From positions 3,596,001-3,660,000 of the forward strand of contig OZ004592.1 in the NCBI GenBank assembly GCA_963924555.1: a DNA stretch of 64,000 nt. Direction: 5' to 3'. Below, piece after piece: positions 1 through 64,000 of this stretch; position 1 is the stretch's first letter, and every line of letters starts with the position of its first letter. A program made the translations under genes and the position numbers. The notes beneath the pieces are model-generated. The model had not been told where the DNA came from, did no database searches, and worked only from the letters and a program-made list of their open reading frames with translations. Source of the stretch: Crambe crambe (taxonomy: Eukaryota; Porifera; Demospongiae; Poecilosclerida; Crambeidae).

Positions 1-1543
1 CAATTTTTCAACGATTAATAGCATCACTGTAATGCTAAGCCCCCAAACCCCTCCTCTCTCCCTTAGCGTCATGGCAATGAAGAGTTTTGAACACAATAGA
101 AGTCATAGAATGGGTGGTTGACACTGTTTTATGAAGCCCCATCATACATTGAATGTGTCACTGAAAATTAGGAGATATCTTAGCCTGAAACCTGAAGGAA
201 ACTTGATAAGGAATATACGAAGGCACGGCATGTTTCCTTGTTTTCTATTTATAATGTCATGAAATATACCGTGCCCTTGCGTATCCTACAAAAAATACAC
301 TGTTTCCTTCAAGTTTCTCTTGGAAATTTCAGTGTGTAACTCTGTGATCACAATTCAACCTCTCCCCTGTAATAACCTTTAATAACAACATGAAGTATCG
401 ATCACACAGCTATAATAATAGTACATAATCAGTGCATTCCATAATTCCTTTAGCCATAATAGTTATAGTTGCTGTGCACACATATCACTCTAGATAAGAC
501 AATATTGATTTTCCAAAGCTGCGTTATACAAAAATTATATTACATGGCAAAATTAATAACTTGACCATGAGGTGCCACATATATTTTAGTGGAACTCATA
601 TCATTGTTACAAAGCATATTCTGTTCAAAATCAACTTTAACGGCTTCACTTTGCAGGGATTCACGATTCACACATTTGTGACGGGACAGAAAATGATCCC
701 TTTCTGACCCCATTAACCTGCAAAATGATACATGATATTATCACACTCATCTATTTGCGTTCACTTGATACTGTGATCGCCATAACTATAACTGCTATAA
801 CTTTCTCAATTCTTAACCAAATTTCAAAACTAGCTCATAGAGTGGGTGACCAGCTCTCTGCTGGTATTATAAACAGTCGAGAACCGAGAAAGTTAGAACC
901 AATAAATATAGCAAATGATCAAGGGACGACTTTAGTACTGATCCCTCACTTTCTTTTTTTGACACAATTCTATCAGCCTATACATTAATAAATACCTGCA
1001 GTACCACAGTAGTTGACTCCTGCAATATCAGAGATCCTGTCCAACTTGGCCATTTCTCCTGGAAAACATTTCCCTTAATCAAAATAAAAGTTATCAAAAT
1101 GACATGTTAAGCGGTATGAATGTGCAGAACATGTTCAAGAGGAAAATAAAACAGCTTATGCAAAAAGAGTCTTAAAGTTTAAAAGAAACTTGGTTTTAAT
1201 TATTTACACTATTACTTACCAGAGGTTTTGATCTCTCACTAACTCCTGCCAAAGATTTGATGCGATATGAGGAGCCATGGGCACCAATAACGTACATAAA
1301 ACTTCCAGACTACAACGATACTCCAGAAAGCTTTTTAAACTGGTTACAAAATATCATCAGTTGTGCTACAGCAACATTGTATGTATGAGACTCAAGCAGG
1401 TGAGTTACCTGAAGGGAAAGAACATACTACAATAGATATATGGAAGAATTTCCAATACAGAAAATATGACTTCCCTCTTAATGTTTCCCTGAGTACCTTA
1501 CTGCTTCATTACCATCAAGGAGAACTTTCATCCTTCCCCATGC

Positions 1544-4500
1544 TTAGGCCAGACCAACAAGATTTGTTGTTGCTCGGGCCCGGCGGTCAAAAATTTAGAT
1601 GGGCTATAATAAATTTGTAAAGTCACGTGATGTTTGTATCGAAAATGGCTGAACATATACACGAGACCTTGTGGCTGGCAGTTAAAGTTATTTCAGGTTC
1701 CAAGGTTTTGTTTGGGTCGAAAATTATCAGCTGCTCCGTGGTAGAATCTTTTGGAAGCTTGCTTTCTCGGTTGGAAGAAGAGCGCTTTTCAGAAACTCGA
1801 GTACAAAAGATTCTGATCCAAGATGACAAAGGTCAAAACCACGAAGTGCAACTTGATGCTCCACTAACATTGTGTTCGCCCGAGCAGTTTCATTCAAGGG
1901 CTATTGTTTTTTATCTGGCTGAGTTTGAAAGTGAATCTAGCTCAAGTGATTCAAGCAGGCCTAATGCCTTCCAAATTCTGATGTCTAGCCAGAGAAGAGT
2001 TCTGCTCCCCAAAAAGGTTGACACATCTAGAGCAGATCAAAGGATGTACAATGACATCATTGATTTACTGGTGTCTTGGAACATAGGCTGGATGCCAGAT
2101 ACAGTCGAGACTGTTGGAAAAAATTGTGTTAAAGTTCTTTCTAAAGCTTTGTGGTATTTAGATCCTCATCATGGCCAGTTTAGAGATCGCTCCTTAGCTC
2201 TTCCAGCATGTTTTGAGAAATTTCAGGGCTACAACGACTGGAAAAGAAAGAAAGAGAGGTGCCCTCAGCTATGCCAAGCCGAATTGGATAGACATATTCA
2301 AGCCCTTTCAACTGTTCTCTCTCAACCATGGAGCCACAAACCTAATTTCAAGACCCTTCAATCAAAGCTGGTCATGCTTGTGGAGACCATGAAACAATAT
2401 TTAGGCTACCTAAAGAAACACAACGAAACCATGAAAGTTGCTCACTCATCCAAATCTGTTATACGGCCAGTGGAGGAGAATATTTTGCTTGAAACACGAA
2501 CCCCAGTGTCATCTGTGTGTGAACCGTATCAACAACTCCAAGAAAAGCTTTCTACTTTTGATTTGTACCAGCCAGTGTTTCTAAATGATTTTTCCCCTTC
2601 TGATCGATATGCCCGAAAGCACTGGCTTGACAATTTACAACTTGAATGTCCCATAAAGATGTACCGATTCTGTTATGGTAATAGCCTGGGTAACATGACC
2701 TTTCTCTGGCGACTTCCTTCAGATTGTTCTGAAGATCCCACAGCCACTGCACAAGCAATTGCGACCCTTAACAGCCAGCAAAAGCAGTATTGCACACGGC
2801 AAATGAGAAAAGACTTTCTTTTGCAGTACAACCGTTTCGTGAAAGCACCCACTAGTGTTCTCCGTAACATGTACAAACAATTGGTACATGACTCCTCTGC
2901 ATCAGCATCAGCACTTCAGCAAGTGGTAGATGACAGAACAGCTGAAGCTATTCTTGAAGCTCAGGATCCTGAAATAATTCTTGACCTCCGAAAGCATAAT
3001 GGTAAAGTGCAGACATTTGATGATTTCTGGGAAGAATTACAGAAATACCTTGATGAAATTGTCACACCAGTGAATGAACGGCGACATGGTGATACAATGT
3101 ATCTTCCTATTGCAATTTCTGTTCGTGACTTGAGAGAAAGAATCAGAGAACGCCTTTTAAAGCAGTTTCCTGGAGATTCTAAACCGATTCCATCTGAAGA
3201 GTGGATTCGTCTGCAATTTTGGCCAAGGAATCCATACGCAAACAGTGCTCTACGCTATACTGGCAGATTTAAAGTCAAGTATGCTGTTCAAGTTCGCCAA
3301 ATGAGAAAAAGCCACCCTGACTCCAGGTATGTTGCCATTCTCCTTCAGTATGTAAAGTTTTTTGCTGTCTCGTTAAAAGAGTACACCCTATTATTTTCTG
3401 TTGATGACAAAGCCATTGTGCCAGTTGGGGAACCATCAAATCCAATATCTAGTGGTGTTCGTGGCCACAACCGTTCTCTGGTTACTGTGGGTGGGCCAAC
3501 TCTTGCTGCTCTAGATCATGACTTCCATTTGTTTGGGCTTGTTCCCTCTGTGAGTCTGTGTATAGAAATCCCAGATTCTCCAAACGATTCATTTTTTTCT
3601 GGACAACCTTTTGTTTCTATTAAAGATAAGATCATGCAGCCATCTTCACCCCACAGACATAGCACTGAATTGGTTCAATTGATCCATGAAAACTTCAGTA
3701 GTGATGGCCAATCTTCTTCCAAACCAGTTATGATAATTTTGAGTGATGGTGGGCCAGACCATAGAGTTACATATGGTTCAGTCAGAGTAGCAATGATAGC
3801 TCTTTTTTGCCACCTAAACTTGGATGCCCTATTCTGTATGCAAATGTGCCCGTACCAAAGTTGGACCAACCCAGCTGAGAGGGTTATGTCCACATTGAAT
3901 TTAGCTCTTCAAAATGTTTCATTGATGAGGGATAAAATGAGTGACCCTCTAGAACGAGCTATCAAGTACAAGAACACTATCAATGCTATTCGGTCAGCTG
4001 TTGAAGATATGCCTGAACTCGAAGCAGCACTCCTGGAATCAACCTCTTCTGTCATTAGTCTCCTTAGTGAACGTTTCACACGAATGAAATTGAAAGGGAA
4101 TTCAATCAAGATTCGTCCAGCTGCCACTCAGGATGATATCATGGATAACTTTGAAGCTGTACATTTCATAGATAGTAGTCTCACCATGGGCAAATTGCAG
4201 CAAGAAAATCTCAAGGATGCAGCAGGTTTAAAGGCTTTCATGAATGAACATTGCCACTCGAGTCACTACCTCTACCAGATTAAGAAGTGTACAAAAAATT
4301 CCTGCGCACACTGTAGCAAGCATCCTGTCCGTCTTCCTCAAGATGAATTTGAGAAATTAAACTTCATCCCACTTCCGCTTTTGAATTTGGCCAAAGACCA
4401 TTACAAGATGTTTACAGAACTCTATGGTCAATGTCCATCTGAAAAGGATAGACCATCACTTGCACCAACCCCAACTTCAGAAGCAAAAGAAGCTGATAAA

Positions 4501-5135
4501 GAGAATAAGAAGTTGCTGATTGCTGGTAAGGTACGTCGTATTATTGTCTGTTCTGATTGCAATAAACCCAGGTGTGTGTATGCAGCTGCAAGCCTTACTT
4601 ACGAGGAGAAGAACTGTTTAAAATGTTTGGCTGAAACAAGAGTGTATACCTGTGGTAGTATACTTTTCCCACCTGAATCTCAACTACACCGTACTATCAT
4701 TTGTCGCCAGATGCTCAGTTGCTCATCTCCTATGGAAACTCAGTACTATAGTGGTGTTGCAACTGCTTTTCCACCAGTATGTTGGTACTGTGCTAGCCCA
4801 GAAGAAATGTTGACTGATGATGAATTCATGCAAAATTTAAAGAGTCAGTATGCAGTTGTGCGTCCAATATGTTTCCTGTGTCGCTCAGAAGGCAAACGCC
4901 CTGCAACATGGGGAGCATCGAATGTTGCCAAACGCTCCAAAAAAAACTGACTGATTCAGTGCCATCAACACATATTATATACTGAATACCTGAATTGTTT
5001 TTTTAATTTAATTGATTTTGATGCTTTTTAAAAATTGTATAACTCGACAAAAAAATTATAATAAAAATCAGCCACCCGGGTCAATTTTACAAAAATTTAG
5101 CCCGAGCAACAACAAATCTTGTTGGTCTGGCCTTA
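1544..5135 (+). mobile_element. Apparently complete DNA transposon: 33-bp perfect TIRs, TTA target duplication
   Basis: The element spans 1547-5132 (3586 bp). Its ends are a perfect 33-bp inverted repeat (1547-1579 and 5100-5132) starting GGCCAGACCAACAAG. It is flanked by TTA on both sides (1544-1546, 5133-5135), a 3-bp target duplication. One uninterrupted 1107-codon gene fills it. A 3-bp TTA duplication and GGCC-initial ends recall PIF/Harbinger elements, but the encoded protein does not look like a standard Harbinger transposase, so I leave the superfamily open. It lies inside an intron of the leucyl-tRNA synthetase pseudogene. The perfect TIRs and open frame imply recent movement. Confidence 0.85.
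1627..4950 (+). CDS. Putative DDE transposase of unassigned type, intronless, 1107 aa
   Basis: This is the only gene of the 1547-5132 element and starts about 50 bp inside the left TIR. The N-terminal ~100 residues look like a small ubiquitin-like or PB1-like fold (weak). The middle resembles an RNase-H-type integrase core: candidate catalytic residues are Asp593/594 (in FSVDDKAIVPVGEP), Asp707 (in SDGGPDHRVTYGSV) and Glu751 (in NPAERVMSTLN), with 43 residues between the last two, close to the DDE norm. The C-terminal ~250 residues hold many Cys/His, including CTKNSCAHCSKHP, CSDCNKP, CLKC, CWYC and CFLC, suggesting zinc-binding fingers. I recall similar uncharacterised long proteins in sponge and coral genomes but cannot name the family. 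Start choice: first ATG of the open frame; a second Met at codon 2 and another at codon 7 are alternatives. Confidence 0.75.
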   Translation: MMFVSKMAEHIHETLWLAVKVISGSKVLFGSKIISCSVVESFGSLLSRLEEERFSETRVQKILIQDDKGQNHEVQLDAPLTLCSPEQFHSRAIVFYLAEFESESSSSDSSRPNAFQILMSSQRRVLLPKKVDTSRADQRMYNDIIDLLVSWNIGWMPDTVETVGKNCVKVLSKALWYLDPHHGQFRDRSLALPACFEKFQGYNDWKRKKERCPQLCQAELDRHIQALSTVLSQPWSHKPNFKTLQSKLVMLVETMKQYLGYLKKHNETMKVAHSSKSVIRPVEENILLETRTPVSSVCEPYQQLQEKLSTFDLYQPVFLNDFSPSDRYARKHWLDNLQLECPIKMYRFCYGNSLGNMTFLWRLPSDCSEDPTATAQAIATLNSQQKQYCTRQMRKDFLLQYNRFVKAPTSVLRNMYKQLVHDSSASASALQQVVDDRTAEAILEAQDPEIILDLRKHNGKVQTFDDFWEELQKYLDEIVTPVNERRHGDTMYLPIAISVRDLRERIRERLLKQFPGDSKPIPSEEWIRLQFWPRNPYANSALRYTGRFKVKYAVQVRQMRKSHPDSRYVAILLQYVKFFAVSLKEYTLLFSVDDKAIVPVGEPSNPISSGVRGHNRSLVTVGGPTLAALDHDFHLFGLVPSVSLCIEIPDSPNDSFFSGQPFVSIKDKIMQPSSPHRHSTELVQLIHENFSSDGQSSSKPVMIILSDGGPDHRVTYGSVRVAMIALFCHLNLDALFCMQMCPYQSWTNPAERVMSTLNLALQNVSLMRDKMSDPLERAIKYKNTINAIRSAVEDMPELEAALLESTSSVISLLSERFTRMKLKGNSIKIRPAATQDDIMDNFEAVHFIDSSLTMGKLQQENLKDAAGLKAFMNEHCHSSHYLYQIKKCTKNSCAHCSKHPVRLPQDEFEKLNFIPLPLLNLAKDHYKMFTELYGQCPSEKDRPSLAPTPTSEAKEADKENKKLLIAGKVRRIIVCSDCNKPRCVYAAASLTYEEKNCLKCLAETRVYTCGSILFPPESQLHRTIICRQMLSCSSPMETQYYSGVATAFPPVCWYCASPEEMLTDDEFMQNLKSQYAVVRPICFLCRSEGKRPATWGASNVAKRSKKN

Positions 5136-5786
5136 CAGTGCATTTGTTTGGACTGTACAGATTAGCAATTGTACTACATTTCCCACATTGACGATCCCTT
5201 ACCAAAGATATACACATGCTAGTTCTTTTCACTAATAGTAAGACAGAGATTGGGGTCTGCCAACATAATGTAGTTCAGGCTATCTTAAGATGTATGAGCT
5301 AACTAGTCAGGGTCTCAAGGCTGGAAAAAAGATAGTCAGGAAAATTCCATTCCATCAATATCCCAACTCCCCCAAAACAGGTGGATGATGAACAAAAGTA
5401 TTTCTGAAGGAAGGTTACTCACAAACAAGGGTCTCTATATCCTATAGGAGCTTGATGTAGGCATCATCCCTCCATATCATTTTTATCTTGTTATTGTTAT
5501 TTATAAATAGTGAGTCCACTACTGGGGAAGTAAAGAAGTTATGCAGTTTAATACCTGCTTGATAGTACTGTGTTGAAGAGAGACTAATCGTTTCTTATCC
5601 TCATCACTGCACTCATGAGCTGAAGATGACTGACAAGCACTAATGTGATCATGGCACAGAATCCAAATCCTATTGAGCCATTTGTGTACCCCCTTGATGG
5701 CACGGATATCCCACTGGATGTGCATGTTGGGAGGAGCCTAAAACACACAAAATTAATATGTGAGAAGCAGTTTAACACTCAGTTTA

Positions 5787-5999
<213 letters not shown>

Positions 6000-7287
6000 T
6001 TATTCCCTGACACGTAACACTCAAGTAACTTGGACTGTTCATGGTTACTCTAACATCGTACATACCGATCTCTGGAATGGTTCTCTTGTCTTGAGTTTAC
6101 CAATATCATAGAGAAACGTGGGATGAAGCGGGCATACAAGAGGTGGAGAATTGCTGCAAAAGTTGAAGCTATTGTTAAATTTATGAAATGCTGCCATTCA
6201 CTGATGCAGAGAAATACAATGAGGAACTACGATACACAAGGATCACATTATTCCAGTGACATTAATTTATATCCAATTATGTAGGTAGATAAATTTCTGT
6301 TTTGGGTTATCTCTCTGAAACTTATAATTTTTTCATTTCGGATGCATGTTACTATCTACAATTGTGTTAATCTAGTGTTAAAACTAATTAAAAGTAAGCT
6401 ACACATTTGAAATTAAATTAACGAATATTGTTCTCATGAATTATTTGTAACATGAAATATTGCCAACTGCAATGACACATTGAAGGTGAATTGATAGAGA
6501 TATTAGGGTGTCATCATTATACCCCTTGTCTAGCTTGCAAAGGCTGCATTTGAAGCCTGTCTATTCCACAATATATTTTTTAAATTACTTACTGGATACA
6601 TACCATGTTCATTGCCTCCAATATAGACATCCACTGGCATCCACTTAAAAAAAAGGTCTGAAGATATATTACATGCAAACATATATATTCAAAACTGTTA
6701 GTTCATTTGTGATAGGTGAATCATTCAGTGACAAGACCATAAGAATGTAATGACCATTGTAAACAAATACAAGTGCCATGCTCAGTAACCTTATCTTGTA
6801 CATACATACAGTGTTTTATTTATTAGCAGAAGGTGTGCAACGTGTGGGAGCAATTTTTCAGACAAGCACAGAAAGTGCTCAAGAGAGTAGTCACATTTAG
6901 GAGCCTGGAATACTACTCATTACCAATAATTATGTACCTTGATTGTTCTGTTGGATTGATGTACCTCAAAAAGTACCAGGAGGAATCCACAAAGGTATTG
7001 ATAGTGTCAGTCTCTCTCCTTGCACAGCAATCAGCCCTACATGCATACATAATGTGTAATGCATAAGATAATATCAGCATCAATTCATTATGAGAGCTGT
7101 ACAGCCACATAGAACTCACTTTCCACAGCTAGCAACCTGCCATTCTCTGGCTTGAACTAGGGGAGAAGGACCACGACCACTCAACTCAACATCATTTGGT
7201 AATTCAACAGGTAGCTGATCCTCAGGCACTGAAACTATCTAAAGCCAACAAGAAAAAAAATGTACACTCCAATAGGCTTGACCATAG

Positions 7288-8079
7288 ATTGTATAGACTA
7301 CGTAACCGGGATTGGAAACGCGATATAAACTGCCCGGCCACTCCTTATTGCGCATGCCTGCATTAATTAATACTACAAGAAAAAAAGACAATAATTATCA
7401 AATTTGGGTATTAAGTGTGCAGCCATTGATCCTGGTGATTTCTTTCAGGTTCTTCTTCACTTCTGCACCTTCTTGTTCTCTGCCCGAACTATGAGTGAAG
7501 ATATTAAGCTTCCCTCTCAGTCGATCATCCTTGAGGAATATAATAATAAAAATTAATGTACTCTAATCATTGAGCTTTTTCCCGGCAAGGGAATGCGGAA
7601 AGCATAGGTGGAGGGCATGAAGGAATAACTACTTGTTATGAATATAAATTGGGGTCACTAGAAACAACTTAATTTTTTCAAAAAAGGTACGCAAAGAAAC
7701 ACCCAACTAATGTGAACTGTTAGCAGAAACTCTTGAATACATGTAAAGTTCACTACATTTTAGGTATGAGGGCATGAAGTAGAGTGTATACTAAACTCTG
7801 AAACTGTAAGTTGAATATTTACTCTTTCATGTAAGAGGATACAAGTACACAAAGCCAAAACAGGCTAAAACAGGTATCCTAGCAGCAAAAAATTTGCTTT
7901 TTGCACAAGTAAGGTGGTGAAGTTACTAGCTATGCTATGGGCTTACTTCTGAACTTCGGAGGTCGATTCCTCCACGTTAGGGTTTTCAGCTCTTCCACGC
8001 ACCGCAATACGGATTGTACCACGCATGTTGTATTGTTGCTATAGGGTGTTTCCAATCCCGGTTACGTAGTCTATACAAT
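7288..8079. mobile_element. Non-autonomous element with 32-bp perfect terminal inverted repeats
   Basis: The sequence beginning ATTGTATAGACTACGTAACC at 7288-7319 recurs exactly as its reverse complement at 8048-8079. The flanking ~7 bases are also roughly inverted, so the true ends may be slightly further out. The 792-bp interior has no convincing open frame. It lies in an intron of the leucyl-tRNA synthetase pseudogene. Confidence 0.7.
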
Positions 8080-8241
8080 TTATGGCGTGACCCTACTGAT
8101 ATAAGCAATTTGAGTGAGGAATTAAGTTACCAAGACAACCACCATTAAAGATAACAAGAAAAAATGAAGAAAAAATGAAAAGGAGAGAGCGTACTCCATT
8201 TGGTAAGGCTATAGTTTGACCCTACTGCACAACATGAGTTA

Positions 8242-8460
<219 letters not shown>

Positions 8461-9128
8461 TTAAACATATACAGTATCCAAGATGAGAGTGGGGTACGTT
8501 ATCAGAATTGCATAAAATTCCTTCACCATTTTCTCTCAAATGATTGACAGTAATAAATCATGCTCTTGAGCATAGAATAAGTCCCTGTCATCATGGCCTG
8601 GAACTCCCATGACAGCTTTGGTACCATATCCACTAATGACGCAATGCTGGCCACTGGCCATTTTTCGACCATTTTTTTCTCTTTGGCCAGACAATTCCAA
8701 CTTAGTCAGACTAGTCAGAACAAATTCAAGAAGTCACATTCATTGATACGTACATAAATAATAGAGCACTCGGAGTGCTCTATTATCTATGATTGATATA
8801 ATAAATGACCAGCAAAATTGCGATAATGTCTGATCGAAGTTGGATTTGGTCGGACAAAAAATGTCTTATCAAACTGATACTCTTATTTTGCACATGCTGT
8901 TTCATTATTAAGCTTGATCAATATCATCTTATGTTACCTCTACTTTAAAATCAAAATAAGCACCCTCAGATTTGACAATTCATTTTCTCTGCAACGACTT
9001 CACTTGATCAGACCAGTCCAATCCATCCATTCCAATTCAAATCATTTCAGCAAATATACATACATAACATGACAAACCTCAGCATAGTCTGATATTTTGA
9101 AGAACCACTGGCTGAGGAACTTTTGTTA

Positions 9129-9239
<111 letters not shown>

Positions 9240-10742
9240 TCACGCTACCGAGAATCCAGGCCCTACAAACTTGCCATTTTTTTGTAAGCTAATCCATGTT
9301 TATAGAGTTGCAAAAAAAGCCACTGCATCCATTTATAGTAATCAGGTGAGCTAGTGCAGATTTCCTAAGGGATTGACAGTATTGAACGTTGACATTGTAC
9401 TTACTCTGTTCCAATCAAAGTGACATCCCAGACTATCCATTTGCCCTCTCGTTACTTAAATGTTACTATTTAAAAAAATTTCATTTTTCAGCTGAGAATT
9501 CATGTAATGCAATGTGCAAAGGGCACACAAGAAGAAGTTCCTTGAGTCCAGTTAATATTGGTAATCTTGTGGTAGACCTGACCCTTCACCGTTATTATTC
9601 AATAAGGAAATATGGTAAAGGGTCGACTACACCAGAGTATGGTAATTGTTTCATAGTATCATTATAATTTGTAGAGACATACTAGTTGGTCCATCGCTGC
9701 CTTTATCAATAGCTGCTCTGCCGGCAGACCAAATGAATCCCAGCCCATAGGGTGTAATACCTGCACCATACACATCACAGGCCTAAATCATAAAACTATA
9801 ACACAAGCCAGCAATAAATCTCGCCTAGTTGCTAGACTTATGTTACTTGCAATTTACCATTTTCCCCTTCATTCGTCGACAGCAAGCCAATGTATCACTG
9901 ATGGTGTACACTCTAACATGGCCCATGTGCAGCCGTCCCAATGGATATGGGAACATGGACAGGACATAGAACTTGGATCTTTCCACTGATCCACCGGGAA
10001 TGCTTTGTGATGATTCATGGTTCCTGCAATTTGGATTCAACTTCATTGACATTGTACTATCCATAGCAGTAAAGATAATGTACAATATATAACCTACCTC
10101 GATAGTTCCCTTTCCTTCTTTACAGCAAACTGCAACAGGGGGAAAGATTCTGGTTCTACTTCTCAACATCTTTACTAAAGGAACCCTTTACCTACTCTAG
10201 TAGTGATTCCGGTGTCACGTCACAGTTTGAGATTCTGTCGCGGCGAAAAAATATCCTGTCGCGAGCGACATAATCTCCAGGATATTTTGTCCATTAACAT
10301 TCCACTGACATAAGGTTGACCTATTGATCTTGAGCTCAGCTCCTTCGATAACTACTATATCCCCTCAGCTCCTTCATCTAACTGAGATAACTACTATAAT
10401 ACCCTCATTAGATCCACATGTGAACTCCCTCATACTATACCACTAATACACCCAACATGTCACCCAACCCACTGTTCCATCACATTCTCTTCATCTGATC
10501 AGTTCTGTGCATCCTAGTCACACTAGCTGCACACCTGCTCTTATAATACTCACTGAGATAACTACCTACTGAGATAACCTATATACCCTCATGTGAACTG
10601 CCTCATACACCTCAGATGACATCACCACACTCCCCTACAGTCACTCTTCATCTCATTCATATAAGTATTTAATAGGATTATTATCATGATAATTATTGTG
10701 ATTATGATTATGGTGGTGATCAGAAACAGCTAATAATGATAA

Positions 10743-12467
10743 TTATTGTAATCTATGAAAGTCTCTAAAGCAAGGAATTTTACACAGTCGTTTCCTGCAG
10801 ATGGAACAGGCGTAGGATGTAAATCGAACTCGTTTCGCCCTCTTGATTAAGCACTGTTCACACCTACCCCGCGGCAAGCCAGCGTCAGTGGACTTAACCA
10901 GACTACATTCAACACTGACATCATCCATTGCACCACCACTACTACTACTACTACTACTAGAAGGAGACCTTTCCCTATACCTCTTATCCTTTAACAGAAG
11001 GCGAACCAAATCCAATCTAAAATCCAGCAGCTTACATGCTTTCACTCTATAATACTTACAATTATGCTTGTACAAAATAAAGGCATTATCTACTGCATAG
11101 TCAAGGAACTGGAAAAAGGCACGCAACCAATACCTCTTAGATTTCTTATCATAACCATAACTCTTTCTAAGCTGACTAAGGCGATCAACTCCACCCATGT
11201 ACTTATTATAGGCCGGCAATAGTGGGGGGACTGACTGATACCCTATTCTACCACCTCTCTGAACCCGTGGCACTTCATCTTCCATATGCTCAGGAAACAC
11301 ATTACTCACAAAGGACACCACCTTACGATCATTAAAAACATAGTAACACACATCTCCCACTCTCTCTACAACATAGCTTCCCCTAGGAGGCTTAACACCC
11401 TTCAAATTTGCAGGAAATCCTAATGCTCTCTGTTTGATGGTGCCAACATAATAAATCTTATCCTTAGCCAACGATTCCACAAGAGGCCCACTGGAAAAAA
11501 AGTTATCACAATAAACAACATGATTCATATCTACAAAGGGTCTAAGGAGATCTGTGACCACTCTCATAACCATACCCTTCTCTGCTTCCCGCTCGCCAGT
11601 TACCAGGTTGATAGGTTTTCCCTCATACACTTGAAAAGTGCAGAGGTATCCACAACAGGAACAACAACAACACCAAATCTTAAATCCCTTCTTTATTGGC
11701 TTCTTGGGCATCACCACTTTACCCTTCGCACGACCCTTATACTTAATCATGGCTTCATCAACCGCCAGCTCTTGGCCAGGACTATAATTCAAGAAAAATT
11801 TATCACCAAGTGTATCTAACAGTGGCTTAATTTTACGGGTCAGGCTGCTACCACCAGGAGGAAGGGCCGCATCATCCACCAAATGCAAATTGGACCTAAT
11901 ATCCCAGAATCTAGTCCTAGATATACACCTCTGGATTCCCTCTACTCCCAATAACTTATCCTTACTCCATGCATCATTAATTCTGGGCAGGCGGTGTATC
12001 CCCATCACTAGTTGAACCCCAAGGAAAGCCAAGAATTCACTCTTAGTAATATCAACCCATCCTGACCGATTCTTCCTCCCGGCATACCTATTGCTCTCTG
12101 TCACAATCAAATCATTCAAGGAATCTGGCCACAATAAACTCAAATAATCTAATGGGGTATGCTCTGCAGGGTCCAGATGCTGATAAGGGCCAATAACACC
12201 ACAATACCTATACTTAGGATAACGACCAGAGGTGAGAGACAGGCCAAGTCCAATGACACTAGCTAACCGCCGACGCTTGGGGGTAGGTAGTGCACCATCT
12301 AGGTCTTCTTCTTCTTCTTCTTCTTCTTCTTCTTCTTTATCATCATCATCTTCTTCTTCTTCTTCTTCTTCTTCTTCTTCTTCATCTTCTTCTTCTTCTT
12401 CTTCTTCCAAACTGTTGTCATCATCACTAGAAAGTTCTACAAAAAAAATATCACATGATAATACCAC
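10743..12467 (-). CDS. piggyBac-type transposase (PGBD4-like), 574-codon open frame
   Basis: Cut-and-paste transposase of the piggyBac superfamily, normally inserting at TTAA. After a long acidic Glu/Asp run (about residues 20-54) the DDE_Tnp_1_7 domain begins. Expected aspartates are visible: Asp237 (LAVDEAMIKYKGR), Asp321 (VVYCDNFFSSG), Asp380 (FNDRKVVSFVSN) and Asp428 (GGVDRLSQLRKSYG). The C-terminus has the typical Cys-rich finger (CEQC...CSICRKRLC). No frameshift or stop is seen, so it may still be active. The true N-terminus is uncertain: a splice acceptor (TTTTTTTGTAG) precedes ELSSDDDN at about 12436, so an upstream exon could replace the first ~11 residues. The acidic run is encoded by a TTC-rich microsatellite (12303-12412) and may vary in length. 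Confidence 0.88.
   Translation of the reverse strand: MVLSCDIFFVELSSDDDNSLEEEEEEEDEEEEEEEEEEEDDDDKEEEEEEEEEEDLDGALPTPKRRRLASVIGLGLSLTSGRYPKYRYCGVIGPYQHLDPAEHTPLDYLSLLWPDSLNDLIVTESNRYAGRKNRSGWVDITKSEFLAFLGVQLVMGIHRLPRINDAWSKDKLLGVEGIQRCISRTRFWDIRSNLHLVDDAALPPGGSSLTRKIKPLLDTLGDKFFLNYSPGQELAVDEAMIKYKGRAKGKVVMPKKPIKKGFKIWCCCCSCCGYLCTFQVYEGKPINLVTGEREAEKGMVMRVVTDLLRPFVDMNHVVYCDNFFSSGPLVESLAKDKIYYVGTIKQRALGFPANLKGVKPPRGSYVVERVGDVCYYVFNDRKVVSFVSNVFPEHMEDEVPRVQRGGRIGYQSVPPLLPAYNKYMGGVDRLSQLRKSYGYDKKSKRYWLRAFFQFLDYAVDNAFILYKHNCKYYRVKACKLLDFRLDLVRLLLKDKRYRERSPSSSSSSSSGGAMDDVSVECSLVKSTDAGLPRGRCEQCLIKRAKRVRFTSYACSICRKRLCKIPCFRDFHRLQ
12303..12412. repeat. TTC/GAA trinucleotide repeat inside the piggyBac gene
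   Basis: Mostly (TTC)n on the plus strand with a short CATCAT interruption. It encodes the Glu/Asp run on the minus strand; the opposite-strand Ser run is an artefact of the repeat. Confidence 0.95.
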
Positions 12468-12589
12468 ACCCCTCTATGCCCCTCCCCTATAGCTGTATGG
12501 TTTCATAAGACAGCCACACCCCTTAATGAAGGACAACCCTTTGTACTGCAGAAAGCCACACCCCTTTTCCAGCTTAATTAAGGCCAAAA

Positions 12590-13790
12590 AACAGCAAACA
12601 GCCACACCCATCTTATGGCTGAATTTAAACAGTTCTATGACTTCATTAAGGGTAATTAAGGGCAATTAAACAGAAATACCCACCTTGCGGCTTCATTAAG
12701 GGCCAAAGCCACCCTGTGACTTCATCAAGGCAGTCATGCGGCTTCATTAAGGGACGTAAATAGCCACACCCACCCTGTGGGTTCATTAAGCAGTCACACC
12801 CACTCTCTGGCGTCATTAAGGGCAATTAAACAGTCATGCAGCTTCATTAATGAAGCCACAGGGTGGGTGTGGCCATTTACGTCCCTTAATGAAGCTGCAT
12901 GACTGTTTAATTGCTCCTCAATTAAGCCACAGGGTGGGTGCGGCCGTTTAATTGCCCTTAATGAAGCCACAGGGTGGGTGTGGCTGTTTAATCGTCCTTA
13001 ATGAAGCCACAGACTGGGTGTGGCTGTTTAATCGTCCTTAATGAAGCCACAGACTGGGTGTGGTTGTTTAATTGCCCTTAATGAAGCCGCATGACTGTTT
13101 AATTGCTCCTTAATTAAGCCACAGGGTGGGTGAGGCCGTCCTTAATGAAGCCACAGGGTGGGTGTGGCTGTTTAATGAAGCTGAATGACTGTTTAATTGC
13201 TCCTTAATTAAGCCACAAATGAAGCCACAGGGTGGGTGTGGCCATTTAATCGCCCTTAATGAAGCCACAGGGTGGGTGTGGCCGTTTAATCACCCTTAAT
13301 GAAGCCACAGGGTGGGTGTGGCTGTTTAATCACCCTGAAGCTGAATGACTGTTTAATTGCTCCTTAATTAAGCCACAGGGTGGGTGTGGCCATTTAATCG
13401 CCCTTAATGAAGCCACAGGGTGGGTGTGGCTGTTTAATCGCCCTTAATGAAGCCGCATGACTGTTTAATTGCTCCTTAATTGAGTGGGTGTGTCTGTTTA
13501 AGGGCAATTAAACAGTCGTGCAGCTTGATTAAGGGCGATTGAACAGCCACACCCACTCTATGGCTTCATTAAGAGCAAATAGACAACCACACCCACTTCA
13601 TTAAATAGCCACACCCATCCTACAACTTCGTAGGAGCAATCAGACAGTCCTGTGGCTTTATCAAGGGCAATTGAATGGCCACACCCATCCTACGGCTTCA
13701 CTGAGGACATTAAAAGCAGCCACACCCATCCCCACAGCTCAATATAAAGGCCACACCCTCTAATAAGCTCCCATGCACCCCTACACAGAG
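12590..13790. repeat. Head-to-head field of ~60-bp repeats
   Basis: Units containing TTAATGAAGCCACAGGGTGG / GTGTGGCTGTTTAATCGCCC recur about twenty times. They run minus-oriented to about 12850, flip at the palindromic junction GCTTCATTAATGAAGC, run plus-oriented to about 13490, then flip back. No coding frame is present. Confidence 0.85.
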
Positions 13791-16004
13791 GTCACAGTTC
13801 TAGTTACAGGGCTAGTTACAGGGCTCGCAGTAACACTCTAGTATTGTCCGGACATGATTATCTAATAGCAATTTAAGAGTATAACTATAATAATATGAAT
13901 AAATTGACTGGAAAATGTCCTGTGACTGACTGTTATTGTGAGCACTGTAATAGTTAGCTACAGTTCAAACTTTGGTGGACAAGACTTCCTTACCGTTGTA
14001 CGGGCTCCACTCGTCACTTGGGTGACCCAGATCCTGCCTGTCAGCCTCGCACAGCTCCATCTTTAACCCTTTACCTTCAGTAGTGCTGTCTTCTTCTCTC
14101 GAGAAAGGATCGACACACCAGTGGCAAATTGGACGGCCAATCCTACGTCATCAATGCTCCCCATGGCAACCTGACTTGCAGCTCGAGCTGCACAAGCCAC
14201 TCCTTTCCACCGCTTCTTCTCCTGCTAAGACCTCCAAACAACTATAGGCTACGTAGGCAAGTAGAGGCATGCATGTCTAGTCATTCCTTTAAAAAAAAAA
14301 AAAAAAAAAAAAAAAGAGTGATGAAAGCAAACATCAAAGCTTCTTCAAAGTAAAAGCACTTGAATCAAAGCGCTTATCGATCTTTCTATTGTTCACTGAG
14401 ATCTCTATTTACTGATAGTGCCGACATGCCGACAATGAATATTCATCAGCAGGATATTTCCCGTTTTTCTCCCGGATAACTGGATGTGCAAAAATGCACG
14501 GTTTTGGAAGCCAAAGGGATACTAAAGCTCAATCATGCATTCACGTCAATATAGATCAGTTATAATATTCCATCGCTGTACACTTGCAATGAATATTAAC
14601 TTTCTAGCTAAGCAAGTCACTAAAAACATGCTCCTGAATAGTTAACAAGCTTGAGATTTCGATGCACCTAGCTATAAACAGCATAGAAATATAGTGAAAA
14701 AATATCCTAGGAGATAGCGTTTTAATCATTAAGACAGAAACGACCTAGGAGATTTTTTATTGCTAGGGCAATTTGTTGGTGGGCGATTGTCTTTGTATAA
14801 TCAGATATAGCTATACCACCTCTCCACTAGCTACTTTATATGCAGCAATATATCCTGGCGACGGCGAAATATCCTAGGAGATTAGGTCGCTCGCAACAGA
14901 ATTTCTGTCGCCGCGACAGAATCTCCCAGCGACAAAATAAACTGTGACACCGGACTGCTGTAAATTTGGGGAAATCACACTATACTAGCACTGAAGCACT
15001 CTCTGTACTGCATTTAATTAGAATTGACACTCTGTGAAGGTTAGAATCATAATGATAACGATAGAGAAGAACCGAACGAAAAAAGAAAAGGACTGGGCTC
15101 TATTGTGGGCACCAGACTGCTCTAATTAGAGAGACCACACTATACCAGCACTAAGACACCCTTGAGCGTCTCTGTACTGCATGTAATTAGAGTTGACATC
15201 CTGTGATGGAATCAAATTAGAATCAGAGAAGGACCGGATGAAAAAGAGAAGGACCGGGCTCTATTGCAGGCACCAAACTGCTCTAATTAAAGAGACCACA
15301 CTATACCAGCACTAAGACACTCTTGAGAGTCTCTGTACTGCATGTAATTAGAGTTGACATCCTGTGACGGAATCAAATTAGAAACACAAAGAAGGACCGG
15401 ATGAAAAAAAGAAGGATCGGGCTCTATTGCAGGCACCAGGCTGCTCTAATTAGAGAGACAACACTATACCAGCACTAAGACACTCTTGAGAGTCTCTGTA
15501 CTGCATGTAACTAGAGTTGATTCCCTGTGACGGAATCAAAATAGAATCACAAAGAAGGACCAGATGAAAAAAGAAGGACTGGGTTCTATTGCGGGCACCA
15601 GGCTGCTCTAATTAGAGAGACCACACTATACCAGCACTAAGACACTTTTGGGAGTCTCTGTACTGCATGTAATTAGAGTTGAAATCCTGTGATGGAATCA
15701 AATTAGAATCATAGAGAAGGACCAAATGAAAAAGAGAAGGACCGGGGTCTATTGCAGGCACCAGACTGCTCTAATTAAAGAGACCACACTATACCAGCAC
15801 TAAGACACTTTTGGGAGTCTCTGTACTGCATGTAATTAGAGTTGACATCCTGTGACAGAATCAAATCACAGAGAAGGACCGGATGAAAAAGAGAAGGACC
15901 GGATGAAAAAGAGAAGGACCGGGCTCTATTGCGGGCATCAGACTGCTCTAATTCGAGAGACCACACTATACCAGCACTAAGACCTCTTGAGAGTCTCTGT
16001 ACTG

Positions 16005-16245
16005 CAGGGGTGTATCCACAAAATTTTGAGTGGCCTGGTGTGCTTGTGCATGGGGTCACCATGCACACTTTATATCATTCACCTACTTATCAGAAGGAGT
16101 TTTGATAAAGCTATGCTACAATGTGATCATGATTCTTGAAGGTCATGGTACTTCACATATACATAATCACTTGGCTAACTCTGCAGGCATGAGAAAAAGT
16201 GGTCCGGTGAAAACTGGACCAACCAGAGTGGTGAATATACCTCTG
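16005..16245. mobile_element. MITE, CAGGGGTGTATCCAC family, copy 1
   Basis: Starts CAGGGGTGTATCCACA and ends in a diverged inverted copy (GAATATACCTCTG). It interrupts a ~160-bp repeat unit. Related copies lie at 17309-17519 and 41526-41750. No clear target duplication for this copy. Confidence 0.75.
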
Positions 16246-17308
16246 TTATTAGAGTTGACACCCTGTGATGGAATCAAATTAGAATCACAGAAGGACCGGA
16301 TGAAAAAGAGAAGGACTGGGTTCTATTGCAGGCACCAGACTGCTCTAATTAGGGAGACCACACTCTAAGACACTCGTGTGGATCTCTGTACTGCATGTAA
16401 TTGGAGTTGACACCCTGTGACGGAATCAAATTAGAATCACAAAGAAGGACTGGATGAAGAGAAGGGCACAGAAGTGACAGAAGTGAAGTGCTTATGAGCA
16501 TGCCTATAGCTACATACACCTTATCATTTGCAACATTAGTTCACCTCAACTTGGCCTGCATGCAAACAATTTTTCAGACTTGCACACTCAAGCTATCCAA
16601 AGGGGGGTGGGGCTCATATCTGCAGGGTATTTCGGAGACCTTAAGGGGTTAATGCACAATAATGTTGTCATGGGTAGATTGAAAGGCTGTGACAAGATTT
16701 GGTGACCACAGACTTGTTAATATCCAAGTAACAGGTAATTCGTGTGCCTGTGACAGATTTCATAAAAGATCACATCACATTATGTTTTAGCTACATCACA
16801 GTGATTTTTTTCACCAACAATGCTGGAAATAAGATTTTTGCTCACAGGGAGTGTAGTTTTAATGCTAGGAAGGTCAAATTGTGACACCGGGACCTCTATA
16901 CAGTGCTCTACTGCATACTTCATGGATGGGGAAATTAACCCCATCTATGCTGATTACATGACGTACCACCATGGGAGCATTATACATGATTGAAGTAGAG
17001 CCACTGCTAGCATGGACACTAATAATGGCTATTTGGAAACATCAAGATGATATTATGCAGACCACAAAGGGGGGAGGAAGAGTGGGGTATAGTTCCTCTA
17101 ATGGAACAGCTATATAACAGCTCTAATAGGTTCTCCCTATGTACGTGGTGTCCAGATATTAAAGTAGTCGGTTAGCTCTAAGTGAATATACCCCATACCC
17201 TGCAGAGAGGTCTAGAGATCAAGGTTCATAAATTTTGAAACTAATTCAGGGTATATATTCACTTAGAGCTATCTGGACACCAAATAGGGAGAACCACAGC
17301 TGTTATAA

Positions 17309-17519
17309 CAGGGGTGTATCCACAGAATTTTGAGTGGCCCAGTGTGCTTGTGCGTGGGATAACCATGCCCACTTTATATCATTCACCCACTTATCAGAAG
17401 GAGTTTCGATATGCTAATGTGATCATGATTCTTGAAGGATACATAATCACTTGGAGGCATGGGATAAAAAGTGGTCCGGTGAAAACCGGACCAACCCCGG
17501 AGTGGTGGATACACCCAGG
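17309..17519. mobile_element. MITE, CAGGGGTGTATCCAC family, copy 2
   Basis: Left end CAGGGGTGTATCCACAG preceded by TATAA; right end GTGGATACACCCAGG followed by TATAT, a near-match to a 5-bp duplication. Same family as 41526-41750. Confidence 0.75.
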
Positions 17520-19582
17520 TATATAGCTGGGAATTATACCATAAGTGTGCATGATATCATCTTGATGTTTCCAAATAGCCATTAGTGTCCTAGCTCTAGC
17601 TAGCAGTCGCTCTACTTCAATCACGTATGCTCCCATGGTGGTACGTCATGTAATCAGCATAGATGGGGTTAATTTCCCATCCATGAAGTATGTGGTAGAG
17701 CACTGTATAGAGGTCCCGGTGTCACAATTTGACCTTCCTATTACCAAAACTACACTCCCTGTTAGCAAAAATCTGATTTCCAGCATTATTGGTGAAAAAA
17801 ATCACTACAATGTAATACATGATGTGATGTGATCTTTTATGAAATCTGTCACAGGCACATGAATTATCCATTACTTGGATATTAACAAGTCTGCGGTCAC
17901 CAAATCTTGTCACAGCCTTTCTACTCATCCAATCTACACATGACAACTTTATTGTGTGTTAACCCCTTAAGGTCTCCGAAATACCCTGCAGATATGAGCC
18001 CCACCCCCCTTTGGATAGCTCGAGTGTGCAAGTCTGAAAAATTGTTTGCATGCAGGCTAAATTGAGGTGAATTATTGTTGCAAATAACTAGCTATAGGCA
18101 TGCTCATGAGCACTTCACTTCTCTTTGTTTTCATCCAGTCCTTCTTTGTGATTCTAATTTGATTCCGTCACAGGATGTCAACTCCAATTACATGCAGTAC
18201 AGAGATTCACACGAGTGTCTTAGAGCTGGCATAGTGTGGTCTCTCTAATTAGAGCAGTCTGGTGCCTGCAATAGAGCCCGGTCCTTCCCTTTTTTATCCG
18301 GTCCTTCTCTGTGATGATTCTGTCACAGGCTGTCAACTCTAATTACATGCAGTACAGAGACTCTCAAGAGTGTCTTAGTGCTGGTATAGTGTGGTCTCTT
18401 TAATTAGAGCAGTCTGGTGCCTGCAATAGAGCCCGGTCCTTCTCTTTTTCATCCAGTCCTTCTCTATGATTCTAATTTGATTCCATCACAGGATGTCAAC
18501 TCTAATTACATGCAGTACAGACGCTCAAGAGTGTCTTAGTGCTGGTATAGTGTGGTCTCTTTAATTAGAGCAGTTTGGTGCCTGCAATAGAGCCCGGTCC
18601 TTCTCTTTTTCATCCGGTCCTTCTCTATGATTCTAATTTGATTCCGTCACAGGATTTCAACTCTAATTACATGCAGTACAGAGACTCTCAAGAGTGTCTT
18701 AGTGCTGGTATAGTGTGGTCTCTTTAATTAGAGCAGTCTGGTGCCTGCAATAGAGCCCGGTCCTTCTCTTTTTCATCCGGTCCTTCTCTATGATTCTAAT
18801 TTGATTCCGTCACAGGATTTCAACTCTAATTACATGTCTTTAATTAGAGCAGTCTGGTGCCTGCAATAGAGCCCGGTCCTTCTCTTTTTCATCCGGTCCT
18901 TCTCTATGATTCTAATTTGATTCCGTCACAGGATTTCAACTCTAATTACATGCAGTACAGAGACTCTCAAGAATGTCTTAGTACTGGTATAGTGTGGTCT
19001 CTTTAATTAGAGCAGTCTGGTGCCTGCAATAGAGCCCGGTCCTTCTCTTTTTCATCCGGTCCTTCTCTATGATTCTAATTTGATTCCATCATAGGATGTC
19101 AACTCTAATTACATGCAGTACAGAGATCCTCAAGAGTGTCTTAGTGCTGGTATAGTGTGGTCTCTCTAATTAGAGCAGTCTGGTGCCCACAATAGAGCCC
19201 AGTCCTTTTCTTTTTTCGTTCGGTTCTTCTCTATCATTATCATTATGATTCTAACCTTCACAGAGTGTCAATTCTAATTAAATGCAGTACAGAGAGTGCT
19301 TCAGTGCTAGTATAGTGTGATTTCCCCAAATTTACAGCAGTCCGGCTTGTCTGGTACTTAAAATAGAATTTATCATTCCACTCATTTTATCCAGTCCTTC
19401 ACTCATACTTCTTGGTCCTTCTTCAGTCCTCTTTGTTTCATCACTTCTTGCAGCATAGCTACACAGCTAAACAGCTAGTATAATAGAAATCTCACTATGA
19501 CGTCATTTCTAGCCGGTCCTTCTACAGGGTCCTTCTACAGTTTTCGCTACATTTAATAGATGCTAGGTTTCAAGTTGGTGCT

Positions 19583-19768
19583 AACCCACTGACATTAGGT
19601 AAGGTGACATTAGGCTAGGTAAGGCGACATTAGGCTAGGTAAGGCGACATTAGGCTAGGTAAGGCGACATTAGGCTAGGTAAGGCGACATTAGGCTAGGT
19701 AAGGCGACATTAGGCTAGGTAAGGCGACATTAGGCTAGGTAAGGCGACATTAGGCTAGGTAAGGTGAA
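19583..19768. repeat. 20-bp minisatellite, about eight full copies
   Basis: Unit AGGTAAGGCGACATTAGGCT in tandem with almost no variation, followed by a short TA run at 19787-19800. Confidence 0.95.
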
Positions 19769-20725
19769 CTAGACTCAAAGACTCAATATATATATATATA
19801 GGTGTTAGCACCATAATCTGGTCAGTATTATAGTTAGATCAGTAAAGAATATAGTTAGTTAGATACCCAGCTATTAGCTGAAGCATCTTGATCCACACCA
19901 AATTCCAAGGCAAGATGTCTTGCAATGGTCCTTGCCATATTCTTTGTAGTGCATCGATTCATGTTCACTTTGCCAGGCTCACAAAGATTTTGTTCTAGTG
20001 ATTATTGCCTTCGCTCTACTTTGTTCCCTAGATATTTCCCCCTAGGGAATGTTGGCTTCAGACATTTCCCCCACTCTATGTAGGAATATACATACGTATT
20101 GTTACATTCTCCCCCTCCCCTCCCCTCCCCCGGCCCCTGCACAAAAATGTTCCCCCCTCCATAAAAGTTGTCTCTCCTAGCTCCATCACTCTCAACCCAT
20201 GTGTTTGCTCATATATAATTTTTGGTTGTACATATAGAAGAGCAAAAACAACTTGGTAGCTTACTAGAACCATGACAGTTCCACACCCATCATCAGATGC
20301 TATCACAGGGATTCTAGTTCAAAGTAAAGTAAATTTTTATTGATACAGCCCAGGTGGACATGATATGAGTGCACAAATTTACAGAAGTATACAAAAATGA
20401 ACTTAAATTTAAGCATTCTCGAGCATACCTAACAAATCTGTGCTACTAAAAGAGTCTAATTGTCCAGGTGCAGTTCTCGATGGTGTAGCTTAAGAATGTG
20501 GTTAAGAACATGTGTGTCTCTCAGCAAGGATGATCCCCTCTTATGATGCATATCGCATGGCCATATGCATACTGTCTACTAGACTGGGCAAGCGCAAAGT
20601 TCCTACCTACTGCGCACGCGCAAATTCTTGAGGCCCCACCCCAGCTGGCCGGACTACAATAAAAACAGCTAGTTAGCTAGCTAGCTGAGTAAGAAATTGC
20701 GACCGGCTATTGAAAGCTACGAATA
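19769..20725. other. Intergenic stretch upstream of R1
   Basis: No gene visible. It holds a C-rich run (20107-20155) and an NRF-1-like site (20611-20622) near the R1 start. Confidence 0.6.
20611..20622. promoter_or_regulatory. NRF-1-like palindrome in the R1 promoter
   Basis: TGCGCACGCGCA fits the NRF-1/alpha-Pal consensus (YGCGCAYGCGCR) and lies about 105 bp upstream of the R1 start codon. Similar sites precede R4, R5 and R6. Confidence 0.6.
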
Positions 20726-23230
20726 ATGACGGTATTGGATATCGTAATATTTTCTTTACTTGCCATGGCATTGGGAGAGGAAAAATTCGCAGTTTATGGT
20801 CTGGATTGTTATAGAGATGGAAATAGTAAGCTATCAGTTAATGCACAACTGATCAGCTAGAGTCTAGCTGCTTGACATGTAACCGTGGGTTGATAACTGA
20901 GGTCTACAATAATGTAGTAACCAAGTCCATAGCTTGCTCTCTAGAAATTAAGGCAATTATACCTGAGTAAAGTTTTTCCACTTTATATTTACCACATTAC
21001 AGAACCTCCTCGAAATGCAACCATTCATGAAACTCACTTTTTTGTTAATATTGAGTGCCTACAAGAGGAGTTAAGAATCACTTGGAATAAATCGAATGAA
21101 AGCATAGATGAAAGGTGGCAATACATTGCTACTGTGTACTACATTTGCTATGACAGAAATGGAACTGTTGTAAGCAAGACAAACAATATAATAAGCTGGA
21201 CTGGTCTTAGCTAGTTTATCATTGCTATATAGATCAAAGAGAGTGATCATCCTAAGTGGATTCAAACAAGTAATTCAGAGATGCCAATTTCCATCAGTAC
21301 TTCTGTGATCCATAATATTGTACACAACGGAGGAACATGTACGACTTATGGATGTCATAGACCAACCGCGGGTCCACACACCTTCATTGATCATTATTTT
21401 CAGTATAATCTCAATGACTCGTGCTCATACAGACCAGGTAAGATTTTCTGTTGTAAAAACCAGTCTGTAGGATAAAGAGGAGCTATAAGACTGATGTACT
21501 GTGGTGCATGTATTATGGGCTGAACTATGATACATTATTTTAGAGAGCAGTTCCAGCCAAAATGTGGACCCAGTACCTTCCACTTCCATTCTACACAGTG
21601 ATAGCACAACACATACAGGAGTACATCAGTCAAGAATTATTACACCATCACGTTCGATACTTTTTCAAACCAGTTCAAGTAAGATTATCACTAATTTATG
21701 ACTATAATCTTATATTGATGCCTGCACAACAGTTTTCTCAGAAGCAACTATACTAGAAATACATCAGTCCACAGTAACATTATCCAGTTCATTACCATCT
21801 CAAATGAATTCATGTGAGAGCAGCAACATTGAAGTACTATAGTAGCTATTATACTAGTTTTTTTTCTTCATAGTGACCTCAGATGGAACTCAAATAGAAT
21901 CGATTACTTCATCACTATCCACCTCAGTACCTTCTCTAATTAGTTCCTGTAAGAGTATAAACACAATCATGTATGCCTGCTTCAACTCAATGCCTACCCC
22001 ACAGCAACTTTGGATACAACCATGCAAGCAACAGAAATTCAGAGTAGCAATCTATTTGTTCCACCCACAAATTCACCACCACCAGGTACTCATATACCTG
22101 CAGTTTCTTCAGTGGCCTCTGATTTTGTACCAATGCTAGCATTACCACTGGTCATAATAGTGGTGATTTTGGTTGCATTGCTAGTGGGCTCACTTGTTTG
22201 TGCCAAGAGTATCCAATGTTCAAGGTACGGCATATTCAGAGCTACATGCAAAATAAATGGTGCATGATAATATATTATTTTTGCACAGGTCCAAGGATTT
22301 AAAAAAATTTTTGTGGGATACACAGTACATTGAAGTGAGTTATTTTTTAAATGCATGATACAATAGTTCACTGAATTATCATTTTCAAAATAGAAGACAG
22401 ATCCAATTGAAGTTGAACCTGATATAAAAAAGTGGGATTCAACAGTCAGTATTGTTCAATATCTCCGAATACAACAGGAATCTAATTGTGCAATAGGAAA
22501 TGATACAACACTTACTCTGCAAATGAAAGATTGCTCAAATAATTTTCAGCAGTCATCTAACTTAGTTTCAAGTACAGAAGAGTCAAAAAAGAGCACTTCA
22601 TATGTACCACAACCTTCACCACCAACACAGATTCATCCCACTTCCCTCAATCTCAATGGGAAGGGACTTTCTCAAGTTTCACCAACTTCTTCCGGCTATC
22701 ATTCCTCAACAACTTTCAGATCACAAATATCAACGATAAAAGAGACTGAAGTTTTGCTTCAATTGGACCCCAACATAACTTATGATAGTGAGGACGTTGA
22801 AGAGAATTCATCAAGTGCTGTGTATAACCTTCCACCCACACAAAATATGAAAATAGTCTGTTCAAATCCCTTATTCAGAACTAACAGTATTAGCACCAGC
22901 AGCATTACGTCTTCCAATTACAGTTATAACAGTAGGTCAACAATGGATCTACAAAATACTGTTTGCTGTGAAAGTGGACCCAACCAAAGTGACCTTAATA
23001 GTGTTGTGTTCACTTACAGTTCTTCAGACGATATTTCAGCAACAAAAGAAGCAAATCTAGTTATGCTGACATTCCCGTCTCTGTCAAGCAGTGATCATGA
23101 CGACAGCAGTGAGAGTGAAAGTGACTACGACAACAGCAACTACTCTCAAGAGCATCAGAATAATCAACTGAATGAGAGCCTGACTGAACTCAATCTGACA
23201 ATCAACCCATGCCATTTCGATCCACTATAA
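20726..23230 (+). CDS. Receptor R1: type I membrane protein with four-Cys ectodomain, 620 aa
   Basis: Nine exons join in frame: 20726-20825, 21003-21169, 21233-21437, 21544-21678, 21733-21813, 21874-21948, 22005-22224, 22289-22334, 22397-23230 (the last could also start at 22394, in frame). Exon 1 encodes a signal peptide (hydrophobic VIFSLLAMAL). Exons 2-3 encode the shared ectodomain: Cys in VNIEC and YYICY, then CTTYGCH and NDSC. Exons 4-7 give a Ser/Thr/Pro-rich stalk of phase 1-1 modules. The membrane span is about residues 295-320 (LVIIVVILVALLVGSLVC). The ~300-residue tail is Ser/Asp-rich; VQYLRI at Tyr365 fits the ITIM pattern, and SSGYHSS and AVYNLP are other Tyr sites. It lies tail to tail with R2, 173 bp apart. 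I do not recognise the family. Confidence 0.82.
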
Positions 23231-23403
23231 AATAATGCTATTTTGAATAGTTTTGCTAACATACATGGTGAGATACCTCATGCTAATAATGATTTATGAT
23301 GAGGGTAAAAGTATATATATATATATATATAGCACCACAATACTAAGTGATAATAATTGATGATATGCAACACAATAATAAGGGAGCAAAGCCTGTAACA
23401 AAT

Positions 23404-26400
23404 TTATTTCAAGCTCACTGATGAAGAGCTGTCAGTGACTGGACTGGCAGAGTCTGACAATGAAAGTTGAGAAGCAATTGATGGCTGGCTAGTTTGGAAG
23501 TTAACGTCTTGGGTGGACTCTTCTGAGTTCAAATATATAGTGGAATCTGAATCCCCAGTAAATTGTTCCTCAGTATAGATAATATAGTCAGAGGAGATAG
23601 ATGCACTAGGCACTGTAGAAAGCTCCAAATTATCAAGATAAAATAGATCACTTTCAATTGACGGAGACACAGATATTCGGTCAGCGATCTTGATAGGATA
23701 AAAACTGGGATCAATGGTCTGGGGGAGAAAAGGGAAGTTAATGTTGGAAGACAACATGCAAGTTCTAATATATATCATGAGATATACATGCAACTATATG
23801 TACACATCCAAGTTTTAGATCCAGGTACGTTGATCCTTGTGCTATATACCATAACCTGTACAATGACTCACCAACTGATCTCTAGGTTGCACTGTAGTAG
23901 TAATAACTGATTTATTATATGATATTCTACATAACCCTATAAATGCAATCCCTAAATGCAATCAAGGATTCCAGGAACTCAATTTACTCCCACTCAAAGT
24001 TCCAAACCATTTCTGTGGAAGTTAAAGTGTGGTCCTGAATCGCATGTGGTTATTTTATTTTATTTATTTTTTACCATACAAGATTGTGTGGTTAAAACCA
24101 CCACTTATCTCAACTATCACTCACTTATTATCAATGCACTGCCCTGCTGACTCAGTGGAAATATTTATGCAAGACTATTTAGTGCACACTCACAAGAGAC
24201 AATACATACCTGGTTCACTTCAAAGTTATGGTTTAAGTCCAATACCCTATGGAGAACAAAAGGATTGTGATAGATCAATACTAGCATGCAGGGCTAAATA
24301 CCTGTGTCGTGGCTTCAATATTATCCGATACCAACTCATAATCAACACCAAGAGGAATATGAAGAATAAAACAACCACTAAGAGCAGACTCAAAAGTCTT
24401 CCATTCTTAGGACCTGCCATATTTATATTCAAGAAGACACAAAGTATATTGAAAGTACAGCTAGTGATTTTTTTTTGTAACTGCTGTGGTTTTATGCAGA
24501 TGTCCTGTGGCTACTAAGCTATCAGTGATAGCCACATACAGCAGTATTGCAAGATAAAAGCAGCTGGCATCCATGAGGTGGAAATGAGGTCAGACACTTC
24601 TTGAAATAGTGCCACACGCAATTGTGGCATTATTTATCATAGTTAATGGAGTGAAACTTCCAAGGTACTTGCTGGATCCATGAAGAATCCTGTTCCAAAT
24701 TGTGTTTCCAGCCAGCGACACAAAAGACCCTCCAGCAAGGATCAACTGTGTAGCCATGTAAGGCTAAGCTAATACACTAGTGACTGGAGTTTAACTAAAC
24801 ATAAATTATAAATCAAATTCATAGCAGGAGTAAGTAAGGTTACACAAAGTCTTCGTGGAAAAGATCACCCACACCCCTCCAAGAAAATTAGCAAATGGAA
24901 GTGTAACATGATATATACTTAACTAAATTGTTGGGATAATTAAGTCCTTCTCTGGTCGTCAAGATCGAGTGTGTGGTATGCCACAAAAAAAAGCCTTTGT
25001 ATGCACAAAAAAAGTAGTGGCAGAGCATTTGGTTTTCCCATGACATTTGTTATACCCAATTAAACTCAAGCTCTTATGTTATTTGTCAGAACCTCACAGA
25101 TTTCTAGCAATCGATAGTGCACTGATTATCGTGAGTGGAGTCAAAATTCAGGGATTGCATCTTTTTTTCTTTCTCTGAGTGGCTTCTATATAATTATGTA
25201 GCTGTTATTTTTATTGTTCACAGCTACTTCATCCCTTGCGACACAAATCATACTCCTGTAAGTACATGGGAAAAAAAACAACATAAATGGGCACTGTATG
25301 GCTGGATATCAATGCTCTGGTGGTGGTAAATTGTCTATGAAGTAGCTTGCTAAAGACTACAGGTTAGCATCTACTGAAGGGGAAGGGGTGGGGGATATAT
25401 GTAAAATAACAGTATAGCATCTGCTGAAGGGGAAGGGGGTGGGTGGGGGTGGGGGAGGGTACTGCGCAGATATGTGAAATGACAATTAGACAGAAAGCAG
25501 TTGCAAGTACTTGCTTGAACACACACAAAATTTTTATTGGAAGTCATTCTCTGGGAATCAGAATAATTGTGCATCTATGATTCTGAACCCACTATGTGGA
25601 TATTACATACAGCAGAGACAGCCATTCTACATGCATGCAGCCCACCACAGAGCATAAATATAATGGTCCAGTTTCTGATTAGTTTAGGAGCTCCACTTCA
25701 CTTCCCATGCATTTCTAAGGAACCAGATAAGATTATCACATGATTATCCACAGCCCTATAATTGCAATAGTCTAGACCAAGCCATTGTATAATAGTGTTA
25801 GAAAAGAGAGTTCATATTTCATTTTGAATCCTGATAGTTCCTATATGCATACGATAACTATGGTAACTATGGAAGGCTGCAATTCCATTTGGACGAGTGA
25901 TATGTGCACACACCAGACAAGGAGACCCTTACAGATGCATCCAGCCAGTAATAATGTTTTCCCTCAAATCCACAGGGCTTACTGAGAGGTGACTGGATGT
26001 CTATAAATGGCTCATACTTACCTCTGTAGTGGGGTTTCCACATGGATGGATCATATTATATCCCTCCAGGCCACTAGAAGCCACAGTTTAGAACAAAAAT
26101 TAATGTTCAATATGTTGGTAGCTACGGCTTCCCATTTCTTAGAAATTGCACCCACTTACCAGATATCCACTAACCTAACATCCTATGAATTCTAACCAAG
26201 TCTATATCTGAGTCATGCACAGATAACGTGTGCAAAGTGCACTTTCAGATGGTGACCTACAATTGCAAAAGTTAAAAGTTGAGACTAATTATGGGCAGTA
26301 TTAATATTATAGAAGAGGGTCATGTTTTGTGTATGCAAGCAAACATACTGAGCCTGTGCATGTTCTCTGCTGCAAGAGGGGTTCTACCTCTGTGGCACAT

Positions 26401-29400
26401 AGACAGCATTATAGAGTTGCTAATTGGAAGTAAGCCTTAGGCAATGATCTAATAATAGCTAGTGGTTCAGCATAGCTGCTCTGTACCAACATATATAGAG
26501 TTGTAGGAAGTGAGATGATCTAATGGTATAGTTACTCACTCTGTAGCCAGCATAGAGTTGCTGATTAGATTTCCAATTGGAAGTTAGCGCACTGTTATGG
26601 CATCCCTGTATCCACAAGTGAGGTTTCACTTTAATCAAACCTATTCCATATGGGTGTATGGGAACGTCTGTCAATAGGTTCCTAATCATGTAGCATGTGT
26701 AGTTATAATATTGAGACTGTCACTAGATTTATTCTATGGCTTCTGGATTCCGTGAAGTGTGCATGGTGGTGTTGTCACAGGTATTTATATGTGGTTATGC
26801 ATCACACCTTCAGACCTCTAACTGTGTTTTTCACTCCAGTTGTTGTTGGTAAAGTAATCTATTATTCTGGTGTGCTTATGTAAACTCAGTGGTTTAATTA
26901 AGCTTATACAAGCATTTCCAGGACAACCGGCACAGTCATATTATAAGGTCAAAGTTCAAATCCATCATGCATAATACCTTTTAAAGGGGATGACATGACC
27001 CCAAGGACAAGAGGGTTCTGTCTACAAAAGAATAGAGCTACTCTCTTGGTAGTATAGGAAGACTCACATCTAATCATTACTTCATTCGAAGGAGTGATTT
27101 TTGCTGTGGTTTAATTTGAAAATAAAAAAGATGCTAGTGTGTGTGCTTCCACATGTGCTCATTTTGGCACTCATTAACTCTAAAAATAAACATGATTAGC
27201 TAGCCAGAGTTGCAGATTGCCTTAGCTAAGTGTTCAATTGTCATCTGCAGGAGTTGGATATCATCATTTTGTGTAACCATAATGCTTGAATTTCTTCTAT
27301 TGTGATTATGGTATGAAAATTAGGTTCTGTTCTAGCTAGACAATAATTATCAGCTGGATTTTGGCAGCCAAAGAAATGCCTGTCAGGATTCTACCTGGAA
27401 ATGGTTTTATCTAGAAATGCCAGTCAGGGTTCTATACCTAGAATTCCTGTCAGGGCTCTACTTAGCAATGCCTGTCAGGGTTTCCCCCTGCAGAATTTCC
27501 CCTAATTACCTAATTATGAATCAAGAAAAAACAGATGTGGTTTTAAATTAACAGTTGATGTGTTATAGATTTAGGAAGCAGTATCTGCTAATATGAGAAG
27601 ATTTGGGGGGATCCCCCTGCCTATTTTGGAGTATATGAGAGATTTTAGGAGTACTGTTATGGATGTCCAAGCAGTAGTTGTTTCTTGATGCATGTATATA
27701 CATGTATGGATGAACTGATTATTTAAGCCCTTGTCATGTCTGCACCAGGCTGTAGGTACTTGATCATGTTTTGGTGCACACTTTAAATATTTGCAATAAT
27801 AATTCGATGCTTGGATTTTTCCAGCATGTTTATCCTCCTCAGGTCCCACTGTAGTGGATAACATACCTTCATGCTCTCCCTTCCCAGTTTGCATTACTGC
27901 AGCAACACTTGGATCAAGAAGTTGCATTCTGGTCACACTAGCCTCAATCTCAATCTCGTTATCTCCTGAAGGGCCTAGAACAGTGAATAGAATTAGTAAA
28001 GCATACAAAGTATTGTGGCGAGCGCTAGTGAAGTTTTAATTGATGACATCGCTGTATTCCACCAGATGGAAGAACATACAAAACAAAAAATATAGCACCC
28101 CTCATTCGACTTTCTAGGTGACTCGCTTTGCTTGCCAATCATTAATAATATCATGCTACCAACACACCTTCAATTGTTTCCTGGGTATTATGGAATGATC
28201 CAGCACTGGGAAGTACCACCGTTATGGAGGAAATTTCTACAGAATCAGGGGATGTCACCTTGTCTACATTGCAACTGGTCATGCTACCAACACACCTTCA
28301 ATGGTATTATGGAATGATCCAGCACTGGAAAGTACTGTCATGGAGGAAATTTCAACAGAACCAGGGGATGTTGTAAGTGTCACCTTGTCTACACTGTAAC
28401 TGGTCATGCTGCTGACACTGGTCATGCTGCTGACACTGGTATTCTCTGCAAAAATGCAACCTTCCAATATAATAGTGCATATCTTTAACACCAGGAAGCC
28501 AGTAACTATCGATCAAAACAGAACTAAAAAATATCATGATTACATATTTGAAGAACTTAAGTTCACAATATTTTAGAGACTTGCATAAAAGGACTAGGAT
28601 TAAATATCTGTCATAACTCTAAATAATTGCAGAAATAGCAGGTTGAGCAATAATCAGATGCTCTAGGGCCTCAAGCATAATAAACCATAGAACCCACCAA
28701 ACCCTTCTGACTAATTATGGCTTCAAACTTTCTTGTTGCTATGTAAACTGCACATTACAACGTAAATAGGTGCGCTAGCTTTATCTATAATCAATTTTTT
28801 TTTCACCTTATGGACTTATGGTGCAAAAAATGTAGCAACAATTTGATTGGTCCATAGGAGTCCAATATATCGTACTCATTTCACTCAGCAACCACATTAT
28901 TAAAATACACACTGCTACAGAGGTGAATAGCAATTGGTCCAATTATGAAATTAATGATGATGATTATAATTTAGAAGTCTATTGCCAGCAACTGAATAAT
29001 CAAAGGTGCTAAAATTAATAATTAGATGTGATGAATGAGAGGTTCTCATTAGAGGTGATGAGTAGTAATTAGAGGTGCCAAATGATTAGAGGTGACAAGT
29101 ATAATCAGAGGTGCTGAGGTACACATTAGAAGTTGCCATCACATTACAGTCTTGGCTCACCATTAGGATAAATTAAGCAGCTGCTGTTGGGAAGTAAATA
29201 AAAGTCAAGATCTTCATCTTCATAGCAACCATAGAGTGTACAATTCAGCTTTGAAGAGATATTGAATTTCTTGGAATAAATGAAATTCATATTCCTGGGA
29301 AGTCCTTCGACCTCTACTATAATCTGAATATCAATAAGGAATCATTTTTTTGCATACAGAAAATTACTACATAGTAATAAATAATAAACCTGCAATGAAC

Positions 29401-31603
29401 AGTATACTACATCTACAGTGTACTAAGGGCATTGTTCATCTCAATTTTCTTGAACATAGACAGAGGTATGGGCAGATATATATGACTATAAGTGATTAAA
29501 TATAGCAATTGCAGAGTTAATCACATAATACTTTTATTAAGGTCGTCACGAAAAGAAACCGTTAGAGCATACATATGAGGCAAATAAGACCCCTCAGTTC
29601 ACTCCCTATTGTGATCACTAGGGCAATGTGCAACATTTGACAGCGAGCAAGCGAGCAAGTATTCCTAGGGCTTTTAGAGGTGATAGCTCCAATTTAAATC
29701 TTTGCTGCTGAGTTATGTGCAGCATGCATAGAAAGCTGTAATCTAGAAATCAATCAAGCAATCACAGAGTGTAGAATGTGAGAGTCAGCTCGCTCGCTGA
29801 ATTATTAGTTGTATAACACTTCAGTGATTTTAAGTGAGAAGCTTGGTAAAAACAGCCTGCATCTGGAACTGGATAAATGAAGTCCTACTCTACCACATTA
29901 ATTTTTTCATTAATAAAGAAACCGTCTACAACTGGTACAGACACACCAGGGAAGAATGTAAACATACCACAAAGCCTATTTCTGGTTACCAGGGATATGA
30001 ATGGTGGAAATAAGTATTAGTGTAACATCATACATGTGAAAACCATTTGGAATCAAGTTGGCTTATTTTCAAGGTAAAGAGCACACAATAAGATACTAAG
30101 AATGAGGATATTGCCAAGCATAAGCTGAGTCATAAGTGAGTACATAATAAGATACTGAGAATGAAGATGGCTATCTTTTATTGCCAAGCATAATTAAGCT
30201 ACAGTATGAGTAAACAGTTCACAATAAGATACTGATGTCTTGCTACAGTAAAGAGTACACATAGCTGAATACTGTTACAGTATAGTATGTTTGAAAATTT
30301 TGTAGGGTTATAAATTTTTTTCATCCCCAATGTTACCAATATGTATAATGTGGTACCTTGGAGGTAGTCTCACGCGCCAGATGCATTTGCGAGGAGGGGA
30401 AGGAAAAAATACGTCTGGTAACAATCGCCAGGTTTCCATTCTTTCAAAGAATGTGCATCACGTGACTCGTGGGATAATAATTTATTGCGTACACAATTAA
30501 AATCAGATCTGTCTAACTAAAGCCAGCTGAGATGGCTTCGCTGTGCAGAGCTTGTTCATGTGCTGCAACCCCCAAACTCAGGCATAGCATGGCCGACTCA
30601 AGTGCCAAGAAAGTCAACTAGTCTATAGCTAGCTATTCTGACCTACCTGTTGGAAGACACACAATCCTTTCCCGAAATAAAGCTCTTTAGAATTAAATGC
30701 TTGATAGCCCAGCTTGTTGGGAACAGCAGAGATTGCTGCACTGACAGAACTCTCTGAGTAGACACTCACAGCTAGCCATGGCTGGTGACGCACTTCCCCC
30801 CTCCCCCCCTCGCAAAAAAAAAGTGTGTGGCTGACTACCTTGGAGGGATGGTCCATCAGGGCCAATTATAACATCACAGTTGACCAGATATTTGATGGCA
30901 TATGTAGCACTTTGAATTTTCCACTGATTTCTTTCTATTGTACATAATAAGTGTCAGACCAGCAGGAAAGTGGCAACCAAACTGCAGTATAATTGGATGG
31001 TACTATCTGTCATCTTATAATGGCTAGCAGCTTCAGATCATCAACTATACTTCTATTCAGTAAGGGATATTCTTTGTACTGGTACTATCTGTAATCCTAT
31101 AATGTTCATTAACTATACTTCTATTCGGTAAGGGGTATTTTTTGTACTTACATGCATTTATTATTAGATTCAAGTGTTATGCACTTACTTTTTCGCTCCT
31201 TTTATCACAACTTATACTCAGTTCTCGAATAATTCCAGATTGTCCTTCACCCATCAATTGATAGGATGCAGACATCAGCACCCCACTGCAGTTCAGAGCA
31301 GTGTCCCCGTTGACTATAGCCTCCACTGTTAGTGTAGTAAGCAATGACAATTATCGTTCATATGACTCTACCCATTATGAAAGCCAAGCACATGTTCTAA
31401 GGGTGTGCTATGGGTCACAAGTGGATATCATTAATGAATCATTAAATGAATCTGTAGCTAGTATGCATGCAGTATTGATGACCATTACCCATTTTGCAAC
31501 TGAGCTAGTGGCAATTCTTACATGGATGATCATCGTAGCACAAGGAAAATCCCGAAGCCCACTTGATCAACATGACTCCATAAAGCAGAGATAAGAACTC
31601 CAT
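23404..31603 (-). CDS. Receptor R2: type I membrane protein with four-Cys ectodomain, 399 aa
   Basis: Minus-strand exon model, frame-consistent throughout: 31603-31522 (signal peptide, starts MEFLSLLYGVMLI), 31325-31189 (ectodomain half A: ALNCSG ... LSISC), 29323-29161 (half B: LNCTLYGCY ... SSCLIYP), 28445-28296 and 28263-28168 (two related Ser/Thr stalk modules), 27974-27867 (acidic module), 24413-24302 (membrane span LLSLLLVVVLFFIFLLVLIM), 24246-24210 (juxtamembrane), 23718-23404 (tail ending SSSSVSLK). All module junctions are phase 1, as in its neighbours. Tail Tyr sites include LFYLDNL, DYIIYTEE and TIYLNSE; none fits ITIM strictly. Large introns carry insertions, including one at 30364-30835. 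Additional stalk exons between 27867 and 24413 are possible. Function unknown. Confidence 0.75.
24414..27866. other. Long R2 intron without recognisable gene
   Basis: Inside the R2 model. It holds G-rich runs near 25435-25460 and short direct repeats around CCTGTCAGGGTTCTA (27378-27482). No exon with convincing splice sites was recognised. Confidence 0.5.
28140..28445. repeat. Tandem duplication of an R2 stalk exon with its flank
   Basis: Two ~125-150-bp copies share ACCAACACACCTTCAAT, GGAATGATCCAGCACTGG and GAGGAAATTTC. Each contains one exon (28263-28168 and 28445-28296), so the stalk grew by exon duplication. Confidence 0.8.
30354..30845. mobile_element. 472-bp insertion with 10-bp target duplication
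   Basis: TACCTTGGAG occurs at 30354-30363 and again at 30836-30845, bracketing 472 bp. The inner ends are loosely inverted (GTAGTCTCAC...TTTGCGAGG versus, reversed, GTCAGCCACAC...TTTGCGAGG). A related locus at 52827-52870 carries the same flanks (TAATGTGGTACCTTG, GGATGGTCCATC) with a single copy of the target, so it is an empty-site relative. A Mutator-like origin (about 9-10-bp duplications) is a guess. Confidence 0.7.
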
Positions 31604-33044
31604 TACATTCAGCAGCCTACAGCCATATGCAGCATTCACATACTTGTAGCTAGAGGATGCACAGCTGCACTAGCAGCTGATGGGCGCTACACGTGGTAGC
31701 TGCTGCTGTAAGCTCATTAGCTAAATTTAAGGGGACTTTGCCAAGATATCTTCGCTTATTGAGATTTAAAATGCTAGCTCGCAGTAACACGTAGAATGGT
31801 GTTCATGAATGTAAGTCAAAGTGGTGTGAGAGGTTATGAACATGGAGCCAAGTACGCTAGTGTGTCAGGCTGGGCTGTAGAACTGATACTTTATGAAGTT
31901 CTTGTCTGCAAAAAGATGGCACTAAAAATTGTAATTGCAGTAGGTGACTCTGAGCCTATGTGTATACAGAGTTTTGTCATTAGCTATAGCTAAGTGCCTT
32001 TGTGGCTACCTGGCTGCTGAATCATAGCTATAAGGAGTATAAGGAGCATGAGTGGAAGCTTGTCAGCTCTGAAGATCTTGACAGTATAGTAGCAAGGACA
32101 GATAAGAGATAAAGACTGATGAACACATATTACATAGAGAAAACAATTCATCAATTCATCTTATTTGAGAGACTTTCCTAAACCACTTCCACAGTAATTC
32201 TATTGACCAAATCAGAGTCAACTGCTCCTGCAGCTGTTGAGAAGGCTCACAAACATAATTATATTTACATGAAAAATGTTTCTTGCCTTCTAGCACTCAA
32301 AGAGGAATAACCAAGGCAGTGCAGAGTTCATATATTTGAACATGAGCTGAAAATCCTAAGAAACTAGCTCTCTTTGGGATGGGAGAGCTCTCAAAGGAGA
32401 AAGAATTTTTTTGGTGAACCTTACATAATTTTCTTGTTACCTCCAGTGCCCCCATTCACCAATGCCCTAAGCCACTGCCTTGCCTTGCAAGCATACTCAT
32501 TTCAAGCCCTTCTACTTTTGCCTAAGCTCTGAAATTTAGCTGTTGTGTGCTGCATTAAGAGTGCCACACCCCCAAAACATGTAAATGACTCAAATGAGAT
32601 GATCACAATTTTTATATTGAGAGACTATGCATGCTAGCTAGGCAGCTTAGCTACATACTTAGCTTACCACTTCTATATATCTAGCTGATGTTGTCATAAC
32701 ATGCTTTCCACAACTTAGCTAATTGACTCACTGATAAACTTGAAGCAAGTCCCCTAGCTAGTTACTTACAGGTAAGTATAATAACAAAAATTAAGTGCTT
32801 GCACACCCCAGTGGAAAATCTTTGTGGAATTATATGGAGCAGCTAGCTGGAATTGGCTTCTTTGCAGCTTATTTTTACATTGCATTAGGAGTTCACTGCA
32901 GTTACTTGGGAAGTGAATTAAGTTGTGATGATTTTAATTAATAATGCGATAAATTGCATTTTATATAATAGGCATGTGCTATAACTAGCTACTATAGTTC
33001 TAGCTACTAGCTATACGTATAGCTGGAGTTCACTCAAGACAATC

Positions 33045-34739
33045 ATGGAACTTATACTTGTCTACTTTATTGTATTTTTAAGGTTCTCTGCACCCATGTG
33101 TCCTGAACCTTCTGGTGAGTATATGAATACCTTTAATAAGCATAGCTATAATATTTTATTAAACTATCATAGGAGAAGAAATTGTGTACTTAGCAAATTC
33201 ATCTTTGAAGTGTTCGTGCACCAATATTGCTGTTGACTTAGGGGGACCCCCGGATTATGAGCGACAAACTCAATTTAAAAATGCCTCAGTTGTATGCAGA
33301 AATACTGAAGGAGAAATAATACATACTAGTAACCTTGACTCCTTAGGACATAGGATTATTAATCACTCAACAAATGCCACAAGCTCTTGTGAACTCACTG
33401 GGTGTTATTCTGTTGGACGTAACTCAGATGTGTACTATGGTTTCCCAAGAGCAAATTGTTCCATTGATTGTAAGTACAATTAGTTACATGCAGTATAGAT
33501 AGCTACAACATTTCCCTTATAGCTACTCATTGTCTACATTGTTTGTTGTTTTTTTTGTTTTTTTTTTGGAAATTTGTGTTGCTATCTGAATAGCATATTA
33601 TCAACATGTTGCTAATTGATAGCATAATAGAACCAAGGGTCTCTCATGTTGTAGGTTCACCACCTATTCCAACATCCATGACTGATGCAATATCAACAGT
33701 TCATAGTTCTATGACTGATACAACATCAATGGTTCGAGATTCTAACCCTAACACAACAGCTTCAGTTCCTTCTGTGAATTCATCATCACTTTGTAATTGT
33801 AGTTATAGCTTGTGAACTTGGGGGGACTACCAAAATAAAATGCAAGCTATAGACCTGAACTCAAGACTAGAAGTTATAAAGGGAGATTTTATAGTCAGTT
33901 GAGAGGGCACGACTTATTTGATAACCCTGCACACCTCACCCCCCTCCCAAAGCTAGCTATACATACTTGCATCAGGACCTCAAGCTTATATTTCACATGC
34001 ATGAATGCAGATAACCTTTATGGTATGCTACTAGTTATTCCTCTGGCAATATTGACTATTTGTGTGACAGCTCAGTTTGTTAATCGGAGGATTACTGCTA
34101 AAAGGTGAAGTTCATATGCTAGCTACAGATAGGTGCTGTGAAGTGATAGAGGGACAATCTCCCAAGGCTAAAACTCACCATTATTGACTATAGCTATAAT
34201 TGTATGACCTACTTTTAAAAAAATATTGGTCTTAGAAGCAATAACAAAAGAGCTTTTACTTTTTTCTTGTATATATAGAACAAGGGAAGTTAGGCTTGGG
34301 TTGCTCCTTCTAAAAAATGACGTGAGTTCATTGTCAGCAGCCAATGATAACAATCATCTTAATTTTTCAGAGATTTGATATTAATTATGCTCCTATTAAT
34401 ATTGAGGCAATGGCAGTACTTCACCACTCAGAATCATCTTCAAGCATTTACACATCTCTATCCCATTGCAAGACTGACAAAAAATTAGGTGTTCAACCAT
34501 ATGGAACTGAAAAGAATCTAAATAATGATAGTGGTCCAAGTGAAATTCTGTCAATGCACCCCAACATACTCAAGGAAGCTAGCTGCCAATACATCAGGAG
34601 CGATCTGTATGGTGTAAAAAGTGAAGTATCGGATAGAATTAATAGTGAATTGAACCTTGCAGACTTGGAAGCATTCACACCATCAAATGGTGAAGTACAA
34701 GTCTTTGAATTATGTTCCAGTGACTACATAAAGTACTAA
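33045..34739 (+). CDS. Receptor R3: smallest family member, 336 aa
   Basis: Six exons join in frame: 33045-33114, 33173-33469, 33655-33792, 34011-34104, 34279-34321, 34371-34739. Exon 1 is a signal peptide (MELILVYFIVFLRFSA). Exon 2 carries both halves of the ectodomain without the intron that splits it in R1, R2, R4, R5 and R6: SLKCSC, VVCRN, SSCELTGCY, ANCS. Exon 3 is a Ser/Thr-rich stalk, exon 4 the membrane span (MLLVIPLAILTICVTA), exon 5 the 43-bp juxtamembrane exon. The 123-residue tail has two ITIM-fitting sites, INYAPI (Tyr220) and SIYTSL (Tyr241), plus DYIKY at the very end. It is divergent from R2 (about 1.4 kb between starts) and the only intact-looking member with a single-exon ectodomain. 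Confidence 0.82.
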
Positions 34740-35585
34740 CTTTAACAGTTTGAGATATAATGTACACCCATCCCTATAAACTGTAAGCTAATTACCTATT
34801 TCATTGCTGATGTGTTGGCTCATTATAGCTATAGACAGCTGCAAGTATGTCTCTGAATGGATGTTGAAGTTCATCATGTATGGGTCCATACCATGAATGT
34901 ATTATGCATGATGGTCTTCCTACCTAGTATTGATTGTCAGCTGAAAACAAGGAATTGTGTACCAATTATATGGCATGCTACATGTACATCAGGACACTTG
35001 ATGGGGAAGGTGCTGGGGGTATAGGGTTGGTAGGCCTGTAGCAAGTGGTAGGACTGGCAAGGGATCGTGTGATCGCACTCATGCAGACATCTTTAGTGAT
35101 GTGTGCTGCTGCACATGGTCACAGGTGTGCAGATGCCTAATGAAAATTTCTGGGGCAGTAGCTACAGTGCACTATTTCAGTTACAAGCTTGGCTTAGGTG
35201 GGGGGATCCCTCAACCCTACCCCTGCATGGATCCAGCACTATAGCTATAGCTAATACATTTTGGGGACACTGGGGTGCCATAGGCAATTAATTTATTACA
35301 CACCACACAAGTTACTGCTGCTCTGACAATGACACATATCAAGTTAGCTATAGCATGGTAAGTTAATGTTGCCCAGCAAGGAGCAAAGAGGAATAAAGCA
35401 TGGAAAAAAAAAAATGAAATACCAATTTAAAACTGTCAATTTGAAGTTTCCACATTCTTTAGGTACACACATGCACTGGATGTTTACATCTCCAGCCATG
35501 ATCTAGCTAACTAATTTCATCCAGCCCCGTTTCTCATGCAGTGTACATCCATATGGCAGAGTATTTGGTGGCAGGATATGAGCTA

Positions 35586-35790
35586 GCGACTGAAGTCTAG
35601 AAGAGAGATCAAACTTATAATCTGAATGGAACTCAACCTGCATGATAATCATGTGATGATTACATGATGACTACATAAGTAAAAATGGTGTAATGATAAA
35701 GATACATAAATATGAATGATGATGCACAAATCACTACATTACATCAGCAAAGGGGTGAAGCACCCCCGAAAAATTGTGTTGTAGCTTAAA
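35586..35790. repeat. Dispersed repeat, inverted partner at 42935-43105
   Basis: Both copies share GCAAAGGGGTGAAGCACCCC, AATCACTACATTACAT, CAACCTGCATGATAATCA and CTAGAAGAGAGATCAAAC in opposite orientation. Non-coding. Confidence 0.8.
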
Positions 35791-35836
35791 AGACACATGA
35801 TCACTGATAATGTAAAGTGCTGGATGTGTATTATAG

Positions 35837-36043
35837 CAGGGGCGTATCGAGCTGCAAAGTGGCGAGAGGGCCTGCAACTTCTAAGGCTCTGTACATAGAT
35901 GGTGAAATATTACTATAAATAGCTTAGCACATGGTAGGCTCTGCCTGCATATGTCCGGATACTGCATGGTTAAATATAGTAATTTACATTTTGCCATCTA
36001 CACTAGTTGCATGCCCTCTTGCCACTTTGCGGCTCGATACACC
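35837..36043. mobile_element. MITE-like element, CAGGGGCGTATCGAGC end
   Basis: Left end CAGGGGCGTATCGAGCTGCA and, inverted at the right, GCCACTTTGCGGCTCGATAC. Same CAGGGG-type end as the 16005/17309/41526 and 46774 elements, but the right terminus is eroded. Confidence 0.6.
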
Positions 36044-37325
36044 GTAACCACAATTAGTTCTTAGTTCATGTTCCTCTAACCTCTAAGTATACTACTTTAG
36101 AGCAGAAACACAAGTGACCAAAGAAAACTAGGTGGTCAAATTGCATTACAGTGCACCATTTTACTCATACAGGCTTGTATTATAGCTTGGAAACAAAAGG
36201 CCCCCCCCCCCCCCCCTGGATCCAGCCTGGACAATGATGCCCAAGAACACGTGATAGAGCTTGCAATCCCAGTGTGTACTTTCGTTCTTTGTCCAGTGTG
36301 TTGTCCCAAAGCTTGAGCCACCCACATACACGGTCAGTCTTCTCAATTAGTGGATTTATTTTCAGTGTCTTCACTGTCAAATGTCACACATACTCCCCAC
36401 TACTACAAAAATTTCATCTACCAAGCTCATCCCAAACCACTCATCCAGTTCTCAACACTCCCTCACCAGACTTATCAACTCCACTTCATCAATCACATTA
36501 TATGCAGCACCTCCACATCAACCCTAGCATCTTTCATCAATTTCTTCATAAACCCCAATTCCCTTCCAAACTCCAGAGATCTTGATGACTCCAAGCCTAC
36601 TGTATGAGCAGCCGAGTCAGAGAAATGCTTCAGACATTTTAGTGCTCTATTACCTAATCCAGATATCCAATCTAGCATATAGTGTATCTGTGAGCACTGG
36701 CATATAGAAGCTCTGGTAGCTATAGTACACACTCCGCAATGAGGGGGCTAGATCTCCTTCAAGGCTCCAAGGCTGGATCCTCTATTGATACGTTTAGTCT
36801 AGGAGTGGGGTTTGACCAGATATGCATAAATGCATCTAATGTTTGCGACTGTCACATCCAAATCTTTTTTTCTCCAGATAATAAAGAAACAGTCATGATA
36901 CAATAATATGAGAAAGATGAAAGGTGGAAAAAGTATGGGGTATACAATAGTCATATTAATGTACAGTATTTGAAATTGGTCGGAATCAATGCACCTGTGG
37001 TAAAAACAAAAAACAAAACAGCTTTCCCTTGAGAAGCAGTTCACTGTCCAGGACTATAATTACAATTATAGCTAATAGAGTAGCCATGGCAATAGGCCAT
37101 AATACAGAATGATCAATGGAATATGCATAATATAATCTGTCCCTAAATTTTTGGTGGAGTCCATCATTGGTGGACTACATACTTGCCTCACTGTCAGTCT
37201 CTATGTATGGAAAGATTGGATTATAAATACACATTACACTCACAGTTTTATGTTATTTTTAGCCCCGAGGGGGTTCTCCAATCACCACACAACTGACAGC
37301 CTACCTACCTGGTTTCATTCTGCCC

Positions 37326-37366
37326 TGACGTCATGCATGACACAGTAATCTTGCTGCGCATGCGTA
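37326..37366. promoter_or_regulatory. R4 promoter: CRE palindrome plus NRF-1-like site
   Basis: TGACGTCA (37326-37333) is a perfect CRE/ATF palindrome and TGCGCATGCGTA (37355-37366) is NRF-1-like. Both lie 40-80 bp upstream of the R4 start codon. Confidence 0.6.
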
Positions 37367-37404
37367 AAACCACATTCGATGCGAAGCGCGAGCTCGAGGT
37401 GAAG

Positions 37405-40400
37405 ATGCTAGCAGTCATTATATTCTTATCAACAGCACTTATCGCACACTCCGAGTCAGAACTAAATTATCTACGGCTAAATTTGACCTGTACTCAGCAG
37501 GAATTTATAATCAGTAAGGTGGTTTATAATGCCGATGAAGTGAGGGGAAATAAGGCAGCCCAATTAAGCATCACTTGCAGCAGACGCAGTGGTTCCAAAT
37601 ATCAACCAATAGTAAGGAATATTATAAAATACCTAGCTGGTTAACTTTAATTAATACTTTTTGCAGAATATAGTGAATGATGTTACTTTTCTACCAGAAA
37701 ATGCAAGAATTCCCACCAGTAGAAAACTGATCCCCCCTAATTTCATAGGTTACATTAACTGCTCATTGAGAGGTCGGTACACAATACATGACTCTTTTAA
37801 TGAAGATTTTCCAATTCCAGAGTCGCACTGCTTCATAGGTAAGGTTCTAGAGTATGTCACAAAAGTTTGCCAGTATGGTGTGTAATTTTGCAAGCCATGG
37901 AATCACTGTCTTTGTGGGGAAGGAGGGGGTGTTTGCAATTAGTGGGTATCATGACTTCTGATGGAGCAAGCCTGCTGCTCAAGCAAGGCATACTACTCAG
38001 TGTGGCACTTTATTAAATGACCTGGAAAGTTCAAAGTGGTGCTAGCTAGCAAGACTATGTTGCAGCTATATGCAGGTTGCAATTACACCAGCAGCAGAGT
38101 AGCCACGGTCAGTGAGTATTATTCCATTTCCTCTAGAGGCTATAATTAGTACTAGTATACTACAAATTTTTGCCTAGCAAATTGATTTCCTGTGAAAGAT
38201 GTATGTCCACCGTGTACCACTCAGTATTGAAGGAACTTCACTTTGACCAGTATGCAGTGAAACCTGCTGTGTGTACAATAGTTGTCAAACATAGTTTAAC
38301 GAAACATCTACAGCTGAAGTGACACTGAAGCTATCCATTATCCCTGCATCATTAATCATGCAGACTCTGACAGTTCAAAATGCCACAATATATTATCAAG
38401 CCACACTATCGTCACATTTTTGTGTAAAATCCATGTTGGCTATTACCTATTATGCACCACAAGACTTGTGGGAACTGAAGAGAAATTGCACTGGGACTAT
38501 TGCATAACAAATTAATGAGTGAAATTATTTCATACCATAACTACTCCATAACTATTCTAATTAAGAATTCATCTTCAAACTAGCATTAATTATTTTTTTA
38601 ATTTTTATAATTGTAGACAGATCACCAGTGATTTCCTTGTCATCCAATATCACAACAAATATCAACACTAACGTCACACTATCTTGTACAGTTTCAAGTT
38701 ACCATTACTTCAATATCACATGGCAGAAGGATGGAGTAGTATTGGATCTAAATGTCTCTAATGAGTGCAATAATTCCAATGGCAATATCACATGGCAGAA
38801 GGATGGAGTAGTATTGGATCTAGAAGTCTCTAATGAATGCAATAATTCCAATGGTGAATACCATACCACATCTCGTATCGACTTGCTGATCGATCAAGTT
38901 TCACAATCAGGACAATACAGCTGTTTTATCATGACAGAAATGTCAACTACAGTTATGGAATCACTGTATTTGGATATTCAGGGTATGTACATGTCACTGT
39001 TCTGTATTGTATTTTGAGGTGGTACAGTAAGTGTGTTAGGGTTAGATGTGTTCATAACTGACAAGAAGGACACAAAGTGTGATAAATGATGTAGTCAAAC
39101 CACACACTGTCAAATTGACTGGCTTATCTGAAAAAAAAAATTAATGTGAATTTTTAACCAATGTGCTAAGTTAGTTAGCGAACGACATTTCTTACCCAGA
39201 GAATGATTGGGGAGTGCTCAATTGTGTCACCATAGTTACGCAGTATAGCTAGACATGAGACTTCTCCCTCCGTCTCCATTTTGTAAAGATTTGTTTTCCA
39301 ACTCTACTGCATTTTTTAACCAGTATAATATTGCTGCTGTAATAGCATAATTAATACTCATGAGAGATTATAAGAATTCCATCAGAACCACTGTTACTCC
39401 CAATAATCTGACCACATAGCTATCCTATTAGCTAATAGAATTATCTCACAAGTAAGTAATGAAACATCCAATCTCATAAATATGACTGTGCAATTTCAAT
39501 ATGATCAGAAGGAAAGATAATTTCCAGGAAGAGAGTTGCGATATAATACTTTTGGAACATGGAGTGTAACTTCATAACATAATCTGGAACTACTTTTGAT
39601 GTTTAAAATATTGTAAATTGACATGGCAAATTGCATAATTAACATTTCCTCTTATCAACAGTTCCCCCCACTCTCCTAGTGAGTAGGAGAGTTACCACAA
39701 TCGACAACACTGGAGACAGCCTCAACATAGATGTCATGTCCACCCTAGGATTCCCAGCAGCCATGTTTACCTGGACCCACCAAGGACAACCTTTAGTCAG
39801 TGACTCCAGAATTACAGTTAATAGCAGCAGTGGTGACCTGGTGGTGAAGGATGTCCAACCCAGTGATAGGGGTGTGTATGAAGTCACAGCCTCTAATAAT
39901 GCTGGAAATGCAAGCATCACTGTCAATGTGACTGTCAATTGTGAGTTGATTACTCATTTGGTACTATTGCATAGTTGAATGAGTCCATGATACAGTTGTT
40001 AATGTGAACATCACTGCTGAAGAAGTGGGCGATAATACAATTCGTGTGACATGCAGTGCAGTTGCTTATCCTAGTGCAGAAGTCCAGTGGAGTCCACAAC
40101 CCATGAATGTCGCTACATCAAACAGCGCTGGTACCTTTGAAGTGTATGCCAGCAGCTCTTTTGAATTGAGTCGGTTCAACTGTGATGCTCGTCAGACTTA
40201 CACCTATAGAGTCATATCAGACTTCAATGAGACTAGTCAAGACATCACACCTCTTGAACCCTGTGGTAAGTCATTGTGTCATTATGTGAATCATGGTATG
40301 CAGAGGTATATGCAAACTACAAAGTCTAGCCACAGCTATTAAGGTTGTATTGTGGGCAGGTAGCTGCATATACCAATACTGGAACACTTTATATGCTATA

Positions 40401-40891
40401 TAATTTCCTGCAGTTCCTCCCACCATCTCTGATGTGGGAGTCATCACAGACAACAATACCCTGAGGATAAATGTCACATCCACTCCAGGTGACCCACCAG
40501 CCATGTTTACCTGGACCCACCAAGGAGAGCCCTTAGTCAATGACTCTAGAATTACAGTTAATAGCAGCAGTGGTGACCTGGTGATGGAGGACGTCCAACC
40601 CAGTGATAGGGGTGTGTATGAAGTCACAGCCTCTAATAATGCTGGAAATGCAAGCATCACTATCAATTGTGAGTTGATAACTCAGAGAGGGATGGGGCTT
40701 CACTGTAATGCACATCATGTCCTTCTTCACTGTGATGTCCTTGCTTTGGTGAAAATGTGTTGAGGTGTGGCTCATGTGTAAGTTGATGTCATACATACAT
40801 GGCCCCTGCATTTACCAAAACTTGTTGACAAAACACAAATTATCTATCATAGGGAGCGATCATGTATTTTGGCTATCAAAAATTATTGTTA

Positions 40892-40955
<64 letters not shown>

Positions 40956-43900
40956 CATTACTATACATGTTTTCTCTTGGATTCTTGTGGCTTGTACATA
41001 GCTATTTATGATTTGTGTAGCATTATCATTTTGTAAAAGTGCTGTTGTTTAAATTCCATAATTAATGGGTGACTGGGTGCAGTGATACACCAACATAAGT
41101 TTTTTTAAGTGGGTACTTGCTCTGGTCCTAACCATGAATGAATATTGTCTCCTTGTATAGATATGTCAAGTTCCACCACAGAGACACACACATTGGAGGA
41201 AGGTACATCCCATGAAATCTATGTACCCATTGTTATTCTGGTTTTTGTGACAACTCTTGCCCTTCTTTCTTTTGTTTGCTGTGTATGGTTGAAGACTAGA
41301 GATAACAGGCAAGTAATAGATAGATTGATGTAACATCAGGCTGTGTGGTTTGGCGGAGGTGTGGGCTGGAAGTCCCCCCTCCTCCTTCAAAGCAAGTAGA
41401 GTATATCTGGTATGACTATAATTATTTAATTATAGAAACACTGGAGTGCTGGATTTACTAGCTGAAAAGGAGGCATTATACTATGCAATTTAGCGGTTCA
41501 TGTATAAGGATACAGCCCTGTATAACAGGGGGTGTATCCACCACTCCAGTTGGTCCAGTTTTCACTGGACCACTTTTATTATCCAATAATAATAATTCTA
41601 TCCCATGCCCGCAGAAGTTAGCTAAGTGATGATGTGTACCATGACTTTCAAGAATCATGATCACACTTTATCAAAACTAAGATAAAATGGGCATGGTGAT
41701 CCCACACACAGGCACACTGGGCCACTCAAAATTATGTGGATACACCCCTGTATAATGCTACTGGGGTAATCATGTGATTGCACAGTGGGACAATGATTGC
41801 TCTAGTCACACTGGCTTATATTCAGAATAGAGCTTGGGTAGACCTGTAGCTGGTCTCTGTCCTTTATTGAAGGGTGCAATTAAGCTTTTGGGGAAGACAT
41901 GGTAACATAGGAAGAAACCTCTATATCTGCACAGACCACCTGTCTAATTAACCATTGAAAGGGGGATCATTAAAGAACCATTGTCCCTCCCCCATTTCCA
42001 TCCTATGCCTAGCTATGCTGAGTAGGTTAGTTGCTATGGTACTGTAATGTGTGTGGCAATTAATTTTACTAATTTTGTGCAATAACAGGATGAAGTTATG
42101 CAATATGGAACCACACCAAACTACACTGAAGTTCAATGTAAGTCTATAGAGTTTATGATGTAACTAACTTTAGAAGAATATGAAACCCCCAAATCCCATA
42201 CATAGCTAGGTCCTAAGTGATGTGAATTGTTGGTAGCCAGTCCCAAATCCCAGTCCCAAATTCCACAAATAAGATCCCATACTCAACATAATAGTGGTAT
42301 CATCGAGTGAAATAATAATTTAGATGGTGTCATTCTACTGGATAAAAATTAATGACATGGGGCGGATCTAGGATTTTGAGAGATGGGGGTGGGCAGACCC
42401 TCTGTGCTGAACACATAAGTGAAAATAATTTCAACTGATTTCTGATAAGTAAAAGTGTCATTCAAAGGATCCACTAATAGCATGTGCCTTGCATGGTGGT
42501 GAAAATTTTTATTTATTGTGGTGGTCATGATGGGGAAGGGAAGGGAAGGGGGTCCTGCCCCCCCAAAGGTTGGAAATACAATTTGACCATGCCTACTTGC
42601 CTAGCTTTCTTTGGTAACTTGTGTTTCTGCTCTAAAGAGAGGAACATATGCTAACTTAATTTTAACTAGGAACTAATGTGGTTACATCCAACACTACACA
42701 TCAGATAACTCAGTGCATCTTTAACGATCACACCTTTTGGGTTACATTTTTAAGGTCACACAGATATACTAACTGTGATTTCCTTAATGATCACACCTGT
42801 GATCTTGCATGTGTCACTTCAAAGACATCTTTTGGAGCACTTTGACTGACATTTTCAGGTCACACATTAGATAACTCAGTGCATACTAACTGTGATTCCT
42901 TAATGATCACACCTGTGACATTGCATGTATCTTTCAGTGTAATAGCTGGGGGTGCTTCACCCCTTTGTCAATGTAATGTAGTGATTTGTGCATCATCATC
43001 ATTCATTACACCATTATTACTGTGATTATCATGCAGGTTGATGCACGCCAGTTCCATTCAGATTATTAGTTTGATCTCTCTTCTAGACTTGAGTCGCTAG
43101 CTTGCTGCCAGCTAGCTGCACTGGTCTCATTTCAATGGTGGATCCATAGGGGGTGGGCCTGGATCCAGGATTTTTAGATAGGTGGGGTTGCAGGACTAGG
43201 GGCAACAAACACTCAGCCATGGGGAAGGGTGCAAGAGGACCCATGTTGACTTCACTGGCAAGCTACCACTTTAGCTATTTTTGCTTCAATGGTCACAAAT
43301 AGCTAATATTAATTTGGGCAAAAATTGAATCCAAAAAGTCCAAAAATATCCACAAATCTCCCCTTAAAGGGTGTGCATCATATGAGAGCATGCGTGTAGG
43401 TTATAGTATTTGGTGGCAGGCTATAACTAGCATCCTTTTTAATAGAGGAACACAAGTTACTAGCTTACCGGTACTACCTCTTTTATTGTACTTGCATACA
43501 TGGGCATATTAATTTTGCTGCAATGTGGGGAACCTGGGTATGAAGTTGTGAGCCTGCATTAAGTCTTGAAGCACTCAGCATAGTTCTTTCCAGCACTATT
43601 GTAATTGTATATACATTAATGATGATATCATAGTGCTAAGTGTTCCTGTGGTATCATAAATGATTGACCTTACACTTTGAACTGCTCAGTAATTAGTATT
43701 AATTACTTCTCATAGGAATTGGATATCCAAACAGCTTTCATAACAATCGCTGAATCAACTCCAAGTATAATTATGAAGCTGGAACCTTATGATGAAAACC
43801 TCTCTTTGGTGAAATTGAAACACTTTGAACTTCAGAAAGGACCTCAAAATAATTCAAGTGGTCAGTTTATAAGGCACGAACAACTCAAAGAAGATACCAT

Positions 43901-44333
43901 CCCTGATCAATACATGATAGGCGTTAAATACACACAACTTGAGCAAGATTCATCTGGTCAATATATAAGTGGCGGTCTCACAGATATTTTGTCTGGATCT
44001 ATAAGTCTTTCACCAAATAGCCATGATTTCTCTGTTGATGATCATCTTTCAGGGGATGAAAAATCCATTGAAGCAAGTTCTTATGACCTGTTGCAACAAA
44101 AGTCAGAGGAAACCAAAGCTGGAAATTACATAGACATTGCTGATATCAAGGAACATGGCCAGATTTGTCTACATTACGGAATCAAATCTGGTAATCTTGC
44201 AGAGGATGTGTGTAGCATTTCATCTGTGCCATCTTATGATCTTGAATATCCTGAAAGTGGCAATCCACAGACCACTGAAGTGAACATTGATAAGATGAGC
44301 TATGACTATGAGATTGATGGCTACGTTCATTAG
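37405..44333 (+). CDS. Receptor R4: four-Cys ectodomain plus Ig-like modules, 787 aa
   Basis: Nine exons in frame: 37405-37611 (signal peptide plus ectodomain half A, LNLTC ... LSITC), 37667-37838 (half B, INCSLRGRY ... SHCFIG), 38617-38982 (Ig-1), 39662-39940 (Ig-A), 39996-40265 (Ig-B), 40414-40668 (Ig-C), 41161-41308 (membrane span VPIVILVFVTTLALLSFV), 42089-42137 (juxtamembrane), 43716-44333 (tail). The intron after 41308 has a GC donor (GCAAGT). An upstream in-frame ATG at 37333 would extend the N-terminus, but the ATG at 37405 gives a clean signal peptide. Ig-A and Ig-C lack the usual Cys pair; Ig-B has lost its second Cys. Ig-1 contains a 72-bp internal duplication. The tail has VKYTQL (about Tyr654) and SSYDLL, both fitting ITIM, plus GNYIDI and DGYVH. 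Cell-surface recognition or signalling is likely; the ligand is unknown. Confidence 0.83.
38712..38855 (+). repeat. 72-bp in-frame tandem duplication inside R4 Ig-1
   Basis: Copies 38712-38783 and 38784-38855 differ at only a few bases. Each encodes NITWQKDGVVLDL and SNECNNSNG, so the domain carries the core Trp strand twice. Confidence 0.93.
40880..40960. repeat. (TTA)n microsatellite in an R4 intron
   Basis: About 24 tandem TTA triplets. The Ile-rich open frame across it is an artefact. Confidence 0.95.
41436..41493 (+). other. Possible alternative terminal exon of R4
   Basis: After the acceptor TTATAG the phase-2 frame continues from the membrane exon for about 18 codons (RNTGVLDLLAEKEALYYAI) and stops at 41491-41493. 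If used, it gives a receptor with almost no tail. Evidence is only the acceptor and frame. Confidence 0.3.
41526..41750. mobile_element. MITE, CAGGGGTGTATCCAC family, copy 3, with TATAA duplication
   Basis: Ends CAGGGGGTGTATCCAC and GTGGATACACCCCTG are inverted repeats. TATAA flanks both sides (41521-41525 and 41751-41755), an exact 5-bp target duplication. It lies in an R4 intron. Confidence 0.88.
42935..43105. repeat. Dispersed repeat, inverted partner of 35586-35790
   Basis: Reverse-oriented copy of the segment upstream of R4, here within the last long R4 intron. Confidence 0.8.
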
Positions 44334-45029
44334 CTAGTTATGGCCACTGCAACAGATCATTAATCATACATTCACCATTATGATAATTAATTTTATTCTT
44401 TGTTTAATACCTCACCTTTAGTTTTATCTTTTTGGCTAAGAATAATTATTACAGTAGAAGTGCATCTTCAGGGACAGAGCCAAAGCCTAGTTCTTTTGAT
44501 GACAACTAAGACAGGTGCTGTAAGTTCTACTCTGTATGACAGAGGTTCAAGCTCATGAGGTGCTGGCCAGGGACTGATCCAGCATATAAAGAAGCGGGGT
44601 GAAAAATAAATTTCACGTGCAAATTTTAGCAAGAATTACACACTTCATTACTCTCTGTAATTAGTGGGTGGATGAATACACCACATAATTATGTAACTTG
44701 CAGAAATTTAACTGTATATGGGGATGAAAGTGGTTTGATCAAACACACAGAACACCTGCAGCCCTGTGGCTAAAGGATTGATTTCTATGTTGAAAAGTCT
44801 TCCTGTGACTCAGATTCAGTGATGTGTGCATATCTGATAGGTTTCACGATGCAATGACTTACATGTACAAATATCATTTTAATTTGAGGGGAGGGGGTGA
44901 CATGTGACAATTAATCCATTTCACACTCCTCCCCTCCCCTCCCTGGTGCTGTTAATAATTTGTGTTAATTGCTATCTGCCATTTTGTGTCAAGTACATGC
45001 ACAGTAGATAGGGTTGCTAGAAGACCAAG

Positions 45030-45132
45030 ATGCCACGACCTGCTGTGGTGTTCAACAGAAAGAGAGCTGGAGTTTTTTTCTCTCGTATTCCAACTGATCA
45101 TAGAGAAATTAGCTGGATCATTTTATCACTGG
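45030..45132 (+). pseudogene. Possible THAP-domain exon remnant between R4 and R5
   Basis: An ATG opens a short frame (MPRPAVVFNRKRAGVFFSRI, then PTDHREISW) ending at a GTAAGC donor. The FFSRIP...W pattern and the MPR start recall the beginning of THAP zinc fingers, but the required N-terminal cysteines are absent and no continuation was found. Probably a transposase fragment, or chance. Confidence 0.25.
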
Positions 45133-45194
45133 TAAGCAAACCCTTAGCCTATTGCATTAACGGTCTATAATTAAGTGACAGTGATAAAAAATAT

Positions 45195-48100
45195 TTAAAA
45201 AGAAGTCACATAATTACTACTAAGAGATTGGGAGAGGGATCTATTGAATTCAGGTGAAAAAATGTCGGAAGGTGCATAGCCAACACTGCTGTCAAAATGG
45301 GACACTTCGCTAGAAATGTAACCAGAAGTTGTATCACTTTGACTATAAATGCTTGGAGGATCAATAATGGGCACAATCCTGTGTAAAGGTTCAGCATCAT
45401 CTTCAGAATTCTCATCATAATATTCTTCATCGAAGCCATATATACCACTGCCATCAGAGTCTTCATTGTGATTAAAATTCGGAAAATTCCTTTCTTCCTC
45501 CAAGACATCACTTCTTTGATATGGAGTGGTTTCAAAATCTACTGGAAGAGTTTGGACAATCTTGTTCTCTTCTTCACCACATGTTTCATTTCTTTCTGGC
45601 ATTGGATGATCAAGATTTATTGATGAAAGACTCCTTTGGTCATCTTCAAAGTCTAAATGTGATGTTCTGTCCACATCATCCATGACATATCCATTATTTA
45701 TGTTGGAGGATGGAGAGTTAAGCTTTATTGACAGTACGCTGTCTTGACTGAGATTCAATTCAAAGCTTGGACATGGTGACATTCTATCAGCCATAGAGTC
45801 AGCAGAGCTGTTTTTCTCAGTGTTGTGAACCTGTTCATTAAATAATACATCAAATGAAGAAAGCTCAGTCTTTTGGTAAGGTTCCATAACTGAATCTGAA
45901 GTTAGTGCCATGTCATAAAGTGTCAATTTTTTTTCATCATTCTTATCTTCAGAGACAACATATCCAGACCCACTTTGGTTGGATCCATTCACTATCATTG
46001 AAGGCTTAGCATAAGACTTATTATATTGTGCAGAGCGAGTGGATTGGAATGGATACTGGTACAACGGAAAAAGCAGACTTGATTCAGACAACGATGGAGC
46101 CATGGAACAGTTGTTTTTTTCTGGTTGGATATGAAGCTCAATATTGTGCTGAGTAAAAAATAATAGGAAGGATGATAAAATTACAATACTGGGTTGGGTA
46201 GATGGTATCTCAGCCTTTGCATAGAAAACACAGATAATTCTCTTCTGTTTGCGATAAAGCACAACTATTTTTCTACTTGGATGTGGTTGCCCTTGTAATA
46301 ATAATAATAAATACATACCAGGTAGGAAACAATAATAATAACTGGCCACCCTAAGGAAAAGCATCTTTTTACACCTTGCCTCTTTAAGAGTCACAATCAA
46401 AAAAAAATGTACATCTCTGGCTGTAATGCAAGGATATAGCATAAGGATGGTATAATAAATACTGCATGTATAGCACCAACTGTATGTAGATGTACATGCA
46501 CAAATAGATATAATCAAAATGCAGTATTCAATGTTGATTACCCTTTACCGATCATGTCAAAGAATTATGCATGAGCAATCTACTTAGCATGCCTTGTAAT
46601 AATAATAATGTACATACATACATAACTTCTTTATGCATTTTAGGCATAATAATTATAAGGCCACTTTCATACAACCTTCGTTTGGTTGGAAAGTAAACCA
46701 AATCTTATAGTTCTCAGGCACTGCTCAGAAAACACAGATACTATTTTCTTTTCTATGGTCATAGGTCATAGGGCAGGGGCAGATCCAGCAATTTTGAAAG
46801 GGAGGGGTCCAACATGCCCCTCCTGTGGAAGCAAAAAATTAGTTAAATTAGAATCCCTTTAGAGAATAAAACACAAAATGAGTCAATAATCAAAAAAGTA
46901 CGGAAGTTTGGAATAATCATCCTATTAACAACTTGTCAACAAATGCAACTTCAAAATTAAAAAAGGGGGGTCCGGACCCCCTGGACCCCTACCCTGGATC
47001 TGCCCCTGTAGGGATAATAGCTAAAGCTCTCAATTGAACCAAACTCTGATAAGGTTTAGAATACAATGATAAAGCTAGCAGCTAGTCAGCATAACTCAAC
47101 AGCAAAATCTTCTAACGAGTTGAAGCACTAAAGAATACTTGCTTGCTTGCTCGCTGTCAAATGCTGCACATTGCCCTAGTAACTATTACTTTACTTCATT
47201 ATAATCTTGATTAGGTAATGTGTACTTACATCTCCAAAATACTCAAAATTCATCCTTGAATGGCGCAGTCTGAGTAAAAGGAGAGAATGTTACAAAATGT
47301 CAATCATAGTGCATGGAAAAGCAAATATTATATTTTTGACTTACATTTTAAACTTCAGAATAACATAAGTGGTGGTCATGATGATGATTGCACATATCAG
47401 CAGAAGTGATACAGAGGAAACTGAAGTGATAAGTTTCATTCTCTCACCTATAAAATGAAAAAGCCATAGATGATCTTGTCTGTTTTGTTATGGACACAAC
47501 TTATGCCCAAAGAAAAATAAGGTCGTCCCCAACATATTAAATATTCTAAGAGCAAAGTTACCAACAATAGAGTCCAAATCTGCAGTATGATTATACAGTG
47601 ACTGTCAGCAACTATTTTGGGGTACAGGTGTCTGAATTTACGAACCTGTGATGTCAATTGCAACTGTTGTGGAGTCTAAATCTGTTGCAACTGTTGTGGA
47701 GTCCAAATCTGCGGTGTGATTTATACAGAGACTGTCAGCAACTATTTTGGGTACTGATGAAACTAACTATACTGTATCTAATGGTCCTGATGTCATTAAA
47801 TTATTAGATCTTGGTTCAGATTAAGTTAGAAAAACCACATGGATAATAGCCATAGAGCAAGAGTATTATATGAATTTACCACAAGGAATGATCTCTTGAC
47901 TGGTCTCATTGAAGTCTGATATGACTCTACAGGTATAAGTCTGACGAGCATCACAGTTGAACCGATTCAGTTCAAAAGAGCTGGTGGCATACACTTCAAA
48001 GGTACCAGTGCTGTTTGATGTAGTGAAATTCATGGGTTGTGGACTCCACTGGATTTCTGCACTAGGATAAGCAACTGCACTGCATGTTACACGAATCACA

Positions 48101-51100
48101 TTATCATCCACTTCTTCAATAGCGGGTCCCATCATATTCATAACTGTTGAATTAAATGTGATATTAAGGGGTGTGTAGTTAAGTCTCTATTTTCACTCAC
48201 AATTGACAGTCACATTGACAGCGATGCTTGCATTTCCAACATTATTAGAGGCCATGACTTCATACACACCCCTATCACTGGGTTGGACATCCTCCATCAC
48301 CAGGTCACCACTGCTGCTATTAACTGTAATTCTGGAGTCATTTACTACGGGCTCTCCTTGGTGGGTCCAGGTAAATGTGGCTGGTGGGTCACCTGGAGTG
48401 GACGTGACATTTATCTTGAGGGTATTGTTGTCTGTGACGACTCTCACATCAGAGATATTGGGAGGAACTGCAGGAAAGTATATAGCACATAAAGAATTCC
48501 AGTATTGGAGGCAAGCACTAACTATTTGTGGCTATCTGTGCCCCACCACCCCACAATACAATCTTCATAGCTACTCTATGGCTAATGGACATCCCAAAAA
48601 AAATCTTTAGATTTTGTAGTCTTTCATCCATGCATTTATAACATGATTTGACTTACCACAAGGTTCAAGAGTGATGTCTTGACTGGTCTCATTGAAGTCT
48701 GATATGACTCTACAGGTATAAGTCTGACGAGCATCACAGTTGAACCGACTCAGTTCAAAAGAGCTGGTGGCATACACTTCAAAGGTACCAGTGCTGTTTG
48801 ATGTAGTGACATTCATGGGTTGTGGACTCCACTGGACTTCTGCACTAGGATAAGCAACTGCACTGCATGTCACACGAATTGTATTATCGCCCACTTCTTC
48901 AGCAGTGATGTTCACATTCACAACTGTATCGTGGACTCATTCAACTATGCAATAGTACCAAATGAGTAATCAACTCACAATTGACAGTCACATTGACAGT
49001 GATGCTTGCATTTCCAGCATTATTAGAAGCTGTGACTTCATACACACCCCTATCACTGGGTTGGACATCCTCCACCACCAGGTCACCACTGCTGCTATTA
49101 ACTGTAATTCTGGAGTCATCGACTAAGGGGTAGGTCCAGGTAAATATGGCTGCTGGGAATCCTGGGGTGGACATGAGATCTATTTTGAGGGTGTCTCCAG
49201 TATTGTTGACTACGATAACTCTTGTACTCAAAGAGATGGTGGGAGGAGCTATTGGTAATCAAGAGAGGATAGTAATATAACGGGTACACGTATTTACTAT
49301 CTGGGTGGTTCTCATTGGATCACTTCACTAAACAAAAACAAGGATTTTACTACCAGCCACCAATAAATTGGCTTGGAACCTTTCTTCCACTGCAAAATTT
49401 TGTATCTAAATGGATTGATGAGTCATGCATATAGCTAGTCAGGTAGAAGAAAAACTTGCTGCAGGAGTCTCAGTGGCTAATTGTAGCAGGAACTAAGCAT
49501 GTTCAGTACAAGGCCACCAAATCCTTCAAAGTGGGAACCCTTTCAGCACCCCTTTAAGTGTCCACGTACTTATATATGAACTTCTTGGGCTACTGTTGTC
49601 ATTATTATTACATCACAGGAAATTCCAATGTTACTGTGGTCATTTTGTCAAGGGCTACACACTATAGGCTGGCCACCGCATCCAGGGCTACACACTAACA
49701 CCTAACTGGAACTTACAGGGGAAAGTACAGCTTGCTTCAAAATGACGATATTCTAAGTAATCTAAATTTCTTGGTATATAGCATCCTACCACTGTACATC
49801 CACTGCTATTAGTCTTCAATGAAGTAAAACTCCTTTGTGACCCATAATCTTTATAGTCAAAAATCTGTGCAAGAAAGGGGAGAAGGAAATAAGCCATCCT
49901 GCTAGCTGGAACATAATTTCCACACCATTATGTTGTGATAATGCTGAAAGTCAACATTTTGAATGCCCATAGCTCACTAAAAGTAGCTCTTTGATTTTCA
50001 AACTTAAAAAAACAAAAAAAAAACATTATAAAATAATAGCTAATTATGATTAATCCAAACAAGCTATAATTACATGGTTACATTCATGCATCCGGCCCCA
50101 AAGGACTTGGCTGGACAGCAGCTCATTAGGCAAGTACTGCTAAATATTTATAGCTAACATAGGCTCCAACTTTTTAAAAACTACTTCAAGGACGTAAGCC
50201 ATACCCACCCACCAACAACACAGCTAAATCACATCCAAACCACACCCATCAAGTTTGTTATTATGATTTTTAAACATCAAAGAACTTGATTCTGATTGGT
50301 TCAGTGACAATAGACCATTTTTTATCGGGAGTGTGTAGTTACATGATACTGTAGAAGGTATGATGATCCTTACCTAAAAATCGTTCTTACGTAGGGCGGA
50401 AGCTTCGAAGCTGGCTAGCTGTATTGAAGAGTGCCTTCTAGTTGCTGTGCAATAGGCTGCACTAAGCAGTACAGCAAAGAAAAAGGACAGATTCCTATCA
50501 AAATCCAAACTGGATGCTTGGCCACTTAAACATCATCAACCCAGGTACCATATGGTCTTCTTTGTCAATCTTGAGCTTTTCAGCATACCTTCTTTCTAGA
50601 GAAGTACAATAGGATCGTGCTCTCTGAAAAATAATATTACTATTAGTTAGCTGCCATTGTTTCTTGCCCTACACAACATGCGACTAGCGCGCGCCCTAGC
50701 TAATCGCGTGGGTGGGTCTATCATGTGAGCTGATGAGTCACACCCCCGACAAAAAATGGTCTATAGAGTAGCTCTCTTGCACTTCTTGAGAAGCTCTTTT
50801 TAAATTTGAACAATAATAGTGAACTGTTTGCTTACTGCATTCAGTTCATGCTCAAAAATCAAAGCATGACCTAGCTGTCTGGCCAAATCCAGGACAAACA
50901 GCAGGTGCATTCAGGACACAGGACAACACAGGGCAAAATCAACAAATCCAGGACTGTCCTGGACATTTCAGGACAGTTGGAGCCTATGAGTTATGTGCAG
51001 TATAAACCATGAATAGCTAACCAAATCATCTTCCTACGCCAATCAGCTATCTAATCTTAGCTATAGCTGCAGCTCTAATGACAATGTCGCCATACTTACA

Positions 51101-51327
51101 TCATCTTTAGGTGAGGGTGAGCAGTGAGGAGGGCAAAACACATTTACCCTTACATAACTGTTGTTTTCACCGACACTTAAAGAAAAACCATCTGGATTGC
51201 AGGTGAATGACCGAGTCTCTATCTTTTTCTGATCTGTACAACTTGACGGCCATTCCAGTTCACACAATTCTCCAGTTGACGAAAGGAGTACTAAAATTAT
51301 TACACGAATTAAAAAGTCCATGATCAT
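45195..51327 (-). CDS. Receptor R5: four-Cys ectodomain plus four Ig-like modules, 846 aa
   Basis: Nine minus-strand exons in frame: 51327-51100 (signal peptide plus ectodomain half A), 49864-49717 (half B, SSGCTVVGCY ... EASCTFPC), 49248-48979 (Ig-A), 48923-48657 (Ig-B), 48467-48201 (Ig-C), 48143-47880 (Ig-D), 47447-47345 (membrane span SLLLICAIIIMTTTYVIL), 47269-47230 (juxtamembrane), 46148-45195 (tail). Ig-B and Ig-D keep both cysteines (VTCSAVAYP, YTCRVISD); Ig-A and Ig-C have none. Ig-A to Ig-C closely match those of R4. The 317-residue tail is unlike R4's, very Ser/Asp-rich, with a repeated GY motif (GYVVSED, GYVMDDV, GYISSEV, GYAPSDI) and acidic stretches. No strict ITIM is seen. It faces R4 tail to tail. 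A second ATG at 51321 is an alternative start. Confidence 0.83.
46774..47008. mobile_element. MITE, CAGGGGCAGATCCAG ends, TAGGG duplication
   Basis: Left end CAGGGGCAGATCCAG and right end CTGGATCTGCCCCTG are inverted. TAGGG flanks both sides (46769-46773, 47009-47013). It lies in the R5 intron before the tail exon. Confidence 0.88.
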
Positions 51328-51354
51328 CGATGTTCTCTCCGGGGCTCGTGCTCA

Positions 51355-51366
51355 TTTGCGCATGCG
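51355..51366. promoter_or_regulatory. NRF-1-like palindrome in the R5 promoter
   Basis: Core GCGCATGCG about 30 bp upstream of the R5 start codon (minus strand). Confidence 0.55.
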
Positions 51367-52555
51367 TTAACATTGTGAGGGGTGGGGCTGCAGATAGGTA
51401 GATCTAGAAGATCTTAGATATTCATTTAGCTCTTGTCGAGACCATTCCTAGCACAAATGGAGCCTTGTCATTATCATTTCACTTCTAAAATAAGAAGTTG
51501 GTTTACCCCCCTTAACACTACAATACATAATTATAGTTATAGAGTCTAGACCATAGACCATAGCTAATCAAGCCAGGTCTTCTTTATAGAAAGTAGCTAA
51601 TTATTCTTTCAATTATTCAGACTTAGAATAATGTCTAGGATATATATGCTTGGGCAGCCAAGAAATTTAGCTAGCCCTAGCTTGCTGTATCTTAGCAGTT
51701 TAAATTCAAATAGTCAATATGGTTTTAGCTATAGCATAGGAATGGGTGTAGCTACACATTAATCCAAAGCTGTGATCTAGTCACACTATTCAATGGTACA
51801 AGTCTGCAAGGTTCAAGATAGCTATATCTGATACTTCACTTTTACACCATATAAATTGTACCTGATATATTGGGAGCTAGCTTCCTTGAGTATATATTAT
51901 TGGGCTGCATTTAACAGAAGTCCACTTGGACTACTATATCACTTACTTTGTAAGTCAACAGCAATATTATTAGTATATGAACAGACACTCCTACAATTAT
52001 TGTTTCAAACTTTCTCATAGTTGTTTATCAATTTGCTTCATTTTTTAAAACCATCTAATCCCAGGTCTCAGCCTGAGTGACACACTTACATGTATAGCTT
52101 ATACTACTCCATCTCCCAGCAACCAGCACCATGATCACAGGACTTCTCATGGCCAGCTGAGCCCAGGTCATACAACCCAATCTGCTCCAATGCTCTGTTT
52201 GGATCATAACATGTCATCATCCATTCTAATAACTTATGAATCCCTGGACACCTGGACATAATCATGGCCAAATCCATGCATGCATTACCCATTTAATTTT
52301 TTATTGAGAGCCAACTGCACTGGAGGTGTAGCTATGGGAAGGTTAAGCTAGCCAATTTCTTATATGCAATACACTGCCATGACTGCACACTAGCTATTTG
52401 TATAGCTGCCAACCATCCATACACTAACAGTGGAGGCTATAGTCAACAGGGACACTACTGTACTTTGAACTCCAGTGGGGCGCTACACCCTAGCTATCAT
52501 GCTATCAAATATCTCTTCCATGCTTATGCTTATTAAAAAAACAACAACAACAAAC

Positions 52556-52584
52556 TAATAATAATACTGATAATAATAATAATA

Positions 52585-52662
<78 letters not shown>
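52556..52662. repeat. (TAA)n microsatellite
   Basis: Long run of AAT/TAA triplets with few interruptions; it creates artefactual Leu- and Ile-rich open frames. Confidence 0.95.
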
Positions 52663-53059
52663 TCATCAATAACAATGGCAATAAAAAAACAAAAAACAAA
52701 GGAAAAATATTTATTAACAGGCAAGTAGAGAGCCTACCTGTATCCCTCCTCCTAATTTCAATAACCACACCCATTATTACCCAACTACTCTATCTCTACT
52801 TCACTCACCATGAGTGCTCTCATGTGTAATGTGGTACCTTGAGGAGGGATGGTCCATCGGGGCCAATTTAACAAATTGCAAATAGAGTTAAAGATAATGA
52901 TGAACACCACACCTCAGGAGGCAAGACATTCCACATAGCTAGTAGTAGCATGGGGATAAAAAGAAAATTCATAAGCCCTGGTCTGTGTGCTTGGGACTTG
53001 TGGATTCACACCCTGCATGCAGTTTAACTAGCAAGTGAGGTCTGGTAATAGCTGACCCT

Positions 53060-53206
53060 TTACCATATTTCCCTACCTTACCATATTTCCCTAACTTTCC
53101 CTAACTTTCCCTACCTTACCATATTTCCCTACCTTACCATATTTCCCTAACTTTCCCTAACTTTCCCTACCTTACCATATTTCCCTACCTTACCATATTT
53201 CCCTAC
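53060..53206. repeat. Minisatellite of TTACCATATTTCCCTA and AACTTTCCCT units
   Basis: Alternating 18-bp and 10-bp pyrimidine-rich units in tandem, about eight blocks. Confidence 0.9.
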
Positions 53207-54463
53207 CTGGGGATCCAGCTAGGTGGAGTTGCGGGACTAGGGACACACACACTGGTTGAATTGCAGTGTAAGAGGTGGGGTGAGGTGCCCCACAAAGTGT
53301 TGCAGTACTCTGAAAGACATCCTTTAAGCAACGCATGCAAGGTCACAGGTGTGATTGAAAAATCAGTCGAGATAGAAAGTGTGACCTTGAAAATACAAGT
53401 CAAATTACAGTGCAAAATAAGCATGGGTATTATCAATCCAATTTATTGGTAATAATAATCAAGGCTCTTCAGTGGAGTAGGAATGGGGGGGGGGGGGGGG
53501 TGGGCAGGGGGACACCACCCCAATACTATAGATGGAGGGGCACTGCCCCCCAACAATAGGCTAACTTGAGTAAATTGAAAGTAAAAATATAGCACCAAGG
53601 ACCAAGCAATTACATGAATGCTGCAATTTCACTGCTGCTTGCTGAATGCATATGCTCAATGTAGTGACAGAAGGATTGATTACTTTGGACATTATAATTA
53701 TATTACTGTGATTAACTTCCCCCCAATAAATTTCCTATTCATACTCCGCTGCTCTGAGATCTGGTGTCTCATAGTGAGATGTGCCTATTGATCTCATGCT
53801 CATAACAATAGGAAATCATTTTGCTGTGACAAGCATTGAGGATATTAGTTGATCAGTTATGTGCATGCTCATTGTAGCTAGGCTCTTGTAGACCCTTTAG
53901 ACCCTTTAGCTTTTCTAACATAGCATCCAGGTGAGGGGTTTTTTGATAAAAATTAAAGAGTATACCTTCAAGTTGAAGCGAACTTCTTCCCGTTTGTTTA
54001 TAAGGGAAAATATCCTCTTTCACAAATATTTGAGTGGGGAATAGTCATTACCAATTCAACTACACGGATTTGAGCCAGGCTCCTTTTGAGGATACTCGTA
54101 TTATATGTATTGAGAAAAAGGATGCTGGTATTATGCGATTCTCACTACCAGTTGAGAGGTCCGTCAGGTAGCTATAGCTGTGTAGAGTGCTTGTTACCAA
54201 CAAGAATCAGAGATCAAGTCTACAGAATTGAGCATCAGATTTTGAGCTAGCCTGTCTGGCTTATGAACAAAAGGTGGAGTTGCAACCTACCCTTGGATCC
54301 AGCCCTCTAGTTTATAAGGTTCTGTGTTTAAGAACTCCTATAAGTTATAAAATTCACTTTTCTAATCTAGAGGACTATATTTGGCAGGTCCCTCAGGATT
54401 TATAGGTTCAACATCAAGACAATCAACATCATTATTGTAATAATAAATAATGTCAGTTGTTGC

Positions 54464-56267
54464 TTAGGTTATGTCTATTCCACTATCATCGTCAACTACA
54501 TTATTACATTTCATGATGTCTGGAATATTGAAATGACCACCATTCTCAGTGGTGTCCGTTCTTTTCTCAGAGTCATCACCCAGTGCTAACAGGTTTGGAC
54601 TATCAGCAGATATAAAATCTTTCAAATCACTATTTTCCAGCAGGACTTCATTAGATAACGTTCTTTGTTCGCTCTCTCTGTTAATTTTCAAGTGATCTCC
54701 TACATTAGATGATGAGCAGAGGGCAATTGTATTGCTACTGAAAGATGTAGTTATAAAAGTCCGTTGATGGCAGCAATCACAGCCATGTCCACGTGATCTT
54801 TGGTGATGACAAGATCCACATATATTCAGATAACCATCAGAGGAACTCAGATTCTTGTGATGACTGGGACTTAACTTTTTTGGAGTAAGTATGACATTGT
54901 TACTATCGCCACAATTTTCTGCAACTTTCTGTTTGATATCAGTCGAATATTCCTTCATAGGATACACTAGAGTGTCCAGAGATACTGTAACAATCATTTT
55001 GCTGGTAACTTCTATAGGCTCAATATCAGCATAGAGTGTCTGCAGAACAATAGGTACAGATGAATCCCAATCATGTTTCTATGCATATCTAGTTATACTG
55101 GAGAGTATTATAGTTAGTGGTAGTCTGGAGCAGTCACAAAGTATACTAGCTGCATACCTCACAATAAATATTGCTTAGCATTTTATGTTGAAGCTTGCGA
55201 TCTTGGTAGCAATACCTGCACGAGTATAGTGTAACACAATGATGCACTCAGTGCTCTCTAGGCTATATTATAGCTCTATACCTTTTATATATCATAAAAA
55301 GAGCCACTAGCAATCCGCTGGCAAGAATAGTTGAAATGAAAAGTGCCACAACTGTAGCTGCCACCTTGTCAACACCAGAAACACGACTTGTACTGGTTAC
55401 ATGTACTGTCGCAGGTGATGTGTGCACACAGAGTTCATTATTACTGCAATTTGGTTGACTTGATGCTGTAGTATCTGCTATTATGGTTGCCATTGAGGTA
55501 TTACTTGTAGTCATTACTGATGGTGATACAGCCTTTGTTGTAGGTTGACTTGATGCTGTAGTATCTACTATTATGGTTGCCATTAAGGTATTACTTGTTG
55601 TAGTCATTACTGATGGTGTTGTGGCAGTTGGCCTTGGGATGACAGGAATATCAGATGTTGTTACCAATGTATCTGTGTAAGTGAGAGAGATTAACCTCTC
55701 CTACAATGGCTACCAATAGACCAAGCTCACCTTGTTGTACATTACAGGTAACACTAATTGTCTCATATGGTTCAAATGGACCATATTCGCAGGAGAGGAC
55801 ACACATTCTTGCAACTGATGATAATGTTGAACTACTTGTAAAATATGCCTTACGGGTTGAAAAAGGTAATAAGTCTCCACTTTCTACAGTACCATTCTTG
55901 AACAAAGAGAACAGTATGTACAAATAATTCCACCTAGCTATGCTGTAGCCAATTGACCTACCAAGTCATAGCACTTGAATTTTAACTCAGAAAATTCCAA
56001 GGGCTCGTCACTACGCCACCTCCATCCACCTTCAATAAAGGTTTCATTGCAGCAGATTGAGAGGCTTAAAACGTCATCTAGAATAATGTGAAGGAAAATT
56101 TAGCTGCTGTATCTAACTATAGCTAGTTACGAATGCTTACTAAATAGTGTTCCTTGTGAATCCTCCACATCAGCGATACTTTTATTGCAAACCGCAGTAG
56201 CGAGACAAACACTGAAAATGCCACTATTCAGTAAATAAAGCCAGCTAAGCCTAAGCTTTAACTCCAT
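54464..56267 (-). CDS. Receptor R6: type I membrane protein with four-Cys ectodomain, 477 aa
   Basis: Six minus-strand exons join in frame: 56267-56141 (signal peptide, starts MELKLRLSWLYLLN), 56077-55962 (ectodomain half A, SICCNETF ... KFKCYDL), 55896-55731 (half B, MCVLSCEYG ... VTCNVQQ), 55672-55282 (Thr/Ser/Pro stalk with repeats, then membrane span VAATVVALFISTILASGLLV), 55215-55158 (juxtamembrane), 55039-54464 (tail). The stalk contains two near-repeats around TTASSQPT. The 191-residue tail opens with TLYADI (Tyr289), matching the ITSM pattern TxYxx(V/I), and holds DGYLNI and a His/Cys-rich patch (ICGSCHHQ, CDCCHQR) that could bind metal. It is the outermost family member; no further copy is visible to its right. 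Confidence 0.83.
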
Positions 56268-56323
56268 CAATCTGCGATGCAAAAATAAAACATCCTGCCC
56301 GACCGACCTGATTTATAACATAA

Positions 56324-56335
56324 CGCGCATGCGCA
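56324..56335. promoter_or_regulatory. NRF-1-like palindrome in the R6 promoter
   Basis: CGCGCATGCGCA, about 57 bp upstream of the R6 start codon (minus strand). Confidence 0.6.
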
Positions 56336-56901
56336 TGAGTGAATTAAGAACGGCAGATACATCAAGAGCAACTTTTTCCTTCATTATTTCTCCAACTAAT
56401 AGCTGTACTCCATCATAAAACACACGATCCTAGGACATGAGTGGGATTCTTCCATCACCACTGCTTCCAATTGTAAAACCTGTAAATTTGTGCTTGTTAG
56501 TAGCTGATATATATCAATGGTATTGTATTACATTGACTCCCATGGAGTAGAGGGTGATAGTACCTCCCTCTGGCATGAAGGGTTAGCTATCATGGCCTCT
56601 GGCGATATGGTTATATAGCTACAGTTAAGTTTATAGTCTTAGCTATGCAGTGGACATGAATAGCTTCCATTCTTGTAGCTGTGACTATTTTAAGTAGGAC
56701 TACTTTTCTAACGTCACAGTCCTTTTTGTGCTTCTCACTCAGCAATTTCTTTGCTCAGTATTATCATTTATTGTGGCGGTGCAAGTGGATGGGCAGAACT
56801 AGCATTTGGTAGAAGTGCGAGTGAGGACAGGCTTTTTATAGCTAAACTCCTCCTCACCCTGGCAACCATACAATGTCATTGGAGGCCTTGATGACACAGT
56901 G

Positions 56902-56902
<1 letters not shown>

Positions 56903-56990
<88 letters not shown>
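56903..56990. repeat. (CA)n microsatellite
   Basis: About 43 uninterrupted CA dinucleotides. Open frames of alternating Cys-Val across it are artefacts. Confidence 0.97.
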
Positions 56991-56991
<1 letters not shown>

Positions 56992-57867
56992 GAGTACTAT
57001 AACCCTTGCAGTAGTTATGACTTGGATACTTATCCTTGGACTGCACCCTCAGACTCAGACCAGTTACTGACATAATAATCCTCGGCAGTGTGCAATACTA
57101 AGCTACATGAAATGCAGTTGAGCAATGGTTCGTTTATTCTTTGAGCTTCCTTTGATGGATGAAAAGGTGGGTCCTTTGGCATTTCTGCACTCTAAACAAT
57201 ACATTACTTTGAAGATCTGAAGAACATAATAGCTGGAGTTGGCATAAATGTGGTGCAGAAGTGTACACATGGTGAATTTTCTGAGAAATGATTTTTTGCA
57301 TCTGTAGTCTGTAAACTTTGGCAAAAGCGACTAGCAGCAATAATAAAGTTGGGTATAATCACCATGGTTGCTTGTCTCCGCTCAAAATCAACAAGGAACA
57401 ATAATTAAAAAAATAAAAACCAGGAACTGACCTTAGGTTTGTTTACATGTGGTACACCACTAACTTGGCTATTACTTCTAATTCTTTGCCAAAAAAAAAA
57501 AAAAAATCCTATAATTCATGTAGAAGCAGGAATAAATACAACTTTTCACGGGAAAATAACATTAAGGATGTACCTTATGCTGTGACAAGATTTCTTTAAA
57601 AAATGTAATAATTATTATACTCAAGCTAAACTCATTATCATAACAATTACTTGGGTAGTCAGTTAAAGTACAGCTGCAGCTTGCTGCCTCTCGTAGCTTG
57701 GCTTAAGTCGCCACATAAAAGGGGTGGACTGCATCAAGGAGAATGGACAAATGCACACTCTCAGTAGCCTTGAGAATTCAGCACTACTGGTTGAATGATT
57801 CTGAAGTTATTTCTATAGAGGGCTCTGCAATAAGAAAAGTCATAATAAACCAGCCAGTGTTCATAGA

Positions 57868-58123
57868 CAGTGGTGGATCTAGGAGTGGACATTTCAGGCA
57901 CATGCCCCCCCCCCCTTTTTGGTGTGGCCACTTATAAGAATTACAGTGGTGCATGACAGTTTGCAAGTTAGCTGCAGACTGGCTAATCATTAAGTGGGCG
58001 CAGTTTCCCTAAAAAGGTGTGGTTAGCAAAAGCCGGATAAAATTTTTTTTCACGCGCGGATATTTTGGTCATAAGCCTGCATCTATGTGCCCCCCCTTTC
58101 TGAAAATCCTGGATCCACCACTG
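57868..58123. mobile_element. MITE, CAGTGGTGGATC ends, ATAGA duplication
   Basis: Left end CAGTGGTGGATCTAGGA and right end TCCTGGATCCACCACTG are inverted. ATAGA flanks both sides (57863-57867, 58124-58128). Confidence 0.88.
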
Positions 58124-59880
58124 ATAGATACTTGAGATGTGGTATGTCAAGAAATCCTCCAGGTTCAATGTTTGATATTGTGTTGCGATGCATCTTTCAA
58201 ATGACTGTTGTCTTTGTTTCCAACTTTGGGAGTTGATAAAATGTACCCTTTGTGATGAAAGACAACCGTAAGATGTCTAACAAGTAAAAAGACACGATAT
58301 ACTATTACTAAGTACACAATACTCTTCTTTATACACATGACAGACAGCTTATGTGTGAGATTTCATGCATTCTACGACCATCAACCTCCACAAAATACAT
58401 GTTCCACAGAGAGTTAGCTAATACTAGTGATCATTAAAAGAAACTTCAGACATGACTGAATTTAGAAAGTGGGGGATATTCACTGTAATTGGAACTATGA
58501 ATGTGTATAAGGGAGATTGTTTGGGGGACCTTGTGTCTTCATGCTGTGTGTCCAATCTTCACTGACCTTAAGCCGATTATAAGCCCCCACTGCATTTCTT
58601 TGGAACATCAAATAATTATTTCACACTTCATGGTATTCCATACATGGAGATCAAAGCATTCAGACCATGCACCATTCCAGGGATTAAGTTGATTGTGACA
58701 TAAGTAGAGAGGAGAAAGGATGAAATTACAGTTAAGTGAGCTCACATTTCCTTCAGTTAACTTGAGACCCGTCAATGCTCTCAATGACAACAACTTCAGG
58801 TGATTCTTCTGCAAAAATCTATGCACAATAAAAAGAGTCAACAAAACAGTGCATGTAATACAACAGTGCAATTATAAGGACTCAACAGTAATGGCTTCTC
58901 GGTAAATCATAGCTGAAATGCAATCACGAATCCTTAAATGCATAGCTTGCTCTATACTATAAGGAAAGATACAATGTTGCCATGCATGGATACATACATA
59001 CATACATATAATGTTGCATAAGTTCTCTACATACATTCAAAAGAATCTGGCCTTTTAACCAAATCCTGCTTCTGTAGCAACTGTTGGATGACATAATCTA
59101 AGTTCAAACAGCTCTAGCTGGGAGGAAGCAGTTCAAATGTTTGTTCCCACACTAAAAAATTGCTGACTCATCACATTTTATACACCAACCCATCCCATGA
59201 AAAGACATTCCAATTCTTTTCCCCTTAGTATACTGAGAATAGTACCTACAAGAGAGGAGAAAATCCATAAAACTAGTCTACATAATATGTGTCCACTATG
59301 ACATGGCTGGTGGCAATCATGAAATTCAATCCTGTCACAATGGTATTTGGTAAACTTTACTAGAATGTCACCTCCAAAGCTTTCACATGCAGAGATGGCT
59401 GAAGAAAAATCCTAGCAATCACTGCTGTCTAGATATCCATTCTGTGTAAATACAAGCTTCTAAAGTTACCAATGTAACAGCACTCCTTAAGGAGGGGGGT
59501 ATACCATATTTTTATTTCCATCCATACCTCTTCCCCATCAACTTGATTTTGGTCGCTCTCTCCAAAGGTATATTTTCCCCCTGCTGTGCATGCGCAGCAA
59601 GTGGTTAAGCAATCGGTTGGGATTCACGATAATTATAATTATATATAATTATATGTCTGGGGCCAAAAATTCAGAAAATTTGATATTTTGCTCATACTTA
59701 CAGCATAAAGAATGCTGGCTTGAATGCATTTTTTTCTTGTTGGTTCTGCCTCAATTAATTTGATCCTGCCATAATTTATATAGATGCACGTGCTAAAATA
59801 TTCTATGTGTTAAAATAATGATCCCTACCAGCTGAATGCAGACTTACAGCAGGGCATTGAACTTTATGAGCTCTAGCTAG

Positions 59881-60166
59881 TTTACCTACTCTACACACGA
59901 GACCTCACTGGTTAAAAATGACCACAGACCTTTGATATTGCTAACACTGCCTCAATTGAGTGATGGATTTCCACTAGGGGGTTATGGTTTCAAAATTATG
60001 AGTACCCTGACTCATAATTTGCATCATACCCTCTAGTGAATAAAGCAGTTGGGGCCATAGAAACAGTGCTAGCAATATCAAAGGTCTACTACAAGTCTGT
60101 AGTCAGTTATGAATATTTTTAACCAGTGAGGTCTTGTCTCATATCCATGGGTGTAGAGTAGGTAAA
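59881..60166. mobile_element. Foldback element with long imperfect inverted arms
   Basis: Left arm (TTTACCTACTCTACAC, ACCTCACTGGTTAAAAAT, ACCTTTGATATTGCTA) recurs inverted on the right with a ~20-bp insertion in one arm. The whole unit is 286 bp and non-coding. Confidence 0.75.
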
Positions 60167-60599
60167 AAATACACCTCTGACAGAGAGAGCTTTCGTTTGA
60201 GACCAAAATCGATGGTAATTAAAAAAAATATGCCTTAAAGTCCCAGTCTATGTATGTGTAAGGATTCACAAACTTGTCATGTAGCCATGGCTTCACTGTC
60301 TTTGAATCTTAGAGGTCCATAAAATATGCTATTCCTATTCCCTGATTTGATTCTATCCCCTTAGCAACATGCAATCATTGAATACACTTTAACAACTGTA
60401 GTCTTGGTTGAAATTTAAACCCTGGGTTCAAAGGCCAGAGAAAGTGTCAGGAAAGCAGGCAGGGTTGGGGAGGAAATCACTACTTTATTACACAAGCACC
60501 ATAATAACTTCCTTTTGTACGTTGTGGTCTTGCATGACCACATCCATGTAAGTAGAAGGAAATCACACAAAAGGGGTATCTTTACACTCATAATTAAAG

Positions 60600-60815
60600 G
60601 GAGTCACATACCTCAGTTGACATTAAAGGGAATCTCAGCTCATGTCAAGGGAGCCACATAGCTACTTGTGCTCACACTAAAGAGATACTCAGCTCACACA
60701 AAAGGGAATCACACACCTCAGTTCACACAAAAGGAATCACACACCTCAGTTCACACACAAAAGGGAATCACACACCTCAGTTCACACAAAAGGAATCACA
60801 CACCTCAGTAACTTA
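60600..60815. repeat. ~29-bp tandem repeat
   Basis: Units containing GGGAATCACACACCTCAGTT and CACACAAAA in about five copies, more diverged at the left. Confidence 0.85.
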
Positions 60816-61081
60816 CAATTTGGTAAGACTGCCTTTGAAGACATTTCTTCAATAGCAATTTATTAGCAAAGTGCAGAAATTAACTGACATCATCTCCAAC
60901 ATTGAGCAGTTTTTCATAAGGATATGAGGAAATTTAGTAATGTTATTGAATCCTACATGAATAGTAACAAATTAGTGAATTATGAGTCCATCATTCACAG
61001 AGAAACACTAGAGAGGCTTGATAGATTCACCTTTGTATTATACACTTTATAAAAGATAATCTCTGAGTCTCTATGAAGAAC

Positions 61082-61157
61082 AAAAGGCTGGGTCCCAAGT
61101 GCAACCTCGCACTTCTATAATTACAGTGAAACAGACACACTTGGGACCCAGCCTTTT
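61082..61157. repeat. Short perfect hairpin
   Basis: Arms AAAAGGCTGGGTCCCAAGTG (61082-61101) and its exact complement (61138-61157) around a 36-bp loop. Diverged relatives follow to about 61235. Confidence 0.85.
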
Positions 61158-61359
61158 ATCCTCCATAAAGAGGTTGGAACAGATGCACTTGGGAGTCCCC
61201 CACCCTTTTGTCCTTCATAGAGAGGTTGAACAGACACAAGCAAATATAATTAATTTGCATGCTCTAAATTAATATTTCTTGAGAGGGAGGGAGGTGGGGT
61301 GAGGTGGTGGTGGGGGAGGGGGGAAGGCAGCAAATACGTTAGCAGAGTCAGCAAGAATC

Positions 61360-61910
61360 TGGGATAAGTGGTGACCGCAAGTCAACATTTCCTTGCACTG
61401 ATTCTAAGGTTACCTCCAGTTCTGAGGACCAACCAAAGAACTTCATCTCTTCAGGAAATAAGCAGATGACCTGCAAGTCAACATTTCTTTGTGCTGATTC
61501 TAAGGCTACCTCCAGTTCTGAGGCTGCTTGGACAGGGATCAACCCCTTCAGGAAATTTATGGGTAAGCAGGTGACCTGCAAGTCAATATTTCATTTACAT
61601 TAATTTTCATGACCAAAACCCTTCACATGATATCCCCCAGCAAACTTTGCCATGCAGTGGAGCCTCTGGATGTTCTTTGGAGGTTATTTTGTGCATAGTA
61701 TAAAAGGTACTTCTTTGTTGAGAGGTTTGTCCTCTTTCGGAGCGTCAAGATTCCACTGTAATCGTATACACATTGATAGTATATCTAACATATTTTGCAT
61801 AATATTTCTTGAGAGGAGGTGAGGTGAAGTGGGGTGGAGAGTCAGCAAGAAACTGACCACCTCTGGGATAAGTGGTGACCTACAAGTCAACATTTTCCTT
61901 GTGCTAATTT
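61360..61910. repeat. Diverged ~110-bp repeats
   Basis: CAAGTCAACATTTC and CTAAGGTTACCTCCAGTTCT recur at about 61380, 61476 and 61884. The open frames here follow the repeat. Confidence 0.7.
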
Positions 61911-63825
61911 TCCAGTTCTGTAAACGGAATTATAAAATACCCTGTGTACACATGCAACAGCAGGGCTGGTTGTCTTGGCATTGTCCATAATACACTGGAT
62001 AAATCATGCATAATATGTTGATCAGTACAATTATGAATATCCTAGTACACAAGGACATAGAATTCCTGCTCTAACTCTATTTCACATGTAGCGCAGCTTT
62101 CCTGAACTTAATTCTTAATCGTGAGATTTTAAAAATCTGCATACATGTGTAGTGATTATTGCTTACAAGACCTTTGGAAGGTAGTCTCTTTATCCTGTTC
62201 CCATTGAGACGCCTGCAGCAGAAAACAAACAAGAGTAAAAAGAACAACATGAAGTAAGGGAAAGCCTCCATGTGGGTGTTCCAGGAATGTAAGCAAAGGA
62301 TAGCAGAGGACCACAGGTCTTTTAAGTCGCCGTTTCCTTTACAGGTGCAATTTTAATTAAAAACCATAAAAAGACTGTGTGATGAGGTTATTTCTCTACA
62401 ACTTGCAGGCATTGTAAGGACATTGTTGATGTATGTTGGACATTGTTGTACATTCTCATCTGCTTCATCTCTTATGATCATGCAGTCAGTTAACAGAACA
62501 TGACAGATCCAACTGCAAACACTTTTATGACTGCATTCAAGGAAATGTACCTCACTTCCTCACTTCAGGGGAAACCTGCCTCAGTCAGAGCAAGCAAGTT
62601 AGTTATTCCTGACTGCAAGCACGTGTGTGCACGTGCACACACACCCTTAAAACAGTCATGAACCTACATCCAGACTTCCATTTACAATTGGATGGCAGAC
62701 AATAATCAATTTTCCCTAGCCCTTTGAGTTATTTTGAGAAAAATATTTGATAATTATTAGCAATTTCATTGGTCAGCTCTAAACTCTCATGAGAAATTAA
62801 AATTGATATACATTGAATTATTGTCCCCTGCCTCACATTACTCCTTTACCTACTACATCTTATTATCCCCTCCCCCTATTACTCCTCCAAGTACCTAGCC
62901 TCATATGTCCCCTCCATTACTCCTCTACCTCGCCATCTAGATGTAAAAGATACCATTGAGGACCAGTCACTTTCAGTAAAGGAATTTTCCTCTCTCAGAG
63001 GTTAGTGCTAAGTTGTCCATTGTGGAATCGTATGTTCAGAGTTGGTCCTTTTTTGGTGTCCCTTTTGGAAATGTATAACCACAAAGAGTGGCAATTTAGA
63101 TCAAGATGACTATGCAGGCATGCTTTACAATATGATTAGGCAGACCTGTTACTCACACACATTGGAATGCTTGCATTGTTGACCCAACAATGTAACATAA
63201 TATGGGTAGACAAACCTTTAATGTAATGCATATTGCAGTAACGGTGCTGTTGAAGAGCTATGTACAAGTGCTAGGAGAATTTCCATACATACACAGTGCA
63301 CTTCTTGGAAAGTGACAGGGCTTCTCTCCAGCATAGAAGTGGTTCCAGACTATTCGGTAAGAAGTCATCAATTAAGTTAGTGCTTATAAGTTATGTAGCA
63401 CTTGCACCTACAAAAATGATGACCACTTACCAAACAACATTTTCACTTACCTGAATTGAAGACCAGTTTACCATACAATTTTAACTAAGTCTCCCTTTCC
63501 AGTATCATAGGTGCCAATGGTTGGCTAGGTGCCAATGGTTGGCTAGGTGCCAGGAGTCTTATACTATGGACACAATCATAGTCTATTTTGTATATAGTTA
63601 CAGGTAGTGAGGTCTGATGATCATGCATGTGCATAGCTAATCTCCTTGCCACCCACTTTAATTTGTTAGCTAGCCACTTACGTTAATATACGCATGCTCA
63701 TCCAGCAAATCATCTCCCAGGTTTCTGCATTAAACAAATGGAAAAAACAAAAAAATAAACAAATAAATAAATAAACAAACAAACAAATAAAGACAAATAA
63801 GAGCCCACAAAAATAAGGCATGAAA

Positions 63826-63990
63826 ATAAGAGTCCAGATATGAGGCCATGAAATAAGAGTCCAGATATGAGGCCATGAAATAAGAGTCCAGATATGAGGC
63901 CATGAAATAAGAGTCCAGATATGAGGCCATGAAATAAGAGTCCAGATATGAGGCCATGAAATAAGAGTCCAGATATGAGGCCACAAAAAT
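63826..63990. repeat. 27-bp tandem repeat at the window edge
   Basis: Unit ATAAGAGTCCAGATATGAGG plus CCATGAA, about six nearly identical copies; it may continue beyond the window. Confidence 0.95.
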
Positions 63991-64000
63991 AATAGCCCAG

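Follow-up and report, generated by a model that had tools for sequence, protein, structure and literature searches.

Six loci in the genome of the sponge Crambe crambe (R1 to R6, on both strands of OZ004592.1, within an analysed stretch of 64,000 nucleotides, here the window) are predicted, by rebuilding their exons, to encode a family of receptors with one exon plan, and the cluster probably consists of sponge cell-surface receptor genes. The common descent of these genes is supported, partly by sequence too, and the preferred reading, held at slightly better than even odds (about 0.55), is that they form a lineage-restricted family of recognition receptors, coupled to kinases, whose tails dock proteins through tyrosines and whose ectodomains are mosaics; the cluster may have an immune, allorecognition or signalling role. 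To our knowledge the surface receptors by which sponges distinguish self from nonself are mostly unknown, and the cluster provides named loci to test: a compact family whose members follow one exon plan and have docking-type tails, and among which an Ig cassette appears to have been recently copied.

The gene models were rebuilt from the sequence and their exon phases read off (Table 1). The first-pass annotation had described six frame-perfect genes, each with a signal peptide; five read through completely, but R2 can be followed only from its second ectodomain exon (ecto b) on, there being no convincing candidate for the first (ecto a) and an upstream search having given six signal-peptide-like open reading frames. 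An N-terminal hydrophobic window exceeds the threshold in R3, R5 and R6, but falls below it in R1 and R4, and R2 has a candidate only. A membrane segment with a mean hydropathy of at least 2.4 is present in all eight genes (R1-R6 and two further members, R8 and R9), and it is preceded by a Ser/Thr-rich stalk in R1, R2, R3 and R6 and by Ig modules instead in R4, R5, R8 and R9. R7 was judged by eye to be a truncated, broken copy of R6.

Table 1. Predicted features of the receptor cluster (window positions; phases as start-end; TM, membrane exon; JM, juxtamembrane exon)
Gene	Feature	Position	Strand	Phase or remark
R1	predicted gene model	20726-23230	+	
R1	signal-peptide exon	20726-20825	+	0-1
R1	ecto a	21003-21169	+	1-0
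R1	ecto b	21233-21437	+	0-1
R1	stalk exons	21544-21678, 21733-21813, 21874-21948	+	all 1-1
R1	TM	22005-22224	+	1-2
R1	JM	22289-22334	+	2-0, 46 bp
R1	tail	22394-23230	+	
R2	predicted gene model	29323-23404	-	starts at ecto b; 5' end partial
R2	candidate signal-peptide exon	31603-31522	-	0-1, donor gtaaga, unproven
R2	ecto b	29161-29323	-	0-1
R2	stalk exons	28296-28445, 27867-27974	-	1-1
R2	TM	24302-24413	-	1-2
R2	JM	24210-24246	-	2-0, 37 bp
R2	tail	23404-23718	-	
R3	predicted gene model	33045-34739	+	
R3	signal-peptide exon	33045-33114	+	0-1
R3	entire ectodomain	33173-33469	+	1-1
R3	stalk exon	33655-33792	+	1-1
R3	TM	34011-34104	+	1-2
R3	JM	34279-34321	+	2-0, 43 bp
R3	tail	34371-34739	+	
R4	predicted gene model	37405-44333	+	
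R4	signal peptide + ecto a	37405-37611	+	0-0
R4	ecto b	37667-37838	+	0-1
R4	Ig exon	38617-38982	+	1-1
R4	Ig cassette IgA1-intron-IgB1-intron-IgA2	39652-40672	+	from DNA comparison
R4	cassette exons	39662-39940, 39984-40265, 40414-40668	+	all 1-1
R4	TM	41161-41308	+	1-2, GC donor
R4	JM	42089-42137	+	2-0, 49 bp
R4	tail	43716-44333	+	
R5	predicted gene model	51321-45195	-	
R5	signal peptide + ecto a	51100-51321	-	0-0
R5	ecto b	49717-49864	-	0-1
R5	Ig cassette IgA1-IgB1-IgA2	48201-49258	-	from DNA comparison
R5	Ig exons	48979-49248, 48657-48935, 48201-48467, 47880-48143	-	1-1
R5	stalk exon	47646-47708	-	1-1
R5	TM	47345-47447	-	1-2
R5	JM	47230-47269	-	2-0, 40 bp
R5	tail	45195-46148	-	
	decayed R3-like tail-exon fragment	51799-51937	-	78% to R3 over 146 columns
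R6	predicted gene model	56267-54464	-	
R6	signal-peptide exon	56141-56267	-	0-1
R6	ecto a	55962-56077	-	1-0
R6	ecto b	55731-55896	-	0-1
R6	stalk + TM, single exon	55282-55672	-	1-2
R6	JM	55158-55215	-	2-0, 58 bp
R6	tail	54464-55039	-	

The blueprint proposed for these genes holds in six of six for a membrane exon of phase 1-2, a juxtamembrane (JM) exon of phase 2-0 and 37-58 bp, a length range that proved exact, and a single tail exon, but the stalk of R6 is fused to its membrane exon. Stalk and Ig exons, where separate, are of phase 1-1. The ectodomain is divided by a phase-0 intron in R1, R4, R5 and R6 and is one 1-1 exon in R3, and in R4 and R5 its first half shares a 0-0 exon with the signal peptide. 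The strongest evidence for the plan is out of sample: profiles built from ectodomain exons alone located R8 and R9 155-170 kb past R6, and R9 reproduces the entire plan and R8, modelled from the membrane exon on, its 3' half, with a JM exon of 43 bp in both. A strict splice-site scan from membrane donor to tail acceptor, its rules fixed after the models had been seen, returned the modelled exon as the single in-frame JM candidate in seven of the eight genes, R8 and R9 included, and no in-frame candidate in R4; on resampled sequence at least one such candidate arose with a probability of 0.01-0.34 for these seven genes and of 0.64 for R4. Candidates that break the frame numbered two each in R2 and R8 and one each in R5, R6 and R9. 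The JM exon is thus recovered more often than by chance. It is highly improbable that the family is in part an artefact, made up of decaying pseudogenes or hand-made exon choices whose common plan is coincidental. R2 does lack its 5' end, R7 and the R3-like fragment are damaged, R4 requires a GC donor 3' of its membrane exon and fails the strict scan, and the models are drawn from DNA only, but R9 fits the plan, as does R8 in its 3' half, the tail exons are open over 104-533 codons, and dN/dS is at most 0.82 in 18 of 21 Ig exon pairs (1.61 in one). The corresponding value for R6 against R7, 0.97, was set aside as carrying little information because R7 is broken.

Relatedness of the N-terminal domain was assessed with leave-one-out profiles of the ectodomain exons, ranked among non-family open reading frames (10,219 ORFs). 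Ecto b came first for R2, R5 and R8 (E 3e-5 to 9e-5) and for R9 (E 0.05), four genes of eight, with R3 at rank 14, R1 and R4 past rank 1400 and R6 without a score; with ecto a, none of six genes was recovered. Because the profiles miss their ectodomain exons, the membership of R1 and R6 derives mainly from the blueprint and Cys spacing, and that of R4 is additionally supported because it carries the Ig cassette. The exon plan had been put forward as the best proof of descent; sequence also links R2, R5, R8 and R9. No Pfam family was matched by the N-terminal domain, and R1, R2, R3 and R6 had no Pfam match at all at E 1; Pfam Ig domains were found in R4, R5 and R9, and the modules of R8 are Ig by DNA identity. 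A match of R4 to Flagellin_D3 (27.6 against a cut-off of 24.2 bits) was discounted because it is placed on an Ig module (residues 288-339). AF2 models of the R3 N-terminal domain (pLDDT 51.0 and 59.8) were too poor to judge its fold, no PDB sequence matched R3 at E 10, and its own genome gave six matches, all of them its own exons. Full-length R5 matched three Ig proteins at E <= 1e-5 (coelacanth, moth and fish) among the 7991 candidates sharing most words, and residues 25-165 of R1 had 12 word-sharing candidates, none at E 10. These two word-based searches, of a kind that may overlook fast-evolving orthologues, suggest that the family is probably restricted to sponges, and no described sponge family of such a type was found among the literature titles and opening abstract lines searched.

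A cassette of about 1 kb (Ig-intron-Ig-intron-Ig) is common to R4, R5 and R8 at the DNA level, with exon identities of 86.6-97.1%. Its short intron is 97.7-100% identical (R5 100% to R4 and about 98% to R8), and its longer intron 95.8% between R5 and R8 and 72-78% against R4 (72% for R5-R4); the upstream flanks are 37-45% identical, compared with a mean of 45.5% in 30 random pairs. These identities indicate that the cassette was recently copied, introns included, onto diverged backbones, and the outer parts of the receptors may be rebuilt by moving exons. The description of the family as fast-evolving found no direct support; the comparison points instead to mosaic evolution, with a young cassette on diverged frameworks. 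Elsewhere on this contig lie Ig modules related to those of the cluster, with DNA identities of 72% (C15:4.86 Mb) and 73% (C15:5.43 Mb), the first near an SRCR exon and a hydrophobic segment, the latter seen by eye. They lend something to the possible, though doubtful, reading of the cluster as microbe-sensing pattern receptors allied to sponge SRCR receptors, an SRCR expansion having been reported in a sponge (PMC10855680), but common Ig modules denote exon traffic and not a common ligand, and R1-R6 and R9 are without any SRCR match.

The tails are long, acidic and rich in Ser and Tyr, with no recognised enzyme domain. Motifs were counted in six of them (R1-R6) against 2000 shuffles, the GY motif having been spotted before testing: GY[IVLM] occurs five times against a shuffle mean of 0.44, a count equalled by none of the 2000. 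GY is found in six of eight tails, R2 and R3 being without it; R5 carries SGYVVSED, NGYVMDDV, SGYISSEV and VGYAPSDI, R9 six copies of ESGYILSDQ, and R8, found after the test, SGYILL and KGYITL. A Tyr with I, V or L behind it equally satisfies the loose STAT5 motif Y[VLTFIC], and SG-x(2,3)-S in these tails is similar to a degron listed in PMC7444064. The suggested likeness to vertebrate inhibitory receptors was not borne out by the tails: the ITIM [SIVL]xYxx[ILV] is at chance level (5 against 3.75, with as many in 631 of 2000 shuffles), as are ITAM (1 against 0.31) and ITSM (1 against 0.36), each of the three being equalled by 526-631 of the 2000. YxxQ was likewise not enriched in the six tails. 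Similarity at the tail start is weak: of 60 shuffles, one equalled the best window when six genes were compared, and two did so with eight. A PI.[IV] motif near the tail start was seen by eye only.

As lineage-restricted, kinase-coupled receptors, the proteins would be single-pass and type I, complete members having a signal peptide, with an N-terminal Cys-rich recognition domain of about 100 residues, probably all-beta, followed by a variable stalk, one helix, a short juxtamembrane segment and the long tail. The N-terminal domain may bind an adjacent cell or a ligand, the tail may be the substrate of a cytosolic tyrosine kinase, and phosphorylated (S)GY[IVL] sites may dock SH2 proteins. Ectodomains would diversify through divergence of the first domain and the swapping of phase 1-1 modules as blocks, and since such blocks are 1-1 every recombinant would stay in frame. 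This would be a possible way to rebuild ectodomains without adaptive immunity, a whole exon-intron cassette being copied between receptor genes with the frame intact. A more speculative extension, to which we give little credence, makes the cluster part of an early-animal kinase-coupled system. Its receptors, sharing a new type of recognition domain and SH2-docking tails built on GY, would then be the surface partners that cytosolic tyrosine-kinase signalling in sponges, possibly through JAK-STAT, has been missing, and specificity would arise from frame-safe moves of intact, intron-bearing Ig cassettes between diverged backbones.

Like class I and II cytokine receptors, the sponge receptors are single-pass and without a kinase domain and have a long Tyr-rich tail. 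That they are strongly diverged true members of these classes, upstream of JAK and STAT, is nevertheless quite unlikely. The search for class I signatures was negative: WSxWS (relaxed regex), the CHD cysteine pattern CX9-10CXWX26-32CX10-15C (PMC1963337) and a strict box 1 were each found in none of eight proteins, R2 being scanned without its first ectodomain half and R8 from the membrane exon on, and loose forms of box 1 are extracellular or lie some 70 or more residues into the tail. The sponge proteins differ also in their one short Cys domain and added Ig modules, there is no Pfam cytokine-receptor match, and CRLF3 is reported missing from Porifera (PMC6797617). Intron phases run 1-0-1-(1)n-2-0 in R1, R6 and R9, 0-1-(1)n-2-0 in R4 and R5 and 1-1-1-2-0 in R3, none of which is the class II order 1-2-1-0-1-0 as given in PMC8863823; the phase-0 intron between phase-1 introns in R1, R6 and R9 does correspond to part of it, but the membrane exon is 1-0 there and 1-2 in the sponge genes. 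As for the class II D200 criterion of two fibronectin III domains, the N-terminal domain had no Pfam match and its fold models were too poor to judge. A short JM exon before a long tail and the GY docking motifs agree with a cytokine receptor. Porifera are reported to possess JAK and STAT, and no receptor of the IL6R type to appear before Mollusca (PMC13203501). The cytokine-receptor type first suggested may survive as a similar way of working, but not in the class I signatures tested.

The sponge genes share with vertebrate KIR and LILR genes phase 1-1 extracellular modules and separate membrane and short juxtamembrane exons, but differ in their first domain, their one long tail exon and the lack of ITIM enrichment. 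Cnidarian Alr receptors are of type I, are encoded in clusters and have Ig modules, tyrosine-bearing tails, a V-set-like N-terminal domain and an invariant tail motif. Compared by these features, the sponge genes are similarly clustered and type I, with Ig modules and tyrosine tails; in contrast, the N-terminal domain that they have in common gave no Pfam Ig match, R1, R2, R3 and R6 have no Ig match of any kind, and neither ITAM nor ITIM is enriched. Alr-like allorecognition or homotypic adhesion, in which a polymorphic ectodomain would recognise its own allele on a neighbour and the tail would report self, is unlikely, though clustering, the presence of Ig modules in half of the eight genes, recent cassette exchange and low paralogue identity agree with it and sponges do tell self from nonself (PMC5450542). 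Copying changed the protein sequence of the cassettes little (IgB1 dN/dS 0.15 for R4-R5) and did not diversify it, and the words "immunoglobulin" and "receptor" are absent from the main text of that paper. From sponge SRCR receptors the family is set apart by its lack of an SRCR domain in R1-R6 and R9, but the Ig module at the locus with the SRCR exon is of one lineage with those of the family.

Gene models for the six modular candidate receptor genes in the window (R1-R6) were reconstructed from splice sites and reading frames, and those for R1, R3, R4, R5 and R6 are open from ATG to stop; the R2 model is open from the second ectodomain exon to the stop, and a search upstream of this exon produced only a candidate signal exon. 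All six genes have a membrane exon of phase 1-2 (intron phases at exon start and end), a juxtamembrane exon of phase 2-0 (37, 40, 43, 46, 49 and 58 bp) and a tail contained in one exon, and stalk and Ig modules, where they form separate exons, are 1-1. The exon plan that the first-pass annotation had attributed to all six genes holds for their 3' parts, but no convincing first ectodomain exon was found in R2. A signal exon (0-1) followed by a split ectodomain (1-0 and 0-1) occurs in R1 and R6, but the signal and first ectodomain exons are fused in R4 and R5, and the R3 ectodomain is one 1-1 exon. Ig domains were identified by Pfam in R4 as well as R5; R1, R2, R3 and R6 had no matches at E 1. 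A Flagellin_D3 match in R4 was above its cut-off, but lies on an Ig module and was discounted. By eye, a repeat some 23 residues long (NITWQKDGVVLDL.VSNECNNSNG) lies within the first Ig exon of R4 (window 38617-38982, plus strand).

Further members were sought with profiles trained on first-half ectodomain exons from five genes and second-half exons from six, which were run against the ORFs of 264 kb, later 314 kb, covering about 314 kb of a 7.24-Mb contig in an assembly of 143 Mb and 119 contigs. The first-half profile picked up R7 (E 5e-8) and the second-half profile picked up R8 (E 2.5e-4) and R9 (E 0.006, with the best non-family ORF at 0.14), all three lying beyond the window. R8 and R9 were chosen on ectodomain sequence only, and the 3' half of R8 consists of a 1-2 membrane exon, a 43-bp 2-0 exon and a tail. 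R9 begins with a 0-1 signal exon, two ectodomain exons (1-0, then 0-1) and two 1-1 Ig exons, followed by a 1-2 stalk-membrane exon, a 43-bp 2-0 exon and a single tail exon. Under strict rules, a scan of the interval between membrane and tail exons in eight genes found exactly one in-frame juxtamembrane candidate, the modelled one, in seven and none in R4; frame-breaking candidates were additionally present in five genes, one or two in each. Leave-one-out profiles ranked the second-half exons of R2, R5, R8 and R9 first (R9 at E 0.05) and that of R3 fourteenth, failed for those of R1, R4 and R6, and recovered none of six first-half exons. Because R1 and R6 were not recovered, their putative membership rests on blueprint (the shared exon plan), Cys spacing and position. 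Kinship of the four genes ranked first has sequence support as well.

When R4, R5 and R8 were compared (blastn, 1e-8) only Ig-module blocks aligned, the main one being an IgA1-intron-IgB1-intron-IgA2 cassette; the R4-R8 match extends some 70 bp beyond it into the following intron, and a second IgB is present in both R5 and R8. Cassette exons are 86.6-97.1% identical and the 43-bp intron 97.7-100% in all three pairs; for the longer intron, identity is 95.8% in the R5-R8 pair, against 72.1 and 78.2% in comparisons with R4 (57 and 50 gap columns). Upstream flanks align at the random level, with 37-45% identity against a mean of 45.5 and a maximum of 57.3 in 30 random pairs. The downstream flanks were assessed by blastn alone. 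Since the cassette introns are so similar while the remaining introns do not align, protein-level selection cannot account for the likeness; the block has been copied recently between old genes, the latest copying being between R5 and R8. The Ig modules are 1-1 and their exchange therefore keeps frame. The A-B pair of R9 is older: over its full length it is 71-74% identical to the others, rising to 85-87% within a single stretch of 180-200 bp, and related modules at C15:4.86 and 5.43 Mb are 72 and 73% identical.

Features of the window and of the surrounding contig (C15, Crambe crambe OZ004592.1; window at C15:3596001-3660000)
Feature	Position	Strand	Remarks
R7	C15:3667428-3668420	minus	truncated R6 duplicate, 82% identity over 1075 columns; membrane exon apparently broken, by eye
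SRCR-exon locus	C15:4855001-4865000	minus	SRCR E 1.6e-9; Ig module related to R4 cassette; hydrophobic segment by eye
Decayed R3-like tail-exon fragment	window 51799-51937	minus	78% identity
Transposase ORF	window 10746-12473	minus	PF13843, E 9.4e-74; long acidic run at N-terminus; presumably piggyBac type
1109-aa open frame	window 1621-4950	plus	no Pfam match at E 0.01
Match to class I tRNA synthetase	window 9843-10187	minus	weak, under curated cut-off; resembles a leucyl-tRNA synthetase exon
Open frame with Ser/Thr-rich stretch	C15:3835878-3836516	minus	hydrophobic segment on visual inspection; no Pfam match at E 0.01

The neighbourhood also has an intronless P450 ORF with one hit at 100% identity; Halichondria panicea (55%), a demosponge, and Branchiostoma belcheri (41%) are among the 120 matches listed out of 2159 proteins. 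This one gene suggests a demosponge genome. The SRCR exon beside an Ig module fits a demosponge, because an SRCR expansion is reported from a sponge in PMC10855680.

The six window tails contain 54 tyrosines. GY[IVLM] occurs five times against 0.44 in shuffles (0/2000 shuffles reach 5), a figure that is optimistic because the motif was spotted before testing, and GY seven times against 2.05 (2/2000 reach 7). The fair check is the R8 tail, identified later than the motif, which has two GYI sites. GY is present in the tails of R1, R4, R5, R6, R8 and R9 and in neither R2 nor R3, and the R9 tail has six copies of ESGYILSDQ. In the six window tails there was no enrichment of ITIM (5 against 3.75, chance level), ITAM (1 against 0.31), ITSM (1 against 0.36) or YxxQ (2 against 2.49). 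SGY[IVL]x(0,1)S accounts for 9 of the 17 GY sites of eight tails, six of the nine being R9 repeats, and could also act as a phosphodegron-like element, for which the form listed in PMC7444064 is DSG-x(2,3)-S/T. An ES..SI-like window near the membrane is weakly shared by the eight genes (2/60 shuffles were as good) and is preceded, by eye, by a PI.[IV] stretch in R1, R2, R3, R6 and R8.

Beyond the established anatomy, family relationship, cassette copying and motif enrichment, the outer part of these receptors would recognise a ligand or a cell, a separate kinase would phosphorylate the tail tyrosines and the phosphorylated tail would offer SH2 docking sites inside the cell. The R3 ectodomain had no match among PDB sequences at E 10. 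The family is assigned neither to the cytokine receptors nor to the Ig-type recognition receptors, because the class I cytokine-receptor signatures tested and the class II intron-phase pattern were not found and ITIMs are at chance. In how it works, the family may nevertheless be somewhat like members of either group.
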